Origin: Alteraurantiacibacter buctensis
GTDB lineage: Bacteria; Pseudomonadota; Alphaproteobacteria; Sphingomonadales; Sphingomonadaceae
Direction of reading: 5' to 3'
Assembly (NCBI RefSeq): GCF_009827655.1
Contig: NZ_WTYV01000003.1
Coordinates: 62,001 to 126,000 of the forward strand
DNA: 64,000 bases
Under the pieces are notes generated by a model. The model was given only the letters and a program-made list of their open reading frames with translations, did not search any database and was not told the DNA's origin. Both the position numbers and the translations under genes were made by a program. Within the stretch, counting starts at the first letter, position 1. Each line of letters starts with the position of its first letter. Positions 1 to 64,000 of the stretch are shown here, piece after piece.

Positions 1-2
1 CT

Positions 3-977
3 TCAGCACACCAGGTCGAACTCGCGAGCGGAGAGCGGATCGAATACGGCAAATTAATTTGGGCAACCGGCGGTGATCCTCGCCGCCTGTTGTGTCCCGG
101 CTCAAACCTAGCGGGCATCCACTGCATCCGCGACAAGGCCGATGTCGATAGCCTGATGGCCGAACTCGACGGCGGCGCGAAGCGGATCGTTGTGGTTGGC
201 GGCGGTTACATCGGCCTGGAAGCAGCGGCGGTGCTGACCAAGCTTGGCTGTCAGGTCACCCTGCTCGAAGCGTTGCCCCGTGTGCTTGCCCGCGTTGCGG
301 GTGAGGAGCTGTCCGCCTTTTACGAAGCCGAGCACCGCGCGCACGGAGTTGACCTGCGTACCGGGGCGCAGGTCGTTGCCCTGTCGGGCAGCAATGGCCG
401 TGTCGCTGCGGTTGAGCTTAGTGATGGGACGGTCATGGCATGTGACGCCGTGATCGTAGGCATCGGCATCGTGCCCGCAGTGGATCCGCTAATCGAAGCC
501 GGGGCCGTACACGGTAACGGCGTGACTGTGGATGCATACTGCCGCACCAGCCTTACAGATGTCTACGCCATTGGTGACTGCGCAGCCTATGCGAACGGCT
601 GGGCCGACGACGCCACCCTTCGTGTCGAAAGCGTCCAGAACGCGCACGACATGGCCTCTACTGTCGCGAGGCATGTTATGGGCGAGGATGCGTCCTATGT
701 CGCGCTACCCTGGTTCTGGTCCAACCAGTATGACCTCAAGCTGCAAACGGTCGGACTGAACACCGGTTACGACGCTACCATCCTGCGGGGAAATCCGGCG
801 GAGCGCAGCTTCTCGGTCATCTACCTGCGCCACGGCAAAGTCGTCGCGCTCGACTGCGTCAACCGGGCCAAGGATTATGTCCAGGGCCGCAAGCTGGTTG
901 AAGGAAGGGCTAAGGTCGGAGGCGACAAACTCGCTGATCCATCTACGTCACTGAAAGATATTGCCTCAAGCCATTGA
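3..977 (+). CDS. NAD(P)H:ferredoxin/rhodocoxin-type reductase, 5' end missing
   Basis: This is the C-terminal part of an FAD-dependent pyridine-nucleotide disulfide-type reductase that passes electrons from NAD(P)H to a [2Fe-2S] ferredoxin for an oxygenase. The frame is open from base 3, so the gene starts outside the window; the TTG at 90 is internal. Visible parts are the LIWATGG strand that closes the FAD domain, the NAD-binding Rossmann motif [13 protein letters not shown] near window residue 65, the second FAD motif YAIGDCA, and a typical reductase C-terminal domain with [12 protein letters not shown]. The oxygenase and ferredoxin partners are not visible. The family call is firm; the physiological substrate cannot be told. 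Confidence 0.9.
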
Positions 978-1029
978 GTCGTGCTGCGCGCACGCCAGGC
1001 GCCAGCCAATCTGACCAGTGCATCGTCAT

Positions 1030-1365
1030 TGTAAGCCTTGCAATGCGTCGGGCGAAGAGCTGAAGCGAGGCGATGGGCAGCCATGCGGTTGCCGGGCCCC
1101 ATCTGCCGATCCTGCGCAGAGCTTGCTGGAGCCTGTCGCCAGCATAACCACCATCGGCAAAGGCATCTCGGAGCCACGGGAAGCGCGTGATGCTCGCGGC
1201 CAGCACCAGGGGTTGCCCGGTTTCGGTCCTGAATTTTTTGGCAGTGTGGATTACGGCGTGGACCAGGTTGCAGTTGGTGTGAGTCAAGACGTAGCGCTTG
1301 TGGCCCTTGATCTTCTTGCCTGCATTATAGCCACGAGGACCGCCGCATCAGCCGGAATCGAGCCA
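1030..1365 (-). pseudogene. Decayed IS5-family transposase
   Basis: On the minus strand the translation contains DSG, a stop, then GGPRGYNAGKKIKGHKRY, LVHAVIHTAK, FADGGYAG and ALRRIGRW, which is the DDE core of IS5-type transposases. The reading frame has an in-frame stop near 1356 and a frameshift near 1240. It jumps from RRIGRW directly to TAWLPIASLQLFARRIARL, so the segment with the catalytic glutamate region is deleted. No terminal inverted repeats were recognised. It is a non-functional relic showing earlier mobile-element activity next to the catabolic genes. Confidence 0.75.
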
Positions 1366-1368
1366 TAA

Positions 1369-1979
1369 GCCAGTGCAATAGATCGCATTCAAAGATGCAG
1401 TTTCTGCCTTGGATTGGGGACAGGTAATCAGCGTTTTACATGATCTTCTGCCAGAGTTCTTATGACGTATGGAGCGACGGAGAAATGCAATCCAAGAGCT
1501 TGCATGATAAAATTTGATAAGCTCGGCAATCCTACAGGTTGGCAGAGGGACGTGTCGGATGGGGCCTATACCTATGCTGTCCGGACCGAGCTCACCAACT
1601 GACGGGACGAACAGCGATTCTCGTGCGAGGATGCCGGACCTCTCGATCAGTCGCTCCCTCGTGATGAACTTCCGGGCAAACACTATCCGCGTGCAAGCGC
1701 GCGGGCACCGGCACCGCCACGCCTTTTTCCTCTCCTAAGGAGCGGGGCGGTGCCGGAATTTCACGGCGGGTCCCGTCTGGATCAGCTTGGGGATGACAGT
1801 TGTCCGTAACAGCAATCAAGATGCGGTCCGATGAGAAATGCCAAATTGCGTTCGCCTCCGGTCAAAGAATTAGAGCGCATCTGGGGCGCGGGTATCGATG
1901 CGCCTTTCAGCAATTCTTCCTAGGTCGCGTTATCATTATCGACGCGCGTTATTCACTCTAGATTTCAGGTACACACCAG
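1369..1979. other. 611-bp intergenic region upstream of fhs
   Basis: No convincing gene was found. Short open frames on both strands lack ribosome binding sites and recognisable motifs. The stretch contains an 11-bp perfect inverted repeat (1708-1718 with 1746-1756) and probably the promoter of fhs. The fhs start itself is preceded only by a weak purine stretch. Confidence 0.5.
1708..1756. repeat. 11-bp inverted repeat with a nested palindrome
   Basis: CCGGCACCGCC at 1708-1718 is the exact reverse complement of 1746-1756. The 27-nt loop holds a second small palindrome, CTCCTAAGGAG (1732-1742). There is no T-run after it on the plus strand, so it is not a standard terminator. It lies about 225 bp upstream of fhs and could be a leader structure or a relic mobile-element end. 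Confidence 0.5.
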
Positions 1980-3644
1980 ATGCCCACCGATATCGAAATT
2001 GCCCGCGCAGCGACGCTGATCCCGATTACCGAAGTGGCGAAGAACGCCGGCGTGCCGGACGACGCGCTGATCCCTTATGGCAAGTACAAGGCCAAGGTGG
2101 ATACCGCCCTGCTGCCTACCACCAGCAACGGCAAGCTGATCCTGGTCACCGCCGTCAACCCCACCCCGGCGGGCGAAGGCAAGACCACCACTTCGGTTGG
2201 CCTGTCCGACGCGCTGCACCTCATCGGCAAGAAGACCCTGCTGTGCCTGCGCGAACCCAGCCTCGGCCCGTGCTTCGGCGTCAAGGGCGGCGGCGCTGGC
2301 GGCGGCAAGAGCCAGGTCATGCCGATGGACGAGATCAACCTGCACTTCACGGGTGACTTCCACGCCATCACCAGCGCGCACAACCTGCTGAGCGCCATGG
2401 TCGACAATCACATCTACTGGGGCAACAGCCTGGAGATCGACCTGCGCCGCGTGACCTGGCGCCGGGTGCTGGACATGAACGACCGCGCCCTGCGCTCGAT
2501 CGTCGGCCCGCTGGGCGGCGTGTCCAACGGCTACCCGCGCGAGACCGGCTTCGACATCACCGTGGCTTCGGAAATCATGGCCATCCTGTGCCTGGCTTCG
2601 GACCTCAATGACCTGCAGAAGCGCCTGGGCGACATCATCATCGGCTATCGCCGCGACAAGACCCCGGTGTTCTGCCGCGACGTGAAGGCCGACAGCAGCA
2701 TGACCGTGCTGCTGAAGGACGCGATCCTGCCCAACCTGGTGCAGACGCTGGAGAACCGCCCGGCCTTCCTGCACGGCGGCCCCTTCGCCAACATCGCCCA
2801 CGGCTGCAACAGCGTGATCGCAACCAAGACCGCGCTGCGCATGGCCGACTACGTGGTGACCGAGGCCGGCTTTGGCGCCGACCTGGGTGCCGAGAAGTTC
2901 ATGGACATCAAGTGCCGCCTGGCGGGCCTGAAGCCCGATGCCGTGGTGCTGGTGGCCACCGTGCGCGCGCTGAAGATGAACGGCGGCGTGGCCAAGGCTG
3001 ACCTGACCAAGGGCGAGAACGTGGATGCGGTCCGCGCCGGTTCGGTCAACCTGCGCCGCCACATCGAGAACGTGAAGAAGTTCGGCATCACCCCGACCAT
3101 CGCCATCAACCACTTCTACCTGGACACCCAGGCCGAGCTGGACGTGATCGTGGAGATGGCCAAGGAGTTCGGTGCCGAGGCCGTGATCTGCACCCACTGG
3201 GCCGAAGGTGGCGCCGGGGCCGAGGAACTGGCCCGCATCGTTGCTGCCAAGGCCGATGCCGGCGCGCCGGACTTCAACCAGCTCTATCCGTCGGACATGA
3301 AGCTGGCCGACAAGATCACCACCATCGCGACCGAAATCTATCGCGCAGGGTCAGTGACCATTCCGGCCTCGGTCCGCAGCCAGCTGAAGCAGTGGGAAGA
3401 CATGGGCTATGGCCACTTCCCGGTCTGCATGGCCAAGACCCAGTATTCGTTCAGCACCGACCCCACCGCGCTGGGCGCGCCGGAAAACCACGACGTGGCG
3501 ATCCGCGAAGTGCGCCTGAGCGCGGGTGCGGGCTTCGTCGTCGCCATCGCGGGCGAGATCATGACCATGCCGGGCCTGCCCAAGGTTCCCTCGGCCGAGG
3601 CCATCTACCTCGACGAGAACGGCCAGATCGAAGGCCTGTTCTAA
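1980..3644 (+). CDS. fhs: Formate-tetrahydrofolate ligase (10-formyl-THF synthetase)
   Basis: This cytoplasmic enzyme interconverts formate + THF + ATP and 10-formyl-THF + ADP. The 554 residues match the usual length of about 555. The nucleotide-binding loop [10 protein letters not shown] is near residue 62, followed by the conserved [20 protein letters not shown] and [12 protein letters not shown] segments. In Sphingobium SYK-6 the homologue LigH works with MetF to process methyl groups removed from vanillate and syringate by LigM. Here metF follows 27 bp downstream with its own ribosome binding site, then a folD fragment, so a C1-oxidation operon is likely. LigM itself is not in the window. 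The start lacks a strong ribosome binding site, but the N-terminus aligns with the family. Confidence 0.97.
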
Positions 3645-3671
3645 GGCATTTCATTGAGGAGAAGTTTCGGA

Positions 3672-4544
3672 ATGTCTTACGAGAAGATCCACCCGCGTTG
3701 GGAGCTTCCCCGCCTCAACATGGTGGACGGTTATTCGCTGGAGATGACCGCCAAGGAAATCGAAGGCCTGCGCGAGGCGGCCCACCTGATTCGCCCCGCT
3801 ACCCAGGTGGCCGTCACCTTCCTGCCCGGCGAGACGCTGGAACAGCGCATCGAGGCCGCCGTGCTGGTGCGCGAACTGGGCTTCGAACCCATCGTCCACC
3901 TCTCGGCCCGCCGCATCGAGTCGCAGGAGCAGCTTGACTGGTACCTGGGCGAGATCACCAGCAAGGCGCAGGTGAAGCGCGTCTTCATCATCGCCGGCGA
4001 TCCGCCCGAGCCGGAAGGCCCCTATTCCGACTCGCTGCAGATCATCGAGACCGGCCTCCTGGAAAAGCACGGCATCGAGATCGTCGGCGTCGGCGGCCAC
4101 CCGGAAGGCCACCCCAACAACACGCCTGCCGAGCTGTGGGTGTGGATGGAAAAGAAGCTGGCCGCGATCCGCGCCCACGGCATGGTGCCGCTGGTCCTCA
4201 CCCAGTTCGCCTTCGACGATGACGCCATCGTCAACTGGCTGGCCGAGATGCGCCAGCGCGGCATCGATGTGCCGGTGCGCCTGGGCGTCCCCGGCCCGGC
4301 CGGTATCAAGCGCCTGCTGGGCTTTGCCAAGCGCTGCGGCGTGGGTGCGTCGGCCAGCGTCATGAAGAAGTATGGCATCAGCCTCACCAACCTGATCGGC
4401 AGCGCCGGCCCGGACAAGCTGGTCAACAGCCTGGACAAGAAGTTGGGTGCCGAACACGGCCGCGTGCGCCTGCACCTCTACCCGTTCGGCGCGCTGACCG
4501 CCTCGGCCGAGTGGATCAACGAATATCACGCGAAGCATTCCTGA
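3672..4544 (+). CDS. metF: Methylenetetrahydrofolate reductase
   Basis: MetF interconverts 5-methyl-THF and 5,10-methylene-THF using FAD and NADH. The 290-residue product has a family-typical TIM-barrel: VAVTFLPGE at the first strand, PIVHLSARR, VFIIAGDPPEP (the GGDP-like loop), VGVGGHPEGHP and PVRLGVPGPAG. The start at 3672 has AGGAGAAG 8 bp upstream; an in-frame TTG at 3654 is rejected for that reason. It lies between fhs and a folD start, the order expected for methyl-THF oxidation to formate in aromatic O-demethylating sphingomonads. In this role it probably runs in the methyl-THF oxidising direction; that is inference from context. Confidence 0.95.
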   Translation: MSYEKIHPRWELPRLNMVDGYSLEMTAKEIEGLREAAHLIRPATQVAVTFLPGETLEQRIEAAVLVRELGFEPIVHLSARRIESQEQLDWYLGEITSKAQVKRVFIIAGDPPEPEGPYSDSLQIIETGLLEKHGIEIVGVGGHPEGHPNNTPAELWVWMEKKLAAIRAHGMVPLVLTQFAFDDDAIVNWLAEMRQRGIDVPVRLGVPGPAGIKRLLGFAKRCGVGASASVMKKYGISLTNLIGSAGPDKLVNSLDKKLGAEHGRVRLHLYPFGALTASAEWINEYHAKHS

Positions 4545-4545
4545 C

Positions 4546-4653
4546 ATGGCCCAGCTGATTGACGGCAAGGCGGTCGACCAAGTGACCAAGGCGCAGGTAA
4601 AGCAGGTTGCACACAGAGCGGTGCTTCGCGTCTCACGCCCACGCCGGCCGTAA
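4546..4653 (+). pseudogene. folD: folD 5' fragment
   Basis: One base after the metF stop an ATG opens MAQLIDGKAVDQVTKAQVK, which is the N-terminus of the bifunctional methylene-THF dehydrogenase/methenyl-THF cyclohydrolase FolD. After about 19-20 codons the sequence stops resembling FolD and the frame ends at 4653. The rest of the gene (about 280 codons) is missing, so a deletion or insertion junction lies near 4600. FolD would complete the fhs-metF pathway; the cell must supply it from elsewhere. Confidence 0.75.
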
Positions 4654-4811
4654 CTGGACGCCCCGTGCGGCGCGCCTCTCCCGCCGCTTGCGGCAATCGC
4701 TCCCTGCTTGTGGAGCCGGGCGCACAGAACAGACCGCCACCGCACAATCACGTTGGTGCTAAACGATTTTTTTTTTGGGGAAATGGCTTCCCCGGCGAGA
4801 GGAGAGGATCA

Positions 4812-5792
4812 TTGGGTAACTGGCCGTTCCGGCAAGGGGTGCACGATATCGGCAACGGCCTGTATGGCTATGTTCAGCCTGATGGCACGTGGGGCTGGTC
4901 CAATGCGGGCCTTGTCACCAGCCGCGGGCAGACGCTGCTGATCGACACGCTGATGAGCGTCCCGCTGACCCGCGCCATGCTGGCCGACTTTGCGCGTGTA
5001 GACGGCGGTGACGACGTGGACCTGCTCGTCAACACCCATGCCAACCCGGACCATTTCTTCGGCAACGGCGTGGTCGAAGGGGCCGAAATCATCGGCACCG
5101 CCGCCATGCGTGAGGAAATGAGCCACTTCGATCCGCGCGCACTGGCAGGCCTGTCGACCAACTGGGACAAGATGGGCGACGCGGGCGAATTCCTGATGGA
5201 AACGATGGGCCGTCAGTTTGATTTCAGCGGCGTGGACGAATTGACCCTGCCGACCCGCACCTTTGACGACAAACTCACCCTGACATTGGGGGACAAGCAG
5301 GTCGAGCTGGTCGACCTCGGCCCGGCGCATACCCTGTCGGATACCATCGCCTGGGTCCCGCAAGACAAGGTGGTGTTCACCGGGGACCTGTTGTTCAACG
5401 AAGGCCACCCGATCCTGTGGGCCGGGCCGATGAGCCGCTGGGTGGCCGCTTGCGAATATATCGAAAGCCTCGCCCCCGAAGTGGTCGTCCCCGGCCATGG
5501 CCCGATCTGCGGGGTGGAGGCGGTGCGAAACCTGCGCGGCTACGTCGAGCATCTGATGGCCGAGGCGCGCGGACGGTTCGACGCCGGGATGCCCTGGCGC
5601 GAGGCTGCACGCGACATCCCGCTGAAGGAATACGCACACTGGACCGATGCCGAACGTGTCGTGGCCAATGTCTATTCGCTCTACAAGGAATGGGATCCGA
5701 AGATGGCACCGGCCACCCCGCCAGAATTGTTCGCCGAAATGCTGCGTTACCGCCACGCCTGCGGTCATGAAGGGTGTCACCATGCCCATTGA
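4812..5792 (+). CDS. MBL-fold metallo-hydrolase
   Basis: This is a 326-residue metallo-beta-lactamase-fold protein. The zinc motif reads NTHANPDHFFGN (about residue 75), so the usual HxHxDH is HxNxDH, with the second histidine replaced. Later ligands look intact: AHTLSDT, FTGDLLF and PGHGP. The start is taken as TTG 4812 because GAGAGGAGAGGA sits just upstream and the protein then begins GNWPFRQGVHDIGNG; upstream in-frame starts precede no similarity. The stop overlaps the next gene, fahA, so the two are co-translated, suggesting a hydrolytic step in the same ring-cleavage pathway. The exact substrate is unknown. Confidence 0.85.
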   Translation: MGNWPFRQGVHDIGNGLYGYVQPDGTWGWSNAGLVTSRGQTLLIDTLMSVPLTRAMLADFARVDGGDDVDLLVNTHANPDHFFGNGVVEGAEIIGTAAMREEMSHFDPRALAGLSTNWDKMGDAGEFLMETMGRQFDFSGVDELTLPTRTFDDKLTLTLGDKQVELVDLGPAHTLSDTIAWVPQDKVVFTGDLLFNEGHPILWAGPMSRWVAACEYIESLAPEVVVPGHGPICGVEAVRNLRGYVEHLMAEARGRFDAGMPWREAARDIPLKEYAHWTDAERVVANVYSLYKEWDPKMAPATPPELFAEMLRYRHACGHEGCHHAH

Positions 5793-7077
5793 AATCAACG
5801 CCACCCACGATCCCGCGCGCCGCAGCTTCGTGGCCAGCGCCAATGCGTCCGATACCGATTTCCCGATCCAGAACCTGCCGTTTGGTGTGTTCGATGACGG
5901 AAAAGGCGCGCGCGGCGGGGTGGCGCTGGGCGATGCGATCATCGACCTTGCGGCCGTGCTGGACGCGGGCCTCCTGGACGGCGCGGCGGCAGGGGTTGCC
6001 GCCGTGGCCAGCCGCCCCTCGCTGGCAGATCTGTTCATGGCCCCGGCTGGCCAGGTTTCGCAGCTGCGGGCCGCCTTGTCAGACCTCTATCGCGAGGAGT
6101 CTGGCAGGCAGGACCGGGCCGGGGCGGCGCTGCTTCCTGCCGCCTCTGCCACCATGCTGATGCCGGCAAAGCCCCCCGCCTTCACCGACTTTTGCACCAG
6201 CGCGGACCATATCCTGCGCATGGCAAGGAACGGCGGCCGCCCGCCGCAACCGGCTTGGGCCACGCTGCCTGTGGCCTACAACGGGCGCGCCAGCTCGGTC
6301 GCGGTCAGCGGCGCGCCGGTGATCCGGCCCATGGGGCAAGTGGTGCCGCGCGGGGAAAGCACCGCCGTGCTCGCGCCAGAACCGATGCTGGATTTCGAGG
6401 TGGAGTTTGGCGCGTGGCTGCGCGGGCCGGCTAACCCGCTGGGCGAAACGGTGCCGCTGGACCAAGCTGAAGACACGCTGTTCGGCTGCTGCCTGGTCAA
6501 CGATTGGTCGGCCCGCGGCATCCAGTTCTACGAGATGATCCTGGGGCCGCACCTGGGCAAGAGCTTCCTCACCACCATCAGCCCGTGGGTGGTGACGATG
6601 GAGGCGCTGGCTCCGTTCCGCGTTCCTGCGCGCGGCCGCACGGGGGATGAGCCTGCGCTGCTGCCTTATCTTGACCATCCGGGAGACCGGCAGGCGGGTG
6701 GCCTCAACGTGGAGCTGACCGCGCACCTGGATACCGGCAACGGCCCGGCGCAGATAGTGCGCACTAACGTGGCTGAACTGTTCTGGACGCTGGCGCAGAT
6801 GGTCACCCACCAGGCGAGCGGCGGCGCGCCATTGGAAAACGCTGACCTGATCGCGACCGGCACCGTGTCCGGCGCGGCGGACGAGGCGCGTGCGTGTCTC
6901 GTCGAGCTGACCGGACTGGGCAAGAACCCCATAACCCTGCCCGATGGTGCCACGCGCGTGATGCTGGAAGACGGCGATACCCTGTCCATCAAGGGTCGCG
7001 CGCTGGCCGATAGCTTCGTCTCCATCGGCTTTGGCGAATGCACCGGTACGATCATTCCAGCAAGGACCCACGTATGA
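5782..7077 (+). CDS. fahA: Fumarylacetoacetase
   Basis: It hydrolyses fumarylacetoacetate to fumarate and acetoacetate, the last step of tyrosine/homogentisate catabolism. The 431 residues match the family (about 420-430). An N-terminal FAH domain (PFGVFDDGKG, GVALGDAIIDLA) is followed by the catalytic domain with DFCTSADHILRMARNGG, LPVAYNGRASSVAVSGAP, LDFEVEFGAWL, CLVNDWSARGIQFYEM and LGKSFLTTISPW; the metal-binding acidic residues are visible. The start at 5782 has AAGGGTG upstream; ATG 5767 is the alternative. It overlaps the MBL-hydrolase gene by 11 bp. No homogentisate dioxygenase or maleylacetoacetate isomerase is in the window, so the real substrate may be a related 4-substituted 2,4-dioxo acid. 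Confidence 0.93.
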   Translation: MPIEINATHDPARRSFVASANASDTDFPIQNLPFGVFDDGKGARGGVALGDAIIDLAAVLDAGLLDGAAAGVAAVASRPSLADLFMAPAGQVSQLRAALSDLYREESGRQDRAGAALLPAASATMLMPAKPPAFTDFCTSADHILRMARNGGRPPQPAWATLPVAYNGRASSVAVSGAPVIRPMGQVVPRGESTAVLAPEPMLDFEVEFGAWLRGPANPLGETVPLDQAEDTLFGCCLVNDWSARGIQFYEMILGPHLGKSFLTTISPWVVTMEALAPFRVPARGRTGDEPALLPYLDHPGDRQAGGLNVELTAHLDTGNGPAQIVRTNVAELFWTLAQMVTHQASGGAPLENADLIATGTVSGAADEARACLVELTGLGKNPITLPDGATRVMLEDGDTLSIKGRALADSFVSIGFGECTGTIIPARTHV

Positions 7078-7154
7078 CCAGCGAAGTGTTCTTCTGCACC
7101 CACCCGCAGAGCATTCCGGTCGCGGGACGGGGCACGGCTTGGGATGGAAATTGA
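7074..7154 (+). pseudogene. Truncated ORF coupled to fahA
   Basis: An ATG overlaps the fahA stop (ATGA) and opens MTSEVFFCTHPQSIPVAGRG before ending at codon 27. Such tight coupling suggests a third gene of the operon whose body was lost at a junction near 7.15 kb. The family is not recognisable from 26 residues. The DNA beyond changes to the integrative-element backbone. Confidence 0.4.
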
Positions 7155-7370
7155 TTGCCACCTCAGCATCTCCGCCGCCGACGCTCTGTTAGAGGCCCGC
7201 TTCTCAGACCCGATGTCCGGCATCAACGGCTCTGGCAGCCCTCAATTTTTGGTTCCGAGGCACTCGAATTACATCTGCCCATCCAAAAGTAATATGGAAA
7301 AGCTTGAAACATAGGAGAAGTGTGCGCTGCACATTTTTGCTTCTCTTGTACGGGACGGCTAAGCCTCAAC

Positions 7371-8075
7371 TCACTCAGCCTCCATTGCTGCTCTCCAACG
7401 TTGCACCACGCTGCGAACATATGTCGGGGTTTCCCGATTGCGCGGGATGCCCCTTGCCCGTTCGACAGCCCTTGGCCCAGCGTTGTAAGCAGCGAGCGCC
7501 AGTTGCACCACTCCAAACTTGTCGAGCATTTGCCGCAAATAGCGCGCGGCGCCGTTGACATTCGCCACCGGGTCAAACCGGTTGGCCACTCCCAGGTCAC
7601 GAGCGGTTCCCGGCATCAGCTGGCCCAAGCCAGCAGCTCCTGCCTTGCTTACAGCAGTTGGATTGTAGCGGGATTCTGTCCAGACCAGCGCATCGAGGAG
7701 GCCGGCGGGCAGGGCATGGCGCGCTTCGGCTGCTCTGACGTGGCCCAAGTAGGTCGCTCGACGGAAGTTTGATGAAGCGCGGTCCCGTTGGGATATATGG
7801 TGATCAAACTGGCTTTGTAAGCCCGCTGTGGTCGCAGGCTCTTGAACATCAGCCGACTGCGGCCGCTGCCAAGCTCCGTGTTCCACCAACCGGAAACCTG
7901 TCGCATCCTCACCGTGAGGATCGCCTAGCGATGTCTCAGTGGTAAAATCGCTCACAACACTGGTGACAACCCGTCCTTGCGCCGGAGAGGTGAGGGCAAG
8001 GGCTAAGCCCAAGATGCCGACAAGAACCTTTGCAAACACCATCATCATCATCAAATCCGTGGCTGGTCGATTCAT
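7371..8075 (-). CDS. Soluble lytic transglycosylase (SLT domain)
   Basis: This is a secreted murein-cleaving enzyme of 234 residues. After an N-terminal hydrophobic signal segment (MMMMVFAKVLVGILGLALAL) comes a linker and a C-terminal SLT domain: LLDALVWTESRYNPTAVSKAG carries the catalytic glutamate, GLGQLMPGTARDLGV and AAYNAGPRAV complete the family signature. Transglycosylases of this kind open peptidoglycan for conjugation machinery, and the position beside primase, helicase and antirestriction genes fits an element-encoded accessory, although no type IV secretion genes are in the window. The start at 8075 is chosen so that the signal peptide is near the N-terminus; longer starts up to 8159 exist. 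Confidence 0.88.
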   Translation of the reverse strand: MNRPATDLMMMMVFAKVLVGILGLALALTSPAQGRVVTSVVSDFTTETSLGDPHGEDATGFRLVEHGAWQRPQSADVQEPATTAGLQSQFDHHISQRDRASSNFRRATYLGHVRAAEARHALPAGLLDALVWTESRYNPTAVSKAGAAGLGQLMPGTARDLGVANRFDPVANVNGAARYLRQMLDKFGVVQLALAAYNAGPRAVERARGIPRNRETPTYVRSVVQRWRAAMEAE

Positions 8076-8174
8076 GGTGGAACATATATAGAACAATGGC
8101 TGTAGGAAATGCCCCATCGCAATAGGGAGAGCGGAGGCGGCACCGGGGAGGGTATGCAATCCGGAGCCAAACTG

Positions 8175-9077
8175 ATGTCATACGATGCCCATGCCCACGG
8201 CGATGACCTTGAACGCCGCGCCCGCCAGATCGTCGAGCGCCTCTCGGGAACCTGGCGCCAGGGGAAGGGCATGTGTTGTTGCCCCGCGCACACCGACCGA
8301 ACACCGTCGCTGAGCGTGACTTTGGGCAACAAGGCGATCCTCTTCCATTGCTTTGCCGGTTGTCCGAATGCCGCGGTCATGGCCGCTCTGGGCCGCGCTG
8401 GTGTGCGAACGCGAGACCTGTTCGATCCCACCCGCATCGCCGTCGTCGAGCGACATTCTCCGGATCGAGCGAAGGACAACGCCCGCCGCTTGTGGCAGGA
8501 AGCGCGCGCTTTGGCGAAAAGTCCGGCTGCCGTTTACCTGAAGTCGCGCGGCCTTGCGCAATTGCCGTCCGCCATACGTTATCTTGAGCGGACGCCACTC
8601 GGTCCCAAAGGCAGCGTCAAGTTCCTGCCTGCGATGCTGGCAGCAGTGACGACCGACACGGGCCTTGTCGCCGTGCACCGCACCTTCCTCGATCCCGCGC
8701 GCTCGGCTTTGGCGCGGTTCGAGCGCCCCCGGCGCGCACTTGGGTCCCTCGGCATCGGGGCGGTGCGACTTGCTCCACCTTCAGATGAACGCCTCGGCCT
8801 TGCCGAAGGAATCGAGACCGCACTCTCGGCCATGGCCCTATTCGGCATTCCTTGCTGGGCAACGCTGGGGAACGAACGGTTCGGCCTGGTGGCGATCCCG
8901 GAGAGCGTACGCGAGCTTCATCTGTTCGTCGATCACGATGCCGGGGGGAGAGTCGCAATTGAGCGCGCTTTGAGAGCCTATGCGAGACCAGACCGGCGCA
9001 TTCTGACCCGTGCTCCCGCGACGCCAGGGTTGGACTGGAACGACGTGCTCCTGTCCCGCCAGATGCAGCAGACCTGA
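8175..9077 (+). CDS. Toprim-domain DNA primase-like protein (DUF7146 type)
   Basis: This 300-residue protein resembles the phage/ICE primase-helicase N-terminal half. A zinc-ribbon (CCCPAHTDRTPSLSV ... FHCFAGC) near residue 32 is followed by an alpha-helical linker and a Toprim domain with GLAEGIETALSA (catalytic glutamate) and LHLFVDHDAGG (DxD). It probably primes or processes element DNA. The start at 8175 has GGAG eight bases upstream; 8154, preceded by GGGGAGGG at very short spacing, is an alternative. The gene is divergent from the transglycosylase and precedes the large helicase gene in the same orientation. Confidence 0.85.
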   Translation: MSYDAHAHGDDLERRARQIVERLSGTWRQGKGMCCCPAHTDRTPSLSVTLGNKAILFHCFAGCPNAAVMAALGRAGVRTRDLFDPTRIAVVERHSPDRAKDNARRLWQEARALAKSPAAVYLKSRGLAQLPSAIRYLERTPLGPKGSVKFLPAMLAAVTTDTGLVAVHRTFLDPARSALARFERPRRALGSLGIGAVRLAPPSDERLGLAEGIETALSAMALFGIPCWATLGNERFGLVAIPESVRELHLFVDHDAGGRVAIERALRAYARPDRRILTRAPATPGLDWNDVLLSRQMQQT

Positions 9078-9114
9078 ACCGCAAGCCCTAGAGGAGAGAA
9101 GGCTTCGAGCAGAG

Positions 9115-9151
9115 CGAGGCCCATCGATCATCGTGGTGCCTCGTCAGGAGG
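9115..9151 (+). promoter_or_regulatory. Nested double-hairpin leader at the helicase RBS
   Basis: CGAGGC (9115-9120) pairs with GCCTCG (9138-9143). Inside it CGAT (9125-9128) pairs with ATCG (9130-9133). CAGGAGG follows directly and ATG is at 9158. The same arrangement with different bases recurs before parB, ardC and other genes of the cluster. Confidence 0.5.
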
Positions 9152-9157
9152 TTTGCC

Positions 9158-12100
9158 ATGTCCAGTCTTGCTCCCGCCCTTCCCTTCGAGGACACCAACC
9201 CGCCGCTGGTGCTCGCCGCCGCACGGACTATTGGCGAAAAGTTGATCGCGGGAACTCCAATCACTCGCGCGACTATCACCGGCATTCTTACCGACCTGTT
9301 TGGCGGCAGTGATGCCCAGGGCTGCTGGTCGCTACGCGACGCTCACGCCGCGCTCGAACTGGCGCAGGTGTTGTCCGTGCAAGGCACTGAGACGATCGAT
9401 CTCACCGCGTCCATCGATGAGGCTGATAGCTGGTTCACCGCGCTTGAGACACGCCTTCCGGTACAATCCACCCGCAGCGACGAACAGATCTCGTGGCAGC
9501 AGTTTGCGACTCCGCCAAGGATCGCCTGGCTCGCGGGGCGAGCCTGCTCCTTCCTGCCCGGCGACCTGGTTCTCGAACCCTCAGCCGGCACCGGAATGTT
9601 GGCGGTCTGGGGTGCCCGTGCCGGCGCAAGCCTTGCCCTAAACGAAATCTCCCCATTGCGGCGCGATTGCTTGGAATATCTGTTCCCCATGTCCCGCGTG
9701 ACGGGCCATGACGGCGAGCTGATCGACGAACTGCTCGATCCCGCTGTCTTGCCGCAAGTCGTGCTGATGAACCCGCCATATTCGCACGGTGTTGAACGCG
9801 GCCATGATGGAAAGACCGGGGCGCGGCACTTGCGCTCGGCCTGGAACCGCCTGGCGCGCAGTGGTCGTCTTGTCGCCGTCATGCCCGAGTGGTTCGATAC
9901 CGGCCGATTCCTCGCCAACATCAAGGGACCCGCAGAACTGCGGCTCAATGTCGCGGTCGAACGCGCCTTTGCTCGCCCTGGCACAGGCATCACCACGCGC
10001 CTGCTGGTGCTCGACAAGGTTGAAGGTGCGGGTAACCCCGTTGTCGCCCGCACCAGTGCCTTTGCCGAACTCGTAGCCCTGATCGATGCTTTACCTGCGC
10101 GCTTTGAAGGTGCAGCCAGTGCGGAGCGATCAGGCATTCCCTTTCGCTCGCCGTTCCGCCTCGTTGCGAGTTCACGGCGACCGCTGCCAATTGCGGTCCG
10201 TCCTGCTCCCGCGCCGACCGCAATTTGTCCGCTGACCTACCGGTCGCTCGAGACACCTGCGCTAATCGAGGCCCAGGTCGGCCATTACCTGCCCTACCGG
10301 CCAAGCCGGATCGCAATCGAGGGTGCGGCAGACCATCCCACGCCGCTGGTTGAATCCGTCGCCATGGGGTCGATCGCCGCACCCATACCCCATGCTGTCC
10401 CGCACTTGCCGGATGGCCTCGTTGCCAAGGGGCTGCTGTCGGCGGCCCAGGCCGAGTCCCTGATATATGCGGCCAGCGCGCATGCGCGCGACCTCCCGGG
10501 ACGTTTCGAGCCTGAAGACAAGGGCTGCTCCATCAAGGCATCAGGAGAGGGACAGGTCTATCGTCAGGGCTATTTCCTCGGTGATGGAACGGGTGCTGGC
10601 AAAGGGCGCCAGGTCGCGAGCGTCATTCTTGATCGCTGGGTGCGCGGCGAGCGCCGGCACATCTGGATATCGAAGAACGAAGCATTGCTCGAGGATGCGA
10701 GGCGCGATTGGTCTGCACTCGGCGGCTTGCCGATCGATGTCCAGCCGCTCGGGAGCTGGAAGCTCGGTTCACCCATCGCCATGCGTGAGGGCATCCTGTT
10801 CGTCACCTACCCCACCTTGCGCTCGGGCCGCGTTGATGCGTCCCGGCTCGAACAGATCCTGGCCTGGGCCGGCGACGACTTCGACGGTGTGATCGTGTTT
10901 GACGAAGCCCATGCCATGGCCAATGCGGCAGGCGGCGAAGGCTCGCGCGGCAAGATCAAGGGATCGGAACAGGGCGTTGCCGGGGTGCGGCTGCAGAACC
11001 TTCTGCCACGCGCCCGGGTGCTCTATGCTTCAGCAACCGGTGCGTCGGACGTCAACAACCTCGCCTATGCCACCAGGCTTGGTCTGTGGGGTCCCGAGAC
11101 CGCCTTCGCCAACCGGGAGGCGTTCGTGGCCGATATCCGCAATGGCGGGATTGCGGCGATGGAACTGGTGGCACGGGACCTCAAATCGCTAGGTCTCTAC
11201 ACCGCCCGCGCGCTCTCGTTCGCCTGTGTCGAGTACGAGATCCTCGAACATTGCCTGACCCCGGACCAGATCGCGGTCTACGATGCCTATGCCGATGCCT
11301 GGGCGATCATCCATGCCAATCTGCGCGAGGCGCTGGAAGCGACCCGGATCGTCGATGCCGACAGCGGCGGTACGTTGAACTCAGGTGCCAAGGCAGCGGC
11401 ACTCTCGGTCTTTGAGGGAACCAAGCAGCGCTTCTTCGCCCAGCTGCTCCTGTCGATGAAGCTCCCCAGCCTGCTGCCCGCGATCGATACCGCAATTGCC
11501 GATGGCCATGCCGTGGTCGTGCAGCTGGTCTCAACCGCCGAGGCCATGCTCGAACGCAGGCTGGCTGAACTGTCGCCTGAGGAACTCGAGGCGCTCGAAA
11601 TTGACCTTAGTCCCCGTGAATACGTGATCGACTACCTCGCCAAGAGCTTCCCGGTACGCTTGATGGCGGTGTTTACCGACGAGAACGGCAATCCGCGTTC
11701 CGAACCGATGAGCGACGAGCAAGGCGCGCCGGTCCTGTGCCGCTCGGCGCTCGCCGCGCGTGACCGGATGATCGAGCAGCTCTGCGCGCTGCCGCCGATC
11801 GCAACCGCGCTCGATGCCATCATCGAGCGGTTTGGCGTCGACGAAGTGGCCGAAGTGACCGGCAGGACGCGGCGATTGATCGTCGGGCATGACGGTCGCC
11901 AGAAGCTGCAATCACGCTCGCCCCGCGCCAATGTCGCCGAGACGCAAGCCTTCATGGATGGCACCAAACGCATTCTGGTGTTCTCGGATGCCGGGGGCAC
12001 GGGGCGCAGCTACCATGCGGACCTTGCTGCGAAGAACCAGGCCAGGCGGGTGCATTTCCTGCTCGAGCCGGGCTGGCGGGCCGACGCCGCGATCCAGGGG

Positions 12101-13393
12101 TTGGGGCGCACCAACCGCACCAACCAGGCCTCGGCCCCGCTGTTCCGGCCGGTGACCACTGACGTGCGCGGCGAGCGCCGGTTCATCTCGACCATTGCCC
12201 GCAGGCTCGACAGTCTCGGCGCGCTGACCCGCGGGCAACGTCAGACCGGCGGACAGAACCTGTTCGATCCGGCGGACAACCTGGAGAGCACCTATGCCAG
12301 GGAAGCGCTCCTTCGCTGGTTCGGTCTGCTCTTTTCCGGCAAGCTCGAGGCGGTCAGCCTGACGCGGTTCCAGGACCTGACCGGGCTCAGGATCGCAGCA
12401 GCCGATGGTTCGATGGTCGAAGACCTGCCCTCGATCCAGCGCTGGCTCAACCGCATCCTCGCCCTGCCGATCGCCTTGCAAAACGCGATCTTCGACGAGT
12501 TCATGGGTCTGGTCGAGGCGCGGGTCGATGCCGCGCGGCAGGCGGGCACGCTTGATCTCGGGCTCGAGACGATCGCGGTCGAGGATTTTGCGATCCTGTC
12601 CGACACGCTGCTGCGCACCGATCCGCACTTGGGCGCGACGACCCATTTGTTTGAACTCGAGATTGCCCGGGCTTTGAAGCCCCTGGCGCTGCAGCGGCTC
12701 GAGGAACTGCATGGTATCGGCGGTGAGCGCCAGCGATGCGTGCGCAATGCGCGCTCTGGGCGTGTTGCGCTGCTGGTTCCTGCGCGCAGCATCCTCGCTG
12801 ACGATGGCACGCGGGTGTCCCGGTTCGAACTTCTGCGTCCCCTGAAGCGCAGCCACATCACTGCCGACCAGTTGGCGGAAAGCAGTTGGGAGGATGTTGA
12901 TGTCGGTCAGTTCCGCCAATGCTGGATTGCCGAGGTCGAGGAAGCACGCGCCAGCCATAAGCGTGAGCGGCTCTATCTCGCGACCGGTCTGCTGCTGCCG
13001 GTCTGGGACAAGCTTCCGGCCGATTTCGTGCGGGTGAGCCGGATCGCGGCGAGCGATGGCCGCTCGTTGCTCGGCCGCGAGGTCCCGGTCCACTGCGTGC
13101 CGGACCTGTGCCGGGCGCTGGGGCTCGAACACGAGCAGAAGCTCTCGACCGATGATATTGTTCGGTCGGTCATTGCGACGGGCCGGGCGATGGAACTCGC
13201 CAGCCGCGAACCGCTCATGGTCAAGCGCAGCCTGGTCAACGGTTCGCAGCGCCTCGAACTCACCGGATGGAGCGCCGCGCGGCTCGACTGGTACAAGGCG
13301 CAAGGCTGTTTCACCGAGATCATCCGCTACCAGACGCGGCTGTTCGTTCCGCTCGAGGGTGCAGCGGCGGTGATTGCGCGGCTCGACCCATAA
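9158..13393 (+). CDS. Strawberry-notch-type helicase with N-terminal DNA methyltransferase domain
   Basis: This 1411-residue protein fuses two activities. Residues about 115-330 form a class I SAM-dependent N6-adenine methyltransferase-like domain with EPSAGTG (140-146) and NPPY (205-208). Residues about 400-1100 form an SF2/Strawberry-notch NTPase: Walker A GDGTGAGKGR (475-484), DEAH (582-585), and the C-terminal helicase lobe with FSDAGGTGRSYHAD and the arginine-rich QGLGRTNRTNQ near 980. The last 300 residues have no recognised domain. AGGAGG lies 6 bp upstream of ATG. The family is common in sphingomonad plasmids and integrative elements, but its function there is unknown; self-modification or antidefence are plausible. 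It sits between the Toprim gene and the RES-Xre pair. Confidence 0.92.
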   Translation: MSSLAPALPFEDTNPPLVLAAARTIGEKLIAGTPITRATITGILTDLFGGSDAQGCWSLRDAHAALELAQVLSVQGTETIDLTASIDEADSWFTALETRLPVQSTRSDEQISWQQFATPPRIAWLAGRACSFLPGDLVLEPSAGTGMLAVWGARAGASLALNEISPLRRDCLEYLFPMSRVTGHDGELIDELLDPAVLPQVVLMNPPYSHGVERGHDGKTGARHLRSAWNRLARSGRLVAVMPEWFDTGRFLANIKGPAELRLNVAVERAFARPGTGITTRLLVLDKVEGAGNPVVARTSAFAELVALIDALPARFEGAASAERSGIPFRSPFRLVASSRRPLPIAVRPAPAPTAICPLTYRSLETPALIEAQVGHYLPYRPSRIAIEGAADHPTPLVESVAMGSIAAPIPHAVPHLPDGLVAKGLLSAAQAESLIYAASAHARDLPGRFEPEDKGCSIKASGEGQVYRQGYFLGDGTGAGKGRQVASVILDRWVRGERRHIWISKNEALLEDARRDWSALGGLPIDVQPLGSWKLGSPIAMREGILFVTYPTLRSGRVDASRLEQILAWAGDDFDGVIVFDEAHAMANAAGGEGSRGKIKGSEQGVAGVRLQNLLPRARVLYASATGASDVNNLAYATRLGLWGPETAFANREAFVADIRNGGIAAMELVARDLKSLGLYTARALSFACVEYEILEHCLTPDQIAVYDAYADAWAIIHANLREALEATRIVDADSGGTLNSGAKAAALSVFEGTKQRFFAQLLLSMKLPSLLPAIDTAIADGHAVVVQLVSTAEAMLERRLAELSPEELEALEIDLSPREYVIDYLAKSFPVRLMAVFTDENGNPRSEPMSDEQGAPVLCRSALAARDRMIEQLCALPPIATALDAIIERFGVDEVAEVTGRTRRLIVGHDGRQKLQSRSPRANVAETQAFMDGTKRILVFSDAGGTGRSYHADLAAKNQARRVHFLLEPGWRADAAIQGLGRTNRTNQASAPLFRPVTTDVRGERRFISTIARRLDSLGALTRGQRQTGGQNLFDPADNLESTYAREALLRWFGLLFSGKLEAVSLTRFQDLTGLRIAAADGSMVEDLPSIQRWLNRILALPIALQNAIFDEFMGLVEARVDAARQAGTLDLGLETIAVEDFAILSDTLLRTDPHLGATTHLFELEIARALKPLALQRLEELHGIGGERQRCVRNARSGRVALLVPARSILADDGTRVSRFELLRPLKRSHITADQLAESSWEDVDVGQFRQCWIAEVEEARASHKRERLYLATGLLLPVWDKLPADFVRVSRIAASDGRSLLGREVPVHCVPDLCRALGLEHEQKLSTDDIVRSVIATGRAMELASREPLMVKRSLVNGSQRLELTGWSAARLDWYKAQGCFTEIIRYQTRLFVPLEGAAAVIARLDP

Positions 13394-13397
13394 GCCC

Positions 13398-13439
13398 GCC
13401 ATTGCCAAATGGCAGATATTTGCGTATATGATGCCATAT
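13398..13439 (+). promoter_or_regulatory. Promoter with two palindromic operators for the Xre-RES operon
   Basis: TTGCCA (13403-13408) and TATGAT (13427-13432) are spaced 18 bp apart and match sigma70-type -35 and -10 boxes with one mismatch each. The -35 lies in the palindrome GCCATT-N4-AATGGC (13398-13413). The -10 lies in ATATG-N4-CATAT (13426-13439). This fits autorepression by the antitoxin and supports the ATG at 13451 as the start. Confidence 0.6.
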
Positions 13440-13450
13440 GGAGACAGGTG

Positions 13451-13864
13451 ATGCTTGCGCTACAACCCGTTGATACTCTCGCTCCCGCCTTCCGGCCGGA
13501 GCCGATCTCGCAGGACGAAGCAGCCGCCATGTTCCGCGCGGCAATTAACCTGTTCGGCAAATGGGAGCTGACCGATGAGCAGGCCGCCACCCTGCTCGAC
13601 ATGCCCGTGCGCTCCTATCGCCGCTGGAAGGCGGAAGGGGCGGGGCGTATCTCGCGTGACGGGAGCGCGAGGCTCTCCAACCTGATGGGGATCCACAAGG
13701 CGCTGCGGATCGTGTTTGCCGAGAGCCAGCGCGGTTATGCCTGGATCAAGGCGAGCAACGAAGCGTTCGGCGGCGGCAGCGCACTCGACGTCATGCTCGG
13801 CGGCGAACTCACCGATATCATGCGCGTGCGGCGCTATCTTGATGCGGCGCGCGGTGGCTGGTGA
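13451..13864 (+). CDS. Xre/MbcA/ParS-family antitoxin (DUF2384)
   Basis: This 137-residue antitoxin pairs with the downstream RES toxin. The N-terminal HTH-like part includes LFGKWELTDEQAATLLDMPVR and SYRRWKAEG. The C-terminal toxin-binding DUF2384 part contains LMGIHKALRIVF, AYAWIK-like sequence and the LGGELTDIMRVRRYLD helix. The ATG at 13451 has GGAGACAGG seven bases upstream and a well-placed promoter; the earlier ATG at 13409 would lie between the -35 and -10 boxes and is rejected. The stop overlaps the toxin start by 4 bp. Antitoxins of this family block the RES active site and repress their own promoter. Confidence 0.9.
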   Translation: MLALQPVDTLAPAFRPEPISQDEAAAMFRAAINLFGKWELTDEQAATLLDMPVRSYRRWKAEGAGRISRDGSARLSNLMGIHKALRIVFAESQRGYAWIKASNEAFGGGSALDVMLGGELTDIMRVRRYLDAARGGW

Positions 13865-14583
13865 CCGGCCCAGGTGATATCCCGCTCTGCGAAGTGCAGT
13901 GGAAAGACGCGGTCAGGATCATCCGGAGCGCTTTCCCACCGATTGACCTGTTCGAGGATATTGCGGATCCCGCTGACTGGCCGCTGCTGATTTCGGCAGA
14001 ACAGAAAACCAACCCGCGCATCATGGCCACGATCGGTAATCTTGACCTGGTCCCGGTCGATCGCCGGGTGGGCGGGCAGGGCGCTTCCTACCTCATGGCA
14101 CCCTTCACCCATGTCAGCAAGGATTGGCCGAGCCGCTTCACCGATGGCAGTTACGGCGTGCTCTATGCTGGCAGAGAGTTCGAGACCGCGCTGTTCGAGA
14201 CAATCCATCACCATGCCCGCTTCATGGCGCGGACGAAGGAAGCTCAAGGCTGGACCTCGCAGTTTCGCGAGGTCATTCTGACGGTCAAAGCAGGACTACA
14301 TGACCTGCGGATCCCGGAGCTCGTCGCCCATCCTGCGCTAGCCGCCGACAGTCATGCGGTATCCCAAAGTCTGGGGGTCGCCTTGCGCGCAGCCGGGTCC
14401 GACGGGGTCGTCTATCCCAGCCTGCGACATAGTGGCGGTGAATGTGCGGCGCTGTTCTATCCTGATTGCGCGTCCGATCCTGTTCAGGGGCGGCACCTCG
14501 ATTATCATTGGGACGGTAAGCGCGTCGATCTTGTCCGTGATTCAGGTTCAGGAGCGGTCTTCAGGCTGGTCGAGCAACCTTGA
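13861..14583 (+). CDS. RES-domain toxin (NAD+-degrading)
   Basis: RES toxins deplete cellular NAD+ when not bound by their antitoxin. The 240-residue product begins at GTG 13861, overlapping the antitoxin stop, and has the family core: R in the SRFTDGSYGVLYAGREFETALFET region, a conserved glutamate in that helix, and the serine in VVYPSLRHSGGECAALFYPD. Length is slightly above the usual 150-230 because of an N-terminal extension. In an integrative element the pair is expected to stabilise inheritance; the known role of RES-Xre modules supports that, but activity here is untested. Confidence 0.9.
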   Translation: MTGPGDIPLCEVQWKDAVRIIRSAFPPIDLFEDIADPADWPLLISAEQKTNPRIMATIGNLDLVPVDRRVGGQGASYLMAPFTHVSKDWPSRFTDGSYGVLYAGREFETALFETIHHHARFMARTKEAQGWTSQFREVILTVKAGLHDLRIPELVAHPALAADSHAVSQSLGVALRAAGSDGVVYPSLRHSGGECAALFYPDCASDPVQGRHLDYHWDGKRVDLVRDSGSGAVFRLVEQP

Positions 14584-14664
14584 CCCCTGGGTTTGCGGCC
14601 CGTTCGCTTCCGCCTGACGCTGCAGCACCCGCAAAGAACCACGCGATCTTCTGAGAGAGGAGAG

Positions 14665-14718
14665 AGGGCTTTGCCCTGATCGAGCCAGATGGACATCGAA
14701 GGTCGATGGACCGGCTCG
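14665..14718 (+). promoter_or_regulatory. Structured leader of the parB-like gene
   Basis: A small hairpin AGGGC-TTT-GCCCT (14665-14677) is followed by a nested double hairpin. CGAGCC (14681-14686) pairs with GGCTCG (14713-14718), and ATCGA (14695-14699) pairs with TCGAT (14703-14707). The ribosome binding site AGGAG and ATG 14737 follow. The outer stem differs from the helicase leader by compensating changes (CGAGCC/GGCTCG against CGAGGC/GCCTCG). Confidence 0.5.
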
Positions 14719-14736
14719 CAACCAGGAGTAAGTCCC

Positions 14737-16722
14737 ATGATCAAGTCGATCCCGCTGAGCAAGCTGGTGCAGTCCCCGCGCAATGTCCGTCGTCACGGCG
14801 ATCCCAATGCCGATTCCGAGCTCAAGGCGAGCATTGCCGCGCACGGTCTGCTGCAGAACCTCATCGTCAAGCCCGGCGCACGCGGCAAGTTCGAGGTCGA
14901 GGCCGGCGAACGCCGCCGCCAGGCATTGCTGGCGCTCGCCGAAGACAAGGTCCTTGCCCGCGACCACGAGGTCACCTGCCTGGTGCTCGAAGACAGCGAT
15001 GCCGCCGCTGGAACCAGTCTCGCCGAGAACTTCCACCGCCTGGCGATGAACCCGGCCGACGAGGCCCAGGCGTTCGCCTCGCTGATCGAACAGGGGGCAA
15101 GTGTCGAGGAAGTCGCGCGCCGGTTCGGCGTGACCGTACGCTTCGTCGAAGGGCGGCTGCGCCTGGCGACTCTCGCTCCGGTCGTGTTCGACGCTCTGGC
15201 TGCGGGTGAGATCACTCTCGATATGGCCAAGGCCTTCGGCGCGACCTCGGATCAGGTGATCCAGGCGCGCGTGTTCGGTGAGGTCACCACCGGCTATTAT
15301 GCGCCGCATCCGGACTCGATCCGGCGCATGGTGCTCTCTGGCACGGTGCGTGGCAGCGATCCCCGTGCCCGCCTCGTGGGCCGTGAGGCCTATCTTGCCG
15401 CCGGTGGCCGGATCGAGCGCGAACTGTTCGACGACGAGGACAGCGAAAGCTGGGCCGATGTTGCCCTTCTCGAGACCCTCGCCGCCGCGAGGATGGAAGA
15501 GCAGGCCCGGATCATTGCTGCAGAGCAGGGGCTCGCCTGGGTCAAGCCGACCCTCGATCCCTATGCCAGCCACGACCTGGTCGAAGGCCTGATCCGCCTG
15601 CCTGCCGAGCCTGCGCCGCTGACCGAGGCAGAAATTGCCCGGCTCGACGAACTCGATGCGTCCTACGATGAGCACGCCGCAATTCTGGAATGCGAGGACA
15701 GCGCCGAAGAAGCCGTCGCGGGGGCCGAAGCGGCGATCGAGGCGATCGAACGCGAGTGCCAGGATATTCGGGCGCGGCCTCCGGTGCTCGCTCCCGAGCA
15801 GAAGGCCGAGGCGGGCATGATCCTTGTCCTCGCGCGCGACGGCACCCCCACGCTCCAGCCGGTGTTCTATGGCGAACGTCCGGGACCGGATGTCGATGAC
15901 GGCGATGCCATTGAAGTCGTGCCGGGTGAGGGCGGCGAGGGAAAGCGCCGTGCCACCATGTCGAAGCGCCTGGCCGATGAACTCGCCATGCAGCGCCGCG
16001 ACGTGCTCGCATTGCACCTCGCCTCCGATCCGGCCCTCGCGCTCGATCTCATGATCTTCACGTTGGCTGATGCTGACAGCCACGACTGGCGCGCCCGGGC
16101 GGCGACCACGCTGCGCGGGCCACTCCCGGCCGGTCCGATCGTCGGGTTCGAGGCCAAGGACGCAGCCGCCAGTGCGTCGCTGGCCGAGCTCAGGTCCGGT
16201 CTCGATGAGACCTGGCGGGCGGGCGAGGATGTGGCTGCGCGCTTCGACCTGTTCCGTGCGCTGAGCGACGATGACCGTGCGGCCTGGCTCGGGTTCGTCG
16301 TGGCCCGCACGCTCGAAGCAAGTCTCAACATGACCGGCGAACGCCACATCGCCTTCCACGAACATCTCGGCGGCATGATCGGCATCGACATGGCGGCTTG
16401 GTGGCGGCCGACGGCGGCGAACTACTTCGACCGGGTGCCGAAGCAGGTGATCCTTGACGCTCTGACCGATGTCGGCGGGCTTGAACTCTCCTCGCGCTTT
16501 GCTGCGGTCAAGAAGGGTGATCTCGCGATGAGCGCCGAACGGGTCTTTGCCGGAACCTACATCACCGAGGTCGCCGTACGCGACAAGGCGCTCGCCTGGG
16601 TGCCCAAGGTGATGCGCTTTGGTGCAGCTGCTCCCGCAGCGGACAAGACCGAACTGGACGGCGCGGAAGGCATGACCAGTGCCAACGACACCAACCGGTC
16701 CCCGAACGAGCTGGCTGCCTGA
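14737..16722 (+). CDS. ParB/RepB/Spo0J-family nuclease-domain protein
   Basis: This is a 661-residue protein. The N-terminal ParB/Srx domain (residues about 1-100) shows IPLSKLVQSPRNVRRHG, GLLQNLIVKP and VEAGERRRQALLAL, the CTP/nuclease-fold GERR motif. An HTH follows (SVEEVARRFGVTVRFVEGRLRLA, about 125-150). The long C-terminal half is acidic and has no recognised domain. The start at 14737 has AGGAGTAAG upstream; an in-frame start at 14689 lies inside the leader hairpin and is rejected. There is no parA next to it, so it may act in element regulation or DNA processing rather than classical partition. Confidence 0.88.
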   Translation: MIKSIPLSKLVQSPRNVRRHGDPNADSELKASIAAHGLLQNLIVKPGARGKFEVEAGERRRQALLALAEDKVLARDHEVTCLVLEDSDAAAGTSLAENFHRLAMNPADEAQAFASLIEQGASVEEVARRFGVTVRFVEGRLRLATLAPVVFDALAAGEITLDMAKAFGATSDQVIQARVFGEVTTGYYAPHPDSIRRMVLSGTVRGSDPRARLVGREAYLAAGGRIERELFDDEDSESWADVALLETLAAARMEEQARIIAAEQGLAWVKPTLDPYASHDLVEGLIRLPAEPAPLTEAEIARLDELDASYDEHAAILECEDSAEEAVAGAEAAIEAIERECQDIRARPPVLAPEQKAEAGMILVLARDGTPTLQPVFYGERPGPDVDDGDAIEVVPGEGGEGKRRATMSKRLADELAMQRRDVLALHLASDPALALDLMIFTLADADSHDWRARAATTLRGPLPAGPIVGFEAKDAAASASLAELRSGLDETWRAGEDVAARFDLFRALSDDDRAAWLGFVVARTLEASLNMTGERHIAFHEHLGGMIGIDMAAWWRPTAANYFDRVPKQVILDALTDVGGLELSSRFAAVKKGDLAMSAERVFAGTYITEVAVRDKALAWVPKVMRFGAAAPAADKTELDGAEGMTSANDTNRSPNELAA

Positions 16723-16752
16723 CCTCCTCCTGACAGGCAGAACCACTCGTCA

Positions 16753-16800
16753 ACACGGAAGCGGTCCTTCGGCTCACGCCGGAGGGCCGCTTCTTCGTGT
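16753..16800 (+). terminator. Long hairpin after the parB-like gene
   Basis: A near-perfect 48-nt inverted repeat runs from ACACGG at 16753 to CGTGT at 16800. Inner arms are AAGCGG/CCGCTT and TTCGGC/GCCGGA around a TCAC loop. There is no clear T-run, so it may be a weak intrinsic terminator or a processing hairpin between parB and ardC. Confidence 0.5.
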
Positions 16801-16837
16801 AGCCAGGAGAGGGGAGGGGGCTCGGGCGCTGGTTGGA

Positions 16838-16871
16838 CCTGCCCGGCGATCAGGCTGGCCGGTCGATCAGG
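16838..16871 (+). promoter_or_regulatory. Nested double-hairpin leader of ardC
   Basis: CCTG (16838-16841) pairs with CAGG (16868-16871), which is part of the ribosome binding site CAGGAG. Inside it CCGGC (16843-16847) pairs with GCCGG (16858-16862). The outer stem would mask the ribosome binding site. Confidence 0.4.
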
Positions 16872-16880
16872 AGATCCATC

Positions 16881-17822
16881 ATGGCCTATCGCAAACAACG
16901 TGGCAGCGGCTTGTCGCCTGCCGCCCGCATCACCCAGGAAATCATCGCCCGGCTCGAGGCCGGTACAAGGCCATGGATCAAGCCCTGGCGCGGTGTGCCG
17001 CAATCGCGGCCCTTGCGTGCCTGCGGCATTCCCTATCGCGGCATGAACGTGTTCTGGCTGTGGATGGTCGCCGACATGTGCGGCTACGCCTCACCATTCT
17101 GGATGACCTACAACCAGGCAAAGGACTTGGGCGCACAGGTGCGCAAGGGCGAGAAGGCGACTATCGCCATCTTCTACAAGAGCTACACCAAAGAGGTGGA
17201 AGCGCCCGATACCGGAGAGAAGAGCGACGAGGCGCGCCGGGTGCTGAAGGCCTATCCGGTGTTCAATGCCGATCAGGTCGACGGTCTTCCCGACCGCTTC
17301 CATCCGGCGGCAACGCTCGACTTGATTGAGCCGGAGGGTCGTGAGCAGGCGCTCGACACCTTCTTCGGGGCCATTCCGGCTATGCTGCGCCATCAAGGTG
17401 ACCAGGCCTATTACGAGCCTTCAGCCGACCGGGTCACCATGCCGCCCGCGCACCTGTTCAGCGGTTTCGACCACTATTATGCGACGCTCGCCCACGAGCT
17501 GTCGCATTGGACCGGTCATGCCAGCCGCCTGGGGCGGGACCTGAAGAACCGGTTCGGCACGGCGGCCTATGCCGCCGAGGAACTGGTCGCCGAACTCTCG
17601 AGCGCGATGCTTGGGGCAGAACTGGGCCTGCCGGTCGCGCATCTCGACAACCATGCGAGCTACATCGACCACTGGCTGAAGCTGTTCAAGGAGGACGACC
17701 GGGCGATCCTGACCGCGGCGGCCAAGGCCGAGGAAGCCTCGCACCTGCTGCTCCGGCTCGGCGGGCACCTTGCCGCCGAACAAGCCGACGAGGATCCCGC
17801 TGACACCCAGCTGGCGGCCTGA
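16881..17822 (+). CDS. ardC: ArdC-type antirestriction protein with zincin domain
   Basis: ArdC binds single-stranded DNA and protects incoming conjugative DNA from host restriction. The 313-residue protein has the N-terminal ssDNA-binding domain (ITQEIIARLEAGTRPWIKPWRG, YRGMNVFWLW, WMTYNQAKDLGAQVRKGEK) and a C-terminal metallopeptidase-like domain with the zinc motif HELSHWTGH (near 207) and a downstream glutamate-rich helix YAAEELVAELSSAMLGAELG. The start at 16881 has AGGAG nine bases upstream. It lies in the element backbone between the parB-like gene and a small unknown gene and fits an early-transfer function. Confidence 0.93.
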   Translation: MAYRKQRGSGLSPAARITQEIIARLEAGTRPWIKPWRGVPQSRPLRACGIPYRGMNVFWLWMVADMCGYASPFWMTYNQAKDLGAQVRKGEKATIAIFYKSYTKEVEAPDTGEKSDEARRVLKAYPVFNADQVDGLPDRFHPAATLDLIEPEGREQALDTFFGAIPAMLRHQGDQAYYEPSADRVTMPPAHLFSGFDHYYATLAHELSHWTGHASRLGRDLKNRFGTAAYAAEELVAELSSAMLGAELGLPVAHLDNHASYIDHWLKLFKEDDRAILTAAAKAEEASHLLLRLGGHLAAEQADEDPADTQLAA

Positions 17823-17833
17823 GGGAGGCGATC

Positions 17834-18259
17834 ATGGGACGATCGGTCAGTTATCCGAGCGGCGCACTGGTTGCGTTCACTGTGCTCGAAGCCGACGACG
17901 AAGACGACTGGGACTTCGCCTGCGAATGGCTGCGCGATGATCTGCGCGAGCGGGCGAGAGAGGCCTTTCCCTCGCTCGTTCCGCACGAGGGCTGGCGCGG
18001 CCGCGAAGATCGCATTCTGCTGCGCAACGCCTATGCCGACTTCGGCTGCTCGGTCTACGGCGGGCTTGTTGCCGTGTGGATCGCCGAGCGGGATGACGGT
18101 GCATACTGGGACGCCGAGTGGCGGCACGCCCGCTCGCCCCGCGCGCAGCATTGGCTGGGGCAGATTGCGCCTCGCTTCGATGTCCTGTTCGGCGACTACG
18201 ACTGCCTCGGGCACATGTCGAATGGCGAAGGCGTTTACCGGAGACGGCAGGCGGCCTGA
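17834..18259 (+). CDS. Conserved small protein of unknown function
   Basis: This 141-residue acidic protein is not assigned to a named family. It starts 11 bp after ardC with GGGAGGCG upstream and probably shares its transcript. It is rich in Asp, Glu, Trp and Arg, with DDEDDWDFACEWLRDDL near the N-terminus, NAYADFGCSVYGGL in the middle and GDYDCLGHMSNGEGVYRRR at the C-terminus. No signal peptide or membrane segment is present. Its position between antirestriction and SLOG genes suggests a role in element transfer or defence evasion, but nothing in the sequence shows it directly. Confidence 0.75.
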   Translation: MGRSVSYPSGALVAFTVLEADDEDDWDFACEWLRDDLRERAREAFPSLVPHEGWRGREDRILLRNAYADFGCSVYGGLVAVWIAERDDGAYWDAEWRHARSPRAQHWLGQIAPRFDVLFGDYDCLGHMSNGEGVYRRRQAA

Positions 18260-18425
18260 GACTTCGCAAGCCCCCCTGCTACCGTTCTGCGGCGGGGATC
18301 AGTGCCGTTCCTTTGGGGCGGACTGCGTACAGAGCATCACCCCATCGACCGATGTGAATTGCGTGCGCTCCGCGCTTGGCCTTGCGCCATGCGAGAGAGG
18401 CCCTGGGCCAGCCGGCGCTCCCCGC

Positions 18426-18499
18426 AACCCGGCTTGGGCAGGCCCGTGTTGGCCTGGCCTTTGGCCAGTCCTGCCCGCGCCAGCCCGCCCAAGCGGGTT
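18426..18499 (+). promoter_or_regulatory. Structured leader element, copy 1
   Basis: AACCCGGCTTGGGC (18426-18439) pairs with GCCCAAGCGGGTT (18487-18499), 13 pairs with one bulged G. It encloses the hairpin CTGGCC-TTT-GGCCAG (18454-18468). CGTGTTG before the hairpin and TGCCCGC after it are shared with the copies at 20777 and 62400, while stem bases differ in a compensating way. It precedes the DUF2493 gene by about 100 nt and could be an undescribed cis-regulatory RNA or a member of the radC RNA class. Confidence 0.6.
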
Positions 18500-18545
18500 C
18501 CCCTGACGGTGCGGGTCCCGCCTCAAGCTGACCCTGACGGGCTCT

Positions 18546-18578
18546 CGCTGGCGCAGCCCAATGCTGCAAGCGTCAGCG
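18546..18578 (+). promoter_or_regulatory. Nested double hairpin near the DUF2493 gene RBS
   Basis: CGCTG (18546-18550) pairs with CAGCG (18574-18578). Inside it GCAGC (18553-18557) pairs with GCTGC (18563-18567). AGGAGG and ATG 18604 follow. Confidence 0.45.
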
Positions 18579-18603
18579 TCACACCAGTCAGGAGGATAGA
18601 CCC

Positions 18604-19557
18604 ATGCACACCACTTTTGTCGACCAGCTCGCCGGGCTCGATCTCGCCGGGTTCTCGATCGGACCCGCGCCCTTGGCGCAGACCGACTTCCCGACCTCGG
18701 AGGAGGTCAACCAGACGCTATCCGCTGTCTGGTCCGACCTGTTTGCGATGGTATCGGGGACCGCGCTCGAAGCCGATGGAGAGGACCTGGGCTGGGCCTT
18801 CGTCAATCTGTTCCACCGGTCTGCGCAGCGCAAATCCACTGCGCTCGACCGGGCGACCGATGAGGTTCGCGCACTCATCGCCACCGCCGATGGCTCGGAA
18901 GTCCACACCCACGATCTCGAGACCCAGATCGAGCGAGCGCAATGCGCCGAGAGCGCCATGCTGGCGCTCGAAGAGATGCGCGAGGTTGCCGCCAGTCTCT
19001 ACCTCAACGAGTTCGGATCCTCGTGGAAGCCGGTGTCGAGTTCGCGCTTCAACCACGGGGCCATGCTGACCTCCGCGCTGGTCGAAGGCCGCGACTTCCT
19101 GCGCGCGCGTTCCGAGGCGAGGCATCGGGCCGCCATGCCCGAAGGCACGCCGGTCGTCTTCGCCGGTGGGCGCACCCGCCAGGCAAGCGATGCCGAGGCG
19201 GTGACCTTTGCCAACAACGTCTGGGCCACCCTCGACAAGGTCCACGACCGGGTTCCCGACATGGTCCTCATCCACGGCGGCGACACCAAGGGGGTCGACC
19301 GGCTCGCGGCCAGCTGGGCCGAGCGGCGCGGGATCGCGCAGGTAACCTTCTCGCTCGATATGCGCCTTGGTGCCCGGGCCGGGTTCAAGCGCAACGAGCG
19401 CATGCTCTCGGCGGATCCGCGCTACGTCGTCGCCTTTCCTGGTAACGGCGTTCTTGAACGCCTGGTGATCGAGGCCAAGGCCCGGCGGATCACCGTGGTC
19501 GATCGCCGTGGCCCGCTCGGTACCTGCCCGAAAAGCACACCGGCCAGCACCTCCTAA
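18604..19557 (+). CDS. DUF2493 (YspA-like SLOG) protein
   Basis: This 317-residue protein has an N-terminal helical region of about 170 residues and a C-terminal SLOG/YspA domain (about 180-300): TPVVFAGGRTRQASDAEAV, VLIHGGDTKGVDRLAASWAE, the GAxAGFKRNERML helix and YVVAFPGNG. SLOG domains bind nucleotide-derived ligands and occur in defence and signalling systems; DUF2493 proteins are frequent in sphingomonad integrative elements with unknown function. AGGAGG lies 8 bp upstream of the ATG. Its long structured leader is shared with both ssb genes, which implies common regulation. Confidence 0.85.
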   Translation: MHTTFVDQLAGLDLAGFSIGPAPLAQTDFPTSEEVNQTLSAVWSDLFAMVSGTALEADGEDLGWAFVNLFHRSAQRKSTALDRATDEVRALIATADGSEVHTHDLETQIERAQCAESAMLALEEMREVAASLYLNEFGSSWKPVSSSRFNHGAMLTSALVEGRDFLRARSEARHRAAMPEGTPVVFAGGRTRQASDAEAVTFANNVWATLDKVHDRVPDMVLIHGGDTKGVDRLAASWAERRGIAQVTFSLDMRLGARAGFKRNERMLSADPRYVVAFPGNGVLERLVIEAKARRITVVDRRGPLGTCPKSTPASTS

Positions 19558-19574
19558 GGCCGCCAAGGCCTTCG

Positions 19575-19598
19575 CGCCAGCGCCCGCGGGCGCTGGCG
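19575..19598. repeat. 24-nt perfect palindrome
   Basis: CGCCAGCGCCCG at 19575-19586 is followed directly by its reverse complement at 19587-19598. It begins 17 bp after the DUF2493 stop. It may be a terminator-like hairpin (there is only TT after it) or a protein-binding palindrome before the DUF6878 gene. Confidence 0.6.
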
Positions 19599-19633
19599 TT
19601 ACCGCGGAAGAGAGGAGGCATGCGCAGGGTTTT

Positions 19634-19662
19634 GCGGTGCCGGTGAAGGCCATCGGGACCGC
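19634..19662 (+). promoter_or_regulatory. Nested double-hairpin leader of the DUF6878 gene
   Basis: GCGGT (19634-19638) pairs with ACCGC (19658-19662). Inside it CGGTG (19641-19645) pairs with CATCG (19651-19655), with one G-U pair. AAGGAGG and ATG 19682 follow. Confidence 0.4.
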
Positions 19663-19681
19663 CAGGCCTAAGGAGGATACG

Positions 19682-20167
19682 ATGAACGATTTGACCACGA
19701 TGATGGCGGAATTTGCGAGCCATCTCGCGACGCGGCAGATCCGCGTCGCCGACCGCATCGGGCAGCTGGAAGAAGTGCTCATTCCGCAGCTCAGGGCTGG
19801 CGGGATCGCCGCGGTCGAGGTCACTTTCGACGGCGCGGGAGACAGCGGCGCGGTCGAAGACGTGCTGTGTCTGGATGCCGCCGGGGCGACGATCACCTGT
19901 CCAAGCGTGATGCTGGAACTTCCCCCAGCCCAAGCGCGGGCAGGCAATGGTGGAGATGAGGGGTTTGGCGATGATGGCCGAACGCCGCAGGCACTCGATG
20001 CAGCGCTTGAGCAGCTGACCTATCTTGCGCTCGAACGGCATCATCCCGGGTGGGAGAACAACGACGGTGCTTACGGACAGCTTGTGATCGACGTCGCGGC
20101 GGGCACCTTTGCGCTCGATTGCAGCCTGCGCTTCATCGCCACCGACGATCATTCGACCGCGCTCTAG
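19682..20167 (+). CDS. DUF6878-family protein
   Basis: This 161-residue protein belongs to a small family seen mainly in alphaproteobacterial plasmids and integrative elements. Visible features are an N-terminal helix (MMAEFASHLATRQIRVADRIGQLEEVL), the strand VEVTFDGAGDSGAVEDV and the family-typical HPGWENNDGAYGQLVIDVAAGTFALDC near the C-terminus. No catalytic motif is known. The start at 19682 has AAGGAGGATAC upstream; earlier in-frame starts from 19508 fall within the preceding gene and palindrome. The DUF6915 gene follows after 11 bp, so the two are probably co-transcribed. Confidence 0.85.
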   Translation: MNDLTTMMAEFASHLATRQIRVADRIGQLEEVLIPQLRAGGIAAVEVTFDGAGDSGAVEDVLCLDAAGATITCPSVMLELPPAQARAGNGGDEGFGDDGRTPQALDAALEQLTYLALERHHPGWENNDGAYGQLVIDVAAGTFALDCSLRFIATDDHSTAL

Positions 20168-20178
20168 GAGACCAGCTC

Positions 20179-20616
20179 ATGGCTCATTGCTATTATCACG
20201 CGCTCTCCTCGGTCCGCAAATGGGGCGGGGTGGTCGACGATTATCTCCCGCTCCACCAGTGGTTCGACCAGTCGAAAGCCATTCTTGCCGACCCGCGCCA
20301 CCGGGCCTTGCGTCACCATGCCGAGGGGATCTTCATGCTCGAGACGCTGTTCGGGGCGACAATCGTCAATGCCGATGGCCGCACTGTTCCGGTGCGCCTC
20401 GTCGGCGAACAGCATGTGCGCGAGGACCTTGGTGTCATTCCCTCGTTTGCCGACTGGGCGCGCCTCATCTCCCCGCAGGCATGGATGCTGCGTGGGCATC
20501 CGCTCGACGAGGCCGAAGTGGTGACGGTGGACATGGCGCAGGCGAGCGATGGCGCTGCGTTCAAGGCCATGCCCGTGTCTGGGGCCGAGGTTCGATCGGT
20601 CACCACGCCAATCTGA
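20179..20616 (+). CDS. DUF6915-family protein
   Basis: This 145-residue protein of unknown function has the family core HCYYHALSSVRKWGG, YLPLHQWFDQSKAILADPRHRALRHHAEGIF, VRLVGEQHVREDLGVIPSFADWARLI and QAWMLRG. The histidines in HRALRHHAEG and GEQHVRED could bind metal, but no enzymatic activity is established. The C-terminal 35 residues are variable. GGAGACC lies upstream of ATG 20179. It is in the backbone block before ssb. Confidence 0.85.
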   Translation: MAHCYYHALSSVRKWGGVVDDYLPLHQWFDQSKAILADPRHRALRHHAEGIFMLETLFGATIVNADGRTVPVRLVGEQHVREDLGVIPSFADWARLISPQAWMLRGHPLDEAEVVTVDMAQASDGAAFKAMPVSGAEVRSVTTPI

Positions 20617-20776
20617 CGAGGCCGATCTGACAGGGCACCTGCGGAGCGTGGCTGGGGGACGAGAACAGCTTGTCCAACAGGACCGAGAACGAGGCTGGCT
20701 AACCCCGCTCAGGGCATTCAGCTCCACCCGGCTTCGATGCAAACCTGTCCCTGAAACACCCCGCGTCGAGACGCGC

Positions 20777-20848
20777 AACCCGGATCGGGTTCGGCCGTGT
20801 TGCCGGGCTGTGCCCGGCTGCCCGCACCACCCGTACCAGATCCGGGTT
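20777..20848 (+). promoter_or_regulatory. Structured leader element, copy 2
   Basis: AACCCGGATC (20777-20786) pairs perfectly with GATCCGGGTT (20839-20848). It encloses the hairpin GCCGGGC-TGT-GCCCGGC (20802-20818). Flanking words CGGCCGTGTT and TGCCCGCACCACCCGT are identical or nearly so in the copy upstream of the second ssb, while both stems differ by paired changes. It ends 85 nt before ssb. Confidence 0.65.
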
Positions 20849-20891
20849 CCCCTGCGGTGCGCTTCGCCACTGGGCGCTTCTGCTCGGGTTT

Positions 20892-20915
20892 GCAGCCGGG
20901 ATGGACCCGCGCTGC
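20892..20915 (+). promoter_or_regulatory. Nested hairpin near the ssb copy 1 RBS
   Basis: GCAGC (20892-20896) pairs with GCTGC (20911-20915). CGGG (20897-20900) pairs with CCCG (20906-20909). CAGGAGAAG and ATG 20934 follow. Confidence 0.45.
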
Positions 20916-20933
20916 CCGATCAGGAGAAGTACC

Positions 20934-21335
20934 ATGACCAATCTCGTAATCCTCGTTGGCCGCATCGCTCGCGACCCCGAAACCCGCACCACGCAAGGTG
21001 GCACTGAGATCACCCAGGTCTCGGTGGTGACCGACCGCCCGGCCCGCAAGGACGGCAAGACCTACAAGGACGAGAACGGCTACACCGCCAAGGACAGCGA
21101 GTTCCACCGTGTCACCTGCTTCAACGGCCTCGGCCAGAACGTCGCCAAGTATTGCACCAAGGGCCAGCTGGTGACTGTCGAAGGCCGCATCCATTACACC
21201 CAGTGGGAAGACCAGGACGGTACCAAGCGCTACGGCTGCGAGATCATCGCCGACAAGGTCGACTTCCTCTCGAAGGGCCGGGCCAATGGCAGTGACACCG
21301 CCAACGAAGGCGCTCCCGACATCGACGAGGACTGA
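20934..21335 (+). CDS. ssb: Single-stranded DNA-binding protein, copy 1
   Basis: This is a 133-residue SSB with a single OB fold. It starts MTNLVILVGRIARDPETRTT, carries the strand VTVEGRIHYTQWED, and ends with the acidic tail and APDIDED. The tail is short and ends DIDED rather than the canonical DDDIPF tip, so its protein-partner contacts may differ from the chromosomal SSB. AGGAGAAG lies upstream of the ATG. It is closely similar to the second ssb at 62575; both follow the same kind of structured leader. It should coat single-stranded element DNA during transfer or replication. Confidence 0.95.
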   Translation: MTNLVILVGRIARDPETRTTQGGTEITQVSVVTDRPARKDGKTYKDENGYTAKDSEFHRVTCFNGLGQNVAKYCTKGQLVTVEGRIHYTQWEDQDGTKRYGCEIIADKVDFLSKGRANGSDTANEGAPDIDED

Positions 21336-21355
21336 CCCTCGCAAGCATTGAACAA

Positions 21356-21389
21356 GGCCCCGGTGGCGCGAGCCATCGGGGCCTTTTTC
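21356..21389 (+). terminator. Intrinsic terminator of ssb copy 1
   Basis: GGCCCCG (21356-21362) pairs with CGGGGCC (21377-21383), extended inward by GTGGC/GCCAT around a GCGA loop and followed by five T residues. It separates ssb from the convergent DUF6437 gene. Confidence 0.85.
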
Positions 21390-21447
21390 TGTGCTCACCG
21401 GCGATGGCGGCGCGAGGGGCATCGAACCCCCCGCGCCGCCTGATGGC

Positions 21448-21684
21448 TCATCTTGGCGATGGGGAAATGCGCTTCATCGTCTCCTCGATACCGAGCTCGC
21501 GTACCCTCAGCATCAGCCGCTTGAGCGCTGCCGGTTCGAGCGTCTCTGCGCCGCATTCGAGCATGATCGCACCGAGTTCAGCGGCCACGCTTTCGCGTAA
21601 ACGCGCTTCCTCGACGGCAAGCTGTTCACGTTGCTCCTGCAATCTGCGCAAGGCATCGCGCGCATTCACTTTGGACCTGGCCAT
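21448..21684 (-). CDS. DUF6437-family small protein
   Basis: This 78-residue, charged and helical protein starts MARSKVNARDALRRLQEQREQ and has a central ELGAIMLECGAETLEPAALKRLM segment. The family is small, of unknown function, and associated with alphaproteobacterial mobile elements; some members are described as conjugation-linked helical proteins. The start at 21684 has GAAAGG upstream; the longer in-frame start at 21825 lacks one. The gene is convergent with ssb. A coiled-coil tendency in residues 10-45 suggests oligomerisation. Confidence 0.7.
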   Translation of the reverse strand: MARSKVNARDALRRLQEQREQLAVEEARLRESVAAELGAIMLECGAETLEPAALKRLMLRVRELGIEETMKRISPSPR

Positions 21685-21848
21685 GGGACAAACCTTTCGT
21701 TGGCCGTTGGTCCCCTCCAGCCCTGACAGTGCCACTCGCTCGCTCCTGTAGGAAACTGGTTTCTGGGGCGAGAGCAGCTCGATGCCGCGAGGGTTGGAGA
21801 GAGGTTTCTCTCGCAGACTTGCCAAGTGTGACGGGGGCTTTGGGGCCG

Positions 21849-21980
21849 CGTCAAGGACGACGGGGCCCCACCATTTTGCCTCCCCTTCGCTGCGCTACGG
21901 TCCAGCAAAATCGTTGCCCCCATCGCCGCTGCGCGGCCGCGCCATGGCGCGGTCCCTGACCCAGCCCGTCACCCCCATCC
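21849..21980 (+). repeat. Conserved non-coding element E, copy 1
   Basis: This roughly 130-bp stretch runs from CGTCAAGGACG to CCCCCATCCG and aligns along its length with 63112-63245. It contains ATTTTGC (21873-21879), which can pair with GCAAAAT (21905-21911) around an invariant CCTCCCCTTCGCTGCGCTA core. A 16-nt palindrome, CCGCGCCATGGCGCGG, lies at 21937-21952. In the other copy the palindrome is replaced by a different hairpin at the same place. It lies upstream of the small DEGDY gene in both copies. Confidence 0.7.
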
Positions 21981-21988
21981 GTGCAGAT

Positions 21989-22014
21989 CCTGATGCGACG
22001 CATCGACCATCAGG
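21989..22014 (+). promoter_or_regulatory. RBS-masking hairpin of the 22025 gene
   Basis: CCTGA (21989-21993) pairs with TCAGG (22010-22014), the latter being part of the ribosome binding site CAGGAGG. Inside it TGC (21994-21996) pairs with GCA (22000-22002). Confidence 0.45.
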
Positions 22015-22024
22015 AGGAACGATC

Positions 22025-22258
22025 ATGCATATCTCACACCACACCGTCCGGGGCATCTCGGCAGACCAGGCAGCCTTCGTGGCCGCGCTCGACCAGGCCC
22101 ACGCCCGGTCCTACCACAGTTACTTCACCCAGTACGTTCTGACCGACGATGAGCGGGGCTACATCGCCATCGACGAGGGTGACTACGGGGCGCTTCCCCC
22201 GGCCTATCTCGACCGGGTCATCGACACCGTGCCGGGCAGGCTCAGCGACGAATTCTGA
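22025..22258 (+). CDS. Small DEGDY-motif protein, paralogue of 63286
   Basis: This 77-residue protein is not assigned to a named family. It shares with the protein at 63286 the C-terminal half: GY(I/F)A(I/L)DEGDY(G/N)ALP, then a leucine-rich helix with V(I/V)(D/H)T, and an identical SDEF end. The N-terminal halves differ more. CAGGAGG lies eight bases upstream of ATG. It is preceded by conserved element E and followed by a terminator, and the same block occurs after the second ssb, so it is a stable backbone component. The acidic character suggests a DNA-mimic or protein-binding role, which is speculation. Confidence 0.8.
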   Translation: MHISHHTVRGISADQAAFVAALDQAHARSYHSYFTQYVLTDDERGYIAIDEGDYGALPPAYLDRVIDTVPGRLSDEF

Positions 22259-22269
22259 CACCGGCCACG

Positions 22270-22305
22270 AGGAGGAAGTCCATCAGGGCTTCCTCCTTTT
22301 GTTTT
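22270..22305 (+). terminator. Intrinsic terminator after the 22025 gene
   Basis: AGGAGGAAG (22270-22278) pairs with CTTCCTCCT (22289-22297), followed by TTTGTTTTG. It lies 11 bp after the stop. Confidence 0.85.
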
Positions 22306-22360
22306 GCTCGAGGACCTTTGCGAACCCCGTAGTTGTTCGGGATAGCGCAGTCCATGGGTC

Positions 22361-22555
22361 TCACTCGCCGCCTTCTGGCGTGTCGAATGCCTCGAGCCGT
22401 TCGGGCATGCCGAGCACCTTGATCGCGGCGAATGTGATTGCCTCGGCACGGGTCGGGAAAGCCTCGGCCGAGCTAATAGACACACCATTGGAATAGGTGA
22501 CCTTTGTCTGGAACCCATTGCCCTTGGGGTTTGCGCTCAAAGTCACCTGCGTCAT
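22361..22555 (-). CDS. Small hypothetical protein
   Basis: This 64-residue ORF has GGGAG nine bases before the ATG and codon use like its neighbours. The sequence TQVTLSANPKGNGFQTKVTY, AFPTRAEAITFAAIKVL suggests a small alternating strand/helix fold resembling short DUF proteins found in proteobacterial plasmids. The family is not recognised. It converges with the 22025 gene across the terminator and is divergent from the integrase. Confidence 0.6.
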   Translation of the reverse strand: MTQVTLSANPKGNGFQTKVTYSNGVSISSAEAFPTRAEAITFAAIKVLGMPERLEAFDTPEGGE

Positions 22556-22743
22556 GGTATGGACTCCCTCGCGTCATTGCCGGGACCATGATCATAGGTC
22601 GCTGCGGTCGACTTTCACACCGTCATCATCAAATTGCCGCTGCGGTCAAAGGTACCCGCTTCTTGCTTGGCAGCATTCCCCATATCCTCCTGATACGAAC
22701 CGGATCTGGCAGCCGGATTTCGACCGGCAAAGGGGGTACAATT

Positions 22744-22769
22744 GGCACACCGTACGCAGCCTAAGCTGC
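22744..22769. repeat. 17-bp direct repeat, copy 1, with adjoining hairpin (candidate attachment or integrase control site)
   Basis: GGCACACCGTACGCAGC (22744-22760) is identical at 63924-63940. In both places GCAGC is followed after 3-4 bases by GCTGC, making a small hairpin. It lies 14 bp before the integrase start. It could be an attachment-site core, a recombinase arm site, or an operator. Confidence 0.55.
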
Positions 22770-22773
22770 ATTT

Positions 22774-24018
22774 ATGGAGCAAAACCTAGTAAAAACAGAT
22801 AGTTCGAAATTTCTAACCCACCGGCAATCTGTGGGTGGGCAAGGCACAGCCGTCACCCACAAACGCCAATCCAATAAGCTGAAACTGACCGGTCATGTGG
22901 CCCGTCGAGCCTCACTTCCGCTCGGGATTACATGGGATAATGAACTGCCCGGCTTCGGACTGCGCAAGCGCAAGTCCGGACACCTTAGCTGGATATTGAA
23001 GTACAGGCCCCGAGGCGTGCAGAGGATGGTGACGCTGGGACGCGCGGGAGTGGCGGCAGGTGCGCTGGGCGCTCCCGCCGCGCGCGCTGCCGCGCGCAGA
23101 TTGCTCATCAGGGCTACGCTTGCCGACCTGCCGTCTGCGCCCGAGCAGAAAAAGGTCCCGCTCTTTGTCGACTTCGCCGAGGAATTCTGGACCGACTATT
23201 CGCCGCACTGGAAACCGTCGACCAGGACGAGCTCCCGCTCGCGCATCGATCAGCTGCTGATACCGCAATTCGGCGAACTTCCGGTCGACATGATCGCACG
23301 ATCCGACATCAACCGCTGGCGCGACTCCATGACAAAGAAGGAAGGGAGCTTCAATCGCACCATCCCGATCATGTCGGTCATGATGCAGTATGCGGAGAAG
23401 CTCGGGTATCGCGCCAAGAGCACCAACCCTTGTCGCGGTGTTTCCCGCTTCAAGCGCGAGCTCCCGGAGCGCTACCTTTCCGCCGACGAATACCGCCGGC
23501 TCGGCAGCGTGTTAGCCAGTCACGAGTTTGCGAACCCGTTCGTGACCCCGGCGCTCCTCATGCTCATTTACACGGGCGCACGTGCCTCTGAGATCACAAC
23601 ACTGCGCTGGCGCTACGTCCAGATTCCTCGACTTGCCTTGCCCGACAGCAAGACCGGCCCGAAGACCATCTATCTCAACCGGCAAGCGATTGACGTTCTG
23701 AATGGCCTCGACCGCCGTGCCGACGACCAGCTTGTCTTTCCGGCGTTGCATCGGGAGAATCCAATCGATCTGGGACAGCACTGGATCAAAATCAGGCGCA
23801 AGGCCGCTCTACCCGATGTCCGGCTTCATGATCTTCGCCACAGCTTTGCCTCGGTGGCCATTGCCAAGGGCATTCCGCTCGCGACCATCGGCAAGCTCTT
23901 GGGGCATGCGTTGCCCGAGACGACCGCGCGCTATGCGCACCTAGCCGACGACATCATCTTGGAGAGTGCCGAGCGGATCTGTTCGAGCCTCGCCGGCGCA
24001 CTGGGCATCGCGGCGTGA
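22774..24018 (+). CDS. Tyrosine recombinase/integrase A
   Basis: This is a 414-residue site-specific recombinase with a complete catalytic set: R270 (TGARASE), K293 (DSKTG), H352 and R355 (LHDLRHSF), H378 (LLGH) and Y387 (ARYAHL). An N-terminal Arm/DUF4102-like domain (residues about 45-120, ITWDNELPGFGLRKRKSG) precedes the SAM-like core-binding domain. Its stop overlaps the start of a second recombinase by 4 bp, so the two are translated together. The start at 22774 lacks a clear ribosome binding site. It is likely responsible, with its partner, for integrating the element; the 17-bp repeat just upstream is a candidate site. Confidence 0.93.
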   Translation: MEQNLVKTDSSKFLTHRQSVGGQGTAVTHKRQSNKLKLTGHVARRASLPLGITWDNELPGFGLRKRKSGHLSWILKYRPRGVQRMVTLGRAGVAAGALGAPAARAAARRLLIRATLADLPSAPEQKKVPLFVDFAEEFWTDYSPHWKPSTRTSSRSRIDQLLIPQFGELPVDMIARSDINRWRDSMTKKEGSFNRTIPIMSVMMQYAEKLGYRAKSTNPCRGVSRFKRELPERYLSADEYRRLGSVLASHEFANPFVTPALLMLIYTGARASEITTLRWRYVQIPRLALPDSKTGPKTIYLNRQAIDVLNGLDRRADDQLVFPALHRENPIDLGQHWIKIRRKAALPDVRLHDLRHSFASVAIAKGIPLATIGKLLGHALPETTARYAHLADDIILESAERICSSLAGALGIAA

Positions 24019-25196
24019 CGGGATACGACCTCAAGCATATCCTGGCCGAGGAACTCGCGCGCGTTGTTCCGGGTGAGGCGGGGAAGCGGCGAACGAGATT
24101 TGACTATGTGCTTCCGGGCTTTGGCGAGCGCATCCACAGCTCAGGACGCAAGAGCTACGTCCTCCAGCGGACCATCGGCGGCAAGCAGCGGTTGATAACG
24201 ATCGGCGATGCCGCCATTGTTACCGAGCGCCTCGCGAAGGATATTGCCCGCCGTCTGATCCTCCGGATCGAGGTCGGGCAGAACCCAGCAGACAAGAAGA
24301 AGCGCGGCAGGAAGACGCCGACCTATGCGGCGTTCCTTCAGTCCTACTGGGATGTGGCGGCACCGACCTGGAAGAAGTCGACGCGCGAGATCCACGACAT
24401 CTACCGCCGCACGCACCTCGATCATGCGTTCGCGAGCAAGTTCATCGACGAGATCGATCATGCCGATGCGGTGCGCTGGCACGCGGAGGTAACGCGCTCG
24501 GCAGGGCCGGGCGCAGCAAACCGCGCCATGGAAATTCTGAAAGCCATGTTCGCCAAGGCCGAGGCCTGGGGCTATATTCCTGAGCACTCAAACCCCTTTC
24601 GAGGCGTGAAGAAGAACAGGGGGCGCAAGATCGAACGGTTTCTGAGCGACGCCGAAATGGCGCGGCTCGGGAAAGCCCTTGCCGACCGGCGCGCTGACCA
24701 GCCCGTCGAAGCGGCGCTAGTCACACTGCTCGCGTTGACAGGATGCCGACGCGGCGAAATCCTCAACCTCACCTGGGGCGAGGTTCAGGGGAGGAAGCTC
24801 AAACTGACCGACTCCAAGACCGGCCCGCGTATCGTCTGGCTTGGCGAGGAGGCGAGGGCGGTGCTCGATGGATTGCCGCGCGGGAAGAGGGATGAGCGGG
24901 TGTTTCCATTCAAGGGGCAGTCGGTTTCAGCGATTGACTGGTTCTGGCGCAAGCTCCGACGTGATGCCGGTCTGGATGACGTCAGGCTCCACGATCTGAG
25001 GCACAACTATGCCAGCCTGGCAGCGCGATCATCCGAGACTTTGCCGATGATTGGAAGCCTCCTTGGCCACAGGCAGGTTTCGACAACAGCTCGGTATGCA
25101 CACTTGGATGATACCTCCCTCCTTGAGGCTGCGACCGAAATTGGTGATGAAATCGCGTGCAGACTGGCGCTATCCGAAGCCCCCTGGCGTCAGTGA
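24015..25196 (+). CDS. Tyrosine recombinase/integrase B
   Basis: This is a 393-residue recombinase, distinct from A. The catalytic residues are R246 (GCRRGE), K268 (DSKTG), H326 and R329 (LHDLRHNY), H352 (LLGH) and Y361 (ARYAHL). An Arm-type N-terminal domain (DYVLPGFGERIHSSGRKSYVLQ) is present. The GTG start at 24015 overlaps the stop of recombinase A. Pairs of overlapping tyrosine recombinases are known from other elements where the two proteins act together or on different arms. No excisionase was recognised nearby. Confidence 0.92.
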   Translation: MTGYDLKHILAEELARVVPGEAGKRRTRFDYVLPGFGERIHSSGRKSYVLQRTIGGKQRLITIGDAAIVTERLAKDIARRLILRIEVGQNPADKKKRGRKTPTYAAFLQSYWDVAAPTWKKSTREIHDIYRRTHLDHAFASKFIDEIDHADAVRWHAEVTRSAGPGAANRAMEILKAMFAKAEAWGYIPEHSNPFRGVKKNRGRKIERFLSDAEMARLGKALADRRADQPVEAALVTLLALTGCRRGEILNLTWGEVQGRKLKLTDSKTGPRIVWLGEEARAVLDGLPRGKRDERVFPFKGQSVSAIDWFWRKLRRDAGLDDVRLHDLRHNYASLAARSSETLPMIGSLLGHRQVSTTARYAHLDDTSLLEAATEIGDEIACRLALSEAPWRQ

Positions 25197-25413
25197 GATT
25201 TCGCGCTCCAGAGATTCGAATTCAATGTCGTGGGGTCTAATTCGCTTGGCAGCTTTGCGCCCCAAATTAAGGCCATCGAATTCCATGCGACGATCACCTC
25301 GAAGCGGACATTAGAATGCATCGGTGGCGATCTGTCGGCAAAGCTTCAGCAATCATCAGGCATAGCCCATGTCAGTCAGCCCCCGGAACTGACCAAATAG
25401 AAAAAGAGACCGC

Positions 25414-25443
25414 TTGACGAAATTACATTGCAGCCCATATTAT
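25414..25443 (+). promoter_or_regulatory. Promoter of ohr copy 1
   Basis: TTGACG (25414-25419) and TATTAT (25438-25443) are spaced 18 bp apart. The spacer holds AAATTACATTGC, which resembles one half of the OhrR operator seen upstream of the second ohr (AAATTATATATTGC), with a degenerate right half. Confidence 0.6.
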
Positions 25444-25470
25444 GGCTAGCCAGTTAAAAGGACCGATGCC

Positions 25471-25896
25471 ATGAAGATACTCTATACTGCCCAGGTCACT
25501 GCCACAGGCGGTCGTAGCGGTTGCGTTGCCAGCGACGATGGGTTGCTCGAAGTCGATCTTGCCCTGCCCGCAGCACTGGGCGGAAAGGGTGGAGCGACCA
25601 ATCCCGAACAGCTTTTCGCGGCTGGTTACGCTGCCTGTTTCGGCAATGCGGTAATCCACGTCACCCGCAACACGCACAAGATCGCCGATAACGACGTCAC
25701 AGTCGTCGGTACGGTCTCGATGTCGCCGAATGCCGAAGGTGGCTTTGTCCTGTCGGTCGCACTCGATGTCGCTATTGCCGGGGTCGACCAGGACACGGCT
25801 GAAAAGATCGTGGCACAGGCACACGAAGTCTGCCCCTATTCCAACGCGGTACGCGGAAATGTCGATGTTGACCTTAAGGTTCGGGCAGAGGCCTAA
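25471..25896 (+). CDS. ohr: Organic hydroperoxide resistance protein, copy 1
   Basis: Ohr is a thiol peroxidase that reduces organic hydroperoxides in the cytoplasm. The 141-residue product has the peroxidatic cysteine C56 (YAACFGNAV), the resolving cysteine C121 (CPYSNAVRGN) and the catalytic arginine in GGRSG. AAAAGG lies nine bases upstream of the ATG; an out-of-frame ATG five bases earlier is ignored. ohrR follows after 11 bp. A second, divergent ohr-ohrR pair lies at 38952, so the region has redundant peroxide defence. Confidence 0.97.
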   Translation: MKILYTAQVTATGGRSGCVASDDGLLEVDLALPAALGGKGGATNPEQLFAAGYAACFGNAVIHVTRNTHKIADNDVTVVGTVSMSPNAEGGFVLSVALDVAIAGVDQDTAEKIVAQAHEVCPYSNAVRGNVDVDLKVRAEA

Positions 25897-25907
25897 CGGA
25901 ATCGCCC

Positions 25908-26399
25908 GTGACGACAGAGCACCGTCCATCAGCTGAAGAGGAGGATGAACTGCTGCGGCTCGACCGGCAGCTGTGCTTCCCCCTCTATGCCGCAACCAAT
26001 CTTCTCCAGCGCCTGTATCGGCCGCTGCTGGAACCGCTTGGCCTGACCTATTCGCAATACCTCGTGATGCTGGTTCTGTGGGAGCGTGAGCCCGTCACGG
26101 TAGGTGCGCTGCAGTCCTGCCTGCACCTCGATGTCGGCACGCTCAGCCCCATGCTCAAGCGCATGGAGCGTGCCGGGCTGGTGGAACGGATGCGCGATCC
26201 GCAAGACGAACGCCGCGTTCTGATTGCACCCACTGCGCATGGGCGCGATCTGCATAGCGCAGCTCGGGAAATACCGCGTGCCTTGTCGAAGCAGGTGGGA
26301 ATTGAGGAAAACCAGCTCGCCGATCTGCGCGCCATGACCAGTGCCTTGGTCGAGCGTTTGGGAGAGGCCGCGGAGCAGGACGGCCATCACTCCGCATGA
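25908..26399 (+). CDS. ohrR: MarR-family organic-peroxide sensor/repressor, copy 1
   Basis: OhrR represses ohr until its reactive cysteine is oxidised. The 163-residue protein has the sensing cysteine C23 in LDRQLCFPLYAATN, a winged HTH (TVGALQSCLHLDVGTLSPMLKRMERAGLV) and the wing RDPQDERRVLI. It starts with GTG 25908 shortly after ohr. The stop region adjoins a GST gene in the same direction, which may be part of the same peroxide-responsive unit. Family and role are clear; direct control of both ohr copies is an inference from the shared operator half-site. Confidence 0.95.
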   Translation: MTTEHRPSAEEEDELLRLDRQLCFPLYAATNLLQRLYRPLLEPLGLTYSQYLVMLVLWEREPVTVGALQSCLHLDVGTLSPMLKRMERAGLVERMRDPQDERRVLIAPTAHGRDLHSAAREIPRALSKQVGIEENQLADLRAMTSALVERLGEAAEQDGHHSA

Positions 26400-26452
26400 T
26401 CCTGACCCTTGCGCCAAAAACAAACTATGCGCCCACTCCAGAGGATAAACGC

Positions 26453-27085
26453 ATGATCGTCGTTCACCACCTTGAAACTTCGCGTTCGACACGTATTCTG
26501 TGGCTATTGGAAGAGCTTGATCTCGAATACGAGCTGCAAAGCCACGCCAGGGTTAGCGGACGCGCGCCCGAAAATCTCAAGCATATCCATCCGCTGGGCA
26601 AGGCGCCCTTCATCGTCGATGGCGATCTGGTCCTTGCGGAATCGAGCGCGATCCTGCGCTATATCGACGCTCGTTACGGCGATGGCCGTCATTCTCCCAA
26701 GGCGGGCACCGCACAGGGCGCGATGCACGACCAATGGCTCGATCTGGCGGAGGGGTCTGCCAGTTTTCCGCTTCTGCTGCCGTTGCTGGGCCGGATGATG
26801 GGCGGGCTTCCCGATCCGATCGCGCAGTTCGCGGATGCGCGAGGCAAGGATCTGCTCGCCTACATTTCCGAAGGGGTGGGCGAAGGGCCTTTCCTGATGG
26901 GCGGTGAACTGACGCTAGCCGACATCCAGATGGTCTATACGCTTGAAATCGCCAGAATGGCAGGCGCCCTCGATGCCTATCAAGTGCTACAATCCTATCT
27001 GGACCGGCTGCACCGACAACCGGGCCTGATCAAGGCGATCGAACGGGGTGGCCCACTGGTGCCGCCCGAGCTGGCGAGCGCCTGA
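26453..27085 (+). CDS. Glutathione S-transferase
   Basis: This 210-residue cytosolic GST has an N-terminal thioredoxin-like domain (VVHHLETSRSTRILWLLEEL, HPLGKAPFIVDGDLVLAESSAILRYI with the cis-proline and the ES glutathione-binding pair) and a helical C-terminal domain (GEGPFLMGGELTLADIQM). A serine or tyrosine near residues 9-11 should activate glutathione. The start at 26453 has AGAGG upstream; the longer frame from 26396 overlaps ohrR. Position behind ohr-ohrR suggests detoxification of peroxide or electrophile products. Confidence 0.92.
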   Translation: MIVVHHLETSRSTRILWLLEELDLEYELQSHARVSGRAPENLKHIHPLGKAPFIVDGDLVLAESSAILRYIDARYGDGRHSPKAGTAQGAMHDQWLDLAEGSASFPLLLPLLGRMMGGLPDPIAQFADARGKDLLAYISEGVGEGPFLMGGELTLADIQMVYTLEIARMAGALDAYQVLQSYLDRLHRQPGLIKAIERGGPLVPPELASA

Positions 27086-27198
27086 CCCCCACGAGACCCG
27101 ACAAACGCATTAACTCACCGAATCCGTAATTCATCACTTGATTAAATAGTAATTGCGTCTATCTACCTGTCCATTCGCGGCGCGTTGAAGGATAGATC

Positions 27199-27834
27199 AT
27201 GGCGCAATCCGAACGAACGCGCGGTCGGCCCAGAAAGAACGAGATAGATTCCGTGCAGGCCATCATGGACAGCGCGGTCCCCATATTCGCCGCCAAGGGT
27301 TTTGACGCCACCAACCTGCGTGAAATCGCCGATGATGCGGGGGTCAACATGGCCCTGGTGTCTTACAATTTCGGGTCCAAGCTGGATTTGTGGAAGCGGA
27401 TCATCGAGATCATTGGCCAGAAGATCGAAGCGGCGCAGATGTTGCTGGCCAAGACCACCGGCTTCAGCGATCCGGGCACTACGCTACGAGCCGCGATGAG
27501 TGCCTATATCGGCTTCATGGCGGCCCGGCCCGACGCGGCGCGCTTCATGGTGCGCGACATCGATCATGATCCTGAACGGGCGCAGTGGATATATGACCAT
27601 GTGACTCGCCGTCTGCTCGATCAATTCCTCCCTCTCATCGCACGAGCAAAAGCGGACGGCGCGATCAGCGCCGCGCATCCTGAAATGACCTTCCTGCAAT
27701 TCGCCTTCGGCACGGCCGCCTGCATATTGCGGCGCGACCGGCTGACGCAGGATTCGCCTGAATTTTCCGATGATGGCCGTTTTCGCGCAGCCCTGCACGC
27801 AACCCTTGTCGAACCGCTGTTCCACGGTGACTGA
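27199..27834 (+). CDS. TetR/AcrR-family regulator of the drug exporter
   Basis: This is a 211-residue repressor. The N-terminal HTH is typical (AIMDSAVPIFAAKGFDATNLREIADDAGVNMALVSYNFGSKLDLWKRI) and the C-terminal ligand-binding domain is of the CecR/DUF1956 kind. AAGGAT lies upstream of the ATG. The stop overlaps the MFS transporter start, so the regulator heads the exporter operon and probably represses it. The AT-rich 27120-27160 region upstream, with GTAATT twice, is a possible operator and promoter. Confidence 0.9.
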   Translation: MAQSERTRGRPRKNEIDSVQAIMDSAVPIFAAKGFDATNLREIADDAGVNMALVSYNFGSKLDLWKRIIEIIGQKIEAAQMLLAKTTGFSDPGTTLRAAMSAYIGFMAARPDAARFMVRDIDHDPERAQWIYDHVTRRLLDQFLPLIARAKADGAISAAHPEMTFLQFAFGTAACILRRDRLTQDSPEFSDDGRFRAALHATLVEPLFHGD

Positions 27835-29503
27835 CGCAACGCCTTCATCCGGCGGCTATGTGTTCAAGCCGCACGAACGGCCTTTCCTGGCCGGTTCTCC
27901 CGCCAACCCGGATCATCCGACGCGGCGCAAGGCAGGCTATCTGCTGATAGGGATATATCTGGCCGTGCTCGGCGGTTTCCAGAACGGCCTGCTGCTGGCC
28001 AATCTCACCAGTCTGCAGGGCCATCTCGCGCTCACCCCGGTGGAATCGGGCTGGGTCACTGTCGCCTACAATATGACCAATGCGTGCATGAGCATATTGC
28101 TGTTCAAGATGCGCCAGCAGTTCGGCATCCAGCGTTTCGTCAGGGTCGCCATGGGTGCGTTGCTGCTGGCCAACTTCGTGCAACTGTTCGACGCAGGCTA
28201 CCAGATCGAACTCGTCTCGCGCGGGATTTCCGGCATCGCCGCCAGCTGCCTATCGACGCTGGGCATCTATTACCTGATGCAGGGCCTGCCGCCGAAAGCG
28301 CGGATCGCGGGCGTGCTGATTGGCCTTGGCCTGTCGCAGATTGCCCTGCCGCTTGCACGCGCCATCTCGCCCGCACTGGTTGCCGGGGGCGACATCACCC
28401 ACTTGTTCGACCTGCAATTCGCACTTTCGTTGGTGGCTTTCGGTTCGGTCTTCATCCTGCCGTTACCGCCAGGCGAGATTGAAAAGGCATTCGAGAAGCT
28501 CGATCTTGTCACCTTTCCGTTGCTGGCCACCGGGATGGCGCTGCTATGCACCTTTCTTGTTCAGGGCCGTATACAGTGGTGGACCACCCCGTGGCTGGGA
28601 TGGGCGCTGGCGGGCGCCATGGTGATGATCGGCGCCGCATTCCTGATCGAACATAACCGCGCCAATCCCATGCTGCATACCCGCTGGATGACGAGCAAGA
28701 ACATCCTCATCTTTGCCGTTACCGGCGCCCTGATGCGGGTTTTGCTGTCCGAACAGGGTTTTGGAGCTGGCGGCCTGCTGGCCACAGTCGGCATGATAAA
28801 CGATCAACTGGTGACCTATTACTGGATCATTACCGGCGCGACGTTGCTTGGCCTTGTGGTGCTGATCGTGCGACTGGATGTCAGTGATCTGCAACGCCCA
28901 TTGCTGGTGGCGCTGGCGCTGATTGCCGTGGCGGCTTTCATCGATACGCGCGCCGGCCTGCTGTCGCGCCCGGAGAATTTCTACTGGACGCAGGCGATGA
29001 TGGCCTTTGCCGCGATCTACTTCATCGGATCGGCCATGATGGAAGGGTTGCTGCGCGCACTGGCACGGGGGATGGACTATATCATCAGCTTCATTGCCGT
29101 GTTCTCGCTTTCGCAAACACTGGGCGGGCTGGCCGGTGTTGCCGGGCTGGCCGCGTTCCAGACCATTCGGACAAAAGTGCATCTGATGGAAATCGGGCGG
29201 GAATTATCGCTGACCGATCCCGCCGTTGCGCAGGCCATCCAGCAGCGTGCTGCCGCCTATAACGCCACCATGGCCGATCCGGTGCTGCGGCAGGCCAGCG
29301 GCGCCGGGCAACTGATCCAGCAGGCGGGGCGCGACGCGGCGATCCTTGCCTTCAACGACATGTTTTTCCTCATTGGTGTGATTGCGTCCATCGCCTTTGC
29401 AGTGCTCCTTGCGAACTGGCTCTACAACCGTGCGCGCGGGATCAAGCCCCTGGCCAAGGAACTTGAGGCGCTTGCAGCGATCATGGGCGGAGCAAAAGAA
29501 TGA
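27827..29503 (+). CDS. MFS multidrug exporter, EmrB/DHA2-like
   Basis: This 558-residue inner-membrane protein has about 14 hydrophobic segments, consistent with the DHA2 drug:H+ antiporter family; the first is YLLIGIYLAVLGGFQNGLLLANL, and a large loop precedes the last segment. The GTG at 27827 overlaps the TetR stop. HlyD-type adaptor and outer-membrane factor genes follow with ATGA and single-base overlaps, giving a complete EmrAB-TolC-type tripartite pump. The substrate is unknown. Some motif C glycine/proline residues of classical EmrB are not evident, so it may belong to a divergent subfamily. Confidence 0.88.
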   Translation: MTDATPSSGGYVFKPHERPFLAGSPANPDHPTRRKAGYLLIGIYLAVLGGFQNGLLLANLTSLQGHLALTPVESGWVTVAYNMTNACMSILLFKMRQQFGIQRFVRVAMGALLLANFVQLFDAGYQIELVSRGISGIAASCLSTLGIYYLMQGLPPKARIAGVLIGLGLSQIALPLARAISPALVAGGDITHLFDLQFALSLVAFGSVFILPLPPGEIEKAFEKLDLVTFPLLATGMALLCTFLVQGRIQWWTTPWLGWALAGAMVMIGAAFLIEHNRANPMLHTRWMTSKNILIFAVTGALMRVLLSEQGFGAGGLLATVGMINDQLVTYYWIITGATLLGLVVLIVRLDVSDLQRPLLVALALIAVAAFIDTRAGLLSRPENFYWTQAMMAFAAIYFIGSAMMEGLLRALARGMDYIISFIAVFSLSQTLGGLAGVAGLAAFQTIRTKVHLMEIGRELSLTDPAVAQAIQQRAAAYNATMADPVLRQASGAGQLIQQAGRDAAILAFNDMFFLIGVIASIAFAVLLANWLYNRARGIKPLAKELEALAAIMGGAKE

Positions 29504-30693
29504 GCCAGAAAAAGCCAGACCAGCAAACCGAAGGGGCCAGCAAAGGGCCGGACATGCAACCAGACAAAACACCTGATAACGGCACCGGTACAATTCCCGG
29601 TGAAGGGGGTTCCGAGGCAGAACCCACGGCGGACGAGACCAGTGCCGAAGGATGGGCCCCGGAGAGATCGCGCCTCAAGACGATCTTCTTTGCCCTTGCC
29701 ATCATCGCTGGCGCACTGGCCGTGCTCTATGCCTGGCAGTTGCCGCCGTTTCAGGCGGACAGCCAGACGACGGACAATGCCTATGTGCGCGGCCAGACCA
29801 CTGTCATCAGTCCGCAGGTCGGCGGATATGTCACCGAAGTGCTGGTGCGGGATTTCGCCGATGTAAAAGAGGGCGAACCGCTGGTGCGCATCGATGACAG
29901 GATCTACCGGCAACGGGTGGCACAGGGCGAGGCCGGCATGGCAGCGCAGAACGCCAGCCTCGCCAATGCGGCACAGAGCCGGCGCTCGGCTGAGGCGCAG
30001 CTGCGCCTGCAAGAGGCCTCCGTCGCCAATGCCCGCGCCCAGCTGGCCAAAGCGCGGGCCGATATACGCCGGGTCGACGAACTGGTCGGCGAAGGATCGG
30101 TATCGCTGCGCGAACGCGACCAGACACGGGCTGCCTTGCGTCAGGCAGAGGCGGGTGTGGCGCAGGCCATGGCTCAACGCGACATCGCGCGCGAGCAGCT
30201 GCGCTCGGTCGATGTCGGGCAAGGCGGGTTGGAAGCGCAGGTCGAAGGAGCCACCGCATCGCGCGACCTTGCGCAGATCGATCTCGACAACACTGTTATT
30301 CGCGCCCCGCGCGATGGCCGTCTGAGCGAGGTTTCGGTGCGTGAAGGGCAGCTGGTCTCGCCCGGCACGCAGATGATGTATCTGGTGCCGGAACAGCTGT
30401 GGGTGGTCGCCAATTTCAAGGAAGCCCAAACTGCCGGGATCAGAGTGGGCCAACCAGCCACACTCAGGATCGACGCGCTGGGCGGGCTTGAACTTGCAGG
30501 CACGGTGCAGAGCGTCTCGCCCGCTGCGGGTAGCGAATTCAGCGTCATCAAGCCCGATACCGGCGCAGGCAACTTCGTAAAGGTTCCGCAGCGCATCGCA
30601 GTGAGTATTCGCATCGATCCGAACCAGGAAGCGGCGGCCAGACTGGGGCCGGGCATGTCGGTGATCGCAACGGTTCACACGGGGGATCGCTGA
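29500..30693 (+). CDS. HlyD/EmrA-family membrane fusion protein
   Basis: This is a 397-residue periplasmic adaptor. A hydrophilic, Pro/Gly/Glu-rich cytoplasmic tail of about 60 residues is followed by one membrane segment (TIFFALAIIAGALAVLYAW), then the lipoyl domain (TDNAYVRGQTTVISPQVGGYVTEVLV), a long alpha-hairpin coiled coil (residues about 140-250) and the second lipoyl half (VIRAPRDGRLSEVSVREGQLVSPG). The start ATG overlaps the MFS stop and the stop overlaps the next start by one base. It links the MFS pump to the outer-membrane factor. Confidence 0.93.
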   Translation: MSQKKPDQQTEGASKGPDMQPDKTPDNGTGTIPGEGGSEAEPTADETSAEGWAPERSRLKTIFFALAIIAGALAVLYAWQLPPFQADSQTTDNAYVRGQTTVISPQVGGYVTEVLVRDFADVKEGEPLVRIDDRIYRQRVAQGEAGMAAQNASLANAAQSRRSAEAQLRLQEASVANARAQLAKARADIRRVDELVGEGSVSLRERDQTRAALRQAEAGVAQAMAQRDIAREQLRSVDVGQGGLEAQVEGATASRDLAQIDLDNTVIRAPRDGRLSEVSVREGQLVSPGTQMMYLVPEQLWVVANFKEAQTAGIRVGQPATLRIDALGGLELAGTVQSVSPAAGSEFSVIKPDTGAGNFVKVPQRIAVSIRIDPNQEAAARLGPGMSVIATVHTGDR

Positions 30694-32078
30694 TGCGCCG
30701 CCACACCGCCCGCCGTTTGACCCCGATCGCCTTCCTTGCCGCTTTGGCCGGATGCGCACCCACGCTTGCGCCAATCCCCGATGCCAGCGTGGTGACGCCG
30801 CCTGTCGCATGGCGGACGCACCTAGATGCGCGCGGCGATGTAGAGCGGCAGTGGTGGGATGCCTTTGGCGATCCGGCACTTTCGCAAATCGTGGCCGATG
30901 CACAGGCCAACAATCCCGATATCGCCATCGCAGCCGCGCGTGTTCGTGAAGCGCGCGGGCAGGAACGCGCCGCGCGCAGCCTGCTGCTCCCCACGCTCAA
31001 CGCCACGGCGGGGATCAGCGAATCGCGCAGCCTGAACGCCTTTGGCAGCGCCAACGAGGGGCTGGCCGCGCAACCGCTGTTTCAGGCGGCTTACGAGATC
31101 GATCTGTTCGGCCTCAACCGGGCACAGATAGATGCCGCGCGCGCCAACAGCGCGGCAACACAGGCAGCGCGGGAAGCCGCCACGCTAGCTGTTACAGCAG
31201 CTACGGTATCTGGCTATATCACCCTGCTGACGCTCGATAGCAGGCTCGAAATTCTGCGGGAGGCGCTTGCCGCGCGCGCCGAGGCGCTGAGGATCGCGCG
31301 CGACCGTGCGGAGGCTGGCTATACCTCGCAGCTCGAACTGCGGCAGGCAGAGGCCGAATATCGCGCCGCGCAGCAACAAATTCCCGCGATAGAAGCCGCG
31401 ATTGCCAGGCAGGAAAACGCGCTGTCGCAGCTGGTCGGGCAAACCCCGCGCGCTGTCGCCCGCGGCGGAACCTTCGCCGATCTGCAAGCGCCCGCCATTC
31501 CCGCCGTTCTCCCAAGCGAATTGACGCGGCGTCGGCCCGACATTGCTCAGGCGGAATTCACTCTGGCCGCTAGCGACGCCCGCCTGCGCGCGGCGCGGGC
31601 GCAGTTTCTTCCGCAACTGCGCCTTGCCGCCTCTGCCGGTGCGGTGCTTTCGTCGAACCTGGACGATCCGGTGGGGATCTGGTCGTTTGGCGGTAGCGTC
31701 CTTGCACCCCTGTTCAGCGGTGGCAGGCTGGAAGGGCAGTTCGACGCCGCGACAGCCCAGCGTGATCAGGCCGCCTTCGCCTATCAGCGCACGGTCCTGA
31801 CGGCATTTCGCGAGGTAGAGGATCAACTGGCCGTGATTGACCGTCTGGCACAGCAGGAGCGCGCCCTGCAGGCCCAGCGCGCAGCCGTGGCCGATGCCCT
31901 TCGCCATGCCACCAACCGGTATCGTGCAGGCTATTCGCCCTACCTCGAACAGATCGACGCGCAGCGCGCGCTGCTGTCGGTCGATCTCGCGCTAGTTCAG
32001 ATCCAGAGCGACCGCCTCAATGCCCATGTCGCGCTATACCAGGCGCTGGGCGGCGCTCCGGGCGACTCGCCGTCATGA
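30693..32078 (+). CDS. NodT-type outer-membrane efflux lipoprotein
   Basis: This 461-residue TolC-like channel is predicted to be a lipoprotein: the signal FLAALAGC ends with a lipobox cysteine at about residue 23. Two OEP repeats are visible; characteristic words are WWDAFGDPALSQIVADAQANNPDI, AAYEIDLFGLNRAQIDAARAN, RRRPDIAQAEFTLAASDARL and the SFGGSVLAPLFSGGRLEGQFDAA segment. It completes the exporter operon that starts with the TetR gene at 27199. No terminator was seen after it. Confidence 0.93.
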   Translation: MRRHTARRLTPIAFLAALAGCAPTLAPIPDASVVTPPVAWRTHLDARGDVERQWWDAFGDPALSQIVADAQANNPDIAIAAARVREARGQERAARSLLLPTLNATAGISESRSLNAFGSANEGLAAQPLFQAAYEIDLFGLNRAQIDAARANSAATQAAREAATLAVTAATVSGYITLLTLDSRLEILREALAARAEALRIARDRAEAGYTSQLELRQAEAEYRAAQQQIPAIEAAIARQENALSQLVGQTPRAVARGGTFADLQAPAIPAVLPSELTRRRPDIAQAEFTLAASDARLRAARAQFLPQLRLAASAGAVLSSNLDDPVGIWSFGGSVLAPLFSGGRLEGQFDAATAQRDQAAFAYQRTVLTAFREVEDQLAVIDRLAQQERALQAQRAAVADALRHATNRYRAGYSPYLEQIDAQRALLSVDLALVQIQSDRLNAHVALYQALGGAPGDSPS

Positions 32079-32450
32079 ACAAAATCCAGTAACTGGCTGG
32101 ATGTCGCACAGTGGCCAATTTTCGCCTGTCATCGGCCCGCGTAAATACGACCGTTTCCAGCGCTGCGAGGTTGAGCACTGATGGCAATCGTGGGGGGATG
32201 GAAGAGGGAAACCAGACAAGCCTGAGGTCTGCCCTCGCGCCAATTGCCCTTGTTCAGTAGGCACAGTTTCACCGCAGCATTGCTGCCGTCGGCCCAAAGC
32301 GCCGACCCCGTTACGAAACTCGACATATCGCTGACCAGGAACAGCGCATGCTGCCTACCCGATCTTAGCGACCACTGTCGCATGCCGAATGTCGGCATTC
32401 CCCCGTCGCCCGGCTGAGAGAAGACGGTCCAAAATCGGCCCAGAAGCCGC
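32079..32450. other. 372-bp region without genes
   Basis: Only short open frames without ribosome binding sites. The sequence has patchy short inverted motifs such as ATGCCGAATGTCGGCAT (32383-32399) that resemble degenerate intergenic repeats of sphingomonads. Nothing else could be supported. Confidence 0.4.
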
Positions 32451-32753
32451 TCACGCAGCCTTTGCGAACTTATCGACCTTGATGTCGCCTTCGTGCTCGC
32501 GAGCCTGAGCAAGCTCGTAGGCCGTCTGCATCCGTAGCAGCGTATCGGCCTTGACGCCGAAGGCCTTCTCGAACCGGATCGCCATATCCGCTGACAGGCT
32601 GGCATTGCCGTTGAGCAAAGTACTCAGCGCCTGGCGGGAAACGCCAAAATGCTCGGCAAGAGCCGTGACGCTAACCCCGGCAGGTTCGACAATCTCGCTC
32701 TTCAGCCAGTCACCCACATTGACGGCGAGCGACGGGTGCATCTTAAGCGCCAT
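32451..32753 (-). CDS. higA: HigA-type antitoxin
   Basis: This is a 100-residue Xre-family HTH protein: VGDWLKSEIVEPAGVSVTALAEHFGVSRQALSTLLNGNASLSADMAIRFEKAFGV. It follows and overlaps higB by 11 bp, the usual reversed toxin-antitoxin order of HigBA. The start at 32753 has GGAGG six bases upstream; the longer frame to 32795 lies inside higB. It should neutralise HigB and repress the operon. Confidence 0.93.
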   Translation of the reverse strand: MALKMHPSLAVNVGDWLKSEIVEPAGVSVTALAEHFGVSRQALSTLLNGNASLSADMAIRFEKAFGVKADTLLRMQTAYELAQAREHEGDIKVDKFAKAA

Positions 32754-33033
32754 GATAATCCTCCAGATCCATATCGAACAGTGCGCCTTCATCATTCACA
32801 CCGAATGTCATGCGCCAATTGCGTGTTACGGTCATCGACCAGGTGCCCTTGCGGTCTCCGGTCAGTTCATGCAGGCCAAAGTTGGGCGGGACCGATAATT
32901 CGTCCAGACCTTCGGCGGCATCGATGAATGCGAGCATCTTGCGTAGTCGGCCTACATCGCCAACCAGGCCCTTGGCATTGCCGGTTTCGAAGAAACGCCG
33001 CAGACCCTTGTGCCTGATGCTCTGGATTTCCAT
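32743..33033 (-). CDS. higB: HigB-type mRNA interferase toxin
   Basis: This is a 96-residue RelE/ParE-fold toxin that cleaves translating mRNA. Recognisable are IRHKGLRRFFETGNAKGL, LRKMLAFIDAAEG, FGLHELTGDRKGTWSMTVTRNWRMTF and the C-terminal DMDLEDYHG. It is first in the operon with higA; an AT-rich promoter segment lies just upstream at 33040-33090 and is shared with the divergent recombinase. The pair probably stabilises this cargo segment. Confidence 0.93.
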   Translation of the reverse strand: MEIQSIRHKGLRRFFETGNAKGLVGDVGRLRKMLAFIDAAEGLDELSVPPNFGLHELTGDRKGTWSMTVTRNWRMTFGVNDEGALFDMDLEDYHGA

Positions 33034-33152
33034 ACAGCATGGATAGTCTCAAGTCCGCAAATTGTCAAGTGTCGCGCGACACATTGCGGGAAGGTTGTTC
33101 ATCCTGCCAGCGTCTGATCCGCCCCGGTCAATTCCGACCGTGGAGAACGACA

Positions 33153-33785
33153 ATGGGATATTCGAGATATGATCCGGCCATGCAGCGCCGACCCGCCTGG
33201 AACGCTGGAAAGAATGTAGGGACCAAGCGTCCGCTCACCCAGAAGCAAATCTGGGCGATCCGCTTCCACCTCGATCGCGAGGGCCGGTTGCGGGACAAAG
33301 CGCTGTTCGACCTTGCCATCGACAGCAAGCTGCGGGGTTGCGATCTGGTCAAGATCAAGATCGGTGACGTAGTTGCGGGGGCCGACAGCCGTACCCGCGC
33401 AATCGTCATTCAGCAGAAAACCAATCGACCCGTTCAGTTCGAAATAACTGCCGATGTTCGCTCGACGCTCTTATCTTGGCTGGAGCGTCGGGGTGGATCA
33501 ACAAGCGATTATCTATTCCCGAGCCGCGTTGATCCGGCGGGGCACATGAGTACGCGGCAATATGCCCGCCTGGTTGACGAGTGGGTGACGGCAATTGGCC
33601 TGAGAAAAGCAGAATACGGCACGCATTCGCTGCGACGGACGAAGGCCGCCATGATCTATCGAGCCACAGGCAACATCCGTGCGATCCAGATCCTGCTCGG
33701 CCACACGAAGATCGAGAACACAGTGCGTTATCTCGGCGTCGATGTCGAAGACGCCTTATTGCTGGCGGAACGAACGGAGATCTGA
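33153..33785 (+). CDS. Small tyrosine recombinase
   Basis: This 210-residue integrase-like protein consists mostly of the catalytic domain: R in SKLRGCDLVKIKIGDV, K in QQKTNRPVQFEI, HSLRRTKAA (HxxR), LLGHTKIENTVRYLGV with the nucleophile tyrosine. It lacks a long N-terminal arm domain, like the short phage-type integrases often found scattered in alphaproteobacterial genomes. The start at 33153 has GGAG seven bases upstream; longer frames from 33039 lack one. It is divergent from higBA. Whether it moves any DNA is unknown; a 9-bp inverted repeat follows its stop. Confidence 0.85.
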   Translation: MGYSRYDPAMQRRPAWNAGKNVGTKRPLTQKQIWAIRFHLDREGRLRDKALFDLAIDSKLRGCDLVKIKIGDVVAGADSRTRAIVIQQKTNRPVQFEITADVRSTLLSWLERRGGSTSDYLFPSRVDPAGHMSTRQYARLVDEWVTAIGLRKAEYGTHSLRRTKAAMIYRATGNIRAIQILLGHTKIENTVRYLGVDVEDALLLAERTEI

Positions 33786-33796
33786 GGGATCGGGCT

Positions 33797-33821
33797 GCCG
33801 TGCACGTCGGTCGTGCACGGC
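33797..33821. repeat. 9-bp inverted repeat between convergent genes
   Basis: GCCGTGCAC (33797-33805) and GTGCACGGC (33813-33821) are separated by 7 bases. It lies 11 bp after the recombinase stop and before the convergent gene at 33889. It may be a bidirectional terminator stem without a T-run, or a recombinase site. Confidence 0.5.
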
Positions 33822-33888
33822 CGCTTCAGATCACTCGGCCCCATGATCGGACAGTCCGGAAACGACCCGGTCCGGGACGATTATCGTC

Positions 33889-35511
33889 TCAGCAACCGCC
33901 TAACTGCATTGCCTCAAAGCTGTCCCTCTGGCCGCCATCCTCGAAATCGATACGCAGGTGAATGAAACCAAAAGAGGGTTCATTGGGATCGTAGAGCGCC
34001 TCCGCGATCCGATTGACGCTCATGCTGAGCGCTCCCTTGCGGAAAAGCCCCTGCGATCCCGGAACGGGTTCGAGGACCGTCGTCGTTCCGTTGTAGTTGA
34101 CCTTCCAGCCGGACAGATTCCACCCGTCGGGATGCCTGATCGAAGTAGCCACGCTGGTCGCGAACAGCGAGTGAACCTGGGTGCGGACATGGGCAAAGGC
34201 CTGATCCACGCTTGCGGGCATTCGGCCATTGGCGGGCAGGAAGTAGATATCCGTGGAGCAACCGCTGTCCGAATCAAACTCGCCCTCGACGGGCGCCAGG
34301 CGGTCGTGCAGCACGACCGCGCCGGTCACCCCGCTCGCTCCGAGCGTTTCGCGAAAAGGTTCCCTGACTCCACCGAGGACGACAGCATCGAGCGGGAGCT
34401 CCACTTCGTAAGGCCCCTCGGCATAGCTGCCCGCAGTATAGGCAAGTGCAGTCAGTTCGAGTTGGATTTGTCCCCGGGCATCCTTCGCAAAGCCGATCTG
34501 CAGCCTGTCGAAATCGGGGCAGGATCGGTTCTGGTTCGTCCCGCGCTCACGCCGCTGGGCCTGCAGCCCCGCGCAATATTCACGTCGCATGCGTCCGCTC
34601 CAAAGTCCGGCATCGAACACGTCGGTCCAGGCGATCTCCCGCCCCGCCTCGGCATCCCACAACAGTGCCCCGAGGAAACCACCCTGCGGACGGTTATTGG
34701 TGTAACCGGAAATGGCAATCGGCATGAGCCGCCCCAGGTCGCCCAGAGCGGACCAGCTGTAACCGGCCATATCGCGAATCTGCGAGGGCGTATTGTAGTC
34801 CTCCTGCCAGCGCTTCTGGTCCTCCAGCGCCGCGCTTTTGGCCCGAGCAAAGAGTTGCGGATTGTCGCGGATCGCGGGGTCATAGGAGAATTCGTAGTCG
34901 AAGTTCGGAAAGGTGTATTCCTCGACAATCGAGACATGGGTCATGCCTTCATATTCGTAGCTGCGCTGGCTGACTGATACCGGGATATTCTGACCCACGG
35001 CCAGCGAGCCCGCCGCCGAAGACCCGGAAGTCGGTGTTGCAAGGGGGACAGACTGCGGCGCGACCTGCGTCGGCCCATCGGGGCGGATCGCGGCGGGTGG
35101 TGCAGGAGGAAGCACGCCGGATCCGGCAGGCGCAGGCGCCGCTCCACCCAGAGGCATTCCGGGCCTCATATGTGCGGGCACGCCCGGCAGCGGATTAGCC
35201 GCACTAATGCCCATGCTCGCCAGGGTCGCTTCACCGATGCACTGTGTCTTGACCTGCCAGAAGCGGCCATAGCTCGCCTGGTCGACCGGCTCCGACTGTC
35301 CGTCATCCCGGAAAAGCGAGACCAGCTGGGCATTGCTGACACCCGCTGCCCGTGCTTTCGTGATGGTGCAGGAGCAAGATGCTGGCTGCGACATTTCGGT
35401 TGCACGGCAGGCTGCCTCCAGCGAACTGTCCTGAGAGGTCTGTGAATGACTGGGCAGCGCCGCAAACATCGCAAGCCCTGCTGCCGAACCGAGTATGAAC
35501 CTTGTCCGCAT
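33889..35511 (-). CDS. Exported DUF3298/DUF4163-like protein
   Basis: This is a 540-residue protein with a Sec signal peptide (MRTRFILGSAAGLAMFAALPSHSQ), then a cysteine-rich segment (ACRATEMSQPASCSCTITKA), a proline/alanine-rich linker of about 80 residues, and a C-terminal beta-rich region of the DUF4163/DUF3298 type (THVSIVEEYTFPNFDYEFSYDPAI, GALLWDAEAGREIAWTDVFDAG, YAEGPYEVELPLDAV). Such domains occur in peptidoglycan- or lipoprotein-linked periplasmic proteins, but the function is not established. The start at 35511 has GGGGGCACG upstream. It is convergent with the small recombinase. Confidence 0.75.
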   Translation of the reverse strand: MRTRFILGSAAGLAMFAALPSHSQTSQDSSLEAACRATEMSQPASCSCTITKARAAGVSNAQLVSLFRDDGQSEPVDQASYGRFWQVKTQCIGEATLASMGISAANPLPGVPAHMRPGMPLGGAAPAPAGSGVLPPAPPAAIRPDGPTQVAPQSVPLATPTSGSSAAGSLAVGQNIPVSVSQRSYEYEGMTHVSIVEEYTFPNFDYEFSYDPAIRDNPQLFARAKSAALEDQKRWQEDYNTPSQIRDMAGYSWSALGDLGRLMPIAISGYTNNRPQGGFLGALLWDAEAGREIAWTDVFDAGLWSGRMRREYCAGLQAQRRERGTNQNRSCPDFDRLQIGFAKDARGQIQLELTALAYTAGSYAEGPYEVELPLDAVVLGGVREPFRETLGASGVTGAVVLHDRLAPVEGEFDSDSGCSTDIYFLPANGRMPASVDQAFAHVRTQVHSLFATSVATSIRHPDGWNLSGWKVNYNGTTTVLEPVPGSQGLFRKGALSMSVNRIAEALYDPNEPSFGFIHLRIDFEDGGQRDSFEAMQLGGC

Positions 35512-35728
35512 TGGCGTGCCCCCTGTTCGTGCGCCCTTGCGATTTACCTTATCAGACCCTTGCATTGCAGGACAATGAAACGCGCTCGGTATTGAGAGCG
35601 GTCCGGCACAAACCGGGTAACATACGGGGGTACGGTGGTTGCGGGGTGGGTAGCGGCGAAGAATACGAAGATCGAATGGCGGTTTTCATGTTCGCATCGC
35701 TGGAACCGGACAGTCGCCTTCCGCCCCA

Positions 35729-36067
35729 TTAGCCGAGGTAGCCGTCTATTACGCTCATAATGGACTGCTCATCGGTGCCTGAGGCGATCTCGCTGAAGGA
35801 AGGTAATGGACTGAAGGATCGGTTGGAGGAAACTACTTCGGACATTCCCGTGATGTTGAAATTGCCCAGGTTCGCCTCTTCATCGTGTCTGCGGCTTTTA
35901 TTGGGATTCAGGGCCCTTAGATAAACAGACTGACGGCGCACGAATAGCTCATGCGGGCACAACTCGATCTTCGCTCCATTGTATGTGGCGGCGATCATCT
36001 GCTTCGCCTGAATAGCGTGCGCAATGACCTCCATTGCGGTCGATTTGTCGGTTGAAGTATGCTGCAT
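35729..36067 (-). CDS. Small protein of unknown function, weak WYL-like resemblance
   Basis: This 112-residue ORF has a possible short WYL-type beta fold (AIQAKQMIAATYNGAKIELCPHELFVRRQSVYLRALNPN). The resemblance is weak and no HTH is present. The start at 36067 lacks a strong ribosome binding site; an in-frame start at 36136 is also possible. Base composition is less GC-rich than its neighbours. Treat as hypothetical. Confidence 0.5.
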   Translation of the reverse strand: MQHTSTDKSTAMEVIAHAIQAKQMIAATYNGAKIELCPHELFVRRQSVYLRALNPNKSRRHDEEANLGNFNITGMSEVVSSNRSFSPLPSFSEIASGTDEQSIMSVIDGYLG

Positions 36068-36163
36068 TGCACAAATATGGACGTGCAAGGTCAATGCGAC
36101 AAGGCTCTCTGTGACAACCTGGCGACAACGCAACAAATATGCGCTGGGGCGCGGACGTCCGGA

Positions 36164-37447
36164 CTATAGCCTCACGCACTGGCGCAGAGTTGCGCGAACA
36201 GTCGCGGGCGCATCCGCCAGGGAGGCTTCGCCCTCCAGCCTGCCATCGATGCGCAGATAGACCATGTCCCTTTGCGTCATGAGCAGCGGGACCAGTTGCG
36301 TGCCGGTGATGCCGCCCACCCAATAGGTTCCGGCATTGTTAGCCCGCTGAACCGGGATATTCACCAGCCGTCCGGCAAAGTTCCAGGTCATGGTGCTGCG
36401 CGCGCCATTTGCGGGCTTGTTCAGCAGCATGGCCATGTAGGGGCGGCCATTCTCGCAATAGAGTGTCAGCGATATGATGCTCGGCGAGGCCGCTGCCTCG
36501 ACATAGGCGACAGGCACGCGGCCACTCACGGGCAGCACTTCCCAGGGCGTGCCCGGCGCGGCATTCGCGCTCTCGCCGGGGCTGCGCGCCAGCATATCGC
36601 GCACTTCCCGTGGTTCCGGCAGGCGTCCGCTTGCCGGGGCATAGACAGTGAGCTTGCCCTGTTCCCACAGTCCCACCTGCACCGCGCGTTTCACGGGGTC
36701 GATGGTCACATAGGCCTGATCCTCCCCGCCGCGATGAGGGGCATTGCCCATGATATAATAGAGTCCACCCTCGCTTTGCAGGGGCGTGACCGCGGACAGG
36801 TTTGCCTCCAGCACCGGCATCTTCGCGCCAAGGGCTGCGCGCAGGGCCGCGGCAATCGTGCCCTTGTCGAACAGGTCGATGTTGTCCTCGGAATAGGCGC
36901 CGGGATAGCGGCCCACCAGTGCAGCGAGATTGGTCCATTCCAGAGGCGTACCCGCCACCGGGGCAGGGGCTGCGGTGCTGGCGGGCGTGGCCGGTGCAGC
37001 TGTGCTGCCGGTTCCGGCGCAGAGCTGATACTCTCCCGCAAGCGAAGCATGGAAAGGATCGAGCCGCTGGCCGGGCTCTGCATTGGCTTCAATGAGGAGG
37101 GCGCCGGGCTTCTCATCGTAGTTCGCATAGAGGAGCACAGGCCCCATATCGCTACGGCTCTGCGGGAATGGAAAGAAGGCGAGAGAAATGCCTTCATAAC
37201 TCATGCCGAAAAAACTCACGGCATACTCCAGCCGTGTGACCTGCACAGTGCGGCCACTGGAGGTAAAGGCCATGCCGGCATCGCTGATCGTCACGCGCGG
37301 TTCGCGTGAACAATCTCCGCTCCGTGCATAGCTACCATAAATGTGGTCAACGCCCTGATCCTTGAGGCCGTTCACGGAAAGCGCCCGCGCAGAGACCGGG
37401 AGCATCAGCGCCCCAACCAGCAATGCCGGACCGAACATGTTGCGCAT
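36164..37447 (-). CDS. Exported protein of unknown function
   Basis: This is a 427-residue protein with a clear signal peptide (MRNMFGPALLVGALMLPVSARA). The mature part has two conserved-looking halves joined by an alanine/threonine/proline linker near residue 145-170: a first part with DHIYGSYARSGDCSREPRVTI and a second with TPLEWTNLAALVGRYPGAY and GGLYYIMGNAPHRGGEDQAYV. Cysteines at the ends may form disulfides. GGAGGTGAG lies upstream of the start. It is not assigned to a family; periplasmic or outer-membrane-associated location is likely. Confidence 0.75.
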   Translation of the reverse strand: MRNMFGPALLVGALMLPVSARALSVNGLKDQGVDHIYGSYARSGDCSREPRVTISDAGMAFTSSGRTVQVTRLEYAVSFFGMSYEGISLAFFPFPQSRSDMGPVLLYANYDEKPGALLIEANAEPGQRLDPFHASLAGEYQLCAGTGSTAAPATPASTAAPAPVAGTPLEWTNLAALVGRYPGAYSEDNIDLFDKGTIAAALRAALGAKMPVLEANLSAVTPLQSEGGLYYIMGNAPHRGGEDQAYVTIDPVKRAVQVGLWEQGKLTVYAPASGRLPEPREVRDMLARSPGESANAAPGTPWEVLPVSGRVPVAYVEAAASPSIISLTLYCENGRPYMAMLLNKPANGARSTMTWNFAGRLVNIPVQRANNAGTYWVGGITGTQLVPLLMTQRDMVYLRIDGRLEGEASLADAPATVRATLRQCVRL

Positions 37448-38049
37448 CAGCTCACCTCCAAGCCTGTCTTCAGGGATTCGGCGACCCAGCCATTTGGTCA
37501 ACCAAATTTATGCAGGTCAGCTTATGCCGTGTCCATATGCTTCGAGCGTCAATATTGATGCCGAAACCTGGAATTCGCACGACGCGCCAGCAGGCTACGG
37601 TCGTTCCGATTCCCTGTTGACTCAGTCAGGCTGACCGAGCCATCGCATCCATTCCTGCCCAATCAAACCAGAGCAATAGCCGCAATCCGGGGCCTTGCCG
37701 AAAGGCGGCTTTCCGTGGCCAACACTCGAAACCTGACAGTCGTCTTTCGGCCCAATTGCGGGCGGTCATGTTGCGATCGACGAAAGACCGAATGTGGGCC
37801 GGTTGCTGACTGTCTGCTTTGGGCAGGCAACCAATGCAAATCGGCCATTTTGCTTCCGACCCCATGGCAGACCACCCATGTATGCCCAGCACCTGTTCAA
37901 TGGCAGCCGTTTGTCGTGTCTCTACAATACATCAGGTAGCAGAAGCCCATGAAGTTCATCACTCTCAATCGCGCCTCGACCCTTTCCGTTGGGCTGAGCT
38001 GGCCGGGTTTCCGGCTCGTGAAGCAGCAATGCCGCTCGACCATACGCGC
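37448..38049. other. 602-bp region without intact genes
   Basis: Open frames here are short and lack ribosome binding sites or family motifs. The stretch contains decayed-looking sequence such as CGACAGT/CTTTCGGCCCA words (around 37735-37755) of a type found between genes in sphingomonads. It leads into the PhyH pseudogene. Confidence 0.4.
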
Positions 38050-38833
38050 CTAATCGATACTTCTTTGCGCTTGGCGCAGATGCCATTGCCCGCTTCGTTC
38101 GCGACGGCTTCGTCTGGGTGGGTGCTGCATTTTCATCCAAGGTGGCCGCAGAAGCGCGCGCGATCCTGTGGGTGGCCACGGGATGCGATCCCGATGACTC
38201 GACCACCTGGACCCGGCCCGTCTCGAGCGGTTCGATCAGGCTCCGTTTCACGAAGCGGCAAACACAACCGCCCTGCATACAGCATTCGACCAGCTTGTGG
38301 GCAAAGGTCGGTGGCTGCCGCGGGGCGGACTCGGAACATTTGCTGTTGGCTTTCCATCTGCCGAAGAACCTGGAGACGACGGGTGGCACATCGAGGTCAG
38401 CTTCGCTTATGAGAAGCCCGACTTCATGGAGTGGCGGGCCAATGTGCACCGCAAGGGCCGCGCCCTGTTGATGCTGTTCCTATTCTCGGATGTGGGTATT
38501 CACGATTCCTCAACGCGCATTCGGGTCGGCTCGCATATCGATACAGCGCGACAACTCGCACCGGCCAAGGAAGCCGGTCTGACCCTTCGAGAGTTGACCT
38601 CGGACGGATTCGCCGGATCGGCCCATCGCCTGGAGCAACTGGCAACGGGTCCGGCCGGCAAGGTGTATCTGTGCCACCCTTTCCTCGTGCATTCTGCATA
38701 TAAGGATTACGGTAAGTAGCCGCGCTTCATTGCGCAGCCGCCACTGCTACCGCGTGAGCCGATCAGTCTCGAGCGTTCCGACAATAGCTACTCGCCGGTC
38801 GAGAAGACTATTCTGAGGGCTTTGGGCAGGTGA
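38050..38833 (+). pseudogene. Phytanoyl-CoA dioxygenase (PhyH) family pseudogene
   Basis: Across two frames the translation reads ALGADAIARFVRDGFVWVGAAFSS, CDPDDSTTWTRP, then after a frameshift near 38220 FDQAPFHEAANTTALHTAFDQLVGKGRWLPRGGLGTF, DGWHIEVSF, RALLMLFLFSDVG, RIRVGSHIDTA and YLCHPFLVHSA. It continues through a stop at 38717 to PRFIAQPPLLPREPISLERSDNSYSPVE, the family C-terminus, ending at 38833. The iron-binding HxD reads HIE. Gene order and both lesions show a dead Fe(II)/2-oxoglutarate oxygenase gene. Confidence 0.75.
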
Positions 38834-38880
38834 CGCGGTCAGAATTTGACGCAAAGGCGTGTCTGCCAGCATGACGCGCC

Positions 38881-38911
38881 TTGCAAATTATATATTGCGC
38901 ACAATATAATT
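38881..38911 (+). promoter_or_regulatory. Promoter and OhrR operator of ohr copy 2
   Basis: TTGCAA (38881-38886) and a perfect TATAAT (38905-38910) are spaced 18 bp apart. The perfect inverted repeat TATATTG-CGCA-CAATATA (38891-38908) fills the spacer and enters the -10 box, as expected for an OhrR binding site. AAGGAG and ATG 38952 follow. Confidence 0.75.
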
Positions 38912-38951
38912 GGATACTATTTATCCTGCTGTCTAACCGTAAGGAGCTAAC

Positions 38952-39377
38952 ATGAAAAATCTCTACAACACTCGCGTTAACGCCTATGGTGGCCGCGCCG
39001 GAAAGGTCAAAAGCGAAGATGGCATTCTCGAGCTCGACCTCGCTCTACCGAAGGAACTCGGTGGCAAGGGCGACGCGACTAATCCCGAGCAACTCTTCGC
39101 TGCTGGTTATGCGGCTTGCTTCGAAAATGCCGTGATCCATGTAACGCGGGCACAGACCGACAAGGTGGGTGACGACGACATTGAAGTCTCCTGCCAGGTC
39201 GGCCTCTTGCCGAATGGTAATGACGGGTTTAATCTCGCTGTCACACTGGATGTCGAAATTGCCGGGGTCAATCAGGCAAAGGCTGACGAGATCGTGAAGA
39301 ACGCCCACGCTGCTTGCCCCTATTCCAACGCAGTCAGCGGAAACGTCGATGTGAAAATTAATGTGTTCGCCCAATGA
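38952..39377 (+). CDS. ohr: Organic hydroperoxide resistance protein, copy 2
   Basis: This is a 141-residue Ohr with peroxidatic C56 (YAACFENAV), resolving C122 (CPYSNAVSGN) and the catalytic arginine in GGRAG. It differs at many positions from copy 1, so the two were not made by a recent duplication. AAGGAG lies six bases upstream. Its stop overlaps the start of ohrR copy 2 (ATGA), and a palindromic operator overlaps its promoter. Confidence 0.97.
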   Translation: MKNLYNTRVNAYGGRAGKVKSEDGILELDLALPKELGGKGDATNPEQLFAAGYAACFENAVIHVTRAQTDKVGDDDIEVSCQVGLLPNGNDGFNLAVTLDVEIAGVNQAKADEIVKNAHAACPYSNAVSGNVDVKINVFAQ

Positions 39378-39844
39378 ATGACGGAGTGGCAGCAGCACAG
39401 GACCCGCGCGATCCCTTGTTGCTCGATCGACAGGTTTGCTTTCCCCTTTATGCTGCCACCAACCTCCTCAGCCGCCTCTATGGCCCTGTTCTTCGGGAGC
39501 TGGGTCTCACCTATCCGCAATATCTGGTCATGCTGGTATTATGGGAGAAAGAACCCCAGACGGTGGGCTCCCTCGGCGCGCGGCTTTACCTCGATAGCGG
39601 AACTCTCACCCCTCTGCTGAAGCGTATGGAGGCCGCCGGCCTGGTTCGACGAACACGCGATCCGGAAGACGAGCGCCGAGTGGTTATCGAACTGACCGAG
39701 AGTGGAAAAATACTGCGCAACCAGGCAGTGTATGTTCCCGAAACCCTCGCGAGGGGGCGCAAATCCGAAGGGATTGACGAACTGCGGGACAGCGTGCGCA
39801 GGCTTGTCGAACTGCTTGCGGAGCAAACCGGCTCGAAGAGGTGA
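39374..39844 (+). CDS. ohrR: MarR-family organic-peroxide sensor/repressor, copy 2
   Basis: This is a 156-residue OhrR with the redox cysteine C22 in LLLDRQVCFPLYAATN, a winged HTH (TVGSLGARLYLDSGTLTPLLKRMEAAGLV) and the wing RDPEDERRVVI. It is translationally coupled to ohr copy 2. Its product is the likely ligand of the TATATTG-N4-CAATATA operator at 38891. Confidence 0.95.
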   Translation: MNDGVAAAQDPRDPLLLDRQVCFPLYAATNLLSRLYGPVLRELGLTYPQYLVMLVLWEKEPQTVGSLGARLYLDSGTLTPLLKRMEAAGLVRRTRDPEDERRVVIELTESGKILRNQAVYVPETLARGRKSEGIDELRDSVRRLVELLAEQTGSKR

Positions 39845-39973
39845 AGCCTCTCAGCAGGTGTCGCACGTCTGCGAGGATTGCCTGTCCGATCTTCGTGGGG
39901 CGTCCACTGGGACGCTTGGCGATAGTCGAGCGACCTTGCGATGCAGTTCGTTTCCTCTCGCCCGCCCGCGTAA

Positions 39974-40243
39974 ATGAGGACTGCCGACCCGACTTTACAG
40001 ACCTATCTCGACCGCAATGTCGCCGGTGCCACTCTACTGGTGGCACCCGAGACCGGACAGCCAACATCGGGCGATCCGATCGAAATCGTCCTGACCGGCC
40101 CCGACATGTTGAAGCTGCAAGAGCTGTCGCAGGACGTGCAGGCGCTGCTGGAAGACGAGGTTGGCGTAGTCGACGTTCGCGACAATCTCGGCAGCATCAA
40201 AGGTGAGATCGCACTTCAGCCAAACCGCGAGGCTTTCCGATGA
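39974..40243 (+). pseudogene. Fragment of an RND efflux pump permease
   Basis: The 89-residue frame contains GQPTSGDPIEIVLTGPDMLKLQEL, followed by LLEDEVGVVDVRDNLGSIKGEIALQPNREA. This is the periplasmic porter domain of HAE/CzcA-type RND transporters, equivalent to the segment around residue 690-750 of the intact pump at 50478. The rest of the roughly 1000-residue gene is absent. It is a remnant of a second RND operon. Confidence 0.7.
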
Positions 40244-40686
40244 ATCGGCAAGGTCAGAGACGTCGAGCCGTTCCACCGACCTGGCTCTTGCCGATATCCC
40301 GTTCAACCATGGCCGCCGCATTTCTGGAGAATGGCCAGGCGCGGACTCTGTGGCTGTCGGGCGTTCACCGGAGAAGTGCCACGAAGGCCGATGCCAAGAT
40401 CCTTGCCGGACAGGATCTGGACTATTCGCTCGACCCCTTTGATGACCAGAGCTTCTACCGGTCGGCCGCGCGTTCGCGCAATGCCGCGCTGGAAGTTACC
40501 GTGGGCGTGTCGCCCAAGGCCTCGCGGGTCTGGCTTGGCAAGGCAAATTCAATCGAAGGGTTTGCCGCTTCGGCGGCGCTGCTCATCAACGCTGTCGCGG
40601 CCGCGAAGCAAGGAACCGCCGAGCCATTCCGCTTTCTCGCAACCCCGGTGCAGGCGCTCGACCCTGCACAAGTCAAAGGCGGATAA
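40240..40686 (+). pseudogene. C-terminal gene fragment of unknown family
   Basis: This is a 148-residue frame. The last 100 residues (DLDYSLDPFDDQSFYRSAARSRNA, VWLGKANSIEGFAASAALLINAV, EPFRFLATPVQALDPAQ) look like genuine protein with normal codon use. The first 40 look like out-of-frame sequence, since an alternative frame reads DLALADIPFNHGRR there. This suggests a frameshifted or 5'-truncated gene. I do not recognise the family. Confidence 0.4.
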
Positions 40687-41108
40687 AGACCGAACCCAGG
40701 TCGCTTTGTTGCCACCGTTCGAGATGTCCTTAAGCCCAATCCATCTCCGTTAAGCCGACTAATCCTATTGTCCGATATGGGCATCGCTCCGACGCCCTCG
40801 AACCGACGTCCGCTTTCGGAACGTAGCCCTCAATGCTCGGATGACTGGGATGAGAGGGCGAAGCCGACCTGAGCGCATGCCATGCGAACATCTGCTTCTG
40901 GCGAACCGCCGAGTTGGTGGTTAGGACCGACATTAGAGTCGCAACCCGCCATTCCACTTTTGACCATCCAGTCTACGCAAGCGCCAAGCCCCAGACTATT
41001 TGTCGAAACCCGGGCGGATCGGCGTTTTCTACTTGGACAAGGCGATGCGGGTAGAGTGGGCAGGCACAATCGTTTATGCTAGCCAAAGTGAGCCGGTTCT
41101 GTACGAAG
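40687..41108. other. 422-bp region without genes
   Basis: Short open frames only, none with a ribosome binding site or recognisable motif. No terminator, tRNA or repeat was recognised. Confidence 0.4.
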
Positions 41109-41567
41109 TCATTCTGCCGTCGAAATGTGGGATCGCGTCGAACTGCCTTTCTCCTCGCGCACCTGACCCACGAATTCGAGAAGAAACGCAGTGCTCAAAC
41201 CGAACATGACGAGGCCGTTGGCAGCCACGATCGCAGACAGCAGCCGCACATCCTGCGAGAGGATAACGTCGCCGAAGCCTAGCGTCGTCAGGGAAACCGT
41301 TGCGAAATAGAGCGCCGGTTCCAGCGCTTCGAAGGCACCCAATACAATAAACAGGCCCGCCCAAATCCAAGCCGCCAGCGTGATAGCGAGCAGCATCCAT
41401 ATCGTAGAAGCGGCAAGAAGCAAGGTCGCTCCAAAGCGTGTTGTTCGCGTGCGAGGCGGCGTGAAGCGATCATCGACTGAGAAGGCTATTGCGGCAAAAC
41501 ACGCTTGCATGATGATGGTAAGTGCAACGGTCACCGTTCCGATCGCGAGTTGAGCGACGATACTCAT
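41109..41567 (-). CDS. Two-TM potassium channel-like protein
   Basis: This 152-residue membrane protein has about four hydrophobic segments: two at the N-terminus, then the ion-channel pair around the pore loop YFATVSLTTLGFGDVIL, which contains the K+ selectivity filter TLGFGD, and a final segment LLSAIVAANGLVMFGLSTAFLLEFV. It lacks a cytoplasmic RCK domain, so it resembles the short Ion_trans_2 proteins. GAGGATC lies upstream of the start. It is flanked by truncated genes, and its role is unknown. Confidence 0.85.
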   Translation of the reverse strand: MSIVAQLAIGTVTVALTIIMQACFAAIAFSVDDRFTPPRTRTTRFGATLLLAASTIWMLLAITLAAWIWAGLFIVLGAFEALEPALYFATVSLTTLGFGDVILSQDVRLLSAIVAANGLVMFGLSTAFLLEFVGQVREEKGSSTRSHISTAE

Positions 41568-41638
41568 CGTTGATGATCCTCAATTTTATCAATTTGATTT
41601 ACTCCTCCGATTATTATCAGTCTGCAGTGGAGTCTCGC

Positions 41639-42184
41639 TCATTCTGAGCTTCTACCCGCCGACAACAGCACGACTTGCACATGCAGTCCTCGGCCCGGCT
41701 TGGACCGGAACGAGACGGAGCCGCCTATGGCTTCGGCAAGTCCGCAGACGATCGCTAAGCCAAGGCCGGCTCCGCCCGTCTGTCGATCGCGTGACGGATC
41801 GAAACGGGCATAGGCCGTGCCTAACGTCAGTTGTTGGTCGGGCGCAACTCCCGGGCCATCGTCCTCAAACGACCAGCAGGTCTTACCGCCATCCGAAACA
41901 TTCCTTACCGTGACGGTCGAGGCGTGGCGCAGGGCATTATCGACGAGGTTATCAAAAATCCGTCCGAGCGCGGTGGGATCACCCAGCACATGGCTTGCCG
42001 GCGAAAGGTCGAGGCCGATGCGGTCCTCATCTGAATGCAGCGCCAATAGATCACCAGTCAGAGCCGTAAGGTTGACCTCCACCGTCGCCCAGACCGCGGC
42101 GTCGCTCTCTTTATAGTAAGAGGGCGACGCTGCGCTTCGTGAAAGTTTTGAGGTCAGGAGAGAGGCTCCCGACCGGCCCGTCAT
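41639..42184 (-). pseudogene. Sensor histidine kinase fragment (ATPase domain only)
   Basis: The frame has the HATPase_c motifs: N box DNLVDNALRHA, G1 EDDGPGV, and G2 GGAGLGLAIVCGLAEAIGGS. There is no phosphoacceptor HisKA domain, membrane segment or sensor domain. The first 40 residues look unrelated to kinases. A matching response regulator is absent, so this is a truncated remnant. Confidence 0.65.
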
Positions 42185-42601
42185 GGAGAAAACTCATGGG
42201 CTCCGCCGCGAACCCGAACTGCCCGATCATCTCGATATCGCACGAGAAACGCCGGACTCGTTACCGACCGGCGAGTTCGCGATTTTCGAGGATGACCCGG
42301 ATGAAGCTGCGCGCGCATCGGCCTTGCGGCGACGGATGCAAGGGCTGGCGCGACAGGCCTCGCAACCCCGACGACGGCATTGATCTGTAGGAGATCGTGA
42401 TGCGAAGCGTTACTAAGGGTTTATCGAGACGCTCGGGCGGCGGTACGCCTCTGGCAGAACATTGCTCGACGAGATTCCAGAGCACATTGAGCCGGGGCCA
42501 TCTTCTGGACACTCCGATCACGATGAATCCGAAGGATACTGAAATATCTTTAGGTTCAAACCAATGCAACGAAGTTACTGATTTATAAGATATGCGCCAG
42601 C
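42185..42601. other. 417-bp region without a supported gene
   Basis: A 66-residue plus-strand frame (42183-42383, acidic, LPTGEFAIFEDDPDEAARASALRRRMQGL) has plausible composition but no ribosome binding site. The rest holds nothing recognisable and is more AT-rich toward 42500-42600. Confidence 0.35.
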
Positions 42602-43021
42602 TTACCGCCCATTCGTCGAAAAGACGACGCCAGTGCGAAGTGCAGCCATCACGAAATCAAGTTCCTTGTCCAGGCTGACGGATTCGCTGCCATGATATTC
42701 GGGACCCATGCCCCTCAGTATTTCATAATTCGGCAAGGAGAATAATAAGTCGAAGACTATCTTAGCGATCGCCGGGAAGTCTGAGAACGCAATTTCTCCG
42801 TTTGCGTAGCCGTCCTTTAGAATTTGGTTCATAACGCCGGTAACGTCAGCCACGGCTTTGGCCCTGATCTTGTTCTGCAAATCGGGGCGGTAATTGGCAA
42901 GCCATGTCAGCAAGGTCTGTATGCCGCGGCCTTCTGCGGTGAGCGAGGCTTCTAGAAATTTATGCGCAACGGCTTCCAGGCGCTCGCGAATGGGGCTGTC
43001 CGTCGTCAGAACATTTGGCAC
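42602..43021 (-). pseudogene. TetR-family regulator, N-terminus lost at an IS end
   Basis: The 139-residue frame looks like a TetR C-terminal ligand domain: IRERLEAVAHKFLEASLTAEG, LANYRPDLQNKIRAKAVADVTGVMNQILKDGYANGEI and FSDFPAIAKIVFDLLFSLPNYEIL. The DNA-binding HTH is missing, and the left end of the IS3 element begins only a few bases upstream (43028). The GTG at 43021 is probably not a real start. Confidence 0.65.
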
Positions 43022-43070
43022 AACTCGTGGCGTAGATCAGCGGAGTGTGGGCCTCGTCTCGGATTGATGT

Positions 43071-44051
43071 TTAGGCGGCGAGCTTGCAGTGTTGCAAGCG
43101 CCGATGTTCGAGTGTCTTTCGCTTGATCCTTTCTCTTCGTTTGATGATGGCGGCAGCCCTGCCGAAGTAGGCATCGGCGGGTGTCACATTGTCCAGGCTC
43201 TCGTGGTAGCGCTGGTGGTTATAGTGCTCGACGAAGGCCTCGATCTGCTGTTCGAGATCGCCGGGCAGGAAGTAGTTTTCCAGCAGCACGCGGTTCTTCA
43301 GGGTCTGGTGCCAGCGCTCGATCTTGCCTTGGGTCTGTGGGTGGAAGGGTGCGCCGCGCACGTGGCTCATCTTGTTGGCCTCGATGTATTCGGCTAGTTC
43401 GCCAGCGATGTAGCTGGGGCCATTATCGCTGAGCAGGCGGGGCCTGTGCAGCACGTTGGCGTGATCGCAGCCTGAGGCTGCTAGCGCCATATCGAGCGTG
43501 TCAGTGACGTCCTCGGCTCGCATGGTGCTGCAGAGCTTCCATGCAATGATGTAGCGCGAGTAATCGTCGAGCACGGTCGACAGATACATCCAGCCCCACC
43601 CGATGATCTTGAAGTAGGTAAAGTCGGTCTGCCACATCTCATTCGGGCGCGTGGTCTTCGTGTGGAACGCCTCTGCCGCCTTGATCACCGTATAGGCCGG
43701 GCTGGTGATGAGGTCGTGGGCCTTGAGCAGGCGGTAGACCGTGGCTTCGGACACGAAGTAGCGCTTCTCGTCGGTGAAGCGCACCGCCAGCTCTCTCGGC
43801 GATAGCTCGCTGTGTTCCAGAGCCATGTCGACGATCTGATCCTGAACCTCGGGCGCGATCCTGTTCCACACCCGGCTCGGCGTCGATGGCCGGTCTGCCA
43901 GCGCTTCGGGCCCGCCTTCAAGGTAGCGATCATACCAGCGGTAGAAGGTCCGGCGAGCAACGCCGAGCTGGTCCAGCGTGCGCTTGGCGGGCAGGTGCGA
44001 TTGCTCGACGATCCGGATGATCTCGAGCTTCTCGGATGCGGGGTATCTCAT
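43071..44051 (-). CDS. IS3-family transposase OrfB (integrase core)
   Basis: This 326-residue DDE transposase has HTH segments at the N-terminus (LPAKRTLDQLGVARRTFYRWY) and a complete rve core: D in QTDFTYF, D in LSDNGPSY and E in KIERWHQTLK, followed by YNHQRYHESLDNVTPADAYFG. Its ATG overlaps the orfA stop (ATGA), so it is translated by coupling or as a frameshift fusion with OrfA. It appears intact, so the element may still be mobile. Confidence 0.93.
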   Translation of the reverse strand: MRYPASEKLEIIRIVEQSHLPAKRTLDQLGVARRTFYRWYDRYLEGGPEALADRPSTPSRVWNRIAPEVQDQIVDMALEHSELSPRELAVRFTDEKRYFVSEATVYRLLKAHDLITSPAYTVIKAAEAFHTKTTRPNEMWQTDFTYFKIIGWGWMYLSTVLDDYSRYIIAWKLCSTMRAEDVTDTLDMALAASGCDHANVLHRPRLLSDNGPSYIAGELAEYIEANKMSHVRGAPFHPQTQGKIERWHQTLKNRVLLENYFLPGDLEQQIEAFVEHYNHQRYHESLDNVTPADAYFGRAAAIIKRRERIKRKTLEHRRLQHCKLAA

Positions 44052-44422
44052 TCGCCGCCTCCCCCATCCGCGATCATGCTTTTTTTGAGCAAGCGGTTCT
44101 CCAGGGTGAGGTCGGCCACGCACTCCTTCAGGTCGCGGGCCTCACGGCGCAGGTCCTTCACCTCGTCCGTGGTCGCAGCGCGGGCCGTGTCACCGGCGAG
44201 GCGACGCTTGCCAGCCTCCATGAACTCTTTGGACCAGGTGTAATACAGGCTCTGGGCGATACCCTCGCGGCGGCAAAGTTCGGCAATGGAGTCATCGCCT
44301 CGTAGCCCATCGAGCACGATCCGGATCTTGTCTTCCGCTGAGAAGTGTCGGCGGGTCTTGCGGCGGATGTCCTTTACCACCTGTTCGGCGGGCTTTTTGG
44401 ACCTTGAGGATTTGGGCTTCAT
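44048..44422 (-). CDS. IS3-family transposase OrfA
   Basis: This is a 124-residue DNA-binding subunit with an N-terminal HTH_Tnp_1 domain (RRHFSAEDKIRIVLDGLRGDDSIAELCRREGIAQSLYYTWSKEFME) and a leucine-zipper region (DLRREARDLKECVADLTLENRLLKKSM). Its first codons can pair with upstream leader sequence: a perfect 15-bp inverted repeat (44406-44420 and 44446-44460) would bury the start codon when the gene is transcribed from outside the element. Confidence 0.93.
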   Translation of the reverse strand: MKPKSSRSKKPAEQVVKDIRRKTRRHFSAEDKIRIVLDGLRGDDSIAELCRREGIAQSLYYTWSKEFMEAGKRRLAGDTARAATTDEVKDLRREARDLKECVADLTLENRLLKKSMIADGGGGE

Positions 44423-45813
44423 CTTCGTTCCTTCGTCACTACGACGAAGCCCAAATCCTCCTTAAATCACAACCTCAAATCTGTGCCATTGGCGCTGACG
44501 GGGGACAGGGGACGCTCCTGCCTTTCGGTGCCTTGTCGAACGAAGCGAGTGGGCGTCTCGACGATGAACTGCCGGCCGACACCGAAGAGGTAGGCAGGCT
44601 CGGCGGCGAGGAAAGTCTGCCGATCCTTCTCACCCGGACCGACAGCCCTGTCGGCAGCGAGGTCTGGGGGATTTCGCAGGAGACCGTTGAAGCTCTCGAA
44701 GCAGTGTCTGTGGCGGCGACAAATCCGGCTGAACCGGAAGACGGTGAAAGCGCCGAGGTGGCCGGAGCCCCGCTGCAGGACTGGGCTCTCTTGCTCGGGA
44801 GCGCAGCCGGCAGTTTCTTTCTCTACTGGCTTATATCGGCCGGACTTCTGGCCATCATGCGGCGTTTTGTGGCCGACCGCGAGAAAAGCGCGATCTACCG
44901 CTTCACGCAGGCCGCCTTGCCGCCGCTCAGCCTGTTTCTCGCAGTGGTGACCTTCCACCTGTGGACGGGCAGCATCGAGGCGTCCATCGTCGCGCGCCAG
45001 ACCTTGCTGCGCTATATCGGTATCGTTGGCTGGGTAGCGCTTGCTTGGTTTGCGCTGCGCCTGGTCGATGCCATCGCACGCGTTGCTAGTGCCCGGATGG
45101 AACGCCGCCAGCGGCGGCAGGCAGTGTCGGTCGTCGTCCTGTTGCGGCGTACGGCAAAGATAGTGCTCTTCCTATTGGCGACGGTAGCGGTCCTCGACAC
45201 GCTGGGGGTCGATGTGACCACGGGCATTGCCGCATTGGGCATTGGCGGCATCGCCTTGGCGTTAGGCGCACAGAAGGCCGTGGAGAATTTGATCGGCAGC
45301 CTGAACGTCATCGCAGACCGCCCTGTTCAGGTCGGAGACTTCTGCCGCGCGGGAGATATTGTCGGCACCGTAGAGGATATCGGTATGCGCTCGACGAGGA
45401 TTCGCACGAATGAACGCACGCTCGTCACCATCCCGAACGGTGATTTTTCCTCCCGCGAGATCGAAAACTTCGCCAAGCGCGACCGCTTTCTCTTCAATCC
45501 CACGATCGGCGTCGAATACGGTATCTCCGCAGGCCAGCTGCGCCGGGCCGTGGAGATTATCGAGCAGATCCTGCGCGATCACCACCTGATTGAAAAGGAT
45601 GGCCTCCGTGCTCGATTTGCTCATTTCGGCGAGAGCTCGCTGGATATCGAGATCTGGTCCTACATCATGGTTGCCGATTACGCGGAAAGCCGACTGATCC
45701 GGCAGGAACTGCTGCTGGCCATTTTCGAGAGGTTGAAGGCAGCCGGTCTCGCTATCGCCTACCCGACGCGGACGGTCCATTTGGTGACCCAGGAGAATGA
45801 CGTCGGCGCGTAG
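44404..45813 (+). CDS. MscS-family mechanosensitive channel, 5' end replaced by IS
   Basis: Native coding sequence starts at about 44508, directly at the IS right end. The open frame is extended upstream into the IS to a TTG at 44404, giving 469 residues. The native part has an N-terminal periplasmic-like segment (LPILLTRTDSPVGSEVWGIS), four hydrophobic segments (LLLGSAAGSFFLYWLISAGLL and onward), and the MscS core (GIAALGIGGIALALGAQKAVENLIGSLNVI, VQVGDFCRAGDIVGTVEDIGMRSTRIRT, VTIPNGDFSSREIENF). All channel-forming parts remain, but the true N-terminus and signal are lost, so function is uncertain. Confidence 0.8.
   Translation: MRIWASSSFLRHYDEAQILLKSQPQICAIGADGGQGTLLPFGALSNEASGRLDDELPADTEEVGRLGGEESLPILLTRTDSPVGSEVWGISQETVEALEAVSVAATNPAEPEDGESAEVAGAPLQDWALLLGSAAGSFFLYWLISAGLLAIMRRFVADREKSAIYRFTQAALPPLSLFLAVVTFHLWTGSIEASIVARQTLLRYIGIVGWVALAWFALRLVDAIARVASARMERRQRRQAVSVVVLLRRTAKIVLFLLATVAVLDTLGVDVTTGIAALGIGGIALALGAQKAVENLIGSLNVIADRPVQVGDFCRAGDIVGTVEDIGMRSTRIRTNERTLVTIPNGDFSSREIENFAKRDRFLFNPTIGVEYGISAGQLRRAVEIIEQILRDHHLIEKDGLRARFAHFGESSLDIEIWSYIMVADYAESRLIRQELLLAIFERLKAAGLAIAYPTRTVHLVTQENDVGA
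44406..44460 (-). promoter_or_regulatory. Hairpin sequestering the orfA start codon
   Basis: GAGGATTTGGGCTTC (44406-44420) and its exact reverse complement (44446-44460) are separated by 25 bases. In the orfA mRNA the 3' arm covers the G of the start codon and codons 2-5. This would limit transposase synthesis from read-through transcripts, as known for other insertion sequences. Confidence 0.6.
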
Positions 45814-45834
45814 GTCGCCGCGCCCAGATGGTAT

Positions 45835-47316
45835 TCACAGCAGCCAATCGATCGGCGTTTTGCTGAGAAGGCGAGTGAGCACTCGCGACCACCATGTGGT
45901 TCCAGGCTCGGCCAGTTCACATTGACGGACATCGTCGCGCATGTCCATCCAGTTCAGTCGGCCTTTGTCATCCACGACGATTTTGTAGGAGCCGGACGCG
46001 ATCATGGTATCGAAGGCGTGGTGCATCTGTGCCGCCAGATTCTCACTCTGGATGACGATCCCGAGCTCAGTATTGAGAGCGAAAGAGCGCGGATCGAAAT
46101 TGAAAGAACCGACAAAGACCCGACGGCCGTCTACAGCGAACATCTTGGCATGCAGGGTGGCATTCTCGTTTGTGTTGCGCGGCGAAGGTCGACGCAGAGA
46201 TTTGCGGGTGGTCTTGGGCCGGTCTCCAGGGGCAGGCATCTCATACAGACGCACCCCCGACTTCACGAGAAAATGCCGATGCTTTGCATATCCGGCATGA
46301 ACCATAGCGACATCGGTCGAAGCAAAGGAATTGGTCAGGACGCGCACATCGACCCCGTTGCGTGCCATTTGCGCAAAGGCCCTGGCACCTGATGAGGTCG
46401 GCACGAAATAGCCCGAAACGACGAGCAATTCCCTTTCCGGTTGACCGATGAGACTCCTGAGGACGCTAGCCATGAGATCGCCTTGACGCGATTGTCCGAA
46501 AACCTTGGCGGGCCGATCGCTGACCAGCTCGACGGGCACCCATTCGAATTCAATCCGTCCGGCCCGCGCACGCTCAAGCAAAACAGATCCGGCGGCACGG
46601 CTTAGATAATCGGTCGCGGAGGGGCCGGAAACTGACCGCGTGAAATCAGTTGCCCCGCTTGCCGCGTACTGCTTCGGATCTTCCTTCACGATGCAGTCGA
46701 TTTCGACTGCAGCGGGACAATTCCAGAACGCATCGAAACATTCGGAGACTTCTTGCACCACCGCGCCTACGCAAAGCGCATCCACATCGGCAAAAATCCC
46801 CTGCTCTCGGTTGGCGAAGTACTCGTCTCCGACATTACGCCCGCCGACACAGGTTATCTGATTGTCGACTGTAAAGCTTTTCGAATGCATCCTGCGATTG
46901 ACGCGGTGGAAATCCAGCAGGAAATCGAGCGGCTTGAAGTGTCGGTTTCGAAACGGATTGAAAATGCGGATTTCGAAATTGCGGTCGCTGGCCAGCCAGC
47001 GCAATTTGCGGTCGAGGCCGGGAATGCCGTTATCGTCAACCAGCAGACGGACCCGTACACCCCGCGCTGCCGCTCTGCGCAAGTCTTCCAGCAGGAGATT
47101 ACCGGTCAGATCGTCGCGCCAGATGTAATATTGCAGGTCGATCGATCTTTCGGCCGCGGCGATGAGTCGAGAGCGGATGGCAAACGCGTCTATGCCGTCC
47201 TCGACAAGTGCAACGCCCGTCAGGCCGGGATGGCCCACCGCGTGCTTAGCGACACTCAAGCCGATTGCGGAAAGTGCCGTATTTCCGAACGCATGAGAAG
47301 CTGCGCGCTGTATCAT
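45835..47316 (-). CDS. Phospholipase D/cardiolipin synthase-family protein
   Basis: This 493-residue protein has two HKD motifs: RRMHSKSFTVDN (first) and ATLHAKMFAVDGRRVFVGSFNFDPRS (second), each with the HxK needed for catalysis. It starts with a hydrophobic or amphipathic segment (FGNTALSAIGLSVAKHAVG) and DLQYYIWRDDLTG precedes the first half-site. Such proteins synthesise or hydrolyse phospholipids at the inner membrane or in the periplasm. The start is taken at 47316; 47340 is possible and longer frames overlap the SDR fragment. It is convergent with the MscS gene. Confidence 0.88.
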   Translation of the reverse strand: MIQRAASHAFGNTALSAIGLSVAKHAVGHPGLTGVALVEDGIDAFAIRSRLIAAAERSIDLQYYIWRDDLTGNLLLEDLRRAAARGVRVRLLVDDNGIPGLDRKLRWLASDRNFEIRIFNPFRNRHFKPLDFLLDFHRVNRRMHSKSFTVDNQITCVGGRNVGDEYFANREQGIFADVDALCVGAVVQEVSECFDAFWNCPAAVEIDCIVKEDPKQYAASGATDFTRSVSGPSATDYLSRAAGSVLLERARAGRIEFEWVPVELVSDRPAKVFGQSRQGDLMASVLRSLIGQPERELLVVSGYFVPTSSGARAFAQMARNGVDVRVLTNSFASTDVAMVHAGYAKHRHFLVKSGVRLYEMPAPGDRPKTTRKSLRRPSPRNTNENATLHAKMFAVDGRRVFVGSFNFDPRSFALNTELGIVIQSENLAAQMHHAFDTMIASGSYKIVVDDKGRLNWMDMRDDVRQCELAEPGTTWWSRVLTRLLSKTPIDWLL

Positions 47317-47536
47317 GAACGGAGGGTGCCGGTCGCGCATCCGCGTTACGGTGCGCTGTCGGGAGGCGTTGTCTGCGACGGAACAGCAGGGCCAATGTCC
47401 GGTTCTGTTCCGGTTAGTGCAACCGACCTGTTGCACAGCTTTCTCGTCATCTCCCGGTCGCGAGTCGGGTCTGTCACGACCGCGCGACCCGAAGTCTGGC
47501 CACGCATCCCCATGAGACCGCAAGGACCGGGATGGT

Positions 47537-47735
47537 CGCCGCCTTCCGCTTGCGGATCGGTCACGGCCTGTAAGACACGCAAAGTGCCGTGCTCGGCATC
47601 GCGACACGCCAGCAGCACGCGCACGCCTTTCATCGCCAGGTGCGGGGCGATCTCGTAGCCGGTGCCGCTATTGGCGCCGTTAACGACGGCCGGCCGTCCG
47701 GATTGATGGGGGATATCGGAAAAGGCGAAGCTCAT
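47537..47735 (-). pseudogene. Short-chain dehydrogenase N-terminal fragment
   Basis: The frame starts MSFAFSDIPHQSGRPAVVNGANSGTGYEIAPHLAMKGVRVLLACRD, which is the NAD(P)-binding motif of an SDR (usually TGANSGTG; here the first Thr is Asn). Similarity ends after about 66 residues. The catalytic YxxxK part is missing, and the following sequence is shared with the PLD gene leader. This is a relic. Confidence 0.6.
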
Positions 47736-47767
47736 GCGGTATGTTCGTCCCGGTGCCATGACGGGCG

Positions 47768-49000
47768 CTAATCCTCGGAACTCGTCGTTTCGGGCACGGC
47801 TGATGCGACAGTGTCCGGATCCGACGATGGCGGACTATCCTGCCATGCCTGTGCCCGACCGCGCTCCACGCCATAGTCGAACAGCGTGCGCATATAATCC
47901 TGCTCGAAAAGATCGTGCTCGTCCGCGTCGAAGTCCTGCTCGATAAAGGTCAAGTGATATCCGGCGCCGGTCGATCTCGCCCAGACATAGGCCGAGGCCA
48001 CACGGTCCTGGAGGCTGGAGAAGAGCATCACCTCAAGCGTCCGCTTGGCGATGCTGGAGAGACCTGCTTCGATCAGCTCGAACTCGCCTGCCATCTTGCC
48101 GTTGACCAGCAGATACAGCTCCGTTGGGGACTGGCTGTCCCGCAGGATCTGGTCGTTCGCGACCGGCGGAGCGGCCATCAGGGTCGCAATGGTGCCGCCA
48201 TCGACATGGAGTTCGCTGATTCGCTCTCCCTGCGCTTCCATCTCGATCAGCACCGGGGGGAACTGCACCGGGACGGAGCTGCTGGCGAGCAGGATGCGCC
48301 GGAAAAGGGCATAGCGACCGGGCGCATCACCGGCCGCGATCGCTCCCATGTCCCAGATCGCATTGCCGGGGCGGTCGAGGCTGACGGTGCCGACGAACAG
48401 GCGCCGGCCCTTGCGGTGCTCTTCGCCGATGGCATCGATCACCGCATCAGTGGCGAAGCGGGCGATTAGAGCCTCGAGCGGCCCGGTCGTCGCGACGCTG
48501 GTCGAGAACGGGATCGCCAACGCGAAGCGGTCCTTGTAAATGTCGTCGGGCGTGATCTCGGTATAGGCGCGTTTCAGCTCGTCGTCGTAGTCCGGCCCGA
48601 GCAGCGCGAAGGGGGCGATGAGAGCCCCGGTGCTGACTCCAGTGACCACGGCAAATTCAGGTCGCTTGCCGGTTTGCGACCATCCGTTGAGAAAACCCGC
48701 ACCATAGGCCCCGTCATCCCCACCGCCCGACAGCGCGAGCACGCGCAGTGGCTCGCCCGGCGGTGGCGGGGCGATCGAGATCTGTGTCAACAGGTCGGGG
48801 GAATTGGCCCAATGGCGGATTTTCGGCGAATCCGGCGCGTGCGCGGCTTCGATCTGCGCGGCCTCGAACGGTTGCCGGTCGAAGCTGGCACAACCGCCAA
48901 GCAGCAATGCGGGGCCGAGCACTCCCAGGACGAGCGTTCGCACCAGGTCGATGGCCTGTCCCGGCATCATGGTCAGGCGGAGTTCTTTACGGGTTCGCAT
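47768..49000 (-). CDS. Patatin-like phospholipase lipoprotein
   Basis: This is a 410-residue serine hydrolase. A signal peptide ends with the lipobox LLGGCAS, so an outer- or inner-membrane lipoprotein is likely. Patatin features are the glycine-rich oxyanion loop SGGGDDGAYGAGF, the nucleophile elbow GVSTG and the catalytic aspartate in HVDGGT. The start is uncertain: ATG 49000 has GAGAAGG upstream, while 48970 would place the signal peptide nearer to the N-terminus. It overlaps the end of the RND-operon outer-membrane gene, so it is probably co-transcribed with the pump. Confidence 0.85.
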   Translation of the reverse strand: MRTRKELRLTMMPGQAIDLVRTLVLGVLGPALLLGGCASFDRQPFEAAQIEAAHAPDSPKIRHWANSPDLLTQISIAPPPPGEPLRVLALSGGGDDGAYGAGFLNGWSQTGKRPEFAVVTGVSTGALIAPFALLGPDYDDELKRAYTEITPDDIYKDRFALAIPFSTSVATTGPLEALIARFATDAVIDAIGEEHRKGRRLFVGTVSLDRPGNAIWDMGAIAAGDAPGRYALFRRILLASSSVPVQFPPVLIEMEAQGERISELHVDGGTIATLMAAPPVANDQILRDSQSPTELYLLVNGKMAGEFELIEAGLSSIAKRTLEVMLFSSLQDRVASAYVWARSTGAGYHLTFIEQDFDADEHDLFEQDYMRTLFDYGVERGRAQAWQDSPPSSDPDTVASAVPETTSSED

Positions 49001-50474
49001 CGCCATCCTTCTCGGAAATCTCTGGGGGATCAGCCTCCGGCGCGTTCCAGCTTCCGCCGAGCGCCAGATTGAGCGTGACGAACTGCTCGCGTTCCATGCG
49101 CTCGATCGTCGCCAGATCGCTGCGCGCAGTGATCGCCTGCTGCCGGATCTGCAACACGTCAAGCAGGCTGCTTTCGCCGACCCTGTACCGCAGATCCTCG
49201 ATCCTGAGCGCTTCCTCTATCTCGCGCACGCGGATGACGGCCGCGTCCCGGCGGCGGCGAAGCACCACGCCGCTGTCGAGCGCGGTTTCCACCTCCTCGA
49301 AAGCGGCCAGCGCGGCGCCGGCATATTGCGCGATCGCCGCGCGCAGTTCGGCATCGGCAATGTTTTCGCCGGCAGCCAGCGCGCCGCCCTGGTAGATCGG
49401 CGCCGCGACATTGCCGCCAATGCTGAACAGGGTCGCGGTAGGATCGAAGATATTTTCAAGGGCGTCCGACACCGCGCCCGCCAGCCCCGTGAGCGACAGG
49501 CGCGGCAGGCGCGCCTTGCTGGCCTGGTCCTCGGCATGCAGTGCGGCGGCGACGCGCCGCTCGGCCGCGACCAGATCGGGCCGCCGCTCGAGCAGCGTCG
49601 AAGGCAGCCCGGCAGGCGGCGGCGTTGGCATGGGCGGCAAGTCAATTCCCGAGGCGAACTCGGCCGCGGGATAGCGCCCGACCAGTAGTTCGAGAGCACG
49701 GATCGCCTCGCGCCGCGCGCCCTGTGCCCGTGCGAGAGCCTCGCGCGCCTGTTCGAGATTGGCGCGGATCAGTGCCAGATCGCCATCCATCGCGACGCCC
49801 TCGCGGACCTGCAGACCCACCAAGCGATGCAGATGTTCGAGCGTATCAACCGCTTCCTCGGCCAGCCCCACCTGCCGCGAAGCCTCGATCGAGACCAGAT
49901 AGGCGCGCGCCACGCCCGCGGCAATCGATTGCCGGGCCGCGAAATAGTCGGCGCGGGCAGCCGCCTCGTTCTCGAGCGCGGCATACCAGCCATCGCTGAT
50001 CCTGCCCCACAGGTCGATTTCCCAACTCGCCTGCGCCAGTCCCAGAAAGCTGGTGCTGTCATATTCGATGCTGGACGGCACCGGCAGTCCGGCCTGCCCG
50101 CCGATTTCGATATCATCGATCTCGATATGGCTGCGCGAACCCAGGCCGACCGCCTGAACGGCCGGACGCAGCCCGGAACGCGCCTGACGGGCAAGTGCTG
50201 CGGCGCGCTGGACCTGCGCCGCGGCGGCCTGAAGATCACTGTTCTTCTCCTGCGCTTCGGCCACGAGCGCGGCGAGGCGCGGGTCGCCGAAGGCGGCGAC
50301 CCATCCGTCCGCGACCGGCCCTGCGGCATCGGCGACTGCCCGCCAGCGTTCCGGCAAAGGCGGCAGGGCCGCGCGGGCGGGTGCGACCGGACCATCGCCG
50401 ACCCTGTCGGGATGCGAGCAGCCTGACACCAGCATCAGGCCGAGCAACATGGCGGTGAGAGGGACGATGCGCAT
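48987..50474 (-). CDS. NodT-type outer-membrane factor of the RND pump
   Basis: This 495-residue TolC-like lipoprotein has a signal MRIVPLTAMLLGLMLVSGC with a lipobox cysteine. OEP features include GWVAAFGDPRLAALVAEAQEKNSDLQAAAA, ASWEIDLWGRISDGWYAALENEAAARADY, ERRPDLVAAERRVAAALHAED and the SIGGNVAAPIYQGGALAAGEN segment. It starts 3 bp after the RND permease stop and belongs to the adaptor-permease-channel operon running from 54662 to 47768. Confidence 0.93.
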   Translation of the reverse strand: MRIVPLTAMLLGLMLVSGCSHPDRVGDGPVAPARAALPPLPERWRAVADAAGPVADGWVAAFGDPRLAALVAEAQEKNSDLQAAAAQVQRAAALARQARSGLRPAVQAVGLGSRSHIEIDDIEIGGQAGLPVPSSIEYDSTSFLGLAQASWEIDLWGRISDGWYAALENEAAARADYFAARQSIAAGVARAYLVSIEASRQVGLAEEAVDTLEHLHRLVGLQVREGVAMDGDLALIRANLEQAREALARAQGARREAIRALELLVGRYPAAEFASGIDLPPMPTPPPAGLPSTLLERRPDLVAAERRVAAALHAEDQASKARLPRLSLTGLAGAVSDALENIFDPTATLFSIGGNVAAPIYQGGALAAGENIADAELRAAIAQYAGAALAAFEEVETALDSGVVLRRRRDAAVIRVREIEEALRIEDLRYRVGESSLLDVLQIRQQAITARSDLATIERMEREQFVTLNLALGGSWNAPEADPPEISEKDGDANP

Positions 50475-50477
50475 GGT

Positions 50478-53400
50478 TCAACTTGCCCCCTGTGGCTCGG
50501 CTGCGGTCTCGTCAGGGCCGATCTTGAAGAAGATTGCATAGAGGACCGGCACCACGAACAGGGTCAGTACCGTCCCGAAGGCCAGCCCGAAGGCCAGGAC
50601 CACGGCCATCGCCTTGAAGAAGGCGTCGAACAGCAGTGGGATGACGCCGAGTACCGTCGTCAGCGAACTCAGGATGACCGGGCGGGCGCGATCATAGGCT
50701 GCCTCAATGATGGCATCGAAACGCGGTTTGCCCTCGCCGATCTCGATATCCATCTGATCGACCAGCACGATCGCGTTCTTGATCAGCAGGCCCGAGAGCG
50801 AGAGCACACCGAGAATGGCGATGAACTCCATCGCTATGCCGGTGAAGAGCAGGCCGATGGTTACGCCGATGATCGCCAGCGGCACGATCATGAAAATGAT
50901 CACCGGCTGGCGCACTGCGTTGAACAGCACGACTACCACCAGCACCATGCCGATGACACCGAGCGGGACCACGCCAATCAGCGAATCGATCGCCTCGGTG
51001 CTCGTTCCTTCCTGGCCGTCCCATTCGAAATGGTAGCTGGAAGGCAGTTCGATCGCCTCGACGTCTCCGCGCACGCGATCGAGCAGACGGTTGGCGGTTT
51101 CGCCCGGCGCGGGATCGGCCTGGGCGTTGATTGCCCAGCGCTGATCGATCCGCTGAATCTGCGAATGACGCCAGCGGGTCTCGAAACCGTCGATCACTTC
51201 CTGCAGCGGAAGCGAGGCGCCGCTGGCGCTGAACACCTGGATTGCTTCCATGTTCTGCGCGTCGCGCGTTTCGCTTTCGGGCGAGCGGGCGATGATCGGG
51301 ATCAGGTCGTCGCCCTCGCGGAAGACGCCTATCGGACGGCCCGCGAACGTGCCCTGCAAGGCCTCGGCCACGTCCTCGCGGCTGACGCCAAGGCGACGCG
51401 CGCGCGTTTCGGAATAGAGCGGGTGGATGACCGGCACCTGCTCGCGCCAGTCATCCTTCACGAGGATGGCCGCTTCGTCCTCGGCGAAGACATCCTTGGC
51501 CTGCTGCGCCAGGCTCTGCAGAACCGCCGGATCGGGCCCCGAAAACTGCGCCTCGATCTTCGAGCCGCCACCCGGCCCCAGTTCGAACAGCCAGACCTTG
51601 GCGCGCGCTTCGGGGGCGTTCTTTTGCAAATAGGCATGCACATCTGCCTGCAGCCGCTCGAGCGTCGAGGCGTCCTCAACCCGCAGGATCATCTGGCCGA
51701 AGGAGGATGTCGGCGCCTCGGGCTGATAGACCAGCTTGTAACGCAAGGTACCCATGCCGACCACGGTCTGAACGTCAGTAACGCCGTCCATCGTCGCCAG
51801 ATCCTCCTCAATCTCCTCCAGGTCGGCATTGGTCCGCTCGATATCGGTGCCCGCAGGCAGCCAGTAATCGACCATCAAATGCGGCGTGGTGGAGGCGGGA
51901 AAGAAACCCTGTTCCACGAACGCGAAGCCCACAAGGGAGACGGCGAACAACCCCCCGGTCAGGCCCATGGTACGCCAGCGATGGCGCAGCGCGCGCGCGA
52001 GCCATTCGCGATAGGCGGTGCCGATCCGGCCGGCTTCGCGCTGCGGGGCGGCCTCGTCCTCGAGACCGTCGTGGCCTGCATCGAATCCTGTCTCCCGATC
52101 AGTGCCGGAAGCGGCAGCATCCTCCTCCTTCTCGAACAGCCAGTTGGCGAGAAAAGGCGCTACGGTGACCGCGAAGAACCACGAGAACAAGAGCGAGATC
52201 ATCATCACCCAGAACAGGTGATTGGTGTATTCGGCGACCTGCCCGGGGGCGAGGCCGATCGGGGCGAAGGCGATGATGCCGACCAGCGTGCCTCCTAGTA
52301 GCGGCCACAGCATCTGGCCCACGATCGCGCGCGCCGCCTCCAGCCTGTTTTTGCCCTGCTTGAGGCCGACGAGCATCCCCTCGACCACGACGATGGCGTT
52401 GTCCACCATCATTCCCAGCGCGATGATCAGCGCGCCCAGCGAGATGCGGTGCATCGGTATCCCGCCGGCATTCATCCCAGCCAGCGTCGCCGCGACGGTG
52501 AGCATGAGCACGGCGCCGATGACCACGGCCGAGCGCCAGCCCATGAAGATCAGCAGCGTGACCACCACGATGACGAGCGCCGTCGCGACATTGATCACGA
52601 AATCGCCGATCGCGTCCGACACCACCTTGCCCTGGTGGTAGAATTCGTGGATCTCGATGCCGATCGGGCGGTCGCTCTCGCTCGCGCGCAGCTTGGCTTC
52701 GATCGCCTCGCCGACCTCGACCACATTTGTGCCGGTCGCATTCGAGATGCCCATGCCCACCGCCGGCCTGCCATTGTAGCGCAGGATCTGCATCGGCGGA
52801 TCGACATAGCCGCGCGTCACGCGGGCCAGATCGCCCAGTCTCACGACCGCGCCTTCCTGGCCGGTCATCACCGGCAGATCGCGCAATTCCTCGACCGAAT
52901 CGATCTCGCCGGTGGGAACGATCTCCAGACGCTGGTCGCCGACGCGCACGCTGCCCGCTGCGACGACGGAATTCTGCTGTGCTAGATCCTGATAGACGCT
53001 CTGCACCGACAGCCCCAGCGCCGCGACCCGCTCGCGCATGATCTCGACATAGAAGGCCTCGCGTTGCTCGCCCGACAGCACCACCTTGCCCACACCCTCC
53101 ACACCGCTCAGGTCGGTGCGCAGCTTTTCGGCATAGTCGTACAGCTCGGCCGGCGAATAACCATCGGCGGTTAGCATGTAGAAGATGCCGAAGACGTCGC
53201 CGAAATCGTCGTTGACGATCGAGGGACCTGCCCCGGGCGGAAGCAGCCGGGCGGCATCGGCCACGCGGTTGCGCAGCTTGGTCCAGACGATCTGGAGCTG
53301 TTCCTTGTTGCGCCCGAACTCGTACTTGATCTCCACCTCGATGCGCGACTGGCCCGCCTCGGAGGTCGAAACAATCTCCTTCACCTCCTGCATCTGCCCG

Positions 53401-53618
53401 ATCTCCCGCTCGAGACGCTGGGTGACCTCGGTGGCGACCTCCATCGGCGATCCGCCAGGATAGGGTGTTACCACGACAGCGCGGCGGATGGTGAACTCGG
53501 GATCCTCGAAGCGCGGCAGCGACCCATAGGCCGCCATCCCGGCAACGATCGTCCCGATGATGACGAGCAGGATGAGCAGGCGATTCCTGATCGAGAAGAC
53601 GGCGGGATTAAACGACAT
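50478..53618 (-). CDS. RND-family efflux permease
   Basis: This is a 1046-residue proton-driven trimeric exporter. It has the N-terminal cytoplasmic start and first TM (NRLLILLVIIGTIVAGMAAYGSLP), the first periplasmic porter domain (FTIRRAVVVTPYPGGSPMEVATEVTQ), TM4 with the proton-relay aspartate (ALIIALGMMVDNAIVVVEGM), a central hydrophilic loop (about residue 505-530), the second porter domain and TM10-12 (LSLSGLLIKNAIVLVDQMD and onward). It resembles the alphaproteobacterial AcrB-like group near NolG/MdtC-type pumps rather than the metal exporter CusA. Substrates are unknown. It lies 3 bp after the adaptor gene. Confidence 0.95.
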   Translation of the reverse strand: MSFNPAVFSIRNRLLILLVIIGTIVAGMAAYGSLPRFEDPEFTIRRAVVVTPYPGGSPMEVATEVTQRLEREIGQMQEVKEIVSTSEAGQSRIEVEIKYEFGRNKEQLQIVWTKLRNRVADAARLLPPGAGPSIVNDDFGDVFGIFYMLTADGYSPAELYDYAEKLRTDLSGVEGVGKVVLSGEQREAFYVEIMRERVAALGLSVQSVYQDLAQQNSVVAAGSVRVGDQRLEIVPTGEIDSVEELRDLPVMTGQEGAVVRLGDLARVTRGYVDPPMQILRYNGRPAVGMGISNATGTNVVEVGEAIEAKLRASESDRPIGIEIHEFYHQGKVVSDAIGDFVINVATALVIVVVTLLIFMGWRSAVVIGAVLMLTVAATLAGMNAGGIPMHRISLGALIIALGMMVDNAIVVVEGMLVGLKQGKNRLEAARAIVGQMLWPLLGGTLVGIIAFAPIGLAPGQVAEYTNHLFWVMMISLLFSWFFAVTVAPFLANWLFEKEEDAAASGTDRETGFDAGHDGLEDEAAPQREAGRIGTAYREWLARALRHRWRTMGLTGGLFAVSLVGFAFVEQGFFPASTTPHLMVDYWLPAGTDIERTNADLEEIEEDLATMDGVTDVQTVVGMGTLRYKLVYQPEAPTSSFGQMILRVEDASTLERLQADVHAYLQKNAPEARAKVWLFELGPGGGSKIEAQFSGPDPAVLQSLAQQAKDVFAEDEAAILVKDDWREQVPVIHPLYSETRARRLGVSREDVAEALQGTFAGRPIGVFREGDDLIPIIARSPESETRDAQNMEAIQVFSASGASLPLQEVIDGFETRWRHSQIQRIDQRWAINAQADPAPGETANRLLDRVRGDVEAIELPSSYHFEWDGQEGTSTEAIDSLIGVVPLGVIGMVLVVVVLFNAVRQPVIIFMIVPLAIIGVTIGLLFTGIAMEFIAILGVLSLSGLLIKNAIVLVDQMDIEIGEGKPRFDAIIEAAYDRARPVILSSLTTVLGVIPLLFDAFFKAMAVVLAFGLAFGTVLTLFVVPVLYAIFFKIGPDETAAEPQGAS

Positions 53619-53621
53619 GGC

Positions 53622-54662
53622 TCAGTCCCGCTCGTAGGGGCGGACTTTCATCCCCTCTTCGAGATTGGCCACGCCAGCAGCCACTATCAGGTCTCCGCGG
53701 CCGATGCCGGCAGTTACAGGCAGCATTCCGCCTGCTCCCTTGCCTACGGTGACGCGGCGCAGCGCGATGGCTCCCGTCCTGCGGTCCACGCGCCAGACGA
53801 ATGTCTTTTCGTCACGCCCAACGATCGCTTCCAGTGGCACAGCCGGCATCTCGGCATCATCGGTATCGAGCTCGACATGCAGTGTTCCCGTCATGCCCGG
53901 CAGGATCAGCGCGCCGGAAGGCGGATCGAACAGGAACGTCGCCTCGTAGGTGAGCGACTGACGCGTGGCGTCGGTGGCGAACGAGCCGAACCGGGCCGCG
54001 AACCGCCTGTCGGGAAGACTGTCGAGCGCGATCGCCGCGTTGATCGGGGCCCGCTGCTCGGCATTGGCAACGATGGACGAGGGAACCTGGACCACCACCT
54101 TGGCGGAACCGGCGGTCTGTAAGGTCACGACCGGCTGCTGCGGCGAAACATATTCGAACGGCTCGGTCAGTCGCCTGGCCACGCGGCCCGAAAAGGGCGC
54201 CCGCAAGACGGTCTTCTCCAACTGCTCGCGCGCATTGTCAAGTTCGGCTCGCGCAGTGTCGCGCTGCGTTTCGCGCTGAACGTGCACTGCCCGCGGAATC
54301 GCGCCTTCGCCGACCAGCGCGTCGGCGCGGCGGAATGCATCCTGTGCCGCCTCGTACTGTTCGCGTGCCTGGACGAGCTGGTTGCGCGCGATGGTCTGGT
54401 CGAGCTGCGCGATCACCGTGCCGGCCCTGACGAAATCGCCCTGGTCCACCGTCAGCCGGACGATCTTGCCCGGCACATCGAAGGTTAGATCCGAAGATGT
54501 GCTTGCCTCGATGATCGCGGGAAACTCGTAAGTCCTCGCCTGACCGCCTGCCGCCACGGTGTAGAGTTTGACCGGACGCCGATCGGCCTCCTCCGGAACG
54601 GGGGCGTTGTCACAACCTGCGATCAGACATGTGAAAATGAGCGAAACGAATATGCGCAGCAT
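53622..54662 (-). CDS. RND periplasmic adaptor (membrane fusion protein)
   Basis: This is a 346-residue lipoprotein adaptor: signal MLRIFVSLIFTCLIAGC with a lipobox cysteine, then lipoyl half (SSDLTFDVPGKIVRLTVDQGDFVRAGTVIAQLD), alpha-hairpin (QLVQAREQYEAAQDAFRRADALVGEGAI), second lipoyl half (VLRAPFSGRVARRLTEPFEYV) and beta-barrel and membrane-proximal domains. The start at 54662 is chosen for the signal peptide; 54710 is the in-frame alternative. It is divergent from ndh with only 57 bp between, which must hold both promoters. Confidence 0.92.
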   Translation of the reverse strand: MLRIFVSLIFTCLIAGCDNAPVPEEADRRPVKLYTVAAGGQARTYEFPAIIEASTSSDLTFDVPGKIVRLTVDQGDFVRAGTVIAQLDQTIARNQLVQAREQYEAAQDAFRRADALVGEGAIPRAVHVQRETQRDTARAELDNAREQLEKTVLRAPFSGRVARRLTEPFEYVSPQQPVVTLQTAGSAKVVVQVPSSIVANAEQRAPINAAIALDSLPDRRFAARFGSFATDATRQSLTYEATFLFDPPSGALILPGMTGTLHVELDTDDAEMPAVPLEAIVGRDEKTFVWRVDRRTGAIALRRVTVGKGAGGMLPVTAGIGRGDLIVAAGVANLEEGMKVRPYERD

Positions 54663-54719
54663 GAAGGGTTCGGGCCCAAAAATGGTTCGGCGCGAATCAG
54701 ACTTTGACATGCGCCCAAA

Positions 54720-56123
54720 ATGAAACGAATAAGTTTACATATCATCGCTCGTCGCAGTAGGAAGACCCAATTGCAAGGCCAAACGCTTTCGCTGAACCTG
54801 TCTCATCCCGAATCGGCGAACCGCCCCCGGGTCGTCATCGTCGGCGCCGGTTTCGGCGGCATGGCTGCAGCGCGCGCTCTTCGCGGCAATGCCGCGGAAG
54901 TGACGCTGATCGACCAAACCAATCATCACCTGTTTCAACCGCTGCTATACCAGGTCGCGACTGCGGCGCTTTCCCCGTCCGACATCGCTACGGCCACCCG
55001 TGTGCTGATGCGCGGCGTGTCAAACCTAAGTGTGTTGATGGCGGAGGTTACAGGCGTCGATATCAGGGCGCGCTCGGTGCTGCTGCGCGATGGGCATCGG
55101 TTGTCATACGATTATCTCGTACTCGCCACGGGATCGGCCTCGAGCTTTTTTGGACAGGACAACTGGCGCGAACACACGTTGGTTCTCAAGACGATTGAGG
55201 ATGCGCTTGCCATCCGCGCGCGGTTGCTGGAAGCGTTCGAGCGGGCCGAGCAGTCGACCGACGACGCAGAGATACGACGCCTCCTGACTTTTGTTATTGT
55301 TGGGGGCGGCCCAACTGGCGTGGAACTGGCTGGGACCATCTCCGAACTCGCACGCGCGACTTTGGCGCGCGATTTCTCTCGCATCGATCCGCGCGACACG
55401 CGGGTGGTCCTATGCGAGGCGGGCGGCCGTTTGCTGTCGGGTTTCGATCCCGCGCTTTCGACCTATGCGGCCGAAGCTCTAACCTCGATGGGGGTGGAGG
55501 TGCGGATTGGCACGGCCGTCGAGGCAATCGATCCCACCGGCGTGGTGCTCGGTAGCGAGCGGATAGATACCGGAGCCGTGCTGTGGTGTGCCGGCACTGA
55601 GGCCCGTCCGGCTGCTGAATGGCTTGGAATCGATGGGGTCCGCAACGGGGCTGTAACGGTCCGGTCCGATTGTTCGGTGCCGGGTCATCCAAACATCTTT
55701 GCGATCGGGGACGTCGCAAGTTTCGAAGCAGGCGGCGGCGAGCGCTTGCCGGCTCTTGCACCAGTTGCCAAGCAGCAGGGCACATATGTCGGGAAGCTGC
55801 TCGCGGCCCGTATCGCCGGTCGGCGCGAGCCCGGCGCCTTCCGCTACCGCGACTATGGTACCATGGCGGTGATCGGGCGCTCGCGTGCGGCGGCGCAATT
55901 CGGCAGGCTCCGGCTCACGGGATTTCTCGCCTGGCTGGTCTGGTCACTTATACATTTGATGCTGCTTGTGGACTTTCGCAGCCGCCTAGTCGTCTATGTC
56001 AACTGGGCTTGGGCATGGTTTACTTACGGACGCGGGGCGCGGTTGTTGACGGGATCAACCACAAGCGATGCCCGGCAGCCGCCGCTCAGGGACGCAGAAA
56101 GCGGGCGACCCGATGACAAGTAG
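54720..56123 (+). CDS. ndh: Type II NADH dehydrogenase
   Basis: NDH-2 is a membrane-bound flavoenzyme that passes electrons from NADH to quinone without pumping protons. The 467 residues contain the FAD Rossmann motif VVIVGAGFGGMAAARAL (near 38), the family sequence NHHLFQPLLYQVATAALSPSDIA, the NADH-binding FVIVGGGPTGVELAG, FAIGDVA, the quinone-site AKQQGTYVG and a C-terminal amphipathic membrane anchor (FLAWLVWSLIHLMLLVDFRSRLVVYVNWAWAWFTYGRGARLL). About 35 residues precede the first Rossmann strand, so the true start may lie further downstream. Confidence 0.95.
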   Translation: MKRISLHIIARRSRKTQLQGQTLSLNLSHPESANRPRVVIVGAGFGGMAAARALRGNAAEVTLIDQTNHHLFQPLLYQVATAALSPSDIATATRVLMRGVSNLSVLMAEVTGVDIRARSVLLRDGHRLSYDYLVLATGSASSFFGQDNWREHTLVLKTIEDALAIRARLLEAFERAEQSTDDAEIRRLLTFVIVGGGPTGVELAGTISELARATLARDFSRIDPRDTRVVLCEAGGRLLSGFDPALSTYAAEALTSMGVEVRIGTAVEAIDPTGVVLGSERIDTGAVLWCAGTEARPAAEWLGIDGVRNGAVTVRSDCSVPGHPNIFAIGDVASFEAGGGERLPALAPVAKQQGTYVGKLLAARIAGRREPGAFRYRDYGTMAVIGRSRAAAQFGRLRLTGFLAWLVWSLIHLMLLVDFRSRLVVYVNWAWAWFTYGRGARLLTGSTTSDARQPPLRDAESGRPDDK

Positions 56124-56548
56124 CGGTCTCAGCCAATATTCAAATAGTTGACCATGATGAAAGCATGCTCCCGCACCGCCATTAAGGACCATTCGAAGGC
56201 TCGCTTGGCCTCGCTATCCATCACCTGCAAGTTGTCGCGACCTAGCTTGCACTTGATCGCAGGAAGCGCTCGAAGCCAAACCGCATCTAAGATCAGCGTA
56301 TCTGTGTTTGGCGTCGATCTACCTCAGTTGACTAAGCAGCGGTAGGCATGGCGGTCGCATGAAGACCGAACGGCTTCGGCGACACTACGGGCCGGATGTC
56401 GAGCAATTGCAACGGGTGCTTTACCGCCAGAAAGCCATCGTTCGATCAATCAGAACTTGTTCGTCAGGTGGACGGCTCGAAGTGGGTGGAACGCGGAATA
56501 GCAGGTAATCCGATTTCAACCATCGAAAGCTGCCGCTAACGTGGCGGG
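56124..56548. other. 425-bp region without genes
   Basis: Only short frames without ribosome binding sites. A 49-codon frame from 56359 (MKTERLRRHYGPDVEQLQRVLY) may be a gene remnant. Nothing else was recognised. Confidence 0.35.
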
Positions 56549-57260
56549 ATGATCATCGCTCATCTCGACTTTATGATCCGCGCCGGGGCCATCTGCACGA
56601 TGCTTTTGCTAGCATGGCTCCTGCTTCGCCAGCACCGTCACGTTCGTATGCCCGCCATCCTGTTCGCACCGATGGCGCTGTGCACATCCGGTTTTGTCGC
56701 GGGCAATACGCCGATGTCTTCGTTAATACCGGCCGGCTCAATCGGTGCCGTCGCTCATGCCGCAAGCGACTTCACCGTCGCCTTCCTGTGGTGGTTCTGC
56801 CTCTCATGTTTCGATCGCCAGTTCGGGCTGCGCGGCGGGGTGCTGGGCGTCGGCTTGGTTTGGACGTTCCTTGCCGCTCTGGATCGGGGGCTGTTCGGCC
56901 AAGCTTTCGCCAGCAAAGGGCTATCGATATTTCTCGTGGCTCTGGGTTTCGCCATAGTCGTGCATCTTGTCTCGCGACTTCTTGCCGAGCGCCGGGGCGA
57001 CTTGATCCAGCAACGGCATGACGCCAGCTCCGTGGTAGTAATCCTCCTCAGCGGGATGCTGTTCGTCGATCTTGCGGCAGACGCCATGTTTGGTTTCGCG
57101 TGGCGCCCGCTTGCCTTTTCGATGGCTCAGAACGCAATGGTGCTTACATTCGGCTTATGGTTGGCGGGCCGGCTTCTGGTCGTGCGTCCGGCGGTGTTGA
57201 CCTTCGACGTAGCGGAAACCGGTCCGTCATTCGATCAACCAGTGCCGCAGCTGAGTAGCC
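56549..57260 (+). pseudogene. Membrane sensor part of an AraC-like regulator, truncated
   Basis: The frame encodes seven hydrophobic segments (AICTMLLLAWLLLRQHRHV through AMVLTFGLWLAGRLLVVRPA), similar in layout to the 7TM N-terminal domain of membrane-bound AraC-type regulators, with LVSRLLAERRGDLIQQRHDASSVVVI as the usual cytoplasmic loop. The C-terminal HTH domain expected after FDVAETGPSFDQPVPQ is missing; from about 57265 the DNA instead encodes part of a CPBP protease in another frame. The family call is tentative. Confidence 0.5.
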
Positions 57261-57264
57261 GCCG

Positions 57265-57656
57265 CACTCTATTGCGCCTTCTTTGTCGTCATAGCTCTCA
57301 TCTTCCCTGGAGACCCGGCTAGCGGCGAAGATATCGCGTTTCAGCTTACCTTGCCGGGTTTGGAGGAGGAGCTCTTCCATCGTGGCATCCTGCTGTTCGC
57401 GCTGAATCAGGCTTTCACCGGAAGGAGACGGTTCCTCGGGTCGATTGGGGATGGGGCGCGGTCCTGTCGTGCTTCCTGTTCGGATTGGCACATGCCTGTG
57501 GCTTCTCGGACGACAGCTTTGCCTTCGATCCCATCACGATGGCGCTGACGGCAATCCCAGCCTTTATCGCGGTCTGGCTGCGTTTGCGCACCGGAAGCCT
57601 GCTCCTGCCAGTTCTGCTTCACAATTTCGGCAATTCGCTCTCGTTCATCGTGTGAA
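57265..57656 (+). pseudogene. CPBP-family intramembrane protease fragment, frameshifted
   Basis: Translation gives YCAFFVVIALIFPGDPASGE, then DIAFQLTLPGLEEELFHRGILLFALNQAF with the catalytic EExxxR-like EEELFHRG. After a frameshift near 57440 it continues WGAVLSCFLFGLAHACGF and LLPVLLHNFGNSLSFIV, including the second and third CPBP histidine motifs. The N-terminal membrane segments are missing. It is a clear broken gene. Confidence 0.7.
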
Positions 57657-57837
57657 GATGTCTTCCCGGAATGACCGCTTCCGGGATCAGCATTCTGCCC
57701 GTGAAATGACCGCATTTGGGCGCAAAGCGGCTGTATAACATCAATCCGCAGCATTTGGCTCTCAATGCTGCCCGCACCGCTTTATCGGTGACTGGCGCCA
57801 CCTAGGCATGGACCTTCCCGGCACCGTCCCGAACCGG

Positions 57838-58707
57838 TCATGCACGAGAACTCTCGGCCAGCCTTTCGCTGTCCGCAGGGCTCGCAAACAGCACCGCCAC
57901 CTTCTGCCGCCAGCCAGGCACGACCAGAACATCGTGCCATAAGGCGCCCAGCTCGTGCAGGCCGATCCGCAGGGGATTGTTGCTCTCTAAACGGTGCACC
58001 AAACCGTAATCGAGCCTTCGGCCCTCAGGCTCGGCCCGATACGTCCCGAACAGCCGGTCGAAAACGATCACCACGCCGCCGAAATTGCAATCGAGATAGG
58101 CCTCCTCCCGGCTGTGATGCACACGGTGGTGCGATGGCGTGTTGAGCACCCATTCCAGCGGCCCGAGCCGTCCGACCAGTTCGGTATGGAGCAGGTACTG
58201 GTAGAGGAGGTTGATGCCCAGCAGCCCCATGACCATCGCTGGTGGAAAGCCAATCAGCACCAGCGGAGCAAAGAACAGCCAGCTTCCCATCAACGGTCCG
58301 AACCAGCCGAGCCGGTAAGCACTGGGCAAAACGAACTCATTGGCGGAGTGATGAACTGCGTGATTGGCCCAGAACCAGCGGATCATATGACTGCAACGAT
58401 GGAACCAGTAATAGGCGAGTTCGACGCCCAGGAAGCACGCCACCCATATGCGCCAGTCATCCATCGGCATCCGCCATGGCGCCAGCCACGAAAGTGCGAA
58501 CAGAACCGTGCCTAACACCAGAGCGCCGATCTGCTTGGGCACAATACCCAGCACCATCACGCCCAGGCTGGCGGCGGCGGAGCCGAGGTCATATCCCCGT
58601 CCCAAGCCCCAACGCCGCCAGATCAATTCAGCCAGGGCCAACGCCAGGGCCAGCGCCAGTATGAACGGGCGGTATTCGTTGGCTCCGCTCATGAAGTCGG
58701 GAGACAT
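57838..58707 (-). CDS. Sterol desaturase/fatty-acid hydroxylase superfamily protein
   Basis: This is a 289-residue integral membrane di-iron enzyme. The histidine cluster is complete: WFHRCSH, HAVHHS and PSHHRVHHS with additional HTELVGR. Hydrophobic segments lie at residues about 10-30, 45-65, 75-95 and 150-185. The ATG at 58707 overlaps the stop of the EF-hand gene upstream on the same strand, so they form a unit. The substrate (carotenoid, sterol-like or lipid) cannot be told. In sphingomonads related enzymes modify carotenoids or ceramide-type lipids. Confidence 0.88.
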   Translation of the reverse strand: MSPDFMSGANEYRPFILALALALALAELIWRRWGLGRGYDLGSAAASLGVMVLGIVPKQIGALVLGTVLFALSWLAPWRMPMDDWRIWVACFLGVELAYYWFHRCSHMIRWFWANHAVHHSANEFVLPSAYRLGWFGPLMGSWLFFAPLVLIGFPPAMVMGLLGINLLYQYLLHTELVGRLGPLEWVLNTPSHHRVHHSREEAYLDCNFGGVVIVFDRLFGTYRAEPEGRRLDYGLVHRLESNNPLRIGLHELGALWHDVLVVPGWRQKVAVLFASPADSERLAESSRA

Positions 58708-59129
58708 CACCGCTTCTTCGCCATATCTTCGAGCGTGGCGCGCGCGACCTGCAACTCGGAGGTAGTTACGACATTATCCTTGTTGGTGTCGGCCATGTCG
58801 AAGGCGGTGGTCGGACCATTGGCGAACTCGCTGCGGGTGACCACACCATTGCCGTCGGCATCCATGGCGGCCGTGTGCTGTCTGATCATTTCCGCGATAC
58901 GCGCCATGCGCGGCAGATCGCTGTCGCTCAGTACACCGTTGTCGTCGCGGTCGAGCCGATCGAATTGCTGGGCACGATAGGTGAGAAACTCGGCCTTCGA
59001 GACATTGCCGTCGCGGTTGCTGTCCGCCTTGGCCATCTGCTCCATCATACGCGAGCCATCCTGTGCTTGCGCGATCGGTGCGACGGCGACGGCCAACGTT
59101 ACGAGTGTCAAAGTAAACAAGGTCTTCAT
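58707..59129 (-). CDS. Exported EF-hand calcium-binding protein
   Basis: This is a 140-residue protein with a signal peptide (MKTLFTLTLVTLAVAVAPIAQAQ) and four EF-hand loops: DSNRDGNVSKAEF, DRDDNGVLSDSDL, DADGNGVVTRSEF and DTNKDNVVTTSEL. The Ca2+-coordinating positions 1, 3, 5 and 12 are mostly acidic or Asn; the third and fourth loops deviate least. AAAAGG lies upstream of the start; a longer frame to 59282 lacks a signal. It is coupled to the hydroxylase gene. Confidence 0.92.
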   Translation of the reverse strand: MKTLFTLTLVTLAVAVAPIAQAQDGSRMMEQMAKADSNRDGNVSKAEFLTYRAQQFDRLDRDDNGVLSDSDLPRMARIAEMIRQHTAAMDADGNGVVTRSEFANGPTTAFDMADTNKDNVVTTSELQVARATLEDMAKKR

Positions 59130-59266
59130 GATTATGCCTTTTCTGGGAAAATCGCTTCTGGCCGGGTGCATGACCCCGGTCGGCTCCGGGGTTGGGGGAG
59201 GGGCTGACGGGACAAAACCGTCCGGGGTCATGCGTTCGGGTGTCGGGTTGGTGCAATCGCCCGCGA

Positions 59267-59875
59267 TCAACGCGTCGGACAAGTGACCGCAGCGCCGCTG
59301 GCGTCGGTGCAGCTGTAGCTGTGGACCGGCTGGCCGGTCGCAGGGTCGATGGTCGTGGTACCGTTATAGGTGATGCCCGAGGCATTGCCGGTGATCGTCG
59401 TGTCGCTGCCGCCGGCCCAGCTGCCGTCGGCATTGCGGGTGTAATTGCTGCTGGTCGAGGCACTGCCCTGCTCGCCATTGGCAGAGGTCGAGCCGCTGCG
59501 GGTAAAGCCCTCGCCACGGGTGCCGCTGGTGCTCGACTGGGTGGTTGCAGTCGCACCGTTCGCCGCCTGCACGGCCGCGCCGCGCTGCGAGGAATAGGCG
59601 CCGGTCGTCTCGTCATAGGTCGCAGTGCCGGCGCGAACGGCGCGGCCGCCTGCAGCAGTGCGGCGTGCGCCGCCGCTCGCCACGGTCGTGGAGCCATCGG
59701 CATTCTCGACCTTGCCGCGACCGCGGACCACGGCGCCACCATTGGCATTTGCGGCAGCGGTTACGGTACCGTTCTGGCCGCGCGCCTTGATGCGGGCCTG
59801 CTGCGCATCGGCGGTGCCCGCCACCATCATCGCGGCCATGGCGGCAACGGCGGTCATCATCTTGAAGGTCTTCAT
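59267..59875 (-). CDS. Secreted Ala/Thr/Gly-rich low-complexity protein
   Basis: This is a 202-residue protein with a signal peptide (MKTFKMMTAVAAMAAMMVAGTADAQ). The mature part is biased to Ala, Gly, Thr, Ser and Asn with loosely repeated motifs (GNGxVTA, NADGS, TRSGSTSANGEQGSAS) and ends with a cysteine pair in YSCTDASGAAVTCP. CAGGAG lies upstream. It has no named family; similar secreted proteins are common in sphingomonads. It is divergent from the two-component system with about 195 bp between them. Confidence 0.75.
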   Translation of the reverse strand: MKTFKMMTAVAAMAAMMVAGTADAQQARIKARGQNGTVTAAANANGGAVVRGRGKVENADGSTTVASGGARRTAAGGRAVRAGTATYDETTGAYSSQRGAAVQAANGATATTQSSTSGTRGEGFTRSGSTSANGEQGSASTSSNYTRNADGSWAGGSDTTITGNASGITYNGTTTIDPATGQPVHSYSCTDASGAAVTCPTR

Positions 59876-60069
59876 CTCGGGTACTCCTGCTTGTGTTCGG
59901 GCAGGACCGCCATGGCCCTGCTGACAGGGGTCTTTCACCACACAGGTGTATCGAGGAAATGACGCAAAACCGGCGAGATGCGACCGCCTGTGACGGCGCG
60001 GGCTGCTTGAAACATCTCGTAACATCCTCGCCTCGCCACGCCCGAAAAGACGTGGCAGAAGATGCCGCG

Positions 60070-60777
60070 ATGAGCACGAAACCGCCCCGACTTCTCGTCG
60101 TCGATGACGATCCCGAACTTCGCGGCCTGTTGCAGCGCTTTCTGAGCGAGCACGGGTTCAAGGTTCGCACTGCCTCCAGTGGATCGGAGATGGATCGCGA
60201 ATTGAGACGCGAACCGGCCGACCTGCTTGTGCTCGACCTGATGATGCCGGGCGAGGACGGGCTGGCGATCACTCGCCGTCTGCGCGCCGATGGCGAAAGC
60301 ATCCCGATCCTGATGCTGACAGCGCGCGGCGATCCGGTCGACCGGGTGCTGGGGCTGGAGATGGGCTGTGACGACTATCTGGCAAAGCCCTTCCTGCCGC
60401 GTGAACTCGTCGCTCGTGCCACCGCGATCCTCCGCCGGATGACACCATCCGGTGCGTCGGTCGTCGAGGAGGCGATTGCCTTCGGCCCCTTCAGTCTCGA
60501 CGTGACCGGGCATCGATTGAGCCGAGACGGCGCCGAGATCGCGCTGTCCTCGCGCGAATTTGCCTTGCTGAGTACCCTGGCCCAAGCGCAGGGGCGCACT
60601 TTGTCGCGCGCAACGCTGGTCGAGCGGGCGATCGGCCGCGATGCCGAGGTGACCGACCGCGCCATCGACGTTGCCATTGCGCGGCTGCGCAAGGCCATCG
60701 GCGATGACCCGGCCAACCCGCAGTGGGTGCGGACCATCTGGGGTGCCGGCTACATGCTGGCCACGGGCAGCGAGTGA
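60070..60777 (+). CDS. OmpR-family response regulator
   Basis: This is a 235-residue response regulator. The receiver domain has DDDPELR, the phosphorylated aspartate in LLVLDLMMPGEDG (about residue 57), the T in MLTARG and the K in YLAKPFLP. The winged-helix output domain ends GDDPANPQWVRTIWGAGYML. The start at 60070 is chosen by alignment (MSTKPPRLLVVDDD). Its stop overlaps the kinase start by one base. Nearby EF-hand, hydroxylase and secreted-protein genes may be its targets. Confidence 0.95.
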   Translation: MSTKPPRLLVVDDDPELRGLLQRFLSEHGFKVRTASSGSEMDRELRREPADLLVLDLMMPGEDGLAITRRLRADGESIPILMLTARGDPVDRVLGLEMGCDDYLAKPFLPRELVARATAILRRMTPSGASVVEEAIAFGPFSLDVTGHRLSRDGAEIALSSREFALLSTLAQAQGRTLSRATLVERAIGRDAEVTDRAIDVAIARLRKAIGDDPANPQWVRTIWGAGYMLATGSE

Positions 60778-62069
60778 TGTTCCGCTCGCTGTTCGGGCGT
60801 AATTTCGCGCTGCTGGTGGTACTGGTCCTCATGGCCCAGCTGGTTGCGGGCGTCGCGGTTTCCGTCTTCGTGATCCGCCCGCAACTGGACCGCGCCACCT
60901 CGATCGTCGCCGACATGGTCGACAACCTCTCGGTGACGCTCGATGCCGTACCGCCCGAACAGCGGGCCGCCGTGATCGAGCATTATGCGCAGCAACGTTC
61001 GGCGATCATCCTGCCCGACGGGGCCGAGCCGCGCGGCGAGAACAAGCGCCCGCGCATGCTGGAGCGCGCCTACCTGGGCATGCTCGCCAAGAGCCTGCGC
61101 GGACAGGAGTCGATTACCTGGCGGATGGACGAGAACAGCCGCTTGTGGCTCCACCTGCGCCTCGGCGGCGAACAATACTGGATGGCGCTGGAAAGCCCGC
61201 GCCTGTGGACGCCCTTCACCACGCTGAGCCTCGTCATGGCGATCACGCTGGTGGCTGCGACGCTGGCGGGCTTCCTCGTGCAACGGCGCCTGTCCGCCCC
61301 GCTCGAACGCGTGGCCCGCGCCGCGGACGCCTTCGATCCGCAGCGTCCGCATGCGGCTTTGCTGGAGGACGGGGCGACCGAGATCGCCCAGCTGTCCGCC
61401 TCGTTCAACCGCATGGGCGAGCGACTGGGCGCGGTCGAGCGCGAGCGCGAGATCATGCTCGCCGGGATCAGCCACGATCTGCGAACGCCGCTGGCCAAGC
61501 TGAGACTCTCGCTGGCGATGATGAAGGGCGAGGATGCCGACCTGCTGGAAGGCTGCGACCGGCAGGTCGATACGATCGATCTCATGCTCGGCCAGTTCTT
61601 CGACTTCGCGCGGGGATTCAAGGACGAGCCGGTGGCCGACTGCACACTCGCACCTGTACTTGCCGAGGCGGTGGCTCGGGCGGATGGCAAGGACGTCGTC
61701 ACGGTGGACTGTCCAGCCGAACTTGCCATCTCCATTCGCGCCGAGGCGCTGACGCGCGGTCTCAGCAATCTCATCCGCAATGCGCTGGTCCACGGGACAC
61801 CGCCGATCAAAGTGTTGGCGAGCCGTGATGATGCAGGCGTCGAGATCAGGGTCACCGATGCCGGACCGGGCTTTCCCGCCAGCGCGGAGGCGCGACTCCT
61901 CAATCCCTTCGTGCGCGGCAACGAGGCGCGCAGCACAGCCGGATCGGGGCTTGGCCTCGCAATCGCACAGCGTGCCGTGGCGGCGAACGCCGGATTACTT
62001 CACTTCGAACGCGACGGAGGTTTTAGTGCTGTGATGACAATCGATCGCTCGAACGGTGACCACCGATGA
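60777..62069 (+). CDS. EnvZ-like sensor histidine kinase
   Basis: This is a 430-residue inner-membrane kinase: TM1 (LLVVLVLMAQLVAGVAVSVFVI), a periplasmic domain of about 120 residues, TM2 (LSLVMAITLVAATLAGFLV), HAMP, HisKA with GISHDLRTPLAKLRL (phosphoacceptor H) and HATPase with NLIRNALVHG, DAGPGFP and GSGLGLAIAQ. It partners the response regulator. The periplasmic domain has no named fold visible. Confidence 0.95.
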   Translation: MFRSLFGRNFALLVVLVLMAQLVAGVAVSVFVIRPQLDRATSIVADMVDNLSVTLDAVPPEQRAAVIEHYAQQRSAIILPDGAEPRGENKRPRMLERAYLGMLAKSLRGQESITWRMDENSRLWLHLRLGGEQYWMALESPRLWTPFTTLSLVMAITLVAATLAGFLVQRRLSAPLERVARAADAFDPQRPHAALLEDGATEIAQLSASFNRMGERLGAVEREREIMLAGISHDLRTPLAKLRLSLAMMKGEDADLLEGCDRQVDTIDLMLGQFFDFARGFKDEPVADCTLAPVLAEAVARADGKDVVTVDCPAELAISIRAEALTRGLSNLIRNALVHGTPPIKVLASRDDAGVEIRVTDAGPGFPASAEARLLNPFVRGNEARSTAGSGLGLAIAQRAVAANAGLLHFERDGGFSAVMTIDRSNGDHR

Positions 62070-62307
62070 AGAACGTCCGCTTGCAGGAGCTTTGAATTTG
62101 GCCGCTTCGGTCCGCAATTGCGGCGCAATGCCGACGCAAGCCGAGCCAGAATTGGACCGGGGCAAGCGCTTTGCATTGTGGTCGTTCCTGCACATGTTCG
62201 GGTCCGCCCCCGATCTCGATGTGGCGTTCGAAAGCGAAGAAGACCGGGAGGCGGCGCGCAACTTCATGGATCTCCTGGCGGCATCGGAGGGCGATGGGGA
62301 AAGCTGA
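62056..62307 (+). CDS. Small hypothetical protein coupled to the kinase
   Basis: This is an 83-residue frame starting with GTG inside the kinase stop region. Composition and codon use fit a coding sequence (acidic C-terminus FESEEDREAARNFMDLLAASEGDGE, hydrophobic helix RFALWSFLHMFGSAPDL). No family was recognised. It may instead be the end of a decayed gene, since the overlap with the kinase is only 14 bp. Confidence 0.45.
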   Translation: MTTDEERPLAGALNLAASVRNCGAMPTQAEPELDRGKRFALWSFLHMFGSAPDLDVAFESEEDREAARNFMDLLAASEGDGES

Positions 62308-62399
62308 TTGCGGCAGGTTCCTGGCACCTTCAGACCCGCACCCGATACCCATCCGGCTTTCTTCGCGAACAGTCCTGAACCAGGTCAGCTGAGGACGGC

Positions 62400-62466
62400 A
62401 ACCCGTTCCTTTCCGGCCGTGTTGGCAGCTGCGCTGCCTGCCCGCACCACCCGTCATGAACAGGTT
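62400..62466 (+). promoter_or_regulatory. Structured leader element, copy 3
   Basis: AACCCGTTC (62400-62408) pairs with GAACAGGTT (62458-62466), 8 of 9 positions. It encloses GGCAGC-TGC-GCTGCC (62424-62438). Shared flanks are CGGCCGTGTT before and TGCCCGCACCACCCGT after the hairpin. It lies about 108 nt before ssb copy 2. Confidence 0.6.
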
Positions 62467-62527
62467 TCCCTTGGAGCTTCGCTCCTGCGGTGCAGTCCTC
62501 CCATGCCCTGCTTCTTCTGGATGTTCG

Positions 62528-62552
62528 CAAGCCGGAGATGGTCTCCGGTTTG
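62528..62552 (+). promoter_or_regulatory. Hairpin upstream of the ssb copy 2 RBS
   Basis: CCGGAG (62532-62537) pairs with CTCCGG (62543-62548), flanked by CAA/TTG. GAAGGAAC and ATG 62575 follow. Confidence 0.45.
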
Positions 62553-62574
62553 AGGAACTGAAGGAACTTTCATC

Positions 62575-62973
62575 ATGACCAATATCGCAATCCTCACCGG
62601 CCGCATCGCCCGCGATCCCGATACCCGCGAGACCAAGGGCGGCACCAATGTCACCGGGATCACCGTCGTCACCGATCGCCCCGCACGCGACAAGGACGGC
62701 AAGACCTACAAGGACGAGAACGGCTACACCGCCAAGGAAAGCGAGTTCCACCGGGTGACCTGCTTCAACGGCCTCGCCAAGACAGTCGGTCAGTACTGCT
62801 CCAAGGGTCAGTTGGTCAGCGTCCAGGGCCGCATCCACTACACCCAGTGGGAGGACAAGGACGGGGTCACCCGCTATGGTACCGAGATCCTCGCCGACAA
62901 GGTCGACTTCCTCTCCCGCGGCAACGGCTCGGGTGACGACAACGACAACACCGACGCTCCCGATATCGACTGA
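62575..62973 (+). CDS. ssb: Single-stranded DNA-binding protein, copy 2
   Basis: This is a 132-residue SSB, closely similar to copy 1 along the OB fold (NIAILTGRIARDPDTRETKGG, DKDGKTYKDENGYTAKESEFHRVTCFNGL, RIHYTQWED) and with a short acidic tail ending DAPDID. Both copies lack the classical DDDIPF tip. It follows leader element copy 3 and precedes a strong terminator, element E copy 2 and a paralogue of the 22025 gene, so this is a second backbone block. Confidence 0.95.
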   Translation: MTNIAILTGRIARDPDTRETKGGTNVTGITVVTDRPARDKDGKTYKDENGYTAKESEFHRVTCFNGLAKTVGQYCSKGQLVSVQGRIHYTQWEDKDGVTRYGTEILADKVDFLSRGNGSGDDNDNTDAPDID

Positions 62974-63000
62974 TATCCATCATCATCATCGATCCCCCTC

Positions 63001-63040
63001 AGAAGGGCGCTGTCCAGACCGGACAGCGCCCTTCTTTTGT
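63001..63040 (+). terminator. Intrinsic terminator of ssb copy 2
   Basis: AGAAGGGCGCTGTCC (63001-63015) pairs perfectly with GGACAGCGCCCTTCT (63021-63035) around AGACC, followed by TTTG. A 15-bp stem makes it one of the clearest terminators here. Confidence 0.9.
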
Positions 63041-63111
63041 TGTTCGAACTCTCTGGCGGGGGAGGGGGCTTGGCTCACGGTTGTCCTATTCTGATGGGCG
63101 TGCAACCGGCG

Positions 63112-63245
63112 CGTCAAGGACGGCAGGGTCCCCCCATTTTGCCTCCCCTTCGCTGCGCTAAGGTCCGACAAAATCGTTACCCCTACCGCCGCTATCGCGG
63201 TCGCCCGTGGGGCGATCCCTGACCCGCCGGCCGCACGCCCATCCG
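63112..63245 (+). repeat. Conserved non-coding element E, copy 2
   Basis: It aligns with 21849-21980. ATTTTG (63136-63141) can pair with CAAAAT (63169-63174), the core CCTCCCCTTCGCTGCGCTA is identical, and the second hairpin is TCGCCC-GTG-GGGCGA (63201-63215) where copy 1 has CCGCGCCATGGCGCGG. It lies upstream of the small DEGDY gene. Confidence 0.7.
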
Positions 63246-63278
63246 TCCTGCTCCTGCCGTCAACGGCAGACATCAGGA
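63246..63278 (+). promoter_or_regulatory. RBS-masking nested hairpin of the 63286 gene
   Basis: TCCTG (63246-63250) pairs with CAGGA (63274-63278), part of the ribosome binding site. Inside it CTGCCG (63254-63259) pairs with CGGCAG (63264-63269). This is the clearest example of the double-hairpin leader. Confidence 0.55.
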
Positions 63279-63285
63279 GGATACA

Positions 63286-63507
63286 ATGGCTACGCAATTT
63301 CAACGCACCTCGACTTCGGATCGCTACTTTGCTGCACTGGCTGTGGCGGAACGTCGGGCGCTGCACAGTTTCTTCGATCAGCACATCGTTGAGGAAAAGC
63401 GCCTTGGATATTTTGCCTTGGACGAGGGCGACTACAACGCTCTTCCGGCGCACCTTGCAGCGCGCGTGGTGCACACAATCCACGGGGCGATGTCAGACGA
63501 GTTCTGA
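63286..63507 (+). CDS. Small DEGDY-motif protein, paralogue of 22025
   Basis: This is a 73-residue protein related to the 77-residue product of 22025: RLGYFALDEGDYNALPAHLAARVVHTIHGAMSDEF aligns with its C-terminal half, including identical DEGDY, ALP and SDEF words. AGGAGG lies seven bases upstream of the ATG. Function is unknown. The same upstream element and downstream terminator layout in both copies points to a conserved element-backbone role. Confidence 0.8.
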   Translation: MATQFQRTSTSDRYFAALAVAERRALHSFFDQHIVEEKRLGYFALDEGDYNALPAHLAARVVHTIHGAMSDEF

Positions 63508-63514
63508 CCGCACG

Positions 63515-63553
63515 AAGAGGGCAGGGGTCGGCAACGGCTCCTGCCCTTTTTTC
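63515..63553 (+). terminator. Intrinsic terminator after the 63286 gene
   Basis: GGGCAGG (63519-63525) pairs with CCTGCCC (63540-63546), followed by six T residues. The loop is 14 bases. Confidence 0.8.
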
Positions 63554-64000
63554 TTGTTCGCCGAGCCGCAACTGTTGACCAATATGCCGAACCTGACCTC
63601 GGTGGAAAGGGACGTGAAGAACCGCACGTGGTGTCCGACATCAACGCGTCTGGTGAATGCTATCTGGTCCCCGCCGCGACACCAATCCGGGGTGCTTTGT
63701 GATTGGTTTCCAGATGGTTGTGGAGATCGACCTAACGCATTCAGCCGACCACGATTTCCGCCGATGTAAGGCCAGTTTGTAGCCCAGAGCAATTTTGGGC
63801 TAAAATCTCGCGTTGTCCCAGCAACGCCCGTTTGCTCTCGCTCCGAAAATAAGAGCGCAAAAACAATCTATTGAACGGGACTGGCGAGCTACTGGAGACG
63901 TCCGCGCAATTGGGAACTTGACAGGCACACCGTACGCAGCGGTGCTGCCGTGTATTTGTGTTTATCTTCAACAGGATGGATGCGATTTTCAGGGTGTGCA
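63554..64000. other. Window end without a recognised gene
   Basis: No gene was supported. The layout after the 63286 gene parallels that before integrase A, and a 17-bp repeat occurs at 63924. An ATG near 63974 (MDAIFRVC) could begin a second integrase that continues outside the window, but too little is visible. Confidence 0.4.
63924..63945. repeat. 17-bp direct repeat, copy 2, with adjoining hairpin
   Basis: GGCACACCGTACGCAGC (63924-63940) is identical to 22744-22760 and is again followed by GCTGC (after GGT), giving GCAGC-GGT-GCTGC. It is in the same orientation as copy 1, 41,180 bp away. Confidence 0.55.

Follow-up and report, generated by a model that had tools for sequence, protein, structure and literature searches.

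A covarying hairpin element before ssb and DUF2493 genes of Alphaproteobacteria, with the features of a candidate single-stranded DNA promoter

The Frpo/ssi sequences of the plasmids F and ColIb-P9 are among the closest described counterparts of the element reported here; they lie in the leading region ahead of ssb and further establishment genes and form a long hairpin in the template strand (i.e., the transferred or T-strand). Leading-region SSB and anti-defence genes share one orientation (PMC11541004), and the title of Masai and Arai 1997, as given there, describes Frpo as both promoter and primer source. In two such papers, F and ColIb-P9 supply the single-stranded DNA (ssDNA) promoters that are backed by experiments, and the search for further ones relied on similarity to these promoters and their boxes (PMC11541004, PMC9849209). 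A second precedent is provided by the N4 early promoters, described as template-strand hairpins with a 3-nt loop, in which the 5′ G, the 3′ A, and the closing C:G pair matter; these hairpins persist when SSB melts the opposite strand (PMC4496689). Among structured RNA motifs, radC was described from Proteobacteria, and STAXI lies near ssb, antirestriction, and integrase genes; for STAXI, its authors raised single-stranded DNA as a possibility and treated the TTCG loops as a pointer away from DNA (PMC2864571).

The window analyzed here, i.e., the whole stretch of 64,000 nucleotides from Alteraurantiacibacter buctensis (contig NZ_WTYV01000003.1, positions 62,001 to 126,000), contains three copies of an element, E1, E2, and E3 (Table 1). 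A sequence-only reading had placed three such elements upstream of a DUF2493 gene and two ssb genes; inspection of the sequence located all three where it had put them, and Pfam confirmed the genes. The words CCGTGTT, TGCCCGC, and TTCCC with a downstream GGTG are present in every copy. The closing stem reads AACCC-g-GCTTGGGC/GCCCAAGC-GGGTT in E1 (a single bulged G), AACCCGGATC/GATCCGGGTT in E2 (10 bp, perfect), and AACC-C-GTTC/GAAC-A-GGTT in E3 (a single A.C mismatch). The pattern CCGTGTTGN{6,30}TGCCCGC occurred three times in the window and never in 100 shuffles, and a search of the window with model R1, up to E = 5, returned E1, E2, and E3 only. A fourth copy lies outside the window in the same genome (G000:C10:14158-14200). 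The ssb gene after E2 likely starts downstream of its listed ORF start, with homologues pointing to the ATG at 20934, 105 nt past the E2 core.

Table 1. Coordinates of the element copies, their stems, and the genes that follow them in the window
Feature	Position	Strand	Basis
E1 outermost stem, upstream arm (partner 18542-18561)	18376..18397	+	strand-symmetric helix search (L002)
E1 element match: core and closing stem AACCC..GGGTT	18424..18503	+	R1, 73.5 bits
E1 core CCGTGTT-[hairpin 18451-18471]-TGCCCGCGCC, gene-strand reading; complement is the probable folded strand	18444..18481	-	sequence; strand from fold tests
E1 outermost stem, downstream arm	18542..18561	+	strand-symmetric helix search
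DUF2493 gene after E1 (YspA cpYpsA-related SLOG; Pfam YAcAr)	18604..19557	+	Pfam PF10686
E2 outermost stem, upstream arm (CCCGGCT, GCAAACC)	20727..20745	+	sequence; helix search (L003)
E2 element match	20775..20851	+	R1, 74.2 bits
E2 core CCGTGTT-[20802-20818]-TGCCCGCACC, gene-strand reading	20795..20828	-	sequence
E2 outermost stem, downstream arm (GGTTTGC, AGCCGGG)	20887..20900	+	sequence; helix search
ssb ORF after E2, as listed	20901..21335	+	Pfam PF00436
E3 outermost stem, upstream arm (TCCGGCTT, GCGAACA)	62352..62371	+	sequence
E3 element match	62398..62470	+	R1, 72.9 bits
E3 core CCGTGTT-[62424-62438]-TGCCCGCACC, gene-strand reading; complement carries GCA triloop	62417..62448	-	sequence
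E3 outermost stem, downstream arm; overlaps small local hairpin CCGGAGA-TGG-TCTCCGG (62532-62548)	62522..62548	+	sequence
ssb gene after E3	62575..62973	+	Pfam

The three copies belong to a family in which a long imperfect stem is capped by the core CCGTGTT-[hairpin]-TGCCCGCRCC. Among 249 genomes of the window's family (Sphingomonadaceae), 64 contained the core pattern and none the reversed-pattern control. Rhodobacterales and Hyphomicrobiales plasmids carry further copies, as do predicted phage contigs, which were assigned to tailed phages by their terminase genes. The first pattern scan of IMG/VR gave at least 120 stretches, almost all of them rejected as chance matches for want of a complementary hairpin: four of the 120 had a 4-bp complementary arm, three of these being the true phage copies. 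Two queries of an annotated phage collection found no relatives of the phage copies. Five loci (L140, L141, L142, L154, and L220) were discarded from the first set, being chance matches, and the places G000:C16:233912, G178:C41, and G196:C37 lie outside the locus set. No title among the literature matches listed describes the element, subscription papers falling outside that coverage.

Of 87 copies, 80 were kept (the script did not locate the stem borders of the other seven), and 42 of those 80 form the model alignment. In this alignment, 82.6% of cells pair compared to 71.4% in shuffles, both-sided changes occurred at 13 of 21 pairs, and the covariation total G of 324.7 exceeded a tree-aware null (mean 110.8, maximum 197.3, 300 runs). 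The paired changes proposed by the sequence-only reading were borne out, the base changes that it named for the inner hairpins were correct, and the apical hairpins occur in many distinct complementary versions among copies. A GTGT/GCAC helix within the core is hypothetical: across copies, the second of its pairs varies between T-A, T-G, T-T, A-A, and A-T. RNAalifold on the MAFFT alignment returned no more than a 7-pair core and missed the register-shifting closing stem.

The element is associated with particular genes: 67 of the 89 copies with a downstream ORF precede ssb and 18 precede DUF2493, at 90-148 nt from the start codons of these two gene families. Past the window end, on the same strand as the ssb gene after E3, lie genes for a coupling protein (TrwB) and a relaxase (TrwC) according to Pfam, and the window region probably represents one mobile element. 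A relaxase gene was found downstream of the leader on the same strand in all 35 related plasmids that were in both listings, although these share related backbones and are therefore not independent. Leader and relaxase are oriented alike in Sulfitobacter and in the window's genome. From the relaxase side we infer the leading side and the polarity of oriT.

The strand that folds was assessed mainly in 48 dissimilar leaders of the window's family, with two leaders carrying a 55-nt insert left out. The tests were devised after the first data set had been seen, and 16 further leaders and a rhodobacterial-type set served as new-data checks. The template strand of the downstream gene was more stable in 44-47 of the 48 leaders, depending on parameter set and segment. 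Composition-controlled folding gave z -2.54 for the template strand vs -1.57 for the gene strand, with z lower on the template strand in 38 of 48 leaders (p ~1e-7); an RNase P control ran in the opposite direction (z lower on the wrong strand in 3 of 27). Helix-embedded mismatches in the gene-strand reading comprised 27 A.C and 3 G.T, compared to 8.0 and 3.5 expected from composition, and were spread over 20 and 3 of the 48 leaders, respectively. Counting by alignment columns outside the core gave a weaker lean (35 vs 18). Were the core to pair as GTGT/GCAC on the gene strand, it would use G.T there in 42/42 and 19/42 copies. A strand-biased mutation process could also be the source of the A.C excess. 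GNA triloops suit stable DNA loops better than RNA, with the N4 promoters as precedent. Apical triloops were of GNA type in 28 of 38 cases on the template strand (23 of the 28 closed by C-G) and in 0 of 38 on the gene strand; the other 25 of the 63 distinct apical hairpins have loops of other lengths.

The 16 further dissimilar leaders gave 11 A.C vs 2 G.T mismatches, GNA loops in 8/11 on the template strand vs 0/11 on the gene strand, and a lower z on the template strand in 14 of 16. In the rhodobacterial-type hold-out, which includes at least two apparent chance matches (L339 and L418), GNA loops were again confined to the template strand (8/25 vs 0/25) and z favoured that strand in 10 of 14 (p 0.025), and the A.C excess was not repeated (8 vs 8; 3 vs 2). 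The z values of the phage copies were without clear strand preference. For the window copies, folding of the gene strand as RNA was better than shuffles for E1 (z -3.27) and E2 (z -2.98) and no better for E3 (z -0.85); as DNA, E3 reached z -2.63 on the template strand vs -0.81 on the gene strand. Both E1 and E3 favour the template strand, and E2 taken alone had no strand preference in the fold test.

Membership in radC, which the sequence-only reading had raised, was rejected, as an Rfam scan of the whole window at gathering thresholds gave no matches and permissive scans of the element regions and four related loci, on both strands, gave neither radC nor STAXI. The radC cut-off (RF01754) was reached in 0 of 59 genomes of the window's family, and none of 24 weak radC matches fell at element places of the family pattern search. 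The radC RNA motif is associated with mobile elements, and Proteobacteria are common to it and to the element. STAXI and the element both occur near ssb, but STAXI consists of tandem pseudoknots.

Resemblance to Frpo and N4 is partial. In the F plasmid, the strongest of six 200-nt segments before ssbF (z -6.61 gene strand, -7.68 template strand) coincides with the place of Frpo2 given in PMC9849209 and leans to the template strand, the same direction as the element. The element differs from Frpo in its GC-rich stem with an invariant internal-loop core, and a pattern test did not find this core in F 50-68 kb. Scans for a sigma70-like -35/-10 pair scored the elements no better than shuffles; they also missed the F Frpo2 control and thus have no power here. 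Part of the copies share with N4 a G..A triloop closed by C:G on the template strand, while the composite stem of the element is far longer and carries the invariant core.

Based on these sequence patterns, we lean towards the element being a T-strand ssDNA hairpin that works in DNA and not primarily in RNA, most likely as a Frpo-like early promoter. In the single-stranded state, the template strand of the downstream gene would fold into a long imperfect hairpin. Its tip would carry the invariant internal-loop core together with a small, stable hairpin of GNA type, and its base would lie directly ahead of the ribosome-binding site of the ssb or DUF2493 gene. On conjugative plasmids and ICEs, both kinds of gene would be situated on the leading side relative to the origin, with the transferred T-strand as their template, so that the hairpin should form during T-strand entry into the recipient. 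It may then act as an ssDNA promoter, perhaps as a priming site too, allowing early transcription of ssb and establishment genes; the promoter would be off once the second strand is made, with the first plasmid genes on before the double-stranded stage. The T-strand identity, the promoter activity, and the polymerase are all putative, and the copies in tailed phages, which do not conjugate, count against a T-strand promoter.

Much of the same evidence (strand, leading-side position, and hairpin) would fit a T-strand hairpin at which synthesis of the complementary strand is primed (a single-strand initiation site), its position before genes being incidental, and the dual role in the Frpo title (PMC11541004) agrees with this. 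However, priming needs no gene linkage, and the fixed spacing to the start codons of two gene families and the presence of three copies within 44 kb of the window make it improbable. An RNA leader, as proposed by the sequence-only reading, would be a cis-regulatory part of the ssb/DUF2493 mRNA (a protein-binding leader or riboswitch). The view, in that reading, of a conserved, covarying structure before mobile-element backbone genes stands, and the covariation, the gene association, the position ahead of the ribosome-binding site, the location of phage copies 59-66 nt ahead of small ORFs that have a stretch resembling a ribosome-binding site, and the lack of mismatch asymmetry in the rhodobacterial-type set all suit an RNA leader. 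The fold in mRNA is disfavoured, as the wrong strand emerged in three tests of the window's-family set and in the new-data check, with the RNase P control working for the folding test. In addition, an Rfam match is absent, and E3-type copies show a conservation dip directly upstream, at the place expected for a leader promoter adjacent to the element; we thus consider an mRNA leader rather unlikely. An antisense transcript that begins near the ssb start and runs across the element would also fit the template-strand folding preference, but a simple consensus scan found no promoter- or terminator-like sites around E3 on either strand, and template-strand apical loops include 28 GNA triloops against 4 GNRA tetraloops, which leaves this explanation very unlikely.

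If the promoter reading is true, Alphaproteobacteria would harbor a separate covarying family of ssDNA promoters. A broader proposal, which we find doubtful, is that the element represents a new class of ssDNA gene-start elements, unrelated to Frpo in sequence and without canonical boxes, by which the incoming strand of alphaproteobacterial conjugative elements might itself give expression of ssb, DUF2493, and DUF2958; use of the same core by tailed phages would then imply that the invariant tip is read by a widespread protein recognising ssDNA, be it a polymerase, a primase, or an accessory protein. The strand-of-fold tests (A.C vs G.T mismatches, two-strand shuffle-controlled folding, and GNA loops) offer a way to split folded DNA elements from RNA leaders by sequence only and could lead to a new sorting of other orphan structured motifs that lie close to ssb and antirestriction genes. 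DUF2493 and DUF2958 would become candidate early-entry genes, the latter being preceded by one additional copy of the element.

This is a real, structured element with a wide distribution. The sequence-only reading had placed three copies in the window, before a DUF2493 gene (E1) and two ssb genes (E2 and E3), and inspection bears out their positions; the core reads CCGTGTT-[hairpin]-TGCCCGCRCC, and its search pattern had three matches in the window versus none in 100 shuffles. Folded singly as the gene strand (the coding strand of the downstream gene), E1 and E2 gave convincing z scores (-3.27 and -2.98), while E3 did not (-0.85). Scanning the window with Rfam at gathering thresholds returned no match, and with relaxed thresholds the element regions gave chance-level matches only. 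On the gene strand, the core sits within an AACCC/GGGTT stem, and an outer long-range stem surrounds, in order, GC-AACCC ... GGGTT-TCCC, a variable, optional hairpin and GGTG; in many copies the outer pairing extends beyond GGTG toward the ribosome-binding site, forming a long imperfect inverted repeat. Core variants have CCGAGTT for CCGTGTT, or T or C in place of R. Directly before the ribosome-binding site, in the window and at equivalent places in other leaders (the element-bearing stretches before genes), lies a local hairpin with changing arms; since it shares bases with the outer stem's downstream arm, only one of the two pairings can form at a time. Two Aurantiacibacter atlanticus plasmid copies share a similar insertion of ~53 nt at the hairpin tip (55 nt versus 2 in the model).

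Coordinates of element copies and accompanying features
Feature	Location	Coordinates	Strand
E1 core, before DUF2493 gene	window	18444..18481	
E2 core, before ssb	window	20795..20828	
E3 core, before ssb	window	62417..62448	
Local hairpin before ribosome-binding site	window	62532-62548	
Tyrosine recombinase gene	window	22774-24018	
Tyrosine recombinase gene	window	24015-25196	
Tyrosine recombinase gene	window	33039-33785	
Fourth copy in the window's genome	L290 (G000:C10)	14158-14200	minus
A. atlanticus plasmid copy with insertion	L247	3057-3184	
A. atlanticus plasmid copy with insertion	L248	7772-7899	
Pukyongiella p2 ssb leader	L252	2680-3011	
196-aa protein near relaxase	L289	9377-9967	
Phage copy	L018	7062-7126	

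Paired changes had been taken as the sign of a functional RNA. An extended alignment of 42 copies upholds the covariation: pairing cells made up 82.6% (shuffles, 71.4%), both sides had changed in 13 of 21 pairs, and the covariation score was 0.232 versus at most 0.097 for slid partners. Total G was 324.7, where a null of our own making that takes the tree into account (300 runs of independent re-evolution on a neighbour-joining tree, with Fitch counts) averaged 110.8 and peaked at 197.3; singly, 8 of the 12 pairs tested reached <=4/300, and pairs 7-81, 9-80, 14-74 and 36-46 failed to do so. By eye, stem and hairpin sequences also change in step among phage copies.

The functional RNA proposed from these features is upheld as a conserved, covarying structure, and an mRNA fold is disfavoured: the evidence favours a folded DNA element on the template strand (the complement of the gene strand and, in conjugation, the presumed T-strand) over an mRNA leader. 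With a helix finder that makes no distinction between kinds of mismatch, we counted mismatches flanked by three Watson-Crick pairs per side. Across 97 leaders, these were mostly A.C on the gene strand, equivalent to G.T on the template (28 versus 4 G.T); in 48 dissimilar leaders there were 27 A.C, spread across 20 leaders, versus 3 G.T, spread across 3, where composition alone predicts 8.0 versus 3.5. Counting alignment columns outside the core gave 35 A.C versus 18 G.T. Folding energy favoured the template strand in 44-47 of the 48 leaders; because the gene strand is C-rich, folding was repeated with 25 dinucleotide shuffles per strand, and mean z was -2.54 for the template versus -1.57 for the gene strand (template lower in 38 of 48). 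RNase P controls (first 160 nt, 27 loci) gave -0.18 on the wrong strand versus -1.95 on the gene strand, with the wrong strand lower in 3 of 27. Triloops occurred in 38 of 63 distinct apical hairpins, 28 being GNA (G-N-A) on the template strand and none on the gene strand (loop-letter shuffles: mean 5.3, maximum 14). GNA loops in general are considered unusually stable in DNA hairpins. In the window itself, the template strand is favoured in E1 and E3, and neither strand in E2.

A further sixteen leaders, none of them similar to the original 48, had 11 A.C versus 2 G.T (p 0.022), GNA loops in 8 of 11 on the template versus 0 on the gene strand, and lower template z in 14 of 16 (p 0.001). A rhodobacterial-type set of 119 matches, whose 82 distinct leaders include only 14 dissimilar ones, likewise had GNA loops in 8 of 25 on the template versus 0 on the gene strand and lower template z in 10 of 14 (p 0.025); its mismatches (A.C versus G.T, 8 versus 8 and 3 versus 2) did not support the template-strand claim. 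By start pattern, this set preceded 90 SSB, 4 DUF2493-like and 16 other ORFs, with 6 cut and 3 without ORF, and by eye an SSB frame lies inside or across 14 of the 16 others. Both strands of the 10 distinct phage copies folded far better than shuffles, with raw energy always lower on the template strand and z mixed.

A place before mobile-element backbone genes, also proposed from the window, recurs among relatives, where SSB and DUF2493 dominate: a downstream ORF was found in 89 of 92 distinct copies (67 SSB, 18 DUF2493, 2 phage, and 2 assigned to SSB by a better start search). From the core to the start it is 105-148 nt in the 77 SSB leaders and 90-128 nt in the 20 DUF2493 leaders. The start search left five copies unassigned: two stood at contig ends, another two preceded other genes, and the last was an SSB missed by the start pattern. 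Copies outside the family precede ssb (L226), DUF2958 (L229; Pfam E 3.7e-44) and a small ORF (L227). The likeliest function, by analogy, would be as an early promoter like Frpo, a single-stranded-DNA promoter of the F plasmid. Frpo2 is described as lying before ssbF and required for early expression in recipients (PMC9849209), and according to Samuel et al. leading-region SSB and anti-defence genes share one orientation and thousands of Frpo-homologous or Frpo-like candidates were found (PMC11541004). Of six windows before ssbF in F, the strongest leans to the template strand like the element, by a small margin. Phage N4 early promoters are short template-strand hairpins, their G..A loop closed by C:G, that can survive SSB and act as promoter (PMC4496689), and PMC10527192 lists a CGCGAAGCG DNA hairpin as extraordinarily stable.

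Leader and relaxase lay on the same strand in 35 of 35 plasmids, with the relaxase 6.0-34.3 kb downstream; these are the plasmids, with related backbones, that occur both among 42 leader-bearing records and among the 60 relaxase records listed. A Sulfitobacter plasmid has the same topology, and in the window's genome a TrwB-type coupling protein and TrwC relaxase follow the E3 ssb on the same strand. From F and established knowledge, we infer that the leading region would be the side away from the relaxase. The window's Strawberry-notch helicase, ParB, ArdC, DUF2493 and SSB genes match the Sphingobium baderi backbone. A second TrwC relaxase of the window's genome is on contig C17, and three tyrosine recombinase genes, with efflux-type genes among them, follow E2. 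Near a relaxase, a 196-aa protein (L289) matches sigma-70 region 4 and LuxR-type HTH; it may be a partner of an unusual promoter.

Within the window's family, 64 of 249 genomes carried the core pattern (reversed control 0); so did 73 of 396 genomes of the order in a second, overlapping draw (control 0), where the single match outside the family (G701) was chance-like. Matches kept as loci numbered 106 places, 96 distinct, including 3 phage copies and 5 later dropped as chance. When the hairpin and 10 nt more were taken as a string, and the dropped loci counted too, 61 of the 70 distinct strings had at least four terminal complementary pairs; the same held for 4 of the 120 viral pattern matches listed, 3 of these being true phage copies. 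Nearest named plasmid matches were from Erythrobacteraceae and Sphingomonadaceae; named plasmids matching the element model (R1) include those of A. atlanticus, S. baderi, Sphingobium sp. RSMS and Sulfitobacter pontiacus, and Martelella pMM259. R1 had no match in the Pukyongiella p2 ssb leader, which retains the distal leader part but lacks the element, other sequence apparently having taken its place. With a rhodobacterial leader as query, 82 plasmid records matched, and a T-variant scan of the species-genome collection found at least 119 stretches, the 80 titles listed being all Alphaproteobacteria by name except one Cryobacterium and one Chloroflexota record. The window's genome has a fourth copy (L290) on another contig, before another DUF2493-type gene.

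No relative of the phage copies was found in an annotated phage set. In fourteen IMG/VR contigs (L018, L034, L076, L291-L297, L299-L302) the core caps a long AT-rich stem, and an ORF of 40-100 aa follows after 59-66 nt; the three ORFs compared with Pfam had no match. In L018, small and large terminase genes lie downstream of the element.
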